A DNA stretch of 37,442 bases, taken from NCBI GenBank assembly GCA_019261985.1, contig JAFAQY010000049.1, positions 1 through 37,442 of the forward strand. Reading direction: 5' to 3'. The position numbers and the translations under genes are program-made. Source of the stretch: Bryobacterales bacterium. Lineage in GTDB: Bacteria > Acidobacteriota > Terriglobia > Bryobacterales > Bryobacteraceae. The notes beneath the pieces are model-generated. The model made no database searches and had not been told where the DNA came from. It saw nothing but the letters and a program-made list of their open reading frames with translations. This document shows, piece after piece, positions 1-37,442 of this stretch (positions within the stretch are counted from its first letter, which is position 1; every line of letters begins with the position of its first letter).

Positions 1-52
1 ACGACGATTACGAGATCTCTCTATTCAAAACCAAAAACCAAGAAAGGACGTC

Positions 53-67
53 GGCCGCTACGCGGCC
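53..67 (-). terminator. Possible terminator hairpin downstream of the VOC gene
   Basis: A 6-bp GC stem (GGCCGC / GCGGCC, loop TAC) lies about 55 bases past the stop of the minus-strand VOC gene. Read on the minus strand it is followed, after a short gap, by a T-rich run. The gap makes it a weak factor-independent terminator. Confidence 0.3.
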
Positions 68-121
68 TCCTTCCCGATTTTCATGCTCATCTTGCATTGG
101 AAACGGAATCCCATTTCATGC

Positions 122-544
122 TCATTCTTCGATTGGAAAATGCTCTCCGTCCGGTTCGCCGACGCTCAAATCTTTTCCGCTCGGATAGTCTCGATACTCA
201 ATGCCGTGCTGCCGCAAATAATCGTGCATGCCGGCGATATCGAAGCCGGGCAGCCCCGCGCAAATGTGATCGACCTTGATCTGTTGACCCGTGTCGATGG
301 CCATGTATGCCGGCCCCAGTTGAACGTATCGCCGCGAAGTCCGGTTGTTCTTAAGGATCGCGTTCCCGAACACGCGCGCGTAGAACGCGGTCGATTTCTG
401 AACATCCGACACGAAGAATTCCAAGTGATCGAGTTCCGTGAAGCGCAGCGCCGTATCGGCGCCCAGCACGCGCCCGATCGGGAGACAAGCCGCTCCGAGT
501 ACGCTCACAACGTCGCGGCGGCAAAGAAGCGAATTGGGCTGCAT
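122..544 (-). CDS. Exported VOC (glyoxalase/bleomycin-resistance fold) family protein
   Basis: A 140-residue protein with a single VOC-type beta-alpha-beta-beta-beta module. The N-terminus has an Arg-Arg pair (RRDVVSVLG, residues 9-17) before a hydrophobic stretch ending near Gly28-Ala29, which resembles a Tat signal. The VOC signature LDHLEFFVSDVQKSTAFY starts near residue 39; His40, His93 and a Glu in the C-terminal PDGEHF strand are plausible metal ligands. VOC proteins cover dioxygenases, isomerases and antibiotic-binding proteins, so the reaction cannot be named. The protein stops directly after the last strand, and the DNA just downstream is an imperfect copy of its final codons (79-103 versus 114-139), so the stop may have arisen from a small local duplication. 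No operon partner is visible. Confidence 0.75.
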   Translation of the reverse strand: MQPNSLLCRRDVVSVLGAACLPIGRVLGADTALRFTELDHLEFFVSDVQKSTAFYARVFGNAILKNNRTSRRYVQLGPAYMAIDTGQQIKVDHICAGLPGFDIAGMHDYLRQHGIEYRDYPSGKDLSVGEPDGEHFPIEE

Positions 545-915
545 GGACGCATACTACCTCATTCATAACTTCGCGTAGCGGGTGTTGCGAACACCGTTCC
601 TCCATCACAATAGGCGCGTGCCGGCTTACGTGCGCGCTTCTGTCGGATTTGGATGCCCATACGGCCCTCCAATGAGGTCCTGAAACAACTCGGTCCGCCA
701 TGGGGCCCCGCGGTCTTCGCAAAGCGAACCAGCAGAATCGCGCATCTCGAGATCGGCTGCGCTCCAGCGCATGTTGATGCCGGCCACGGGGGTATCCGTT
801 GCTGGCAACCGATTAGGCCCCGAAGGTCGCCGATTTCGTCTTTTGTTGGCCCTGCTACGGACCCGTTCTGCAGCGAGAAAACATCGCCTAAGGGCTTTTG
901 TATTGAATGAGGGAG
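545..915. other. Intergenic stretch without a recognisable gene
   Basis: This is the space between the VOC gene and tRNA-Val. The open frames here are short, arginine- and serine-rich and resemble no family I know. A small palindrome (GTTGC-TG-GCAAC, near 799-810) resembles the word hairpins found elsewhere in the window. I see no convincing promoter, RNA or gene remnant. Confidence 0.5.
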
Positions 916-992
916 TGGTGGGCCCGAGAGAACTCGAATCTCTGACCTCTACCGTGTCAAGGTAGCGCTCTAACCAACTGAGCTACGGGCCC
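916..992 (-). tRNA. tRNA-Val (anticodon GAC)
   Basis: On the minus strand the sequence folds as a complete 77-nt cloverleaf including an encoded CCA. The acceptor stem is GGGCCCG/CGGGCCC and the D arm is GCTC-AGTTGGTTA-GAGC. The anticodon stem is CTACC/GGTAG with loop TTGACAC, giving anticodon GAC. The variable loop is AGGTC and the T arm is AGAGA-TTCGAGT-TCTCT, with discriminator A then CCA. Anticodon GAC reads GTC and GTT valine codons. It stands alone in this window, with no adjacent tRNA. Confidence 0.97.
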
Positions 993-1134
993 GGAACGCA
1001 AGGCGAACAAGAAAACGGTCGTCTGCGCACTCGGCAGAATCTCAATATAGCACTTCGCTCTAACACACAGTCCATCGCACGCCGCACATGCTGTGGGGCC
1101 TTACTTCGCATCCTTTGCCGCTAAACTAAAATTT

Positions 1135-2253
1135 ATGGCTTCTCTTTCACCACCCCGTCGCTGGTTGTTTGGGCCTGGGCCGACGCAGATCGAACAGCGT
1201 GTTTACGACGCGATGGCCAAGCCCGTGGTGGGCTACCTCGACCCATTTTTCTTTGAAGTAAATGAAGACGTGCGAGCCGGGCTGCGGGAGGTTTTTGGGA
1301 CGCGCAACGCTTTCACGCTCGCGATTTCCGGGACCGGCAGCGCCGGGATGGAAACCGCCGTTTCGAACTTCCTGGACCCCGGCGCGAAGCTGCTGGTTTT
1401 CAGCGCCGGCTACTTCGCCGACCGGATCGCTGAGATGGGCCGGCGTCACGGCGCTCAGGTTGTCGTGCGTCGGAAGCCGTGGGGCGAGATCTTTACAGAG
1501 GCCGAGGCTCGCGAAGCGGTACAAGCCGAGCGGCCTCACGTCGCCGCTTTCGTCCATGCCGAGACCTCCACAGGCGCGCTCCAGGATCCGCTCGCCATCA
1601 CCCGGCCCGCGCACGGAGTTGGCGCGCTGGTAATCGCGGACTGCGTAACATCCCTTGGCGCGACGCCGGTCGACGTGGATGCCTCGGGAATCGATATTGC
1701 CTACAGCTGCTCGCAGAAAGGCCTGAGCTGCCCTCCGGGCTTGTCGCCGTTCACGGTATCCGCGGCGGCCCTCGAGGCGCTCAATCAACGGAAGCTCGAT
1801 AATCCGGTTTGGTATCTCGACCTTAAGCTGCTCGCGGACTACTACGATGGCGGCAAATACCATCACACGGCGCCGATCTCCAGTTTTTATGCGCTTCGCG
1901 AGGGGCTCGCGGCGATTCTCGAAGAAGGAACGCAAAAACGTTTCGATCGCCATACACGCGCGCATGCAGCCTTCGTGAAGCGCATTGAAGCGATGGGACT
2001 CCACATGCACGTTGCCGCGGGCCAGCGTATACCGAACCTCAATACCGTCCGCGTTCCGGAGGGCGTGGATGACGCGCTGGTTCGAAAAGCGTTATTACAC
2101 GAGCACGGAATCGAAGTCGGGGCCGGCTTTGGCCCGCTTGCGGGCAAGATCTTCCGCATCGGACTTATGGGGCCGCTGGCGAACGAAGACGGACTGGATG
2201 TGTTCTTCAGCGCGTTCGAACGCTCGATGGCACGCGCCGGCGCGGCTGTATAG
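1135..2253 (+). CDS. Class V aminotransferase, alanine/serine-glyoxylate type
   Basis: A 372-residue cytosolic PLP-dependent aminotransferase. It has the N-terminal FGPGPT motif typical of alanine-glyoxylate and serine-glyoxylate (SgaA/PucG-like) enzymes, and a SGTGSAGMET segment that binds the PLP phosphate. The Schiff-base lysine sits in the SQKGLSCPPGLS motif (about residue 195), preceded by the ADCVTSLG segment with the pyridine-contacting Asp. Length is normal for the family. The likely reaction is transfer of an amino group from alanine or serine to glyoxylate; the donor cannot be decided by eye. I chose ATG 1135 because homology begins right after it; a GTG at 1093 would add 14 unsupported residues. 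It converges on the ABC permease gene at 2309. Confidence 0.88.
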   Translation: MASLSPPRRWLFGPGPTQIEQRVYDAMAKPVVGYLDPFFFEVNEDVRAGLREVFGTRNAFTLAISGTGSAGMETAVSNFLDPGAKLLVFSAGYFADRIAEMGRRHGAQVVVRRKPWGEIFTEAEAREAVQAERPHVAAFVHAETSTGALQDPLAITRPAHGVGALVIADCVTSLGATPVDVDASGIDIAYSCSQKGLSCPPGLSPFTVSAAALEALNQRKLDNPVWYLDLKLLADYYDGGKYHHTAPISSFYALREGLAAILEEGTQKRFDRHTRAHAAFVKRIEAMGLHMHVAAGQRIPNLNTVRVPEGVDDALVRKALLHEHGIEVGAGFGPLAGKIFRIGLMGPLANEDGLDVFFSAFERSMARAGAAV

Positions 2254-2290
2254 AATATTAGGATATTTGCAGCCACAGTGGAGGAGGGAC

Positions 2291-2314
2291 GAGTAGGGCT
2301 GATCTGTCCTACTC
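2291..2314. terminator. Hairpin between convergent genes, possible bidirectional terminator
   Basis: GAGTAGG and CCTACTC (7-bp stem, 10-nt loop) lie between the aminotransferase stop (2253) and the convergent permease, and the right arm contains the permease stop codon. No clear T-run follows, so termination is inferred from position. The sequence resembles the GTAGG/CCTAC ends of other intergenic palindromes here. Confidence 0.4.
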
Positions 2315-3379
2315 AGTCCCATAGTTGATCTCCAGCCGCCGGGCACGGCGTCCGGCGAACACCAGCACCGCCAACGTCACCACCATCAATCCCAGCATCG
2401 CGACCCACGCTTGCGGAGGCTCGGCCGAGGAAATCAGCAGCCGTTGCAGCAAACTCAATCCGCGATCCGGAGAAGCCACGACCGGGCACAGGGCCTGCAA
2501 ATAAAAAATAATGCTGATCTTTTTGAGCGATGCCGGAAGGAACAGGTTGATGCTCTCCCAAAGCAGCACGCCCGCAGCCGGAATGATGGGGTTTCGGAAC
2601 ACGAGTCCGGCCAAGAGAAAGATGCTGCCGTACCCAATGCAAGCCAACACCGTAACTCCCAGATAAGCCGCAATCTGGCCCCATCCCGGGCCGCGCAGAT
2701 ATTCACTAACCGCGCCCGGTTCAAAGTGCCACGATAACGCCGCGAGCTGAAGGGCAGTTCCAGTTACGAAAATCGTTGCGGCCGCAACCAGGCCGGCGAG
2801 GTATTTGCCGGCTAGAAGCACTTCACGCCGCATGGGCGCGAGCAGATAAAAATGCAAGCTTTTATCGAGCATCTCGCCCCGGAATAGATTCATGAATATG
2901 CCGACGCAGCCGAAGAAAACCGCGAGGCGCAGATAAAAAAATTGGAAAACCGTGGCGAATATCGCGGAGTCTTTTTTCAGATTGCAGCGATCCTGTTCGT
3001 TAATGCGCTCCACCTTCCCCTCCACAAGCACTAGCGCGAAATCGCTGTCTCCGTCGGTGTATTGATAAATAGCCAGGTCGCGAAAGCCCCCCGCCCTGCG
3101 GCGACCGCCGGGAAAAGTCTTAACGGCGTAAGGCTCGCCGGCGGCGGCGACGACTTCATCCGTCGTCATCCCCTCCTTGATGGAATGGAGCGTCTCCGTC
3201 GCGACCGGATGGGCCGCGGCCAGAGCTTGCCGGTGTTCATGATCGCGCGTTACGTCTACCGCGTGGATCAAATAAATCAGCGCCGGAGCAAATGCGAGCA
3301 CATACACCCACAGCCCACGGCGGGAGAAGAATGTTTTCTTCAGCTCCAGCCGCATTACCGAAGCGATTTGCGCCATCAT
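2309..3379 (-). CDS. ABC-2 type transporter permease with a BamE/SmpA-like loop
   Basis: A 356-residue membrane protein, last gene of the ABC operon. Residues about 22-42 form the first membrane helix, followed by a soluble loop of roughly 100 residues; about five further hydrophobic segments (from residue ~147 to the end) form the rest of the membrane domain. The loop contains SIKEGMTTDEVVAAAGEP, then a Tyr-rich strand and GKVERI near residue 130. That order matches the BamE/SmpA-type fold (GMTxxEVxxxLGxP ... W/Y ... GxVxxI), which is unusual inside an ABC-2 permease. The start ATG overlaps the stop of the preceding ATPase gene (ATGA), so translational coupling is likely. It is the presumed partner of that ATPase; the substrate is unknown. 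Confidence 0.78.
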   Translation of the reverse strand: MMAQIASVMRLELKKTFFSRRGLWVYVLAFAPALIYLIHAVDVTRDHEHRQALAAAHPVATETLHSIKEGMTTDEVVAAAGEPYAVKTFPGGRRRAGGFRDLAIYQYTDGDSDFALVLVEGKVERINEQDRCNLKKDSAIFATVFQFFYLRLAVFFGCVGIFMNLFRGEMLDKSLHFYLLAPMRREVLLAGKYLAGLVAAATIFVTGTALQLAALSWHFEPGAVSEYLRGPGWGQIAAYLGVTVLACIGYGSIFLLAGLVFRNPIIPAAGVLLWESINLFLPASLKKISIIFYLQALCPVVASPDRGLSLLQRLLISSAEPPQAWVAMLGLMVVTLAVLVFAGRRARRLEINYGTE

Positions 3380-4308
3380 CGCGACTCGCCTCCAATCAGG
3401 TATTCGTACACGGAATTGACGTTATCGTCTAACGGGGTTACGCCCTCAAGCTCGATCCCGTTAACAGCCAGGTCGTTCAGCGTGCGATAGAAACGATCGG
3501 CATCGCGGGTTTTAACCAGCACTCCCGCGCCGTCTTGCGCCAGGCGCGCTTCCACAACGTGATCCATCTCAAACAACTTCGAAGCGAGCACCGAAGGCTG
3601 CGCGCAGCGAATCCATACTTGCATCGGATGGTCTTTGATTTCTCCTCGAACATCGTGAATCTGGCCTTCTGCGACTACGTATCCGTTGCTCAGAAGAATC
3701 ACTTGATCGGAGATTTGGTCGACTTCGTGGAGCACATGGCTTGATACGATCACGTGACGGCCCTCATGGGCCATTTCACGAAATAACGCGATGGTTTCGT
3801 TGCGGACCAGCGGATCGAGGCCATTCAGAGGTTCATCCAAGATGAGCACTCGCGGATCGTGGGCGATCGCCAGCGCCAGTTTGATGCGCTGCCGCATGCC
3901 TTTGCTGTAACCCGCTATCTTGCGCGCCGCCGCTCCAGTCATTCGCACGCGGGCGATCGCCGTTTCGGCCTGCTTGACACAGCGGTCGTGTGAATACCCG
4001 AACAGCCGCAGAAATGAGTAGATAAATTCCTGGCCCGTTAGGCCGCGCGGAAAGGAATCGAACTGCGTCGCATAGCCGATCATGTGACAAAGGCGCTGGG
4101 GCTCATTTGGGGAAATGCCCAGCACGCGAACTTCGCCGCGAGTGGGCCGCACCAAGCCCGCCATCATGTTCATCAAAGTCGTTTTGCCGGAACCGTTCGG
4201 GCCGACCAAGCTCGTAATGCCTGGCGGAATAGAAAGCGTGACACGGTTTACGCCGAGGACTTCGCCGTAGAAACGGGAAACGTTGTCGAAGGTGACGGTG
4301 GTATTCAC
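3376..4308 (-). CDS. ABC transporter ATP-binding protein (ABC-2 exporter type)
   Basis: A 310-residue nucleotide-binding subunit. It has Walker A GPNGSGKTT (Lys42), a Q-loop region (YATQFDSF), a degenerate signature YSKGMRQR in place of LSGGQ, Walker B VLILDEPLNGLD, and the switch His in VSSHVLHEVDQ. The C-terminal ~90 residues form the accessory domain usual for CcmA/NatA-type exporters. I place the start at GTG 4308, which overlaps the stop of the upstream permease (GTGA) and directly precedes the conserved first strand; the open frame continues upstream to 4881 only as a shadow of that permease. It works at the inner face of the membrane with the permease encoded by 2309-3379. Confidence 0.9.
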   Translation of the reverse strand: MNTTVTFDNVSRFYGEVLGVNRVTLSIPPGITSLVGPNGSGKTTLMNMMAGLVRPTRGEVRVLGISPNEPQRLCHMIGYATQFDSFPRGLTGQEFIYSFLRLFGYSHDRCVKQAETAIARVRMTGAAARKIAGYSKGMRQRIKLALAIAHDPRVLILDEPLNGLDPLVRNETIALFREMAHEGRHVIVSSHVLHEVDQISDQVILLSNGYVVAEGQIHDVRGEIKDHPMQVWIRCAQPSVLASKLFEMDHVVEARLAQDGAGVLVKTRDADRFYRTLNDLAVNGIELEGVTPLDDNVNSVYEYLIGGESR

Positions 4309-5165
4309 TTGACCACCTCGAATGCCTTCACCCTGCGAGTCAGCAGCCAAAGGCAGATCGCCGACGCGATTGCCAGTGCGATCCACGCTTGTGGAACCGG
4401 AACATTGGTGGACTGCTCGTTCCGGAACATCTGCGACCAGATCACGGCGATCACCTGCCGCAAATCGAGCAAGCTGCCATAATTCGTGCGTACGATGGCA
4501 TTGACCGCCGCGCCGAAGCCCGCGCCCGCGAACAATACCCCGAGAATGAGGCCGCCGGCCGCAATCCGCCATTTCACCCACGCCGATAGCGCAAGAGCCA
4601 TCAGCGCCAGAAACACATCCCAGATGAAAAGCCCCACAAAAATGGAAGCCGCGATCCAGGCATTGTCGCGGGTCCACTGCCAGCCGGCGAGCTCGGCCTG
4701 GATGCCGAACACGATCAATCCCGGAAACCATGTCACCAGGGAAAGAAAATAGATAAGCAAGGTTAGCTTTCCGCCGATGTACTCTGTGCGGCTGAAGGGC
4801 CGATAAAAATAGAGCGGGAGCGCGCCGTTGGAAAGATCGGGCGAGACGAGGCCAGGTCCGATAAAGGCCGTCAGCAAGCACGCCATCGCGCCCTGAAAAC
4901 CACAGAAGAACTCGAAGAATTTATTGTCGATTTGAAAAAGGCGTCCAACGGGAATATTCAGCGATTCCAGAACCGAAAGGTTGTGAGAGAGGTATATGAA
5001 GGTGGCGCACAGGAGCGGGAAGAAGAAACACGCCATTAAATATATAACCAAGAACTTCGATTGCATCAGGCGGCTATAACTGGATCGCGGAAGAACCAGG
5101 AACCGCGACCAGCGCGGAGTTTGAGCGCCGGCGTAGGCTTTATAGGTGCGTTTGTAGACTGCCAT
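4305..5165 (-). CDS. ABC-2 type transporter permease
   Basis: A 286-residue integral membrane protein with about six hydrophobic segments (near residues 38-60, 90-110, 129-150, 168-190, 195-215 and 260-276) and a basic N-terminal tail of about 35 residues. The pattern, and the SNGALPLYFYRPFSRTEYIGGK segment after the second helix, are typical of ABC-2 permeases. It is flanked by two ATP-binding subunits and overlaps the downstream one by 4 bp. The 119-bp gap to the upstream ATPase holds a dispersed double-hairpin repeat. Which ATPase it pairs with is not certain; order suggests the one at 5285-6196. The substrate is unknown. Confidence 0.82.
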   Translation of the reverse strand: MAVYKRTYKAYAGAQTPRWSRFLVLPRSSYSRLMQSKFLVIYLMACFFFPLLCATFIYLSHNLSVLESLNIPVGRLFQIDNKFFEFFCGFQGAMACLLTAFIGPGLVSPDLSNGALPLYFYRPFSRTEYIGGKLTLLIYFLSLVTWFPGLIVFGIQAELAGWQWTRDNAWIAASIFVGLFIWDVFLALMALALSAWVKWRIAAGGLILGVLFAGAGFGAAVNAIVRTNYGSLLDLRQVIAVIWSQMFRNEQSTNVPVPQAWIALAIASAICLWLLTRRVKAFEVVK

Positions 5166-5227
5166 AGGCTGACGCTACTAAACAAGGAAAATCTTCCCGG
5201 ACTGCTACGATTTCGATGTCGCGAAGA

Positions 5228-5269
5228 GGCGGGTTGGCAACCCGCCGCAGGTTTAGCAACCTGCCCCAC
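5228..5269 (+). repeat. Double-hairpin dispersed repeat (copy 1)
   Basis: Two adjacent perfect hairpins, GGCGGGTT-GGC-AACCCGCC (5228-5246) and GCAGGTT-TAGC-AACCTGC (5247-5264), followed by CCCAC. Copies with different but still pairing arms occur at 9604-9694, 9862-9902, 19075-19115 and 28626-28733. This one lies inside the ABC operon, between the first ATPase and the first permease. Confidence 0.9.
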
Positions 5270-5284
5270 ATGGCTTGTGCCACT

Positions 5285-6196
5285 TTAATTCTCCATAGCC
5301 TTCATAAAAATCTCTTCGAGCGTGTCGCGCCGATAGTTCAGCCGGCGGAACTGCACGTCCCTGCCGGAGGCCCATTGATAGATCTCGCGCAACTCGAAGC
5401 CCCGCGGCAATACCATTCGGAAACGGCCCAAACCCAAAGGCGTACACTCGCAGCCGAGCCCTGCCATGGCGTCGGCGAATCCCTGATGATGTCCGTAAGC
5501 TTCCAATTCCACGAAGCGCTTATTCGCCCGGCGCTCCTCTTCGATATTGCAGGACTGCACAACGCGGCCCTGCTTCAAAATCAGCACCTCTTCGCAGGTT
5601 TCCTCCACGTCGCGCAGCAGGTGCGAACAGATCAGCAGATGCATCTCGCCCGAATCGCGCATCTCCTGGATCAGGCGAATCATCCGCTGCCGCGCGGGAG
5701 GATCGAGGCCGTTTGTCGGCTCGTCCAAAATCAGCAGCTTCGGCCCATGCACGATAGCCTGGGCGAGCTTCGCAAGCTGCTTCATTCCAAGCGAGTAGGC
5801 GCCTAACAGCCGGTACCGCGCTTCGCCGAGTCCCACATAAAACAGTGCCTCATGCGCGCGCTCCAGCGCCGCGTCCGGCGGCAGGCCGGAAAGTTCCCCC
5901 ATCATGCGCACGAACGAAACCGCCGACATATTCGCAACCAGTGCATCGTTTTCAGGCATGTAGCCGATAAGCGAGCGGATTTGCGGAAGTTCGCGGCGGA
6001 TATCGCACCCCAGCACCCGCCCGGTTCCGGACGTCGGCGGCACGAAGCCGACCAGCGTCTGGATCAGCGTCGACTTGCCGGCCCCATTCGGCCCCAGAAG
6101 GCCGATGGTGCGGCCGGATAACGAAACATGCAGATCAGTAAGGATGTCCCGCCGGCCGAAGCGGACGCCAAGCCCATCTAGTTCCAGTACAGCCAT
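5285..6196 (-). CDS. ABC transporter ATP-binding protein (ABC-2 exporter type)
   Basis: A 303-residue nucleotide-binding subunit. It has Walker [10 protein letters not shown] (Lys41), a Q-loop-like YMPENDALV, a degenerate signature YSLGMKQ, Walker [13 protein letters not shown], and the switch His in [13 protein letters not shown], followed by a C-terminal accessory domain. This degenerate signature type is common in exporters with two-helix-bundle ABC-2 partners. Only 2 bp separate its ATG from the stop of the upstream GPxTPEGK protein gene, so both are probably on one transcript. It likely energises the permease at 4305-5165. Confidence 0.9.
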
Positions 6197-6198
6197 TG

Positions 6199-6984
6199 CT
6201 AAGAAGTACGTTTCAACTTAACATTTGTTCCAGGCAAGCGATCTCCCGCAGCCCGGCGCCGAAAGGCGTCCGTCGCGGGGTTACCGCAGTCTCCAGAAAC
6301 TCGCGGCAAAACTCCAGGGGGGTAAATTTCGCCTGTCACGGCAGCTATAAGCGAGTTTGCAAGCTCACCGTTGGCCCCACCGGCCGTGGGGCGCTCTGCG
6401 TACCGGATTTCATTGTCGACCGCGGCGACGGGGTAATCCGAGCACGGCGGGTTCGGTTCGTTCGGAAATTTGGATTTTTCGCAGGTAGTGGATACTGTCT
6501 CGGGACGCTGTCCGTCTGCTGCTCGGGTGGCTCGGAGCTTGAGTAAGGAGTTCAAGGCACGAGTGTACTGCCGGTCGAAAGCAACTTCGTAGCGGAGCAG
6601 CAGGTCCAGCGCGCGGGAGTTGTCACTTAGGTCGCGGAAGGCGGTGGTGGCGCGAACCAGCGCACGCGAACCGGTTTGCCGGGCCATTTCGATATCAAAT
6701 TGGGCTTTTTGAATGCCGAGGATGCGAAGGTACCGCCAGCGGGCGGCGGCCATGGTTTCGACGAGCGCGGTTTCGACGGAGTTGCGGGGCTGTAGGTCCG
6801 CGGTTAGCTCCGAGAGCAGCGCGTCGAAGCGCTCCTGGGATTCGCCCTCGAGCACGATAGTGCTGCTGAGGAGGCCGTGGCGGGTGGCATTGCGGGCGGA
6901 GCGTTCTTTACCCTCGGGCGTTACAGGTCCGTGGGAGAGGGCGCCGTTAGCACGGGCGAATTGGGCTTTAACTGGGGAACTCAT
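6199..6984 (-). CDS. Hypothetical protein of the acidobacterial GPxTPEGK family
   Basis: A 261-residue soluble protein. The N-terminus carries [18 protein letters not shown] followed by [10 protein letters not shown], a motif I recognise from a multi-copy family of uncharacterised proteins in Solibacter-like acidobacteria and planctomycetes. Residues about 50-150 are helical and charged; the last ~110 residues are low-complexity and include KFPNEPNPP, also usual in this family. No catalytic motif is visible and I assign no function. The gene ends 2 bp before the first ABC ATPase and may be the first gene of that operon, or an independent insertion that now provides its promoter. Confidence 0.65.
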
Positions 6985-7089
6985 GCGGCAGAAGAATATG
7001 GGCGAGAAAATTTAAGCGCGGCCAGATGAAATCCGAAGTGATTGAAGAAACAGCCAAAATTTAACGCGTAAATTTATGAATTGCGCAAA

Positions 7090-7107
7090 CCCGCCACACA
7101 GGGCGGG
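7090..7107 (-). terminator. Hairpin downstream of the TonB-like pseudogene
   Basis: CCCGCC-acacag-GGCGGG forms a 6-bp GC stem in the 200-bp gap between the hypothetical gene and the TonB-like pseudogene. On the minus strand only a short TTT follows, so it is a weak terminator candidate or a worn copy of the local palindromic repeats. Confidence 0.3.
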
Positions 7108-7187
7108 GCAGCCTCTACCGGCTCTGATCGGAGCGACGCGCGTCAAGCCGTTTCGCAATACGCGATTGAATTTGTGAAACGGTGTAC

Positions 7188-8099
7188 TTAGTAAACGAGG
7201 TTCGCGCCGAAATTGGGAGTCTCGCCCCGCTGAATCGTGGCGGTCCAGGAATCCAGACTCGGTCCGCCCATCTTCCAGAAACTCCGGCATTCGGCGAAGT
7301 ATTCCAGCACCACGCTTTTTTCGCCCCGTTCCAAAAGCTGCTTGGCGAGCGTTACGTTAGGGCCGAAGCTGTTCAGTTGCGGGCTTCCCGGCGTCTTGCC
7401 GCCTGAAGTATCCCGCTTGCACCAGGTTGCCGCTCTGGAGCGCAACAAGACCGAGCACCGAGTTGCCATCGTGGATCGCGTTGCCGTAAAACCAATCCTT
7501 CGGGTCTTGAGCCCCGCTCAGCAGTTCACCCGCGTAGGTTGAAGCTTTGTCCAGCGCGCCGGCTTGCCATGCCACGCCGCTTTCGCCAATTTCGCGAGCT
7601 CGTAAGAGCGCTCCTCATCCGTCGCGGCGGAACTGCTTTGCTCCAGGTCGGCCAACACATCCGCCGGCGATCTTGGGAAGTGACTCTTTAGCGCGTTGAG
7701 ACGCTGTGCCGCAGCGAATTCTTCCCCCGGATTCAAATTCGGTGCGGGAGGCTTTCCGTTGACCATAAAAATCAGCAACTCATCCGTATAGGCGGGAACC
7801 GCTTGGCCGTTGCGAACCACTGGAGGGAAGCGCCACTGTTCCATCGCCGCAATGGCCTGCTTTCTTAAAACTTCGGGCCCGGTTAGAGGCTCGATGCTGA
7901 TTACGCGTCCATCCTTGTCCACGAGAACCAGCGCGTGTACCATCCCGCCAACATCGCCGGAAGCCGGCTCGACACGCTGGAAGGGTGTGAGTTGCGGAAC
8001 ATAGGCCTGGGCGATGGTCGTGCCCTGGCCAGGAAGCGGTAACAACGGCGTCACCGTTAAAACCAACGCCGCAACCAGTCGTGAACGGGTGGCTTGCAT
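7188..8099 (-). pseudogene. Frameshifted TonB C-terminal-like protein
   Basis: The reading frame begins at ATG 8099 with a signal peptide (MQATRSRLVAALVLTV). It continues through a TonB C-terminal-like module (VDKDGRVISIEPLTGPEVL, then AIAAMEQWRFPPVVRNGQAV) and then shifts frame twice. The first lesion is a 5-bp tandem duplication (TGCCATGCCA on the plus strand, 7565-7574); removing one unit restores KAAWQAGALDKA. The second lies near 7395-7415, after which the third frame gives GGKTPGSPQLNSFGPN and the natural end PNFGANLVY at 7188. The three frames joined match a family of exported acidobacterial proteins with a TonB-like module and helical repeats. An in-frame ATG at 8132 adds only 11 residues. 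It is broken either biologically or, for the second lesion, possibly by sequencing error. Confidence 0.8.
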
Positions 8100-8177
8100 G
8101 GCGTCATTATACTTTTGTTCAAACTCACGCAAAACGGAGCGCTGCGCGCCGTTTGCTCGTAATCCTTACGTAAAAGC

Positions 8178-8259
8178 ACCGCTCCCTTGCGGTCGCGGCT
8201 CGGAACCGGCTTTGTGGATATCAGCGCCGGTCACCGAGCCACGACTGCAAGGGAGTGGT
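8178..8259. repeat. Long imperfect inverted repeat
   Basis: The arms 8178-8210 (ACCGCTCCCTTGCGGTCGCG...) and 8226-8259 are near-perfect reverse complements over about 33 bases, with a few mismatches and a 15-base loop. It lies in the 290-bp gap between the radical SAM gene and the TonB-like pseudogene, where I see no gene. The form suggests a non-autonomous mobile palindrome (MITE- or REP-like) distinct from the GGC-loop double hairpins. Confidence 0.75.
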
Positions 8260-8425
8260 TTTGTGACATTTCTCTACCGGCCGGCAAGTGGCTGTAGATA
8301 CGTAACGCCGATTGTGAGCCGCGCGCGCAAGCAAGCGGTTTTTGGAGATTTCTCCCGCAGCCTGCTAGGATTTGTCTCGGCTTGGGGAATGCATTACAAA
8401 ACTGACCCTGAGCGCCAGAGCTTGC

Positions 8426-9562
8426 CTACCGGAGCAGCCGCAAGACGATCGCTCCGAGGCGATCACGGCGCTTCGAATCCTGCAAAAACATCCAATCAAG
8501 CATTCGGACGGACGCGGGAGGCTGCCAGGATGGATCGCGCTCCTTGCGCCGCTCGATGATGCCGGCGAGAGTTTCTCGAGGGCGTTGGCGGAAGGAATCG
8601 AGCATGGCAGTTTGGTGCACGCACGAAATCGTGCAAAACGGCGCACAGCTTTTTGGCGCGGCCGATTCACGAATGATGTCCTCGCGCGTGTAATTATCGA
8701 GCGGAATCCCGGGCCGCCCGCGCTGCTGCGAGCAATAGTGTACCAAGCCGTCCTCACAAATGTAGAGAAAGCGGCCGCCGGCGGAGCAGTGCCAGTCGTT
8801 TTGTAAGCCTTGGATCAAATTCCTTTGAAAGGCGTCCAAATGGGCGAACGTGAACAATCCTCCGCCGAGCGCGAAGATGCGGTCATAAACGCCGCGCTGC
8901 TCGGAGTTCAGCGGCTGTAGCTGCCCGGCGCCGTCATGCAGCACACCCACGGTACTCGTGAATCCAAGGCCTCGCGCTCGCGTGGTGATTTCAAACGCAT
9001 CTTCCGGGCGCCGTATGTCGCTGCCCAGAACGGAATTGATCGTTACATCGAATTCAGCATGCTCGGCGAGCCATTCCAGCTTGCGATCGAGCACTTTCAA
9101 GCTTTTCTTTGAAACCGCGTCAGGCTGGACGTTGTCGATGCTGATCTGAAGATAATCGAGCCCGGCGCGATTCAAAGCGCGGATGCGATCGGGCGTGAGC
9201 AGATAGCCGTTCGTAATCAGCGTGCAAATGGAGCCATGCGACCGGACGCGCTGAATCAGCGCATCCAAATCGGGATGCAGCGTGGGTTCGCCCCCGCTGA
9301 AGGTGATGATGCTTGTGCCAAGCTCGGCGAGCCGGTCTATCCGGCGCAGCATCAGGGGAAGCGGCACGGGATCTGACGTTTTGTCGAACTCATTGCAGTA
9401 GGTGCAAGAAAGATTGCAGCGCCGCATGGGCACGATTTGCGCAAGAATCGGATGGCTCGCGGAAGCCATGGCGTTCGCGAACATGCGCGCTTCGCGCCAA
9501 CGCCGGTGCAGCTTGCGGATTTTCCGCACGCTTTTATTATCGTGGGGCAGGTTGCCCAGCAT
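8426..9562 (-). CDS. Radical SAM protein with Cys-rich SPASM-like C-terminus
   Basis: A 378-residue protein with the radical SAM cluster motif CNLSCTYC (Cys49, Cys53, Cys56). It also has the SAM-binding FSGGEPTLHPDL, the TNGYLL strand and LDYLQISIDN typical of the partial TIM barrel. The C-terminal third has scattered cysteines (HCSAGG, YICEDG, HYCSQQ, then KSCAPFCTISC), as in SPASM/Twitch domains that hold extra Fe-S clusters. Such enzymes modify peptides or small molecules; no precursor peptide gene is visible nearby, so the substrate is unknown. The first residues (MLGNLPH) are encoded by a 15-bp fragment identical to the end of the double-hairpin repeat. A GTG at 9529 could be the older start. 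Both neighbours are broken genes. Confidence 0.85.
   Translation of the reverse strand: MLGNLPHDNKSVRKIRKLHRRWREARMFANAMASASHPILAQIVPMRRCNLSCTYCNEFDKTSDPVPLPLMLRRIDRLAELGTSIITFSGGEPTLHPDLDALIQRVRSHGSICTLITNGYLLTPDRIRALNRAGLDYLQISIDNVQPDAVSKKSLKVLDRKLEWLAEHAEFDVTINSVLGSDIRRPEDAFEITTRARGLGFTSTVGVLHDGAGQLQPLNSEQRGVYDRIFALGGGLFTFAHLDAFQRNLIQGLQNDWHCSAGGRFLYICEDGLVHYCSQQRGRPGIPLDNYTREDIIRESAAPKSCAPFCTISCVHQTAMLDSFRQRPRETLAGIIERRKERDPSWQPPASVRMLDWMFLQDSKRRDRLGAIVLRLLR
9542..9556 (-). repeat. Fragment of the double-hairpin repeat inside a coding start
   Basis: On the minus strand this reads GGCAACCTGCCCCAC, identical to the right end of the element at 28719-28733. It falls within codons 3-7 of the radical SAM gene, so part of that N-terminus may derive from repeat sequence. 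Confidence 0.6.
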
Positions 9563-9603
9563 GCGCGCATGGCCTGCGGCTCACCCAAATTCATGAAAAG
9601 CCC

Positions 9604-9694
9604 AAGTGGGGCGGGATTCAGGCTGCGGCGGACTTGAGTCCGCCAGCGGGCGTGGCGGGCTGAAGCCCGCCGCAGGCTAAAGCCTGCCCCACTT
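9604..9694. repeat. Compound multi-hairpin repeat (copy 2)
   Basis: It is bounded by inverted ends AAGTGGGGC (9604-9612) and GCCCCACTT (9686-9694). Inside are three perfect hairpins: GGCGGACT-TG-AGTCCGCC (9627-9644), GGCGGGC-TGAA-GCCCGCC (9654-9671) and GCAGGCT-AA-AGCCTGC (9672-9687). The right half has the layout of copy 1 with entirely different inner arm sequences. It lies in the divergent gap between the radical SAM gene and the SMP-30 pseudogene. Confidence 0.9.
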
Positions 9695-9861
9695 TGGGTT
9701 TTCGACCAACCGCGCTATAGTTCCACCATGAATCTACTCGATTGCATCTGCGTCGCAGCGGCCGTTGGAGTCGCGGTAAGCCCGATGATCTTACGCCGCC
9801 CGCGGCGATCATGTAGCGGGCGGTCTAATCGGCTTGGCCGGGAATTGTACGAAGCCGCCCA

Positions 9862-9902
9862 GCGCGGTTGGCAACCGCGCGCAGGATGGCATCCTGCCCC
9901 AC
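9862..9902 (+). repeat. Double-hairpin dispersed repeat (copy 3)
   Basis: GCGCGGTT-GGC-AACCGCGC (9862-9880) and GCAGGAT-GGC-ATCCTGC (9881-9897), then CCCAC. It lies between a signal-peptide-like start at 9728 and the ATG at 9923, just upstream of or within the 5' end of the SMP-30 pseudogene. Confidence 0.9.
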
Positions 9903-9922
9903 AGCCGGTTCACGCTTGCGTG

Positions 9923-11000
9923 ATGGCTGCCCTGGGAGTGATGATCATTTTTCTGCCGTTGGCCCGCGCGGCCGCACAGAGTCCGGTCGCCCGTCCCTTC
10001 AAGGTAGTCCGCCTGGACCCTGCGCTCGATTCCATCATTTCGGCGGATGCGAAGATCGAAATCCTCGGGGAGCATTTCGGGTTGACGGAAGGTCCGGTAT
10101 GGGTTACGCAAGGCGATAGCGGATACCTGCTGTTTAGCGATTGCGCTGCAAATGTGATCTACAAGTGGAAGGCGCTCCGCTGTCGGTTTTTCTGGAGCGC
10201 AGCGGGTATACGGGAACGAATGTACTGAATGTCGGTCAGCAGACAATCGCGGGCCGGCTGGCGATCCTGCTGATCGGCTCCAACGGCTTAACGCTAGATC
10301 CGCAGGGCCGCTTGATCGTCACCGCGATGGCGGATCGCAATGTGGTGCGCCTGGAAAAGGACGGCACGCGCACACTGCTGGCGGACCGCTACGAAGGAAA
10401 GGGTTTAGCGGACCCAATGACATTGTCGTGAAGTCCGACGGAGCGGTGTATTTTACGGACAGCGTGAACGGTCTTCGCGGCGGCGCCGATGGCCCCGCGC
10501 GCGAATTGTTTTACAACGGCGTATTCCGCATCAAGGACGGCAAAGTTAGTCTTCTGGACAGCGATCAAAATCATCCTGGCGAATTCCCCAACGGAATCAC
10601 ATTCTCGCCCGACGAGAAATACCTGTACGTGACGGGTGGCTTCGGCAAGACGTTTCGCTACGACGTCCAGCCCGATGGAATCATTGCCAACCGCAAGCTG
10701 TTCATCGAAGCGGGGAATGACGGAATGAAGACGGATCGCCAAGGCAATCTGTACGCGGTTAATGCCGTGGGCCCGGGCGAGGTATGGATCGTGTCGCCGG
10801 AGGGAAAGCACATGGGAACGCTGCAGCTTCCTCAAATCACGGGCGAGCCCCGGCCGAGAATCTGCGCTTCGAACCTTGCTTTCGGCGATGCCGACGACAA
10901 GAGCCTGTTTATCACGGCTTGCACCCACTTGTTTCGCGTGCGGCTCGATGCACCGGGAATCCGCCCCGGCCCTAGCGCAGTGAACACGCCTCGGCGGTAG
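9923..11000 (+). pseudogene. Frameshifted SMP-30/gluconolactonase-type beta-propeller
   Basis: Three consecutive frames together give an exported six-bladed propeller of the SMP-30/gluconolactonase/LRE family. There is a signal peptide after ATG 9923 (MAALGVMIIFLPLARAAAQ), then GLTEGPVW (first metal-ligand region), SGSNGL-type and GPNDIVVKSDGAVYFTDS motifs, and FPNGITFSPDEKYLYVT. Frame is lost near 10165-10175 and near 10397-10404; each lesion is explained by one missing base in a short A/G run (GGAAGGC and GAAAGGGTTT), and adding one base restores the family motifs. Enzymes of this family hydrolyse lactones using a bound divalent metal. A second possible start at 9728 with its own hydrophobic stretch is separated from the rest by repeat copy 3. 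Genuine decay or sequencing error are both possible. Confidence 0.8.
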
Positions 11001-11073
11001 CTAAACGATCACTCAGCCGCTGACGAGCAGGGGCAAACGGTCGGAACGCCGCCCGCCCACATAGCGACTACTC

Positions 11074-11103
11074 TTGACAGAATCATCGATATCCGCACAT
11101 ACT
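11074..11103 (+). promoter_or_regulatory. Candidate sigma70 promoter of the padR-permease operon
   Basis: TTGACA (11074-11079) is followed after 18 bases by CATACT (11098-11103); TACTAT at 11100 with a 20-base spacer is an alternative. Direct TACTA repeats at 11100 and 11117 flank the expected transcription start and could be operator half-sites for the PadR protein. The leader before ATG 11125 would be about 15 nt, with no clear ribosome binding site. Confidence 0.5.
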
Positions 11104-11124
11104 ATATCTGCTTTTGTACTACTT

Positions 11125-11490
11125 ATGTCTTCTAAAGACCGATCGCCCGCGTATAATCTGACGCCCCTTTCGCCGGCCGTCTTCCATATCCTTTTGTCCC
11201 TTGGGGAGGGCGAACGCCATGGATATGCCCTGAAGCGCGAAATTTCGCTGCGCACCGGCGGCCGGCTGAAGCTCGGTCCCGGCGTCCTTTATGGGTCCAT
11301 CAATAAGATGCTGAAGCTTGGGTTGATCGAAGAGTCGGATGCCCGGCCCGACCCGCACCTTGACGATGAGCGCCGCCGTTATTACCGGATCACCGTCTAC
11401 GGGCGCAAGGTCGCGCAGGCGGAAGCGGCTCGCATGCGGGACCTGGTCAAACTGGCAGCGGCAAGGTTTGGAGCACCCGCACATGCCTGA
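11125..11490 (+). CDS. PadR-family transcriptional regulator
   Basis: A 121-residue winged-helix protein. LSPAVFHILLSLGEGERHGYALKREI is the PadR recognition region, followed by GPGVLYGSINKMLKLGLIEES and the wing segment ERRRYYRITVYGRKVAQAE; the last ~30 residues form the dimerisation helix. PadR proteins repress adjacent transporter operons and release DNA on binding small ligands or by other signals. An upstream TTG at 11074 in the same frame is the -35 box of the candidate promoter, so ATG 11125 is the start. The gene overlaps the following ADOP permease gene by 8 bp, the standard arrangement in Solibacter-type genomes, and it probably autoregulates the pair. Confidence 0.9.
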   Translation: MSSKDRSPAYNLTPLSPAVFHILLSLGEGERHGYALKREISLRTGGRLKLGPGVLYGSINKMLKLGLIEESDARPDPHLDDERRRYYRITVYGRKVAQAEAARMRDLVKLAAARFGAPAHA

Positions 11491-14044
11491 CCAACCCGCT
11501 TCCTTGAGGCTGTACCGCTGGCTTTTGAAACTCTATCCGGCGTCCTTTCGTGAGGATTATGCGGAGGTCCTGGAAAGGCAATTTCGAGACGAGTTGCAGG
11601 AGCCGGCCGGCACTGCCGCCCTATGCGTGCTCTGGATCGGGCTGATCGCGGACATGGCAATCTCCGTTCCCGCGCAGTTTTCCACCGAGGTGGCGCAGGA
11701 TGCCAGGCACACGCTTCGACTCTGGGTTCGCCGTCCCTGGCATACGGCCTTTGCAGTCCTTGCCCTCGCCATCGGAATCGGCGCGAGCACCGGAGTCTTC
11801 AGCGTGGTCAATGCGCTGCTGCTGCGCTCGCTGCCCTTCCAGGAGCCCGGACGGCTGGCCTATCTGAGCAACTTCTTCGCGCCCCATGATAGCGCGGCGC
11901 AATTTCACCAATGGCGGCGGCAGAGCGCGTATCTCGCCGACACCGCGCTGTTTGAGCCGCTCGACGTTAATCTGGGCGGCGCGGGCGAATGGCGCAGGGC
12001 CCATATCGCCCAGGTGTCCTCGAATTTCTTTACGTTGCTGGGTACTCAGCCCGTTCTGGGGACCGGATTCACTGGCGGGGACGATGTGGACGGGACGGGC
12101 TGGGGACCGGGCGGGCGCAATGCCGTCGCGGTGATCGGCTATGGCCTCTGGCAAACACTGTTCGGCGGCGATCCCAAGTCCCTCGGATCGACCGTTCGGC
12201 TTGACGGAATTCCTCTCACTGTTGTTGGGATCGCGCCGCCGGGATTCGATTATCCCGGTAATGCCGTCGTTTGGAAGCCGGCGGCCTATAGCCGCGGCAA
12301 CAACGGTTGGGAAGTAGTGGCACGATTGAAACCGGGAATCACATGGCCGCAAGCCCGCCAGGCATTCGCGGCGGAAGCCGACCGGCTCTGGCCGGACCGC
12401 ACGCCTTTACAGAAGGTCCAATCCCCTTCACGAATCACGGAGCTTCGCGACCAGCTCGCGGGTCCCACAAAGAAAGCCTCGCTCGTGCTGCTGGCCTCGG
12501 TGGCTTTTGTCCTGCTGATCGCCTGCGCGAATGTCGTGAACCTGTTATTGGCCCGCATCGCCGATCGCGCACCGGAGCTGTCCATTCGTTCCGCGCTCGG
12601 GGCCAGCGGGGCGCGGCTCTCGCAACAATTGCTGACCGAAAGCGTGCTACTCGGGTTGGCGGCCGCGGTCGCGGGAGTCTTGGTCGCGTTCTGGACTACT
12701 TCGGTGGTGGCGAAGCTTCAACCATCGCCGATTGCCTCCCAAACCTACTCAATTCTCGATGGCCGCGTGCTCGGCTTCGCTATCGCGACTTCGGTTCTCA
12801 GCGGACTGCTTTTTGGGGTGCTGCCGTCGTGGTATGCCGGCCGGGGTCGGACGCTCAGTGCGCGCGGTTCGAGCGGCAATCGCGGCTCGGGGATGGTTCG
12901 CGAAGCTTTGGTCGCGGCACAGGTGGTACTGACGGTCATGCTCCTGGCGTCTTCTATTTCCGTGGGTCGCGCGTTCATCCATTTGATGCGGATGGATCGG
13001 GGATTTGTCCCGAATGGCCTGGTAACGGTAAACGTGTCGCTGCAGGGGACGTCTCATCAGGGCGTCGGCCCCAGCATGGCCTATTTCCAGGAAGCGCTGG
13101 ATCGCGTGCGCCGGCTGCCGGGGGTTCGCAGCGCTAGCGCGACGGAGTTTCTGCCGCTGTATTCCACGGCCTTCCTTGGCGGGGTCTTCTTGGCGGATGG
13201 CAAACCGGCCAGAGCCACGGTAATCCCGGTGTTTTCCGATTACTTCGGAACCATGGGTGGCCGCATCGTTGCCGGACGCGAGTTCACTGCCGCGGAGATA
13301 CAGGCGAACGCGCCCGTTGCGGTCGTGAACGAGCGGTTTGCCGCGGAATTTGGTTCCGCCGCCGGTGCGCTGGGCCACCACGTCTTTCGCCAACCACGAA
13401 CGATTATCGGCGTGGTCAAAGGTATGGACTACCGGAATGCCACCAATGACCCGATTGGCGCCAACGCAGGCGAGGTGTTCATTCCCTCTAGCAATCCGGG
13501 CGGCTTCTTCTCCGCCTTCGTAGTCCGCGTCGATGGCCGCCCCAAAGATCGCGTCGCCATGATTCGCGACGCGATTCAGTTGGTGGACCCCGAGGTGCCG
13601 CTATTTGGCGCGGAGACCATGGAGAAGCGCTTGGATGACGCGCTTGCCCGTCCGCAATTCTACCGGACCGCCGTCTTTTGCTTCGCCTCGTTCGCCCTGC
13701 TGCTGGCCGTTATTGGCATCTACGGGGTGGTTTCGTATAGCGTCGCTCAGCGAACCCATGAAATGGGCGTACGGATGGCCCTGGGCAGCACGCCCGCCGG
13801 ACTGCGAGTGGGTCTGGTGCGGCAAGGGCTGCTGACGATTGGCGTCGCGGCCGTTCTGGGAGTTGCCGGAGCCGCACTGAGCGGCCGCTTTCTGGAGAAT
13901 TTGGTGGATGGCGCGCGTCCCGCGGACGCCGCAACTTATGTGGCCACCGCGGCCGCCATCGCGTTGATTGCCATCACAGGCATGTGGGTCGCGACCCGGC
14001 CCCTTGCCCGGCTGGAAATCGTGGAGATCCTCCGAACCGAATAG
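11483..14044 (+). CDS. ADOP-type duplicated MacB/FtsX permease
   Basis: An 853-residue membrane protein of the acidobacterial duplicated orphan permease type. The N-terminal segment RLYRWLLKLYPASFREDYAEVLE (residues 9-31) is the usual prefix domain. It is followed by a transmembrane helix, a first MacB-type periplasmic domain (LLRSLPFQEPGRL ... VVGIAPPGFDYPG), a first FtsX module (LLIACANVVNLLLARIADRAPELSIRSALGASGARL), a second periplasmic domain, and a second FtsX module ending VSYSVAQRTHEMGVRMALG. No ATPase is encoded beside it, which is why these are called orphan. Homology begins at ATG 11483; the frame is open upstream only because it overlaps padR. Substrates are unknown; export of antibiotics or envelope components is the usual guess. 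Confidence 0.92.
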   Translation: MPDQPASLRLYRWLLKLYPASFREDYAEVLERQFRDELQEPAGTAALCVLWIGLIADMAISVPAQFSTEVAQDARHTLRLWVRRPWHTAFAVLALAIGIGASTGVFSVVNALLLRSLPFQEPGRLAYLSNFFAPHDSAAQFHQWRRQSAYLADTALFEPLDVNLGGAGEWRRAHIAQVSSNFFTLLGTQPVLGTGFTGGDDVDGTGWGPGGRNAVAVIGYGLWQTLFGGDPKSLGSTVRLDGIPLTVVGIAPPGFDYPGNAVVWKPAAYSRGNNGWEVVARLKPGITWPQARQAFAAEADRLWPDRTPLQKVQSPSRITELRDQLAGPTKKASLVLLASVAFVLLIACANVVNLLLARIADRAPELSIRSALGASGARLSQQLLTESVLLGLAAAVAGVLVAFWTTSVVAKLQPSPIASQTYSILDGRVLGFAIATSVLSGLLFGVLPSWYAGRGRTLSARGSSGNRGSGMVREALVAAQVVLTVMLLASSISVGRAFIHLMRMDRGFVPNGLVTVNVSLQGTSHQGVGPSMAYFQEALDRVRRLPGVRSASATEFLPLYSTAFLGGVFLADGKPARATVIPVFSDYFGTMGGRIVAGREFTAAEIQANAPVAVVNERFAAEFGSAAGALGHHVFRQPRTIIGVVKGMDYRNATNDPIGANAGEVFIPSSNPGGFFSAFVVRVDGRPKDRVAMIRDAIQLVDPEVPLFGAETMEKRLDDALARPQFYRTAVFCFASFALLLAVIGIYGVVSYSVAQRTHEMGVRMALGSTPAGLRVGLVRQGLLTIGVAAVLGVAGAALSGRFLENLVDGARPADAATYVATAAAIALIAITGMWVATRPLARLEIVEILRTE

Positions 14045-14132
14045 CCCGGCATTGTCCGCGTACCGATTCGGGCTTGCGGCGCCGCACCCGTGGTTCGTTG
14101 ATTGCAAGAATTGATAGGGAGGACGAAACGAA

Positions 14133-14363
14133 ATGGATATCAACGAACTATCACGCCTGGATCGGATGTTCCTGGAAGCGGTGGTGGCCGCGGATAAGGC
14201 GGAAACCGCTCTTAGGTGTTACTTTATAACGCACCACCGCGTGGCTGGCGTTTCCGACCTGGATGAGTACGAGGCCCTCCAACGCGAGCAGCAGCTAGCG
14301 GCCGATGAGCGGCATCGCGCCTATTTGGCGCTGGTGAACTACGCGAAACAGCAGACCGCTTGA
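14133..14363 (+). CDS. Small helical hypothetical protein
   Basis: A 76-residue acidic, alanine- and glutamate-rich protein predicted to be almost entirely helical. It has a central HHRVAGVSDLDEYEAL turn and a second helix rich in Ala, Glu and Arg. AGGGAGG about 12 bases upstream of the ATG could serve as a ribosome binding site, though the spacing is slightly long. No signal peptide, membrane segment or cysteine is present and I recognise no family. It sits between the ADOP permease and the LytS-type kinase on the same strand, with gaps of about 90 and 120 bp. Confidence 0.55.
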   Translation: MDINELSRLDRMFLEAVVAADKAETALRCYFITHHRVAGVSDLDEYEALQREQQLAADERHRAYLALVNYAKQQTA

Positions 14364-14481
14364 ATCGGGCTGAACTCACGAAACGCGCTGGATGCGGCCG
14401 CATCTTACGCGCTTGCGCGGTTTAATTGCCGCTCATCACAATTCCGTGCTCGATTCGCCCGCACCGCTTTACAATCTACCC

Positions 14482-15516
14482 ATGACGAGAAAAACAGCAT
14501 ACTGGCTGTGCCAAATCGGAGGTTGGGGCGTTTACTCCATCCTTGGCTTCTGCTTTACGACCTGGGCCGTCGGCGTGCGAATGGATGTGGCGATCGGCTA
14601 TGCCCTCTTCTTCGTGTACAGCATCGCGTTTACCGACTGGCTCAGGCGCGAGATGATCCGCAGGCACTGGCTGGATGATCTCTCATTCGGCCGAGTGGCG
14701 AAGCTTTTCGGCATGGGCTCTCTGCTGGCGGTGTTGCAGACATCGCTGATCGCCGGGATCAGCTTTCTTTTTCTCGGCCGCCATACTGAGTACGTCACCG
14801 AACCGATCGTCATGCTGGAAACCTGGTGGGGCATCACCTGGGTGAATGGTACCTGGATTGGGCTGTACAGCGCGATCACGCGCCGGCGCAGGCAGCGTGA
14901 AAAGGATGCGCGCATGGAATCGGCGCTGCGCGATGCGGAATTGAGGGCGCTGGAAGCGCAAATCAATCCGCATTTTCTCTTCAACTCCCTGAATTCGATT
15001 CGCGGCCTGGTCACCGAGAATCCGGCGCTGGCGCAAGAAATGATCACGCGTTTTGCCACGCTGCTGCGGTATAACCTCAATCGCGATGTCGGCCATACCG
15101 TCCCGCTTTCCGCCGAGGCGGAGGTGGTTGCAGACTACCTGGCTTTGGAGCAGATCCGGCTTGACGAGCGGCTGCGCGTCCAGTTCTATATAGACCCCAA
15201 GGCGAATTCGGTCCAGGTGCCGCCGATGCTTTTGCAGACCCTGGTTGAAAACGCGTTGAAGCACGGCATCGGCCGGCTTCCCGAAGGCGGCGAGATCCGG
15301 ATTCGTGCGGCGGCCGAACCGCAAACGCTCGTACTAAAAGTGGAAAATAGCGGGCAGCTCACGGGTGGAAAGATCGGCGATTCACAAATCGGGCTAAGCA
15401 ATATTCGCGAGCGCCTGCGGCTCCTTTACGGCGAACGCGCCGGAATTCAGCTGGCGAATGGGGACGCCAATCATGTTGCGGCTACGGTCCGCATTCCCGC
15501 CCCTGCGCTGGCCTGA
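14482..15516 (+). CDS. LytS/YehU-type sensor histidine kinase
   Basis: A 344-residue membrane kinase. Residues 8-130 contain about four hydrophobic segments forming the sensor/membrane domain, followed by a charged linker (RRRRQREKDARMESALRDAELRALE). The His_kinase domain has the phosphoacceptor in QINPHFLFNSLNSIRG (His164), and the HATPase domain has LVENALKHGI and IGLSNIRERLRLLYG. The start at ATG 14482 follows family homology; the open frame begins 90 bases earlier without support. It is 5 bp upstream of its LytTR response regulator, so the two form a cognate pair. The stimulus is unknown. Confidence 0.92.
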   Translation: MTRKTAYWLCQIGGWGVYSILGFCFTTWAVGVRMDVAIGYALFFVYSIAFTDWLRREMIRRHWLDDLSFGRVAKLFGMGSLLAVLQTSLIAGISFLFLGRHTEYVTEPIVMLETWWGITWVNGTWIGLYSAITRRRRQREKDARMESALRDAELRALEAQINPHFLFNSLNSIRGLVTENPALAQEMITRFATLLRYNLNRDVGHTVPLSAEAEVVADYLALEQIRLDERLRVQFYIDPKANSVQVPPMLLQTLVENALKHGIGRLPEGGEIRIRAAAEPQTLVLKVENSGQLTGGKIGDSQIGLSNIRERLRLLYGERAGIQLANGDANHVAATVRIPAPALA

Positions 15517-15521
15517 AGAGC

Positions 15522-16208
15522 ATGAAGGCGATCATCGTAGACGACGAACGGCTGGCGCGCTCCGAGCTTCGCCGCTTGCTTGCGCCCCACGCTGAAATTG
15601 AAATCGCAGGCGAAGCTCGGAATCCCGAGGAAGCGGCCGCGCTGGTCCGCGGTCTCTCGCCGGATGTCATATTCCTCGATATCCAGATGCCTGGAATGAC
15701 CGGATTTGAGCTATTGGAACGCTTAGACGATGTTCCACAGGTGATCTTTACGACCGCTTACGACGAATATGCTTTGAAGGCCTTCGAAGTTAATGCGCTC
15801 GATTATTTGATGAAGCCTGTGGCTCCCGCTCGCTTGGCCGCCGCGCTTGCGAAGCTCCGTCCGCGTTCCGCGCCGCCGCGATTGGAGCAGGTCTTCGTGC
15901 GCGATGGCGAGCGTTGCTGGATCGTGCGCGCGTCGGATATCTTTCTGTTGGAATCGGACGGCAACTATACACGCGTCCACTTCCGCAGCGAATCTCCGCT
16001 GATACGCCGGTCGCTGAATGCGCTTGAGGCACAGCTTGACCCGGCGATGTTTTTCCGGGCCGGCCGCAGAGAGATCGTGAATTTGAAATGGATCGATCAT
16101 GTGGAACTGGGTGCGTCCGGCGGGCTGCTGGTAACGCTACGCGGCGGGCGGACGGTGGAGATGTCGCGAAGGCAATCGGTGCGGTTGCGGGAAATTATGG
16201 GGCTGTAG
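15522..16208 (+). CDS. LytTR-family response regulator
   Basis: A 228-residue two-domain regulator. The receiver domain begins KAIIVDDERLAR (acidic pair Asp7-Asp8), has the phosphorylated Asp53 in DVIFLDIQMPG, the Thr in IFTTAYDEYALKAF, and the Lys of DYLMKPV. The C-terminal LytTR DNA-binding domain (from about residue 130) contains FLLESDGNYTRVHF, RRSLNALEAQLDP, FFRAGRREIVNLKWI and the final MSRRQSVRLREI. It is phosphorylated by the adjacent LytS-type kinase. LytTR proteins bind direct repeats upstream of targets; the amidohydrolase gene 22 bp downstream may belong to the same transcript. Confidence 0.93.
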   Translation: MKAIIVDDERLARSELRRLLAPHAEIEIAGEARNPEEAAALVRGLSPDVIFLDIQMPGMTGFELLERLDDVPQVIFTTAYDEYALKAFEVNALDYLMKPVAPARLAAALAKLRPRSAPPRLEQVFVRDGERCWIVRASDIFLLESDGNYTRVHFRSESPLIRRSLNALEAQLDPAMFFRAGRREIVNLKWIDHVELGASGGLLVTLRGGRTVEMSRRQSVRLREIMGL

Positions 16209-16230
16209 GGTGGTGATATGCTTGTCCACC

Positions 16231-17595
16231 ATGCGGACAGCATTTTTCGTTATTGCATCGCTTGTGGCCACGGGATTGTGGGCGGGTTTGCAGGCACAAG
16301 TGCAGCCGCCTCCGGCGCCGTGGCGGGGCGCGGGTCCGACGCCGTGCGTGGGAACCGATGGCGGAGTTTTTCAGTGTCCGCCGCCGGCTCGAACGATCGC
16401 CGTTCGCGCGGGACGGCTCTTCGACAGCAAAGCGGGCAAGATGCTGGCGAAACAGGTGGTGGTGCTTACGGGCGACCGGATCACCGACGTAGGGCCCGAA
16501 GGTCAAGCCAAGATTCCCTCGGGCGCGCAGGTGATCGATCTAGGCCAAGCGACGGTGTTGCCGGGTTTAATCGACGCGCACACGCACATGTTCAACAATC
16601 GCGGCCCCAAGGGGACCACGGAAGCCTCCATGCTGATTGCGGTGCAGAACGCGCAAGCGGACCTGCGCGCGGGCTTCACTACGGCGCGCGACATGAGCTC
16701 GCATGGCAACGGCTACGGCGATATTGCGATTCGCGACGCGATAAATCAAGGCCGTATTGACGGCCCGCGGTACCAGGTTTCGACGCTCGGCATAGTATGG
16801 GGCGCGACTCCGAAGAATCCGGCGGTTCCCGAAAATCCGCTGGCAAGCACGGTGGTTCGCTCGGTCGAGGAAGCGCGCGCGGCGGTTCGCGATCAGATTC
16901 AGCACGGCGCGGACTGGATCAAACTGTTCCCGACGGGCGCGTATTCGTTCACTTCCAGCGGTGAGGCCCAATATGTATTGATGTATCCGATGCCCGTGTT
17001 GCAGGCGTTGATCGATGAGACGCACCGGCTGGGCCATAAAGCGGGGTGCCACGTCTACGGAGGCGAGGGACAAAAGAACGCGATCCTCGCCGGATGCGAC
17101 ACGATCGAGCATGCGTTTGGGCTCGATCAGGAGCAGGCCAACATAATGGTCGCGAAAGGTCTTTACTACGACCCGACGATTGTCCGCTACACGGAGCCGT
17201 ACATGGACGATAACGATGCCAAGAATACCGGCGGAAAGTACCGGATGATCCCCATCATCGAGAAAGCCGTGTCATTGGCGGTCGCAACCAAAGGCTTGAA
17301 AATCATGGTGGGCAGCGGAGTGGATGGCTCGACCTTCGTACACGGCACGCAGGCGCTCGAATTCGAGTATCTGGTGAAGCACACGGGGATGACGGCGGCG
17401 CGGGCGATACAGAGCGGCACGATGATTAACGCCGAAGCGCTGGGATCGCAGGATCAGATCGGGTCCATCGAAAAAGGCAAATTCGCGGATTTGGTGGCGG
17501 TCTCCGGCGATCCGCTGTCGGACATCAGCGAGCTGCAGCGGGTGAAGTTTGTGATGAAGGGCGGAAAGGTCATTCGGAACGAAGTTAGCAAATAG
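16231..17595 (+). CDS. Exported metal-dependent amidohydrolase (imidazolonepropionase-like)
   Basis: A 454-residue protein with a Sec signal peptide (MRTAFFVIASLVATGLWAGLQAQ). The amidohydrolase motif VLPGLIDAHTHMF gives metal ligands His117 and His119. Further ligands lie in KAGCHVYGGEG and GCDTIEHAFGLD, and the catalytic Asp in MVGSGVDGS. The C-terminal beta-sandwich closes with GKFADLVAVSGDPL. The closest family resemblance is to imidazolonepropionase-like and Xaa-Pro/Xaa-Arg dipeptidase enzymes of subtype III; the periplasmic location favours peptide or amide hydrolysis. The substrate is not decidable. Its last 11 bp overlap the end of the convergent phosphotransferase gene. Confidence 0.9.
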   Translation: MRTAFFVIASLVATGLWAGLQAQVQPPPAPWRGAGPTPCVGTDGGVFQCPPPARTIAVRAGRLFDSKAGKMLAKQVVVLTGDRITDVGPEGQAKIPSGAQVIDLGQATVLPGLIDAHTHMFNNRGPKGTTEASMLIAVQNAQADLRAGFTTARDMSSHGNGYGDIAIRDAINQGRIDGPRYQVSTLGIVWGATPKNPAVPENPLASTVVRSVEEARAAVRDQIQHGADWIKLFPTGAYSFTSSGEAQYVLMYPMPVLQALIDETHRLGHKAGCHVYGGEGQKNAILAGCDTIEHAFGLDQEQANIMVAKGLYYDPTIVRYTEPYMDDNDAKNTGGKYRMIPIIEKAVSLAVATKGLKIMVGSGVDGSTFVHGTQALEFEYLVKHTGMTAARAIQSGTMINAEALGSQDQIGSIEKGKFADLVAVSGDPLSDISELQRVKFVMKGGKVIRNEVSK

Positions 17596-18502
17596 ACTTG
17601 CTCAATTTTTTGGCAAGCTGGGATAGATCATCGTCTCGCCACACACTTCGCGGTTCCGCTGCCGCCCGCGCGAAGAGCCATCGCCGTACGCGTTCGCGAT
17701 CCACCTGCAGGAGGTCCGCAAACCGCGTTATCTTGCCTTCTGCATCGGACATCAGGCTTGCGCGACAGTTCAGTAAGTGCTGAGTGGAGTCGAACGCAGG
17801 GTCGCCGATGAACGGTTTAGGATCAATCACAAGCCACGGCTCGCGCTGGGATCGAAGGACATTGCCGGCGTGTAAGTCAGTTGCCAATAGAACTCGCTCC
17901 GATTCGCTCTGGGACAATTCTTCGAAGGCTTGAAGTCCATCGCGGACCAAGTGGGGATCGGACCAGAATTGCGAATTCGCGAGGGTTTCGTCGATCCAGT
18001 GGCGGATCATCAAAGACAACGGGCGAAAGACGTCTAACCAGCCTGGTGAACTCCATAACCGGCGCAGGAGCTGCGCGATGACGACATCCTGTTCATCTTC
18101 CGGTTGTGCCGAGAGTTTGCTTCCAGGCGTGCAGCTTTCCAGCAACATTGCGCCGGCCTGTTCGTCTGACTCAAGTAACAGCACGGTAGGCTCGCCATTC
18201 CAAAAACGGAGTCCTTGGATCTCATCTTGCGCTTCGAAATGCGGCATGCCGAGTTTTAGGACAGCCGCGCTCCCATCGGCGCGCCGTGCCGGAGCGACCC
18301 ACGCGCAAGTAGCGTCAGCAAAGGGTTCGCCGAATGTGAGTTTCCAGCGAAGCGCAAGCGATCGCGCAGTGGCCGGCAGCGAAGCCAGCCATGCGGAACG
18401 CACCGGGTTCGCGCCGCAGTTCGCGGCTAGTGAAGCCGGAATAATCAGCGGGTTCGGAGCCTCTTGCGAGATCCGCGAGCATCCACGACCATCCATATAC
18501 AA
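17585..18502 (-). CDS. Aminoglycoside/streptomycin 6-kinase-like phosphotransferase
   Basis: A 305-residue soluble kinase-fold protein resembling the streptomycin 6-kinase (APH(6)/hydroxyurea phosphotransferase) family. The N-lobe lysine is in AAVLKLG (Lys83). The catalytic loop is LLATDLHAGNVLRS with base Asp209 and Asn214, where the usual His-Gly before Asp is Ala-Thr. The metal-binding segment is LVIDPKPFIGDPAFD (Asp227). The fold and these motifs support ATP-dependent phosphorylation of a hydroxyl group on an aminoglycoside or similar sugar; resistance itself is only an inference. A second in-frame ATG lies 6 bases after the first, so the start is ambiguous between 18502 and 18496. It is divergent from the HbpS-like gene, 34 bp away. 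Confidence 0.8.
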   Translation of the reverse strand: MYMDGRGCSRISQEAPNPLIIPASLAANCGANPVRSAWLASLPATARSLALRWKLTFGEPFADATCAWVAPARRADGSAAVLKLGMPHFEAQDEIQGLRFWNGEPTVLLLESDEQAGAMLLESCTPGSKLSAQPEDEQDVVIAQLLRRLWSSPGWLDVFRPLSLMIRHWIDETLANSQFWSDPHLVRDGLQAFEELSQSESERVLLATDLHAGNVLRSQREPWLVIDPKPFIGDPAFDSTQHLLNCRASLMSDAEGKITRFADLLQVDRERVRRWLFARAAAEPRSVWRDDDLSQLAKKLSKSIC

Positions 18503-18536
18503 TGTTTGAGAACCATTTTATAAGGGGGAATGCAAA

Positions 18537-19022
18537 ATGATCAGAACGAAATATCTGCTGCTTGCAGGCGCGGTTGCGCTTGTTTCGACCAGCGCGTTTG
18601 CGCAGCTTCCGAGTTCGAAGGTCCTTACGCTCGATGTTGCCCAGGCGATCGCACAGGAGACGCTGGCCAAGTGCCGCGCGGACGGATATAAAGTTACCGT
18701 ACTGGTAGTCGATGGCCTGAATGCGCCGAAGGCGATGGTTCGCGACGATGGCGCAAGCGCTTCCACGACCGAAGTGGCCAAGATGAAGGCAACAGCCACT
18801 ATGCTCTACAACCGCCCGTCGGGCCCTGCGCAGCCTCTGCCTGCCGGCCAGACAGCGCCTCCCGCGACCATTCCGGGAACGATCAATGCTCAGGGCGGAG
18901 TCCCGATCAAGGTCGGCGATGTGACCATTGGCGCGGTTGCGGTGAGTGGGGCTCCGGGTGGGGATAAAGATGCGGCGTGCGCTAGTGCGGCGCTGGCTAA
19001 GCTGGCCGATCGATTGAAGTGA
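18537..19022 (+). CDS. Exported heme-binding protein, HbpS/GlcG family
   Basis: A 161-residue protein with a signal peptide (MIRTKYLLLAGAVALVSTSAFA, cut near residue 22). The GlcG/HbpS fold is shown by LTLDVAQAIAQETLAKCRADGYKVTV, VVDGLNAPKAMVRDDGA, the helix TTEVAKMKATATMLYNRPSG, then GGVPIKVGDVTIGAVAVSGAPGGDKDAACA near the end. Homologues bind heme or participate in redox sensing; the exact role is open. AAGGGGG seven bases before the ATG is a strong ribosome binding site. The last 26 bp overlap the convergent YqgE-like gene because that gene has run on through a repeat. Confidence 0.88.
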   Translation: MIRTKYLLLAGAVALVSTSAFAQLPSSKVLTLDVAQAIAQETLAKCRADGYKVTVLVVDGLNAPKAMVRDDGASASTTEVAKMKATATMLYNRPSGPAQPLPAGQTAPPATIPGTINAQGGVPIKVGDVTIGAVAVSGAPGGDKDAACASAALAKLADRLK

Positions 19023-19704
19023 AGTGGATTAACCCGGCGACTGCCAATCGCGCCCGTTGTATAATGCCCGCGCAGGCGGGTTGGCAACCCGCCGCCGGTT
19101 GGCAACCGGCCCCACGATTTTTTACAACGTGTTCGTCCTTGCGGCGGTTTAAGCGGTCCCACAGCGTATCGGGGTCGGCGTCGAACACGGTTTTGGCGTC
19201 TCCCGAGAGGACGGACCATGCGCCGGCTTCAATCTCCATTTCAAGCTGCCCCGGACCCCAGCCGGCGTATCCCATAAAGAACCGCAGCATGGCGCCCGAG
19301 GCGCCATCCGCTAGCGCCTCCTTCAACGCTTTTTCATCCAGCAAGGCGGAAACATCGCGTGAAATTTGATGCACACCTTGCTTCCTTGCATTGGTCCGGT
19401 AGAGCGCCAGAACACTATCGTTTTCAACCGGACCTCCCGAGAATGCGAAGTCCTTGCGGTTAGCCGCTTCTTTTATACCCTTCAGAATCTGGGAAACGGG
19501 CGTATCCGTCTCCCGGTTGAGGATTAAACCCACAGCGCCGTGTTCGTCATAGGTGATCAAATAGACAACCGTTTGATCGAAATTGGGGTCTTTCAGATCC
19601 CTATCGGCCACGAGGATTTTGCCTGGCGCCAACTCATCTTGCGCAAAAACGGGACAAATAAATAAAAGGCCAACCACCAAGCACGCGAGACTCAGCCACC
19701 GCAT
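18997..19704 (-). CDS. Exported YqgE/AlgH-family protein with repeat-derived C-terminus
   Basis: A 235-residue protein. After an N-terminal signal peptide (MRWLSLACLVVGLLFICPVFA), residues 26-190 match the YqgE/AlgH (DUF179) fold: LAPGKILVADRDLKDPNFDQTVVYL, HGAVGLILNRET, FSGGPVENDSVLALY and FMGYAGWGPGQLEMEI. Bacterial YqgE proteins usually start directly at the APG motif and end near 185-195 residues. Residues about 197-210, including GCQPAAGCQPA, are encoded by double-hairpin repeat copy 4, and the tail then runs to a stop inside the end of the HbpS gene. The molecular function of YqgE is unknown. It is divergent from purH with a 45-bp gap. Confidence 0.87.
   Translation of the reverse strand: MRWLSLACLVVGLLFICPVFAQDELAPGKILVADRDLKDPNFDQTVVYLITYDEHGAVGLILNRETDTPVSQILKGIKEAANRKDFAFSGGPVENDSVLALYRTNARKQGVHQISRDVSALLDEKALKEALADGASGAMLRFFMGYAGWGPGQLEMEIEAGAWSVLSGDAKTVFDADPDTLWDRLNRRKDEHVVKNRGAGCQPAAGCQPACAGIIQRARLAVAGLIHFTSIDRPA
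19075..19115 (+). repeat. Double-hairpin dispersed repeat (copy 4), within coding sequence
   Basis: GGCGGGTT-GGC-AACCCGCC (19075-19093) and GCCGGTT-GGC-AACCGGC (19094-19110), then CCCAC. It lies in the 3' part of the YqgE-like gene on the opposite strand, where it encodes the GCQPAAGCQPA segment. A loose relative of the flank of copy 5 (TTGCCAATCGCGC) occurs at about 19043-19053. Confidence 0.9.
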
Positions 19705-19749
19705 GGTTCGATTCTCGCTCTTTTATGCGCGTGTGACAATAGGGATTCC

Positions 19750-21309
19750 ATGCCTCAAATCCGGCGCGCCCTGTTAAGCGTGACAGATAAGACGCGGATC
19801 GTGGAGTTTGCGCGGAACCTGTCGGAGCTGCACGTAGAGATCGTTTCTACGGGGGGGACTTTTCGCGTCCTGAAGGATGCAGGCATCGCGGCTCTCAGGG
19901 AAGTGGCGGACGTGACGGAGTTTCCCGAAATGCTGGACGGCCGCGTCAAAACTCTGCATCCGCGCATCGCCGGGGGCATTTTGGCCATCCGTTCGAATGC
20001 GGGACACATGCAGGCCCTTTCCGCGCACGAAATTCCTCCGATCGATTTGGTCGCGGTGAATCTTTACGATTTCGGGCGCGTGGCGGCGAAAAAGGACGCG
20101 CCGCTCGAAGAGCTGATTGAAAATATCGACATCGGCGGACCGACGATGATCCGCGCCGCGGCAAAGAACTGGCAGGATGTGGCGGTTGTGACTTCGCCTT
20201 CGGATTACGACAGCATTGTCGCCGAAATCCACGCCGGTGGAGGAGCGCTTTCGCGGGAGACTACGTGGGGGCTGGCGAAGAAGGCGTTCTCGCTCACAGC
20301 CGGATACGACCGCGCGGTGGCTGCGCGGCTTGCGGAGATCGAAATAGCCGGGGACAAGTCCCCATCGTCAGCCGCGCCAAAGCTGCCTGCGATGCTGGAT
20401 ATCCGCGCTCCCCGCAGGCTCGCGCTGCGGTATGGCGAAAATCCGCATCAATCCGCCGCCCTGTACGTGGATGGAACGCCGGGTATCGCGACGGCGGAGC
20501 AGCTTCACGGTCCGGAGCTTTCCTATAACAATCTGGTGGATCTCGACGCAGCCTGGCAGCTGATCTGCGAATTCGATGCGCCGGCATCGGCAATCATCAA
20601 GCACACGAGTCCTTGCGGGTGCGCGGAAGGCGCGACGCTGGCCGAAAGTTATCGACGGGCATTGGAGGCCGATCCGATTTCGGCATTCGGCGGGATTCTG
20701 GCATTCAATCGCGAAGTGGACGGCGAGACGGCGAATGAAATCGTGAAGCTCAAGGCGGACGCAATCGCCGCTCCGGCGTATTCGGCCCAGGCTCTCGATA
20801 TTTTACGAGCGCGGAAGACCGCTCGCGTGCTGCGGGTGGAAGCGGGCGAGCCTGGCCTGATCGTCAAATCGATCGGCGGAGGTTATCTCGCCCAAACTCC
20901 GGACGTGCACCGCCTGATGCGCTCGGGTCGCCGCGTCGCCACCTGGCGCGCGCCGGGTGAAGAAGAATGGATCGCGCTCGAGTTTGCGTGGAAAGTGTGC
21001 AAGCACGTGAAGTCGAATGCGATTGTGTATGCGCGCGCCGGACAGATGATCAGCGCCGGGGCGGGCCAGACCAGCCGCGTGGATTCGGTGAAGGCCGGCG
21101 CGATGAAGGCGATTCTGCCATTAGAAGGGACGGTGGTCGCCTCCGACGCCTTCTTCCCCTTCCCGGACGGAGTGGAGGAAGCAGCGCGGCATGGCATTAC
21201 CGCTGTAATTCAGCCCGGCGGGTCAGTCAAGGATTCGGATGTTGTTGCCGCCGCGAATCGTTTGAACCTCGCGATGGTGTTCACGGGCGTGCGCCATTTC
21301 CGCCATTAG
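19750..21309 (+). CDS. purH: Bifunctional AICAR formyltransferase / IMP cyclohydrolase (PurH)
   Basis: A 519-residue enzyme for the last two steps of de novo purine synthesis: AICAR plus 10-formyl-THF gives FAICAR, then cyclisation gives IMP. The N-terminal MGS-like IMP cyclohydrolase domain shows RRALLSVTDKTRI, STGGTFRVLKDAGI, EMLDGRVKTLHPRIAGGIL and LYDFGRVAAKKDAPLEELIENIDIGGPTM. The formyltransferase domain has RYGENPHQSAALY, the catalytic Lys-His in IIKHTSPCGCA, SAFGGILAFNREVD, the FFPFPDGVEEAARHGI segment, IQPGGSVKDSDVV and the terminal TGVRHFRH. Length and motifs are complete. It stands alone between the divergent YqgE-like gene and the VWA genes, as a housekeeping gene. Confidence 0.98.
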   Translation: MPQIRRALLSVTDKTRIVEFARNLSELHVEIVSTGGTFRVLKDAGIAALREVADVTEFPEMLDGRVKTLHPRIAGGILAIRSNAGHMQALSAHEIPPIDLVAVNLYDFGRVAAKKDAPLEELIENIDIGGPTMIRAAAKNWQDVAVVTSPSDYDSIVAEIHAGGGALSRETTWGLAKKAFSLTAGYDRAVAARLAEIEIAGDKSPSSAAPKLPAMLDIRAPRRLALRYGENPHQSAALYVDGTPGIATAEQLHGPELSYNNLVDLDAAWQLICEFDAPASAIIKHTSPCGCAEGATLAESYRRALEADPISAFGGILAFNREVDGETANEIVKLKADAIAAPAYSAQALDILRARKTARVLRVEAGEPGLIVKSIGGGYLAQTPDVHRLMRSGRRVATWRAPGEEEWIALEFAWKVCKHVKSNAIVYARAGQMISAGAGQTSRVDSVKAGAMKAILPLEGTVVASDAFFPFPDGVEEAARHGITAVIQPGGSVKDSDVVAAANRLNLAMVFTGVRHFRH

Positions 21310-21323
21310 AAAAATTTAAACAT

Positions 21324-21332
21324 TGGTATACT
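21324..21332 (+). promoter_or_regulatory. Candidate extended -10 promoter of the VWA operon
   Basis: TGGTATACT is an extended -10 element (TGN-TATACT) in the 40-bp gap between purH and the first VWA gene. The upstream DNA is AT-rich but has no clear -35. Transcription would start about 10 bases before ATG 21350. Confidence 0.45.
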
Positions 21333-21349
21333 GAGGCCAGGGTGCGGGT

Positions 21350-22393
21350 ATGAAGCCTCCTGTAGTATTGTTCGGTTGTCTGCCGCTCCTAATCCTGGCG
21401 GCGTTTGTACTAGCGGGTGCCGATGAGAATGCTGGGAAGCAGGCACCTCCTCAGGCCGGCGGGCTTGAGCCGAATGTATCCATAACACCCCGGTCGAAGA
21501 CCGGTCCGGCCACGCCGGAAAACGTCACCGACCGGCGCGCGGATATCCGCGTCGACACCGACCTGGTCCTGATCTACGTCTCCGTAACGGACCCGATCGG
21601 CCGCTATGTAACGGGCCTCGACAAAGAGAATTTCAAACTGACCGAAGAACAGGATAAGAAGAAGATCGACCAGGACATCACGCAATTTTCAAGCGAAGAT
21701 GCCCCGATGTCCGTTGGCGTGGTCTTCGATACCAGCGGCAGCATGGGCGCGAAACTCCAGCGCTCGCGCCAAGCCGTCGCGCAGTTTCTGAAGACCGCCA
21801 ATCCCGAAGACGAATTCTTTCTGGTCCACTTCAACGATCGACCGGAACTTTTGGTGCCGTGGACGCCCGATTCTGAAGAGATTCAAAACCGGCTGACCTG
21901 GGTCGAGTCGAAAGGCCGCACGGCGTTGCTGGATGGCGTATATATGGCGATGAGCCAGATGAAAAAGGCGCGCAATCCGCGAAAGGCGATTTTGATCATC
22001 TCTGATGGCGGCGATAATTCCAGCCGTTATACGGAAAGCGAAGTGAAGAACGCTGTCCGCGAATCGGACGTGCAGATTTACGCGATCGGCATTTTCGAAT
22101 CCATGGCAGGCCGAAACCGGACGCCGGAGGAAGCCAGCGGGCCACAACTGCTGAACCAAGTCGCGGAATCTACCGGCGGGCGATTCTTTTCGGCGGACAA
22201 TCTCGCGGATCTGCCGGACATTGCGGCTAAAATCGGATTAGAGCTGCGCAATCAGTACGTGCTGGGTTACCACTCCAAGAATAAGGAGCGGGACGGCAAG
22301 TTCAGGAGAGTGCAGGTGAAGCTCGTGAAGACCGCCGGAATGCCCCAACTAAAAGCCACCTATCGACCTGGATACTATGCCCCTGCTCAGTAG
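21350..22393 (+). CDS. VWFA-related acidobacterial domain protein (Sec-exported)
   Basis: A 347-residue exported protein with a Sec-type signal (residues 1-23). A proline-rich linker precedes the acidobacterial VWA module: VDTDLVLIYVSVTDPIGRYVTGLDKENFKLTEEQDKK. The VWA domain has the MIDAS motif DTSGSM (Asp127, Ser129, Ser131), the Thr-loop KGRTALLDGVYMAM and the Asp in ILIISDGGDNSSRYTE. It closes with RNQYVLGYHSKNKERDGKFRRVQVKL and RPGYYAP. The family (TIGR03436-like) is highly expanded in Acidobacteria; members are thought to bind ligands or assemble complexes through a divalent metal, but no role is established. It overlaps the next VWA gene by 17 bp, so the pair is co-translated and probably arose by duplication. 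Confidence 0.92.
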   Translation: MKPPVVLFGCLPLLILAAFVLAGADENAGKQAPPQAGGLEPNVSITPRSKTGPATPENVTDRRADIRVDTDLVLIYVSVTDPIGRYVTGLDKENFKLTEEQDKKKIDQDITQFSSEDAPMSVGVVFDTSGSMGAKLQRSRQAVAQFLKTANPEDEFFLVHFNDRPELLVPWTPDSEEIQNRLTWVESKGRTALLDGVYMAMSQMKKARNPRKAILIISDGGDNSSRYTESEVKNAVRESDVQIYAIGIFESMAGRNRTPEEASGPQLLNQVAESTGGRFFSADNLADLPDIAAKIGLELRNQYVLGYHSKNKERDGKFRRVQVKLVKTAGMPQLKATYRPGYYAPAQ

Positions 22394-23321
22394 AAGAGAA
22401 ATTTTGGCGCTGCTCGGCGCGGCGGCGGCTTCCGCCCAAACAGTGCTGAAGGACGATGAAGTCCCGGTCTTCAAGGCCGGCACGCAGTTGGTGGATCTGC
22501 ATGTAAGCGTGCTGGATAAGAGCGGCAAGCTGATCACCGACATTCCGGAAGCGGCCTTCAAAGTTTACGAGAACGGCGTCGAACAACCGCTCAAGGTTTT
22601 TCGCCGTGAGGATGTGCCGGTTTCGATGGGCATCATCATCGATAACAGCGGCAGCATGCGGGATAAGCGGGCTAAGGTCGCGGCGGCGTCCCTGGCCCTT
22701 GTGAAGGCGTCCAATCCGCAGGATGAGGAGTTCATCGTCGATTTCAACGACGACGCCTATCTGGATCAGCCGCTCACCAGCGAACTCAAGAAACTGGAAG
22801 CCGCGCTCGATCGTTTGGATTCCAAGGGCGGAACGGCCATGCGCGACGCCATCAGCATGTCCATTGACTACGTTAAGGACAAAGGCAAAAAGGACAAGAA
22901 GGTTTTGCTGGTGATCACGGACGGCAACGACAACACCAGTAATGAGTCGCTGGAACAGTTGGTTCGCAAAGCGCAGCGCAGCGAAGTGCTGGTGTATTGC
23001 ATCGGGCTGTTGAGCGAAGAGGAACCGCGCGAAGCGCGCAACGCCAAGCGCGCCTTGAAAGCGCTGGCCGAGGCATCCGGCGGCATGGATTATTATCCGA
23101 AGGATCTTGCCGAAGTAGAAAGAATCACGCCGCAGGTAGCACATGAAATCCGCAATCAATACCTGCTGGCGTATTCGCCCACCAACACCGCGCTGGACGG
23201 AAGCTATCGCAAGATCGAAGTGAAGGTGAAGGGCTACGGCAATCCTACGGTGCGTGCCCGCAGCGGCTACTACGCAACGCCGGAGACCGCGGCGAAAACC
23301 GCCACGCCATCCGGTAAATAG
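22377..23321 (+). CDS. VWFA-related acidobacterial domain protein (Tat-like signal)
   Basis: A 314-residue paralogue of the preceding protein. The N-terminus MPLLSRREILALLGAAAASAQ has a twin-arginine pattern (SRREIL). It then has LVDLHVSVLDKSGKLITDIPEAAFKVYENG, a MIDAS motif DNSGSM (Asp89, Ser91, Ser93), the Thr-loop KGGTAMRDAISM, VLLVITDGNDNTSNES and the end motif RNQYLLAYSPTNTALDGSYRKIEVKV with RSGYYATPE. The two VWA domains are clearly homologous yet divergent, and their signal peptides point to different export routes, an odd feature for a tandem pair. The ATG lies inside the last codons of the upstream gene; a small gene follows after 11 bp. Confidence 0.92.
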   Translation: MPLLSRREILALLGAAAASAQTVLKDDEVPVFKAGTQLVDLHVSVLDKSGKLITDIPEAAFKVYENGVEQPLKVFRREDVPVSMGIIIDNSGSMRDKRAKVAAASLALVKASNPQDEEFIVDFNDDAYLDQPLTSELKKLEAALDRLDSKGGTAMRDAISMSIDYVKDKGKKDKKVLLVITDGNDNTSNESLEQLVRKAQRSEVLVYCIGLLSEEEPREARNAKRALKALAEASGGMDYYPKDLAEVERITPQVAHEIRNQYLLAYSPTNTALDGSYRKIEVKVKGYGNPTVRARSGYYATPETAAKTATPSGK

Positions 23322-23332
23322 CCCGGCAACGA

Positions 23333-23548
23333 GTGATCGCATTTTTGTGGCAGGCGACCAGAGGCTACCGCCTCAGGCCGTGGCGCAGTCCCTACCTGCT
23401 TTGGCGCATTGAGACGTATTGGGGCTGGCACGCCGAAAAGATTACTGCCCGCCAGTTCTTCTCGTTTGTGTGGCAGCACCGGGGGGAGCTGTTGAGGTTC
23501 CTGCGCTGGGCTGGCAGGATGCGGGCGGAAATTGCTCGCGCTCGGTAA
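23333..23548 (+). CDS. Small conserved acidobacterial protein (ATRGYRLRPWRSPYL type)
   Basis: A 71-residue basic, tryptophan-rich protein starting with GTG 11 bp after the second VWA gene. It contains ATRGYRLRPWRSPYLLWRIETYWG and ends FLRWAGRMRAEIARAR. I recognise this pattern from short uncharacterised proteins of acidobacterial genomes. It has no signal peptide or clear membrane helix; Trp/Arg spacing suggests an amphipathic, possibly membrane-surface, helix pair. The stop lies 5 bp from the stop of the convergent racemase-like gene, leaving no room for a terminator. Function unknown; it likely shares the VWA transcript. Confidence 0.65.
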   Translation: MIAFLWQATRGYRLRPWRSPYLLWRIETYWGWHAEKITARQFFSFVWQHRGELLRFLRWAGRMRAEIARAR

Positions 23549-23553
23549 GCGCG

Positions 23554-24684
23554 TTAAATTGCGGATGGCGCGTTTATACTTTCCTGGCGCACCGTTACTT
23601 GGTTTAGAAAATCGAAATCGATTTCATAGCCGAAGCCGGGCGCTTCGGGGACGCGGATCGTGCCTTGCGGCGTTACTTCCACCTCGGGCCGGATCACATC
23701 CCGCTTCCAATACCGCTTGCTCGCCGAAACGTCTCCCGGCAGGACGAAGTTCGGCAGAGTGGAGAGCGCAATGTTATGCGTGCGTCCGATGCCGGATTCA
23801 AGCATCCCTCCGCACCACACCGGAATTCCGTGCGCCTGCGCGACGTCGTGCACGCGCTTGGCTTCATGGAATCCGCCGACTCTGCCCAACTTGATGTTGA
23901 TGATTCCGCAAGCGCGCATCCGAATGGCTTGCTCGGCGTGATGAGCGGTGCGGATGCATTCATCGAGACAAATCGGCGTCGATAGCTGGGCTTGCAGGGC
24001 TGCGTGATCGACGATCTCATCGTGGGCGAGCGGCTGCTCGATCATCATCAGATCGAATTCATCCAAACATTTCAGGCGATCCGCCTCAGCGAGCGTATAG
24101 GCGGAGTTGGCATCGGCCATTAGCCGGATTTTCGGAAACTCGCGCCGCACTTCACGGACGACGTCGACGTCCCAACCGGGCTTGATCTTCATCTTGATTC
24201 GCTGGTATCCGGCCTGGAGTTCCGTTTCGATCTTTTTCAAGAGCTGAGGAACCGAATCCTGAATGCCGATCGAAACTCCGCACGGGATCTCGGCGAACGC
24301 GCCGCCGCCGATGTGTTTGGCGAGAGGCAGTCCCTGTATGCGGGCTTCGAGATCCCACACCGCTGCCTCCACCCCGCCGCGCGACATGCGATGTCCGCGA
24401 ATGTGGTCCACTCGCGCGGCGAGATCCGCGGCGGTTTCGAAGCGGTGGCCCAGAATTCTCGGCGCGACGAAATCGCGCACGATGAGCCAGGCCGAGTCCG
24501 TCCACTCTTCGTTATAGAAGGGATTCTCGCCGCAGGTGACCTCGCCCCAGCCCGAAATCCCCTCCGAGCGAACTTCCACGATGATGATGCGCCGCTCCGT
24601 GGTCCGGCCGAAGCTGGTTTCAAAGAAGTGCACCAGCGGCATGCGGATCTTCCGCAACGCAATTTGTTCTATTCGGAGTGCCAT
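23554..24684 (-). CDS. menC: o-succinylbenzoate synthase / N-succinylamino acid racemase (enolase superfamily)
   Basis: A 376-residue enolase-superfamily enzyme of the MenC type 2 / NSAR group. The catalytic lysines are in RIKMKIKPG (Lys164, Lys166), the metal ligands are Asp191 (DANSAY), Glu216 (EQPL) and Asp241 (DEC), and the opposite base is Lys265 in NIKLGRVGG. The C-terminal SASKRYWKRDV segment is also typical. All catalytic residues are present. The family includes enzymes that make o-succinylbenzoate for menaquinone and enzymes that racemise N-succinylamino acids; sequence alone does not separate them. No other men gene is here, whereas a GNAT-type acyltransferase gene overlaps it by 16 bp, which favours the N-succinylamino acid role. 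The symbol denotes family only. Confidence 0.88.
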   Translation of the reverse strand: MALRIEQIALRKIRMPLVHFFETSFGRTTERRIIIVEVRSEGISGWGEVTCGENPFYNEEWTDSAWLIVRDFVAPRILGHRFETAADLAARVDHIRGHRMSRGGVEAAVWDLEARIQGLPLAKHIGGGAFAEIPCGVSIGIQDSVPQLLKKIETELQAGYQRIKMKIKPGWDVDVVREVRREFPKIRLMADANSAYTLAEADRLKCLDEFDLMMIEQPLAHDEIVDHAALQAQLSTPICLDECIRTAHHAEQAIRMRACGIINIKLGRVGGFHEAKRVHDVAQAHGIPVWCGGMLESGIGRTHNIALSTLPNFVLPGDVSASKRYWKRDVIRPEVEVTPQGTIRVPEAPGFGYEIDFDFLNQVTVRQESINAPSAI

Positions 24685-25403
24685 GGTCCCAGTAAATACT
24701 CTCCGTTTTCGGGCGATCGCTCGAAGCCAACCACAGCCAGCTCTTTCGAAAAGTGCTCCAAAAACTGTTCCCGCACGCGAGTCTGAATTTCACGCGCGCG
24801 CTTTCCGTCGCTGCGTTTAATCGCTCCGATGTCCGCCGGAATGGCGACACGAGCGAACACGTTGCCGTGGTCGATGGGCCGGCCCCCGAGCGCGTTTAGA
24901 ACTCGGGGATTCGCAAGCCACCATTCGGCGATGCAGCGGTCGGTAGGCAATCCGCCATGCAGAGGGCTGGTGGTTGCGCCGTATTGATTCGGCACGAAGC
25001 GGCGCACGATCGCGCCCAGCCGCTCGATATTAAAGTAGGCATTTTTAAGCTCCAGCGGATCGAAGGTCCACTCGACCAACTGGATGCCGCGCGCCAGCGC
25101 GTCCTCCCTCTGCGCCAGCTTGAGCATCCTTCCGACGCCCGCGTCGCGGTATTCGGCAAGCACTCCGAGCATGTGACTGTGAAGATAATTCTTTCCGGCC
25201 ACGGCGATTCCCGGAATGGCGAGGCAGAAGCCGATCATGCGCTCGCCATCATACGCCCCCAGCGCCTGGCCGCCCACCTTCAGCGCGGTAACGAATAATC
25301 GCACAGGCAGAAGCTCGACTTCATCGAAGCCCCATATGACGCGCTGAAGCTCCACCGCCTGGGCGAATTGCGCGTGCTCGGTGAGCGGGCGTACGCGGAT
25401 CAC
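24669..25403 (-). CDS. GNAT-family acyltransferase (COG3375-like)
   Basis: A 244-residue predicted GNAT enzyme. The N-terminal half carries VIWGFDEVELLPVRLFVTALKVGGQALGAY and MIGFCLAIPG. It is followed by the acyl-CoA binding region LHSHMLGVLAEYRDAGVGRMLKLAQREDALARG, in which RDAGVG corresponds to the Q/RxxGxG/A loop, then LVEWTFDPLELKNAYFNIERLGAI. This arrangement belongs to a COG3375-type family often found beside MenC/NSAR genes, for which N-succinylation of amino acids has been shown in Geobacillus-type pathways. The start is GTG 25403, overlapping the mazG stop (GTGA). The gene is coupled to both neighbours. An M20-type desuccinylase, the third step of that pathway, is not in the window. 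Confidence 0.8.
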   Translation of the reverse strand: MIRVRPLTEHAQFAQAVELQRVIWGFDEVELLPVRLFVTALKVGGQALGAYDGERMIGFCLAIPGIAVAGKNYLHSHMLGVLAEYRDAGVGRMLKLAQREDALARGIQLVEWTFDPLELKNAYFNIERLGAIVRRFVPNQYGATTSPLHGGLPTDRCIAEWWLANPRVLNALGGRPIDHGNVFARVAIPADIGAIKRSDGKRAREIQTRVREQFLEHFSKELAVVGFERSPENGEYLLGPWHSE

Positions 25404-26203
25404 TCGTCTTTCTCGGCCCGCTTGGCTTCCTGCCACAAGTTCTCCATTTCGTCCATCCCGGCTTCGTTGAGCGTTTTGCCCGCCTTGGCGAGTCCGTTTT
25501 CGATGTGAGCGAAACGCCGCCGGAATTTTGCGTTGGTTTTACGCAAAGCCTGCTCGGGATCGACTTTCAGGAACCGGGCGATGTTTACGACCACGAACAA
25601 CAGATCGCCGATTTCGTCCTCGGCTTCCGGATGCTCGCGCGCCGCTTCTAATTCCGCAAGTTCCTCGCGGAGCTTATCGACCACCTGATTGACGTTTTCC
25701 CAATCGAAGCCCGCCTTAGCGGCGCGCGAAGCAATTTGCTGAGCTTCCACCAGCGCGGGAAGCGACCGCGGCACGCCCGCAAGCAGGCCTTTGGGACGAG
25801 GTTTTTCGGCGGCCTTGATCTCGTCCCAGCGTTTCGTCACGTCGGCGGCGGTTTTTGCGACTGCATCTCCAAAAACGTGCGGATGCCGGCGGATCAGCTT
25901 GTTATTAATCGCGTCGACAGAATCGCCAATATTGAAGCGGCCTTCTTCGGAGGCCATCTGCGCAAAGAAGACGGCTTGCAGCAGCAGGTCGCCGAGCTCG
26001 TCGGCGAGCCCATTGAAGTCGCGCGCATCGATAGCGTCCATGACTTCGTAGGTCTCCTCCAGCAGATATGGCTTGATGGTGTCGAAATTCTGCTCGCGAT
26101 CCCAGGGGCAGCCTTCCGGCGAGCGGAGGCGCGCCATGATTTCGACCAGGCGCGCGAAGCGTTCGCCTACAGACGACGGATCCGGCTTGGCGGGAGGAGA
26201 CAT
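25400..26203 (-). CDS. mazG: Nucleoside triphosphate pyrophosphohydrolase MazG
   Basis: A 267-residue MazG protein that hydrolyses (d)NTPs to the monophosphate and pyrophosphate, removing aberrant nucleotides. The N-terminal domain has LRSPEGCPWDREQNFDTIKPYLLEETYEVMDAI and DELGDLLLQAVFFAQMA, giving the EExxE...ExxD metal site. The C-terminal domain repeats it: GFDWENVNQVVDKLREELAELEAA and DEIGDLLFVVVNIARFL, then KTNAKFRRRFAHIE. Length is normal for the two-domain type. Its ATG lies 1 bp after the stop of the lipase gene and its end overlaps the GNAT gene by 4 bp, so it is inside a compact operon of otherwise unrelated functions. Confidence 0.95.
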   Translation of the reverse strand: MSPPAKPDPSSVGERFARLVEIMARLRSPEGCPWDREQNFDTIKPYLLEETYEVMDAIDARDFNGLADELGDLLLQAVFFAQMASEEGRFNIGDSVDAINNKLIRRHPHVFGDAVAKTAADVTKRWDEIKAAEKPRPKGLLAGVPRSLPALVEAQQIASRAAKAGFDWENVNQVVDKLREELAELEAAREHPEAEDEIGDLLFVVVNIARFLKVDPEQALRKTNAKFRRRFAHIENGLAKAGKTLNEAGMDEMENLWQEAKRAEKDE

Positions 26204-26204
26204 A

Positions 26205-28538
26205 TCATTGCACGGCGATGGTCGCGGTTGCGGGGCTGCTGGCGCCGTTTATCGTGATGACCAGCGGCTGCGCTCCGGACGGAGTGTTCGGCCCGAGTTG
26301 AATATTTAGCTGCGAAATTCCATCGACCAGACCGGGCGCGGCGCCGGAGAATGTGACGGTCGCCGGGACTCCGCCTACGGTTGCGGTGGTCGCCGGCAGA
26401 TATTTGAGCGCCAATCCGTTCACGCCGCCGGTTGTGCCGCCCGGGTTGGTTTGTCCGCCGCCGGTGAAGTAGATCGTGAGGTTGGAACTTGGTGGTGCAG
26501 GATGCGAGGAGTTGTTGAAAGTGTAGTCCGTGTAGAACGCGATGGCCTGTCCAGTGCCGGTTGAGTCCATCGTAAAGATGCCGGGAACCGTGGGCGCGAC
26601 CGCGAATTTCGTGCCCTGCGAGCTATTGCCGTAGTAAGAAACTATCATCTCTACCTGAGTCCACCCGGCGATTTCATATGGCACCATCGCGTTTACTTGA
26701 CTGTCGGAGGCATAGAGGATTGGTGCGGCAACGCCCGCGAAAAAAACGCGGACCCCTGCGAGTGCAGTGTCCACCGTTCCCGTCGCTGGATCTATCGAAA
26801 ATAGGGCACTCGTTTGCGGTCCGAGAGCGATCCCTTTAATCGCGATCATCTCGCCTGGCGCGATTTGTCCCGGCGCGGAGGTGGCGTTGTTCACGACTGA
26901 AGTCACCACCAGTTGCCCTCCCACGGGATTAGCTAGAAATGAAATCGCGTCGCCGCCCGTCGACGCCATCAGCTCGAGATTCACAACTCCTCCCTGTGGC
27001 GGCGGCTCCACGGTTACTGACGTGTCAGTCCACACTAAGACGGTAAGGGCCGTCGTTCCCCAAAGGACCCCGCAACTCGGACATCGGGGTCCAAAGCCCG
27101 ACCCGCTAATCACTATGGGCCCCTGTGTGAAAACAACCAGCGCATCTCCTGACCCGGCCGGCCCCACAGAATCGATGCGCGGCCCTTGCTTGCAATAGTA
27201 GACCGAATAGTGTCCTGGCGGTGCGGTGAAGGGACCGCAGTTTAAGTTGTGCAGTGACGTGCTTACCGCCTGGAAGTTGCCAGTGCCGCTGACAAATTCG
27301 TTAAAAAAAAAGCTTCCCGCTGAGCCACCAAGCGCTAGGGCTGTGTCACCAAAAGACACCTGCGTCAGATCGGTAATCGGGGCGCGGTTGGCCTGAACCG
27401 CCGCGAAATAAATCCCACCTTGTTGAGACAAGTATTTGTCCTGGCTGGGAGGCGTCCCGAGCGATTTCCAGTCCGGAGTATCCGCCAGAAACGAGCGCAC
27501 GATCATTGCCGATAAGTGCGAAGGGCTGTTAATATCGGCGATGCCTTGGCCGGAGCATGCCACCGCAAAAACAATCAAGCCGCTCGGTGTCACGTGACAG
27601 TAGGGTACGATCCGGGTGCGTTCATCGGTGCGGGCGAAGCCGAGCGACGCGCTGGTTAGCGAGACCAAGCCATCGCTTGCGTTGGACTGCGGCTGCGCGC
27701 CCGCGTTTCCTATGATGGCGAGCGCATCTACACCGCGTAGGTCATCACGGCGCTGATTCCACGTCGCCAAGCTCCAAAGGAAGCTGCTGCCTGGGAGCAT
27801 TTCCGAAGTCTGGGTCGAGCTGAACAGATGAGCTTGGAACGATCCGAAATTCGGCGTCGCAAGTTCGATGAGCTTGCGGACCTTCAGTAACAGAGGCGGG
27901 AAGGTCGCGCCGGTGCTTCGGAGGCCCGCGAGATAGGCTCGCGCGATTAACCCACCCATGCTGTGCGCGACAAGATCGACCTGGGTCACCGCGGTTCCAT
28001 CGGTGAACGTGAGCGTGGAGATGTAGGTATTAAGCTGCGCCGCGAGCGTTTCAATCGGCACGTCTTGACCGTAAACGCAATTATTGAAAAACAGGACCGG
28101 GATGCCGTCCGACTGAAGCAACGACGCGAGCTGGCCGAACGTGCCCGCCGATCCTGCTACAGTGCTGTCGGGATTGCTCGGGCAGGAGAGCTGCCATCCG
28201 TTCATCAGAATCACCGGGGTCTTGCCCGTGGATTGAACGGTGACTGCATCTATCGTCACTGTCATTATCGATGCGATCACGCGTCCGGCTTCGTTGCGGC
28301 CTTCTATGAACAGACGATAATTGCCGCGTGGGGTCGCGGGCGGAACTGTGATGCTGACGTCGCCGCTCTCGTCTAGTCGGACCACGGGAGGAAATTCTAT
28401 GGGAGGCTCCGTGCGAACCGTGGTTATTGTGCTGAGGCGCGATTCCAAAGGCGCCACTCGCGCTTCTCCCGCGGTCATTCGGAGGTTCTGAGCGTGAGCG
28501 AATGCCGCGGCCAGGAGTGCGAATAGGAGCAGCCTCAT
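26205..28538 (-). CDS. Secreted alpha/beta-hydrolase (lipase-like) with IPT/TIG and Solibacter C-terminal domain
   Basis: A 777-residue exported protein. It has a signal peptide (MRLLLFALLAAAFAHAQ), a beta-rich N-terminal domain (residues ~18-100), and a lipase domain with nucleophile Ser193 in VDLVAHSMGGLIAR. An acid candidate lies in NASDGLVSL and a His candidate in NSPSHLSAM. The IPT/TIG-like domain is PRIDSVGPAG...IVISGSGFGP, and the C-terminal ~200 residues are a TIGR03437-like Solibacter domain (VVNNATSAPGQIAPGEMIAIKG; ILYASDSQVNAMVPYEIAG). Likely an extracellular esterase or lipase. The frame is open to 28754, but those 72 codons run through hairpin repeats, so ATG 28538 is the start. 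It is 1 bp from mazG. The leader is a long hairpin. Confidence 0.88.
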   Translation of the reverse strand: MRLLLFALLAAAFAHAQNLRMTAGEARVAPLESRLSTITTVRTEPPIEFPPVVRLDESGDVSITVPPATPRGNYRLFIEGRNEAGRVIASIMTVTIDAVTVQSTGKTPVILMNGWQLSCPSNPDSTVAGSAGTFGQLASLLQSDGIPVLFFNNCVYGQDVPIETLAAQLNTYISTLTFTDGTAVTQVDLVAHSMGGLIARAYLAGLRSTGATFPPLLLKVRKLIELATPNFGSFQAHLFSSTQTSEMLPGSSFLWSLATWNQRRDDLRGVDALAIIGNAGAQPQSNASDGLVSLTSASLGFARTDERTRIVPYCHVTPSGLIVFAVACSGQGIADINSPSHLSAMIVRSFLADTPDWKSLGTPPSQDKYLSQQGGIYFAAVQANRAPITDLTQVSFGDTALALGGSAGSFFFNEFVSGTGNFQAVSTSLHNLNCGPFTAPPGHYSVYYCKQGPRIDSVGPAGSGDALVVFTQGPIVISGSGFGPRCPSCGVLWGTTALTVLVWTDTSVTVEPPPQGGVVNLELMASTGGDAISFLANPVGGQLVVTSVVNNATSAPGQIAPGEMIAIKGIALGPQTSALFSIDPATGTVDTALAGVRVFFAGVAAPILYASDSQVNAMVPYEIAGWTQVEMIVSYYGNSSQGTKFAVAPTVPGIFTMDSTGTGQAIAFYTDYTFNNSSHPAPPSSNLTIYFTGGGQTNPGGTTGGVNGLALKYLPATTATVGGVPATVTFSGAAPGLVDGISQLNIQLGPNTPSGAQPLVITINGASSPATATIAVQ

Positions 28539-28543
28539 TCCTC

Positions 28544-28733
28544 GCCTGCGGGCGGGTGCTGAAGCACCCGTTGCAGGCCAACGTTGCCATGCGCAACGGC
28601 GCACAATCGTGCATGCAAGTCGTTTGTGGGGCAGGATGCTATCCTGCGCGCGATTGCCAATCGCGCTGGGCGACTTTGCGCACGGCCGACCAGGCGGGTT
28701 GGCAACCCGCCGCAGGTTGGCAACCTGCCCCAC
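28544..28733. repeat. Hairpin cluster with head-to-head double-hairpin repeats (copy 5)
   Basis: The 28626-28733 part is bounded by GTGGGGC and GCCCCAC and holds four perfect hairpins: GCAGGAT-GCT-ATCCTGC (28631), GCGCGATT-GCC-AATCGCGC (28648), GGCGGGTT-GGC-AACCCGCC (28693) and GCAGGTT-GGC-AACCTGC (28712). The 28544-28578 part is one long stem, GCCTGC...CGGGTGC-TGAA-GCACCCG...GCAGGC, five bases from the lipase start; two smaller hairpins lie between. The whole intergenic space between the amino-acid permease and the lipase consists of these structures. Confidence 0.9.
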
Positions 28734-28757
28734 TCTCAAGGGAGCCTGCTCCACCGG

Positions 28758-30191
28758 TTACTCATGCGTGATGCTGTGCTTGCGGCTATAGCTGAAATAT
28801 ACGATCAGCCCGATGACCATCCACACGATCAGGCGCGTCCAGTTGGTCCACCCGAGCCCGTACATCAACAGGAGATTGAACGCGATCCCGAGGATCGGAA
28901 TCAGCGGCACCAGTGGAGTCTTGAACGGCCGCGGCTGATCCGGATGCGTGCGCCGCATAATTATGATGCCCATGCAGACCAGCACGAAAGCGAACAGCGT
29001 GCCGATGCTGGTCATCTCACCGAGTGCGGAGATGGGCGCGAACGCCGCGAACACTCCGGTGAAAAGCATGAACAGGAGATTGGAGCGCCACGGGGTACGG
29101 AAGCGGGGGTGCACATCGCTGAACACTTTCGGCAGAAGCCGGTCGCGCGACATCGAAAAGAAGACGCGGCTCTGCCCGAGCAGCATGACGAGAATCACGG
29201 ACGTGTAGCCCATGATGATGGCGAACTTGATCGCGGGCCGCATCCAGCTATAGGAGGTCTTATCGATGGCGACCGCGACGGGCGCCGCGACGTTCAGTTC
29301 CTTGTAACTGACGATTCCGGTGAGCACGTGCGAAAACGCGACGTACAAGACCGTACAGATGGCCAGCGAGCCGATGATCCCGATAGGCATATCGCGCTGC
29401 GGTTTGCGCGCTTCTTGCGCGGCCGTGGACACGGCGTCAAATCCGATGAATGCGAAGAACACGACGCCTGCCGCGCGGATCACTCCGCTCCAGCCGAAGA
29501 CGCCGAACTCGCCGGTGTTGGGCGGAATGAAAGGCTGGTAATTGGCGTTATTAATGTAGCCCCATCCAAGCAGGATGAAGAGCACCGCCACGGTCACTTT
29601 TAGGAAAACGATGAAGGCGTTTACACGCGCGGATTCCTGAATTCCAACGATGAGGATTAAGGAGACGATCGCGACGATGAACAGCGCGGGCAGGTTGATG
29701 ATGCCCTGAATGACCGTCGTGGTGCCGGGTAAGGTGACAGGCTCAAAAGGCGAAGCCGCGAACCGCGCCGGAAAGGAAATCCCGAAATCCTTAAAGAAGC
29801 TGAGGACGTAAGCCGACCAGCTCACCGAGACGGTGGCTGCGCCGATGGCGTATTCAAGGACTAAATCCCATCCGATGATCCAGGCGATGAACTCGCCCAT
29901 GGTGGCATATGCATATGTGTACGCACTGCCGGCGATGGGAATCATCGCCGCGAACTCGCTATAGCAGATTCCGGCGAAGGCACACCCGATGGCGGCCAGC
30001 ACGAAACTAATCACTACGGCAGGCCCGGCATTCTGCGACGCGGCAATGCCAGTTAACGAGAAAAGTCCAGCACCGATGATCGCGCCAATCCCGAGCGCGA
30101 CTAATTGACCAGCTCCAAGCGACCGCTTAAGTGTGCCTCCCTCCGCCTCCGCAAGAATGGTGTGGAGCGGCTTGGTGGCAAATAAGCTCAT
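28758..30191 (-). CDS. APC-superfamily cationic amino-acid transporter-like permease
   Basis: A 477-residue inner-membrane permease with about 12 hydrophobic helices. The APC fingerprint is at the N-terminus: LGAGQLVALGIGAIIGAGLFSLTG (unwound helix 1), then CYSEFAAMIPIAGSAYTYAYATMGEFIAWIIGWDLVLEY, and FFAFIGFDAVSTAAQEARKPQRDMPIGI in helix 6. These match the cationic amino acid transporter (CAT/YfnA-like) branch, a proton- or exchange-driven amino-acid importer. The C-terminus ends in a short His/Arg tail (YSRKHSITHE). It is the upstream gene of the hairpin-separated lipase operon; a shared transcript is doubtful given the 220-bp repeat-filled gap. Confidence 0.92.
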   Translation of the reverse strand: MSLFATKPLHTILAEAEGGTLKRSLGAGQLVALGIGAIIGAGLFSLTGIAASQNAGPAVVISFVLAAIGCAFAGICYSEFAAMIPIAGSAYTYAYATMGEFIAWIIGWDLVLEYAIGAATVSVSWSAYVLSFFKDFGISFPARFAASPFEPVTLPGTTTVIQGIINLPALFIVAIVSLILIVGIQESARVNAFIVFLKVTVAVLFILLGWGYINNANYQPFIPPNTGEFGVFGWSGVIRAAGVVFFAFIGFDAVSTAAQEARKPQRDMPIGIIGSLAICTVLYVAFSHVLTGIVSYKELNVAAPVAVAIDKTSYSWMRPAIKFAIIMGYTSVILVMLLGQSRVFFSMSRDRLLPKVFSDVHPRFRTPWRSNLLFMLFTGVFAAFAPISALGEMTSIGTLFAFVLVCMGIIIMRRTHPDQPRPFKTPLVPLIPILGIAFNLLLMYGLGWTNWTRLIVWMVIGLIVYFSYSRKHSITHE

Positions 30192-30245
30192 AAGACCGGA
30201 GGATAGCAGACGCGGGGGAAGCTAACGTTTGACGTACTCAGCAAC

Positions 30246-30265
30246 GGACAAGCTGAAGCTTGTCC
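30246..30265. repeat. Word palindrome with TGAA loop
   Basis: GGACAAGC-TGAA-GCTTGTCC is a perfect 8-bp stem in the gap between the copper protein gene and the permease gene. It uses the same TGAA loop as hairpins at 9654 and 28553. Its last base is the first base of the copper protein's stop triplet, so it may also act as a terminator for that gene. Confidence 0.75.
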
Positions 30266-31470
30266 TACCGTAACGCTCCCCTCAGCGCGGGCAAAGGCGC
30301 AGAGCCGGGCGCGGGAACCGCGACGTCCAACCAGCCGATCATCATCTCGTCCCAGGTCTGCGGACCCCAAACGACCGTGGCGGTTGGATCGGGGTTGAAC
30401 GGATTGTTTGCCGAATTATCGAAATAGGCCGTGCATTCAATGACCGTTCCGCGCGGCAACAGCTTTGGAGTTTCCAGATAATAGTACGGCTGCCAGTTGA
30501 AATCGAATTTCGGAATATCGAGCAGGATTTCTGTGTCGCCATTGGGATAGACAGCTCGGAACTGGAATGATTTTCCGCGCAGGTGCATATGCGGACGCAT
30601 CGCCACCAAGCGCGCGTCACGGGACATTTTCACCTGAGCGTCCAGGCGATAATTCATCGCGCCGGGCGGAATCTTCAGCCCCAGCCCGAGCGCTTGCATC
30701 GCCGCAATCTGCTCGGTCACGGGTTGTCTGGCGAAAACCAGACCGATCCGCGTGCGATCCCTGGCGGGTTTTCCGTTCGCGGAGTAATGCATTTGGAAGA
30801 TGAGAGTTGCGCCTGCCTTTACCAGGCGCGCTTGACTGGGTTTCCACATCTGCGGGGTGGCGCCGGGCGAGTAGCCGCCGAGATACTGCTCATCATATGA
30901 ACCGTCATGCTGGTCGACAACCACAATCGCGTGATGCACCACGGATGGATCACCGGGGCGCACTTCCGCCATCTGCACCCATTTGTCTTCCTTGAAATTG
31001 GTGTTCACGGCAATGTATTGGTAATCGATTGCGCCTTTGGCGGGGACCTCGAATTCCGTGGGCATCTCGAAGACGGCATCGGGTTGCGGAATTCGCCAGC
31101 CGCCTTGGGGAAACGTGCGCGGCTTGGGAGCATCGGCCGAGTCGCCCTCCGGCGAACCCTCGTCAATCCACGCAAGCAGCTTTGATTTCTCCGCGGGTGT
31201 CAGCGAGAGATCGTTCGTGAATTTGCCATAGCGCGGGTCCGCTTGCCAGGGCGGCATCTTCCCCGTCGCAATCGCGGCGCGGATCGCCTTCGCCCATGGC
31301 CGGGTTTGCTCATATGTCAGCAGCGCCATCGGAGCGGCTTCTCCAGGCCGGTGGCAGCCCTGGCATCGATTCTGAAGAATCGGCTCGATATCCCGGTGAA
31401 AAGTGGGCGAAGCAGGCGCCGCATAAAGCGAAAGCGCGGACACCACGAGGAGGTAGCGCAAACTTCTCAT
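30265..31470 (-). CDS. Exported cytochrome c-linked copper monooxygenase-like protein (PHM/DBM fold)
   Basis: A 401-residue exported protein. After the signal peptide (MRSLRYLLVVSALSLYAA), a c-type heme motif CQGCH (Cys36, Cys39, His40) sits in a short cytochrome domain with GKMPPW (Met72 a possible axial ligand). The rest resembles the two-domain copper type II ascorbate-dependent monooxygenase fold. His179-His180 (SVVHHAIV) and His228 (FQMHYS) match the CuH site, and His294-x-His296 (MRPHMHLRG) with Met376 or Met377 (WDEMMIGW) match the CuM site. All six positions are filled, which suggests real copper chemistry. The substrate is unknown; the heme may supply electrons. ATG 31470 is preferred over a GTG 15 bases upstream. 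It is divergent from the GINT1-like gene. Confidence 0.82.
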   Translation of the reverse strand: MRSLRYLLVVSALSLYAAPASPTFHRDIEPILQNRCQGCHRPGEAAPMALLTYEQTRPWAKAIRAAIATGKMPPWQADPRYGKFTNDLSLTPAEKSKLLAWIDEGSPEGDSADAPKPRTFPQGGWRIPQPDAVFEMPTEFEVPAKGAIDYQYIAVNTNFKEDKWVQMAEVRPGDPSVVHHAIVVVDQHDGSYDEQYLGGYSPGATPQMWKPSQARLVKAGATLIFQMHYSANGKPARDRTRIGLVFARQPVTEQIAAMQALGLGLKIPPGAMNYRLDAQVKMSRDARLVAMRPHMHLRGKSFQFRAVYPNGDTEILLDIPKFDFNWQPYYYLETPKLLPRGTVIECTAYFDNSANNPFNPDPTATVVWGPQTWDEMMIGWLDVAVPAPGSAPLPALRGALR

Positions 31471-31668
31471 TGAACGGATTAACACCTAGTGTACTCGAAG
31501 ACGGCGCGATTGCAGCCGCCGATTTCAATTTTGTTTTTTAATGGGTCGATTTAAAAAAAGCGATTAAGCCTCCAGCTTCGACCGGATTGCGGGGACCGCG
31601 CAAAATCTGAGCAGCGGAGATAAACTCATGGAGTTGGCGTTTAGACCGTCGTCCGTGTTGAAGGCGCC

Positions 31669-33258
31669 ATGCGCGACCAAAGAGTTGAGCGTTTGGTCCG
31701 TTTTCTGTGCCGGAGCGCAGAATGCAACGCCCGGGTGAAGAGGATTCGTGTAGGCCTGCTGATCGAAAGCGGCCCCGCGGAATCGTGGCTCTACGAACTC
31801 ATTGAGCAGCTAGGGCGGATTCCATTCCTGGAGTGGAGTCTATTCACAATTCCGGCCACAACAGTTCCCACCCATCCGCTGATGCGCCGCTATCCCGCGC
31901 TGGAGCGCGCTCCCCGAAAGCTGGATTTTCTGCCGCCTCCCCATTTGCTGACCGTGAAAGACGGCCAGTTGACGCTTGAGTCTTGCGATTCGATTCGTGG
32001 AGCACAACTCGATGTGCTCCTCGCGCCGGCTCCCGGACGCCTGAGGGGCGACTGCGAGGGTCTTGCGCGCAACGGAGTGTGGTCATTTGAGATCGAGGAC
32101 ACGCCGCTAGGGGCCGGAAATTTTGGACTGTTCAGGAGTTATGAGCGCAACGCCTCCGACTTCTGCATCGGACTGGTCCGCCAGAACACGGAGCTTCGCA
32201 GCGGCGCGAGAATGCTAACCGTACAGCCTCGGTTCCAGTTCGAGTTTTATGACGATTGGAGAGCAGAGGCGTTGCTTTCCCTTGCCGTCCCGGTCTGTAT
32301 CGAATTGCTGCGGATGCGATGCGATTGGCCTCTCGACCAGCGAGAGGAGGCGCCGATGGGGGAGCCGTTTGCGAAGCCGAGCCAACTCCGGACGATACGA
32401 GTCTTCTCGGCCAAGGCGGTTCGGTACGTGCGGGCGCGTATCCGGCGGGAGGGCGCGCCTCGCGAATGGTTCATCCTCTGGCATTACGGCGATGGGCGTA
32501 TGCTGCCCGATCGGCGGCCAAACGATTGGCGGGAATTCACCGGATTCCCCGAACACGAAGCCGCCGACCCTTTCCCTTGTGCGTGGGCGGGTAAAGAATA
32601 TCTTTTCTATGAGGACGTGGTGCCGCCAAACGGCCACGGGCGGCTGGCCGTTGTGCCCTTTGAGAACGGCTGCCCCGGAACGCCACGGGTGATTCTGGAG
32701 AAGCCTTACCATCTCTCTTACCCATGCGTGTTCGAACACGAGGGACAGATGTGGATGATACCCGAGTCCGCCGAGAACAACACGGTGGAACTGTATCGCG
32801 CCAAGAACTTCCCCTTCGAATGGACCCGCGAAGCGGCCTTAGCGGAAGACGTTTCTTTTGTAGATACGACACCGGTTGTTAAAGGCGGCCAGTGGTTCTT
32901 TTTCACGACGTCCTCGTTACCGGGCGGGGTGCTCGCGTCGTTTTTGTTCAGTGCGGAAACCAACGGTCCGTGGATTCTCCACCCCTGTAATCCTGTGTCT
33001 CTGAGTCCAGACAACAGTCGCGGCGCGGGCCGAATCCTGGAACGCGATGGAGGGCTCATCCGTCCCGTTCAGGATTGTGCGCTCGGATACGGATACGCGA
33101 TCAGGATCAATCAAATCCTGGAATTAACGTCCGAACGGTTTTCCGAGAAGCAAATCGCCAGAATTCTCCCGACGTGGCGAAGGTCAATCGTAGGCACCCA
33201 TACGTTCAATTCGGACGGTGTAGTCGAAGTGACGGATGCCCGCCGGTATAAACACTAG
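31669..33258 (+). CDS. GINT1-like beta-propeller protein with degenerate formyltransferase-like N-domain
   Basis: A 529-residue protein. From about residue 23 (VKRIRVGLLIESG) to 200 it resembles the formyltransferase-like N-domain seen in bacterial relatives of glucosamine inositolphosphorylceramide transferase. The catalytic Asn-x-His is absent (NGVWSFEIED in the corresponding segment), so it is probably inactive as a formyltransferase. Residues ~260-529 form a five-bladed propeller: KPYHLSYPCVFEHEGQMWMIPESAENNTVELYRAKNFPFEW, then DTTPVVKGGQWFFFTT, RGAGRILERDGGLIRPVQDC and YGYAIRINQI. The family occurs in polysaccharide clusters as a sugar transferase-like or binding module. ATG 31669 has GAAGG upstream; GTG 31735 matches homologue starts better. 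It faces the carbamoyltransferase gene, with the stop codons sharing one CTAG. Confidence 0.78.
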   Translation: MRDQRVERLVRFLCRSAECNARVKRIRVGLLIESGPAESWLYELIEQLGRIPFLEWSLFTIPATTVPTHPLMRRYPALERAPRKLDFLPPPHLLTVKDGQLTLESCDSIRGAQLDVLLAPAPGRLRGDCEGLARNGVWSFEIEDTPLGAGNFGLFRSYERNASDFCIGLVRQNTELRSGARMLTVQPRFQFEFYDDWRAEALLSLAVPVCIELLRMRCDWPLDQREEAPMGEPFAKPSQLRTIRVFSAKAVRYVRARIRREGAPREWFILWHYGDGRMLPDRRPNDWREFTGFPEHEAADPFPCAWAGKEYLFYEDVVPPNGHGRLAVVPFENGCPGTPRVILEKPYHLSYPCVFEHEGQMWMIPESAENNTVELYRAKNFPFEWTREAALAEDVSFVDTTPVVKGGQWFFFTTSSLPGGVLASFLFSAETNGPWILHPCNPVSLSPDNSRGAGRILERDGGLIRPVQDCALGYGYAIRINQILELTSERFSEKQIARILPTWRRSIVGTHTFNSDGVVEVTDARRYKH

Positions 33259-36200
33259 AACATCACGTAAACCGACTCCGACACACTCTCGCCCAGATCG
33301 GATTTGATCGGGTGCTTCAAACCCGCTTCAATCGATTTGGCGAGCGCGGTTCGCAGAGACTCTGCCGCGGCGCGGGAAAGCCACGGCTTGGTCAGTAGAT
33401 CCGCGAAATTGGAAGCGCTGGAAGCGCCGTTTTGAGGTGGATCCGGACATTCAAACAGAGTGCGCAAATCCTGCGGCTCGCTCGATGGCGTCCACGCACT
33501 CGGCTGCGGCTGATACGCAGGGTGGACCAAAACCTGTTCGTTTTCCTTTAGCCGCAGGGCCGCGGGCCAAAACTCGGCCGTGAAGATTCGCCGCAGATCG
33601 TTGAGCAACTCTTCCGGATGCTCCTCAGGGGACGATACGGAAACATCCTCGTTTTCCAATCCCTCGCCTTTTGCTTCCGGCCAAGCAGGCTGTTCGGATT
33701 TTAGAAGTACGAAGTTGCCCAGCGCGAGGACATCCATTTCGGTCCGCATGAAGCATCGATAGGCATCCTGCGGAGTGCAGACAATGGGTTCGCCTCGAAC
33801 GTTGAATGAAGTGTTGACCACTACGGCGCAACCGGTTTTCTTTCGAAAGGCGTCGATCAGGTCGTAGAAAACCGGATGATCCACCCTTCGCACGGTTTGA
33901 ATGCGCGCGGAATAGTCCACATGGGTGATGGCCGGCACATCGCTGCGTAATTGCCTCACGACGGGTAGCAGATCGTCGTCTACCGGGATCAAATCGGGAT
34001 CGATCGGAAGGCGCCTTTCCTTTTTGACCGGCGCGACCAATAACATGTACGGGCTTTCGCAATCGATTTCGAAATAAGCGGACGCGCACTCGGCCATAAC
34101 GGCGGGCGCAAACGGGCGGAAGGACTCGCGATATTTGATCCGCAAGTTGAGTTCGGCCTGCATGGCCGGGTTGCGAGGATCGCCGAGAATCGATCGCGCG
34201 CCGAGCGATCGCGGCCCGTATTCGAGACGCCCCGCGAAGTGGCCTACCACCTTGCCTTCCTCCAGCCGGCCAGCCAAAAACTGGCTGCGTTCGTTTTCGG
34301 GGAGATAACGATGCGGATACCCGAACGTATCCAGGAAAGAGCGAATTTCATCTTCATTGAACTCCGGTCCCAGATATGAGCCGCCCTGCCGAGGACGGCC
34401 GTCTTCCCGTAAATTGCGCTTTCCGCCGAAATACGAGTAGTACACATCCAGCGCCGCACCCAGCGCGCATCCCGAATCCCCGGCGGCCGGTTGAATCCAC
34501 AATTCTTTAAACGGCCCTTCGCGCAGCAATCGTCCGTTAGCGACGCAATTAAGCGCGACTCCACCGGCTAAGCAGAGCCGGTCCTCGCCCGTGAGGTCAC
34601 GGGCCGTTTTGGCCATTCGCAAAATACATTCTTCCGTTACAACCTGAATGGACCGCGCCAGATCCATCTCACGCCTGGTGATGCGCGATTCCGGCTCACG
34701 GCGCGGGCCTCCGAACAGCTTGGCAAAACCTTCGTTGGTCATCTGGGTATCGTGCAGAAAGCCGAAGTAGGACAGGTTCAGATCCAACGATCCGTCATCC
34801 TTCAGATTCACCAGGTTGTCTAAAATTTGACCGACATAAAGAGGGCGCCCATACGGCGCCAAACCCATCATCTTGTATTCGCCGGAATTGACTTTAAACC
34901 CGGTGAATTGTGTGAATGCCGAGTATAAAAGGCCGAGGGAGTGCGGGAAGTGCAACTCGCGCAGCAGCCGGACTTCATTATCTTTGCCGCATCCGATGGC
35001 GGCAGTGGCCCATTCGCCCACACCGTCGATGGTGAGTATGGCGGCACGATCGAACGGCGATGGAAAAAAGCAACTTGCCGCATGCGAGCGATGATGGATG
35101 CCTTGTAAAACCGGTCCGCTATAGTTCAGATGTTTGCGAATCAATTCGGGGAAGTGGAGTTTTAAGCGCAGCCACGACGGCAGAATTTTCATCCACATCT
35201 TCTCAGCCGTATGGCGGTCGACAGCCATAATGGAGTGGAAAATACGCTCGACCGTAAGCCCTGTATTGTCGTAATAAACGATCGCGGCCAACTGGTTCTG
35301 ATGAATGCCCGCCTCCTCGAGGCAGTAATTGATCGCCTGATGCGGGAAACGGCGGTCGTTCTTAACGCGCGTGAATCGCTCTTCCTCCGCCGCGGCAACA
35401 ATTTCTCCGTCGCGAATCAACGCAGCGGCAGAGTTGTGGTAAAAACATGAAACCCCGAGGATATACGTGCCAGTGTGATTTCTTGGGCCCAACGCGGCGG
35501 ACGGACGCGGAGCGGGTTTCGAGGAATCGCGGCCTGCGTTCTTCAATAGTTCACGCTTGCGGATAAACTCGGCCATTTTATCGGCCACAAGTTGATTCGC
35601 GAACGGAGTAAAGTGTCCTCCCTGCTCGTAGCGAAGGCGTTGGCGTGTCTTCCAGGGGAGCTTTACCAGCATCGTGCTCACATCGGCGACGTGCACTCCG
35701 TTCGAAGGATCATCGAGGCGAGCGAACAGATCCTGATAAATCGGCTCGACGCCGTGCATGTAAAACTCGAGCGTAGGGATAGGAACGATCATCACGCTCC
35801 GCGGCTTTGCCTCGGCGATGAACTGTTTCAGAATCGCTTCCATCAATTTCCATCCCGGAGTGTGCGGAGAAGTAATATCCGGGTAGGGCTGGATTTTTTT
35901 GAAGCGATGAAGTTCGCTAATGAGGCGCGAACCTAGATCTTCGAATGCCGGGGCATGGCGCAGCGTGCTGAGCCCCGGCACTTTCTTGTATACGTTTACA
36001 ATCTCCCGATACCACTCGTTTTCTTTCTTAGAACCGGTGTTCGAGCTTGCTCCGTCGTCGATCGGACGTTCGGTGGGGACGGGAACCTGCCGCAAAATGA
36101 GCGAGCCGTTTTGCAACTCAAAATAAGGCTTCGGCACTAATAAATGGCGCCCTGTAATTCGGTCCACAGCCGGACGATGTGAGACCTGAATGCGGTGAAA

Positions 36201-36593
36201 ACTGTCGATCTGGACACAGATCATCACTAAATCGGCTGCGACATCCTTCGCTAATTTCCGATGCATCAACAGATGCTGATCCGTGCCGCTCCCGGGCACG
36301 CCGTAATTCTGAACCTCCACGTCCAGAAGATGCGCTAATTTATCCGAGTACCGGTCTTCGTTGCTAACGTTGTCCGCTGCCGTATACGAATCGCCGAACA
36401 TGAGGATTCGCGGCCGAGGTCCCTTTTCCTTTTCATACTCGAAATTTGAGCGAAAGCCCCAGCTATTCGTAACGATAAGGTAACCGCCATCTTCGCCGGG
36501 AATGCGGGCGCGCAGATTGGGAACAAATACGTGTCCAACATCTGGATCGTGCCGGATCAACATCCGATGGGTGCTTTGGGTCAGGAGAAACAT
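33255..36593 (-). CDS. SGNH-hydrolase/carbamoyltransferase fusion (NodU/CmcH type)
   Basis: A 1112-residue soluble fusion. Residues 1-360 are an SGNH-like domain: ILMFGDSYTA (Ser69), QNYGVPGSGTDQ, VQIDSF and GGHFTPFANQLVADKM (His327). Residues ~376-965 are a carbamoyltransferase with the Kae1-like half, from YILGVSCFYHNSAAALI through metal-binding HHRSHAAS and ILTIDGVGEW to LAGGVALNCVANGRL, and the C-terminal half GRLEYGPRSLGARSILGDPR ... VVNTSFNVRGEPIVCTPQDAYRCF. The final ~145 residues match nothing I know. It probably transfers carbamoyl from carbamoyl phosphate to a sugar hydroxyl in a surface glycan or metabolite, with SGNH acting on the same substrate. ATG 36593 has GAGGG upstream; GTG 36650 would add 19 residues. 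It follows thiL by 74 bp. Confidence 0.9.
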   Translation of the reverse strand: MFLLTQSTHRMLIRHDPDVGHVFVPNLRARIPGEDGGYLIVTNSWGFRSNFEYEKEKGPRPRILMFGDSYTAADNVSNEDRYSDKLAHLLDVEVQNYGVPGSGTDQHLLMHRKLAKDVAADLVMICVQIDSFHRIQVSHRPAVDRITGRHLLVPKPYFELQNGSLILRQVPVPTERPIDDGASSNTGSKKENEWYREIVNVYKKVPGLSTLRHAPAFEDLGSRLISELHRFKKIQPYPDITSPHTPGWKLMEAILKQFIAEAKPRSVMIVPIPTLEFYMHGVEPIYQDLFARLDDPSNGVHVADVSTMLVKLPWKTRQRLRYEQGGHFTPFANQLVADKMAEFIRKRELLKNAGRDSSKPAPRPSAALGPRNHTGTYILGVSCFYHNSAAALIRDGEIVAAAEEERFTRVKNDRRFPHQAINYCLEEAGIHQNQLAAIVYYDNTGLTVERIFHSIMAVDRHTAEKMWMKILPSWLRLKLHFPELIRKHLNYSGPVLQGIHHRSHAASCFFPSPFDRAAILTIDGVGEWATAAIGCGKDNEVRLLRELHFPHSLGLLYSAFTQFTGFKVNSGEYKMMGLAPYGRPLYVGQILDNLVNLKDDGSLDLNLSYFGFLHDTQMTNEGFAKLFGGPRREPESRITRREMDLARSIQVVTEECILRMAKTARDLTGEDRLCLAGGVALNCVANGRLLREGPFKELWIQPAAGDSGCALGAALDVYYSYFGGKRNLREDGRPRQGGSYLGPEFNEDEIRSFLDTFGYPHRYLPENERSQFLAGRLEEGKVVGHFAGRLEYGPRSLGARSILGDPRNPAMQAELNLRIKYRESFRPFAPAVMAECASAYFEIDCESPYMLLVAPVKKERRLPIDPDLIPVDDDLLPVVRQLRSDVPAITHVDYSARIQTVRRVDHPVFYDLIDAFRKKTGCAVVVNTSFNVRGEPIVCTPQDAYRCFMRTEMDVLALGNFVLLKSEQPAWPEAKGEGLENEDVSVSSPEEHPEELLNDLRRIFTAEFWPAALRLKENEQVLVHPAYQPQPSAWTPSSEPQDLRTLFECPDPPQNGASSASNFADLLTKPWLSRAAAESLRTALAKSIEAGLKHPIKSDLGESVSESVYVMF

Positions 36594-36667
36594 CGTGGAA
36601 CCCTCGGTACCGGCGGCAGGCGCCTCTTGCCATGATATCGGGAAACTCACACACGCGAGAAACGTGG

Positions 36668-37442
36668 CTAAATCAAGTGATCGTAGCCCCGAGGCTCGAC
36701 AGTCCGCCCTGCCATGCGCAGCTCGCCGGGATTTCCGGGAACGATTGTTCCGATCCGGATCGTCCCACGCGGACCGGATAGACGGGATGGAAGAGTGAAC
36801 AGGAGCTCGTAATCTTCCCCGCCATGGAGAGCGCGTTCGATACTTGCGCCGCGGGCCAGCGGTATTCTAGTAATCTCAGCGGCTACGCCGGATGCTTTTG
36901 TCAATCGATGCAGGTCAAGGGCGAGGCCGTCACTGATGTCCATGCACGCGGTCGCTCGTCCGCGGAGGTGAGGTGCAAGATCGAGTCTCGGCTTGATGGG
37001 GCGATCCCAGGGTTTGCCCAGCCGGCCGGAGACCCAGAGCGAATCTCCTGGACGCGCTCCATCGCGCCGCAGGGCTTTTCCTTTAGGTACAGCGCCGCAG
37101 ACCATAATGTCGCAGTAGATCCGATCGGCTCGGGCCAAGTCTCCGCCGGCGAGTCCGGTACCCGTGCGTTTGGCCAGCCGCAGCAGACCGCGGAAGAACG
37201 CTTTGATCCAGTCGGGCGTCTGCTGTTTGGAAACCGTCAGCGAGACCAGGCATACGCGGGGTTCCCCGCCTGCTGCTGCGATGTCGCTTAACGGACGCGC
37301 GAGGGCGCGTTCGCCGACGGCTCCCGGCGCGAGGTCCGAACGAAAATGCACGCACTCGATCAGTTGGTCAGATTTTAAGAGCAGGTCTTCGCCGGGATTG
37401 GGGCGGTAGACGGCGCAATCATGACCGATGCCGAGGATTAGG
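36668..37442 (-). CDS. thiL: Thiamine-monophosphate kinase ThiL (5' end outside window)
   Basis: The frame continues to the window edge. The visible 257 residues cover most of ThiL, which phosphorylates thiamine monophosphate to thiamine diphosphate. Motifs are LGIGHDCAVYRP (metal/ATP loop), SDQLIECVHFRSDLAP, ALARPLSDIAAAGGEPRVCLVSLTV, TGLAGGDLARADRIYCDI, GDSLWVSGRLGKP, ACMDISDGLALDLHRL and GGEDYELLFTLP. The loop normally reads GDDAA; here the first Asp is His (GHDCA), a change at a position involved in metal binding. The order of motifs is complete apart from the first ~25 residues. No other thiamine gene is visible. The stop lies 74 bp upstream of the carbamoyltransferase start on the same strand. 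Confidence 0.9.
   Translation of the reverse strand, partial: LILGIGHDCAVYRPNPGEDLLLKSDQLIECVHFRSDLAPGAVGERALARPLSDIAAAGGEPRVCLVSLTVSKQQTPDWIKAFFRGLLRLAKRTGTGLAGGDLARADRIYCDIMVCGAVPKGKALRRDGARPGDSLWVSGRLGKPWDRPIKPRLDLAPHLRGRATACMDISDGLALDLHRLTKASGVAAEITRIPLARGASIERALHGGEDYELLFTLPSRLSGPRGTIRIGTIVPGNPGELRMAGRTVEPRGYDHLI

Follow-up and report, generated by a model that had tools for sequence, protein, structure and literature searches.

Dispersed twin-hairpin elements in a Bryobacterales genome: probable REPs of an acidobacterial REP/RAYT system

Twin-hairpin units in the window

The window, that is the whole stretch of DNA analysed here (37,442 nucleotides of contig JAFAQY010000049.1, assembly GCA_019261985.1), holds five loci at which a preliminary description had noticed two successive stems followed by CCCCAC, and inspection together with a check of arm pairing found this layout at every one. 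Read from its tag (GTGGG, the complement of CCCAC), a unit runs from GT[AG]G through a 7-bp foot hairpin to an 8-bp second hairpin; at the foot, GTGG is followed by one G and the 7-bp stem, and the loops are mostly of 2-4 nt. Three loci are lone twin-hairpin REP units of family I on the minus strand. The one at 5228-5269, with a GGCG-type end, comprises a second hairpin (5228-5246, 8/8 paired), a foot hairpin (5247-5264, 7/7) and a tag at 5265-5269 that reads GTGGG on the minus strand, and its DNA fold of -16.5 kcal/mol was equalled by none of 200 shuffles. The unit at 9862-9902, with a GCGC-type end, is fully paired (9862-9880, 8/8; 9881-9897, 7/7) and is preceded by the spacer-like ...GCCGCCCA. 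The third, at 19075-19115, is again of the GGCG type (19075-19093, 8/8; 19094-19110, 7/7), with a fold z-score of -2.98 and 2 of 200 shuffles equally low; it sits within the reading frame of an AlgH-like gene, outside the domain (residues 36-187 of 235).

The other two loci, first described as head-to-head composites, are indeed REP dimers, with exact bounds of 9606-9692 and 28626-28733 and no strand assigned to either. The former belongs to family II, units of which also flank the RAYT gene at C52:8893-9432. It has tags at 9606-9610 and 9688-9692, the loops TC, TG, GA and AA, and three intact hairpins (9627-9644, 8/8; 9654-9671, 8/8; 9672-9687, 7/7), while its left foot hairpin (9611-9626) is eroded, with 4/7 paired. 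The initial impression that every arm pairs perfectly therefore holds for 13 of the 14 hairpins in the five loci and fails for this one. The dimer at 28626-28733 is a complete head-to-head dimer (REPIN) of family I, made of a GCGC-type half (28626-28666; hairpins 28631-28647, 7/7, and 28648-28666, 8/8), a spacer (28667-28692) and a GGCG-type half (28693-28733; hairpins 28693-28711, 8/8, and 28712-28728, 7/7).

Two further minus-strand features belong to other REP families. A single-hairpin REP of the GTAG type lies at 30246-30268, beyond the coordinates of the preliminary description, and its family flanks the RAYT gene at C119:21084-21641. The sequence at 28743-28754 (GTGGAGCAGGCT) corresponds to the tag and first arm of the family found on either side of the RAYT gene at C52:10538-11068; no intact hairpin was seen at 28743-28754.

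Copies, pairing and dimers across the genome

The word formed by tag and arm, CCTGCCCCAC, occurs 265 + 265 times in the 6.49-Mb genome, as against 4 + 6 for the reversed control. Pairing was assessed in a sample of 1.53 Mb that included the window. When 129 sites were picked for CCCAC and a perfect stem 1, blind to stem 2, the latter was paired 7/7 at 102 of them, 6/7 at 17 and less well at the other 10, whereas re-dealing the 3' arms among these sites gave a mean of 22.8 perfect second stems and a maximum of 37 (1000 shuffles). Conversely, at 134 sites picked by stem 2 plus CCCAC, stem 1 was paired 8/8 at 99, 7/8 at 14 and less well at the remaining 21; among 20,000 random positions the corresponding values were 6 for 8/8 and 44 for 7/8. 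These controls, together with the pairing of the RAYT-flanking elements (see below), rule out chance palindromes.

The arms vary although they pair. The 99 fully paired units of all groups show 13 different stem-1 arms and 30 arm combinations, and 82 of them, the most numerous group, make up family I, in which stem 1 ends in TT and which alone has 7 stem-1 arms and 20 combinations; the groups correspond to different RAYT genes. A small number of fixed-sequence families, which had been set against the idea of covarying arms, thus describes the repeats only in part. In the same genome the GTAG family is nearly fixed, with the arm GGACAAGC in 42 of 47 paired copies in a search that held the outer four bases constant. 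The inner arm and loop are sometimes tandemly duplicated (e.g. L010, L015 and L019).

The high copy number goes along with a mostly intergenic placement: 34 of 104 units lie inside long ORFs (selected by length rather than curated as genes), compared with 78% of random places. This avoidance and the stable folds would agree with a transcribed RNA element whose stems are kept paired by a role as terminator, attenuator or 3'-end protector, and roles of this type have been hypothesised for REPs (PMC3733652). However, an Rfam search of the window returned a single match, a tRNA, with no known RNA at the elements, no T-run follows CCCAC (A follows directly in 52% and T in 29%, without later T excess), and such a role accounts for neither the tag nor the flanking of RAYT genes. 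We regard it as extremely improbable as the explanation of the elements, and an RNA role could be a secondary use of the units.

The sample contains 25 dimers, in 22 of which the gap between the two inverted REPs is 24-28 nt, so that the spacer has a set length as in REPINs, and all 21 family I dimers have unlike ends. Eight 26-nt spacers share 59% identity. A third hairpin within the spacer received weak support (mean -2.6 vs -1.9 kcal/mol, 2 of 300 single-base shuffles equally low; 20 spacers, some incomplete), and there was no excess of end-to-end mismatch beyond that given by the end class (-6.6 real vs -7.7 re-paired, sd 4.5). Many units that stand alone resemble the remaining half of a decayed REPIN. 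No movement was observed, and an empty site with conserved gene order was not found; the element behind the permease is absent from six genomes of the same genus, in which the gene order differs.

RAYT genes, flanking units and covariation of the arms

The check for a co-occurring Y1 transposase (RAYT) that had been proposed at the outset was positive, and the elements flank it directly. Five genes of the genome match Y1_Tnp, and four of them are bracketed by inverted REP-like repeats, of a different type for each gene. One of the encoded proteins, of 185 aa, scores 35.6 bits against Pfam Y1_Tnp (cut-off 23), which is the only Pfam domain detected, and 79.9 bits against the NCBIfam model REP_Tyr_transpos (NF047646), just below the curated cut-off of 80; all 20 of its aligned relatives match this model at E<=0.001. 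The nearest solved structure is that of TnpA-REP (4er8, E 3.3e-6). H95, H97 and Y154 do not vary among the 20 relatives, and N158 is nearly invariant, the motif after the tyrosine being Y-x-x-x-N (YIELN). The HUH motif, the catalytic tyrosine, the RAYT-like sequence and the inverted flanking copies are all features of a REPtron. The RAYT adjoining family I units carries units of the GGCC type, whereas most copies are of the GCGC or GGCG type, which counts against such a system.

Many RAYT genes of related genomes are also flanked, in inverted orientation, by the twin-hairpin layout. Perfect twin hairpins were found upstream of 51/106 and downstream of 51/107 RAYT matches and in none of 352 control pieces, and a tagged hairpin was present both upstream and downstream of 51/113 matches. 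When flank elements were picked solely by GTRGNGC (n = 102), 71 had a foot paired 7/7 and 64 a second stem paired 8/8, as against 3/200 and 1/200 in the controls. Among 100 distinct RAYTs, 22 had a single hairpin and 19 had no such element in the search, and the number of hairpins tracks the RAYT tree (7 changes vs 19.7 shuffled).

Compensatory change of the arms, already suspected from the window, does occur inside this genome, and it is strong when RAYT-linked units from different genomes are compared. Across 43 distinct units beside RAYT genes, 99.0% of cells in the foot hairpin are paired and covariation amounts to 0.63, compared with 0.19 after shuffling. When the upstream unit of a RAYT was compared with its downstream unit (47 RAYTs), 65 pairs had changed on both sides and 9 on one side, and RAYT distance correlates with arm distance (Mantel r 0.39, reached in 0/2000 permutations). 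Pair types in the foot helix between RAYTs were not raised (12 vs 12.4 shuffled). When dimers were aligned, both sides had changed in only 5/30 pairs, which counts against the reading that we prefer, and pair types were likewise not raised (7 vs 6.1 shuffled). The minimum-energy fold of the dimer at 28626-28733 is a long hairpin, which also counts against it; the covariation supports local hairpins and not a single long one.

Paired but variable arms might also arise if template switching or gene conversion inside the hairpin remade one arm from the other, which would need neither structural selection nor mobility. Template-switch correction of quasipalindromes occurs in bacteria, and both the tandem duplications of inner arm and loop and the fact that lone units stay paired while the spacers between halves differ would fit such copying. 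Yet it leaves unexplained the strand-specific tag, the flanking of RAYT genes, the correlation with RAYT and the fact that this genome also has a GTAG family with nearly fixed arms, and none of the observations requires it. Moreover, the persistence of the eroded hairpin and the units that lack one pair (17/129 and 14/134) indicate that the arms are not always remade. We consider arm copying very unlikely.

Within the family, the distribution of the tag-arm word is patchy. Genomes with a close RAYT were rich in it in 19/44 cases, compared with 5/57 of those without one, so that counter-cases exist on both sides (25/44 that are not tag-rich despite a close RAYT, and the 5/57 that are tag-rich without one). 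Among 150 genomes of the family that were drawn, the word was high in G259 (344/337 vs 4/7 in the control) and G245 (274/218 vs 8/19), while in the four closest same-genus genomes counted it was near control level. Phylum-wide spread was rejected, since none of 198 phylum genomes drawn came near 265 + 265; some were moderately above control (e.g. G028, 46/40 vs 4/5).

Proposed identity and comparison with known systems

The flanking of RAYT genes, the covariation and the local hairpins lead us to conclude that the elements are very probably REPs of an acidobacterial REP/RAYT system with a twin-hairpin REP, presumably mobilised by the RAYT. Two units placed head to head around a spacer of ∼26 nt make up a non-autonomous element of ∼108 bp (REPIN). 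The cognate RAYT, with its HUH motif and one tyrosine, would bind the units as folded single-stranded DNA, recognising tag, loop and hairpin shape above the letters of the arms, and would then cut the element and carry it to further sites, mostly between genes. As pairing would be the main requirement in the stems, their letters may drift as compensated pairs. The ends of a family I REPIN are unlike, so that it adopts local hairpins nearly as readily as the long hairpin, and this should aid recognition and help the element to escape the removal of long palindromes. More tentatively, and with less than even confidence, we propose a subclass of REPs whose RAYT identifies a pair of tandem hairpins from their shape, tag and loop, the arm letters being free, and in which selection against the long palindrome drives the ends of REPINs apart, so that compensated change is favoured and not merely tolerated. 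If so, the element would be mobile as a single strand and be recognised through its fold and loop, and one genome would contain many naturally compensated variants of it.

The REP/RAYT association would thereby extend to a tandem-hairpin form in many genomes of an acidobacterial family, offering dozens of RAYT-element pairs and, in one genome, hundreds of copies with many compensated variants, so that what the RAYT reads (arm letters, loop, tag or fold) becomes testable. The presence of covariation for the local hairpins and its absence for the long one also bears on which REPIN fold is active, a question that arises from the depiction of REPINs in two folds (PMC3116915, supplement legend).

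The preliminary description had held variable but paired arms to differ from REP/RAYT systems. This contrast fails, since REPs are defined by a conserved GT(A/G)G tetranucleotide together with a complementary region whose base composition varies (PMC3686654), and complementary stem changes and head-to-head heterodimers have already been reported for them (PMC3733652). Overall, what it observed is partly confirmed and its interpretation partly supported. As in REPtrons (RAYT/TnpA-REP), a GT[AG]G tag stands at the foot of a variable-stem palindrome, hundreds of copies avoid genes, and inverted copies surround the RAYT, one type per RAYT. The published rule, to which the foot of the present units conforms, places GTAG or GTGG 0-2 nt 5' of a perfect stem (7-20 nt) that closes a loop of 2-5 nt, and the types given are short, bulged long and double-foot (PMC6006769). 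The present units depart from one hairpin per tag and from these types, as far as they are given in the available text of that source, by an 8-bp hairpin directly behind the first, and we therefore term them a variant. Both the second hairpin in tandem and the data on covariation seem to be new, and no paper on tandem-hairpin REPs in Acidobacteria was recognisable by title in the open-licence literature; for Solibacter, the portion of PMC3174227 examined mentions many short repeats and no REP.

The inverted REPs, fixed-length spacer, unlike partners and lone remnants resemble REPINs and BIME-like heterodimers (PMC3116915, PMC3733652), from which the dimers differ in having two hairpins per end and in covariation that backs the local instead of the long hairpin. 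A class 3 TnpA or TIRtron (TIRYT) system in place of a strict REP/RAYT system has in its favour that both kinds are present in Acidobacteria: Solibacter usitatus has about 600 class 3 structures (PMC6006769), which share with our elements the acidobacterial host and hundreds of structured copies, and TIRYTs occur in Koribacter and others (Di Nocera 2013, PMC3733652), with inverted repeats around a RAYT-like gene, some of them double palindromic. However, class 3 combines a CnGA foot with Y----Q (PMC6006769), whereas our elements have GT[AG]G, here GTGG, and the RAYT has Y-x-x-x-N, so that class 3 membership was rejected. TIRtron membership (subclass 2.1) was rejected as well, since GGGGCAGG, by reading, does not match GGGGWSAS and Pfam shows Y1_Tnp only, without a C-terminal HTH-like extension, in the 185-aa RAYT. 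Such a system is accordingly an unlikely alternative to the twin-hairpin REP/RAYT system proposed here. Some of the 'double palindromic TIRs' named in a figure legend of 2013 (figure 9 in PMC3733652) could be of the same kind as twin-hairpin REPs.

Twin-hairpin units in the window and in the genome

The elements of the window end in CCCAC on one strand and, in the opposite reading, consist of a GTGGG tag followed by two hairpins, the foot hairpin with a stem of 7 bp and the second hairpin with one of 8 bp. The preliminary description stated that every arm pairs perfectly, which holds for 13 of the 14 hairpins at its five loci (5228-5269, 9604-9694, 9862-9902, 19075-19115 and 28626-28733) and fails for 9611-9626, paired at 4/7. 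The head-to-head composites that it proposed were recovered, as 9606-9692 and 28626-28733 are each formed by two units head to head. Two other REP families are present: a single-hairpin GTAG REP (GTAGGACAAGCTTCAGCTTGTCC, 30246-30268), whose family flanks the transposase gene C119:21084-21641, and a further one represented by its tag and first arm (GTGGAGCAGGCT, 28743-28754), copies of which flank a third such gene within C52:10478-11148. The reading frame of an AlgH-like gene (18997-19704, domain at residues 36-187 of 235) continues across the unit at 19075-19115, which adds the tail GCQPAAGCQPA to the protein, and at the start of a radical SAM frame (8426-9562) the stretch GTGGGGCAGGTTGCCCAG (9542-9562) resembles a decayed unit of which the tag and the first arm are left.

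The word CCTGCCCCAC occurs 265 times per strand in the 6.49-Mb genome (reversed control word, 4 and 6), and the identical totals look like a coincidence given the 71 and 68 copies by strand in a 1.53-Mb sample (controls, 2 and 1). As a guard against circularity, units were selected by one stem and pairing was scored in the other. Among 129 units selected by the second hairpin, the foot was perfect in 102 (22.8 expected with re-dealt 3' arms), lacked one pair in 17 and was worse in 10; among 134 selected by the foot, the second hairpin was perfect in 99, lacked one pair in 14 and was worse in 21. Part of these worse-paired places (10 + 21) are probably non-elements. We counted 30 arm combinations in 99 units of all groups and 20 in the 82 units of family I (end types GCGC, GGCG, GGCC and AGCG). 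Only 34/104 units lie within long ORFs, picked by length and not from curated genes, versus 78% of random places.

In some foot hairpins the inner arm and loop are tandemly repeated (e.g. GCAGGCTGAAGCCGGGCTGAAGCCTGC; loci L010:3520, L015:18875, L019:10279 and L034:14323), with an appearance as from slippage or template switching. Two near-identical 91-bp composites, L074:8317 and L074:8541, lie 224 bp apart and both are without one hairpin of the GGCG-type end. A minor group has G-rich loops (e.g. AGCCGGCC / GCGGACC; L015:6267, L018:8862, L029:17127 and L032:3506); no RAYT (REP-associated tyrosine transposase) neighbour was found for it in this genome, and similar units adjoin RAYTs of other genomes (L093, L102, L105 and L141).

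RAYT genes and their flanking units

The search for a co-occurring Y1 transposase, suggested in the preliminary description, was successful: four of the five Y1_Tnp matches in the genome carry inverted REP-like repeats on both sides, each of its own type. The flanks are family I units of the GGCC type at C47:54070-54624, family II units (loops TC, TG, GA or AA), one with a mismatch, at C52:8893-9432, GTGGA-tagged twin hairpins at C52:10538-11068 and a single-hairpin GTAG repeat at C119:21084-21641. The tag-arm words of the last two families have 35+43 (controls 0+1) and 74+87 copies (controls 1+3) in the genome, respectively. The fifth match (C47:106142-106303, L009) has an internal stop, and no tagged hairpin was seen beside it. 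Judged by sequence, the transposase proteins are RAYTs: REP_Tyr_transpos scores were 79.9 and 76.7 bits, slightly below the cut-off of 80, all 20 picked relatives matched this model at E<=0.001, and the nearest solved structure is 4er8 (TnpA-REP).

A RAYT relative (E<=0.001) is present in 67/101 family genomes, and of 552 stretches confirmed in a named-genome scan the best 80 came mostly from Bryobacterales, Bryobacteraceae, Solibacter and other Acidobacteriota. Among RAYT matches with sufficient flank, GT[AG]G followed by a perfect twin hairpin was found upstream of 51/106 and downstream of 51/107, and any tagged hairpin beside 75 and 66 of them, respectively; in 352 control pieces from these loci the numbers for the two kinds of element were 0 and 5. 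When 102 flank elements were selected by GTRGNGC alone, the foot was paired 7/7 in 71 and the second stem 8/8 in 64, versus 3 and 1 of 200 controls. Among 100 distinct RAYTs, a double element accompanies 59 and a single one 22, and the tagged-hairpin search found none near the other 19. Hairpin number tracks the RAYT tree (7 changes vs 19.7 shuffled), and loops, judged by eye on that tree, look alike within clades. Of the genomes with a close RAYT 19/44 were tag-rich, versus 5/57 of those without, with exceptions in both directions.

Covariation, fold and the unlike ends of dimers

The compensatory change proposed for the arms was borne out in 43 distinct RAYT-linked units, whose foot helix had 99.0% of cells paired (77.2 shuffled) and a covariation of 0.630 against 0.187 (sd 0.020; 0/500 shuffles as high). 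For both helices the values were 95.0% and 0.586 (0.180 shuffled), lowered by some second stems misplaced by MAFFT. These percentages are inflated because the search itself demands pairing, a bias absent from the GTRGNGC-selected set. The foot-helix pairs changed on both sides (5; equalled or exceeded in 45/500 shuffles) and the pair types (12; 436/500) did not stand out. Arm identity was 0.72 between the up- and downstream units of one RAYT versus 0.46 between RAYTs; differences between these units, counted for 47 RAYTs and subject to the search bias just named, comprised 65 pairs with both sides changed and 9 with a single side changed. Arm distance correlates with RAYT distance (Mantel r 0.39; 0/2000 permutations).

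Dimers could fold as four local hairpins or as a long hairpin. The latter is the predicted minimum fold of 28626-28733 and leads local folding by a mean of 6.6 kcal/mol in 20 dimers, 34.5 if ends were alike. In an alignment of 18 of 20 dimers, the local hairpins have 97.6% of cells paired, a covariation of 0.110 (0.033 shuffled; 0/500 as high) and 18 cells changed on both sides (4.3 shuffled), with only 5/30 pairs changing on both sides and pair types not above shuffles. Covariation of the long hairpin was absent there (0.044 vs 0.041; 126/500 as high), as was any excess of pairing (461/500 shuffles).

In each of the 21 family I dimers that were classified, one end is of the GCGC or GGCC type and the other of the GGCG or AGCG type (10.8 expected under random pairing, maximum 19 in 20,000). 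Because their spacers have a common consensus, the simplest reason is that all descend from a single dimer with unlike ends. The difference may be maintained by selection against long palindromes, an explanation that PMC3733652 proposes for REP heterodimers. CA lies directly inside the second hairpin, as in intact dimers, in 34 of 50 listed lone units (of 61, two classes), and lone units look like remnants of dimers. No twin-hairpin element was found in the 330 nt behind the permease neighbouring the 28626 dimer in six same-genus genomes, where gene order differs; a seventh locus (L201) stops at a contig end.

Relation to known REP/RAYT systems

By analogy with TnpA-REP and IS200/IS605, as treated in parts of PMC8266576 and PMC6006769, the RAYT would bind the folded single strand, contacting the tag and unpaired bases, and would cut and then rejoin element DNA. 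Arms that are free yet paired agree with the contacts described in print, which involve the tag, the loop and positions of irregular pairing. Variable but paired arms had been considered different from REP/RAYT systems, a distinction that does not stand, as REPs are already described as palindromes of variable sequence that follow a GT(A/G)G tag (PMC3686654). The passages considered of that paper and of PMC3116915, PMC3733652 and PMC6006769 also cover REP classes specific to a RAYT, dimers joined head to head, heterodimers and the remnants of dimers. None of the REP types in these passages has, as the window units do, a second hairpin in tandem behind the tag. Double palindromic repeats next to TIRYT genes are mentioned in figure 9 of PMC3733652, and some of them could be of this kind. 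The twin-hairpin REP is a variant of the known REP/RAYT kind.
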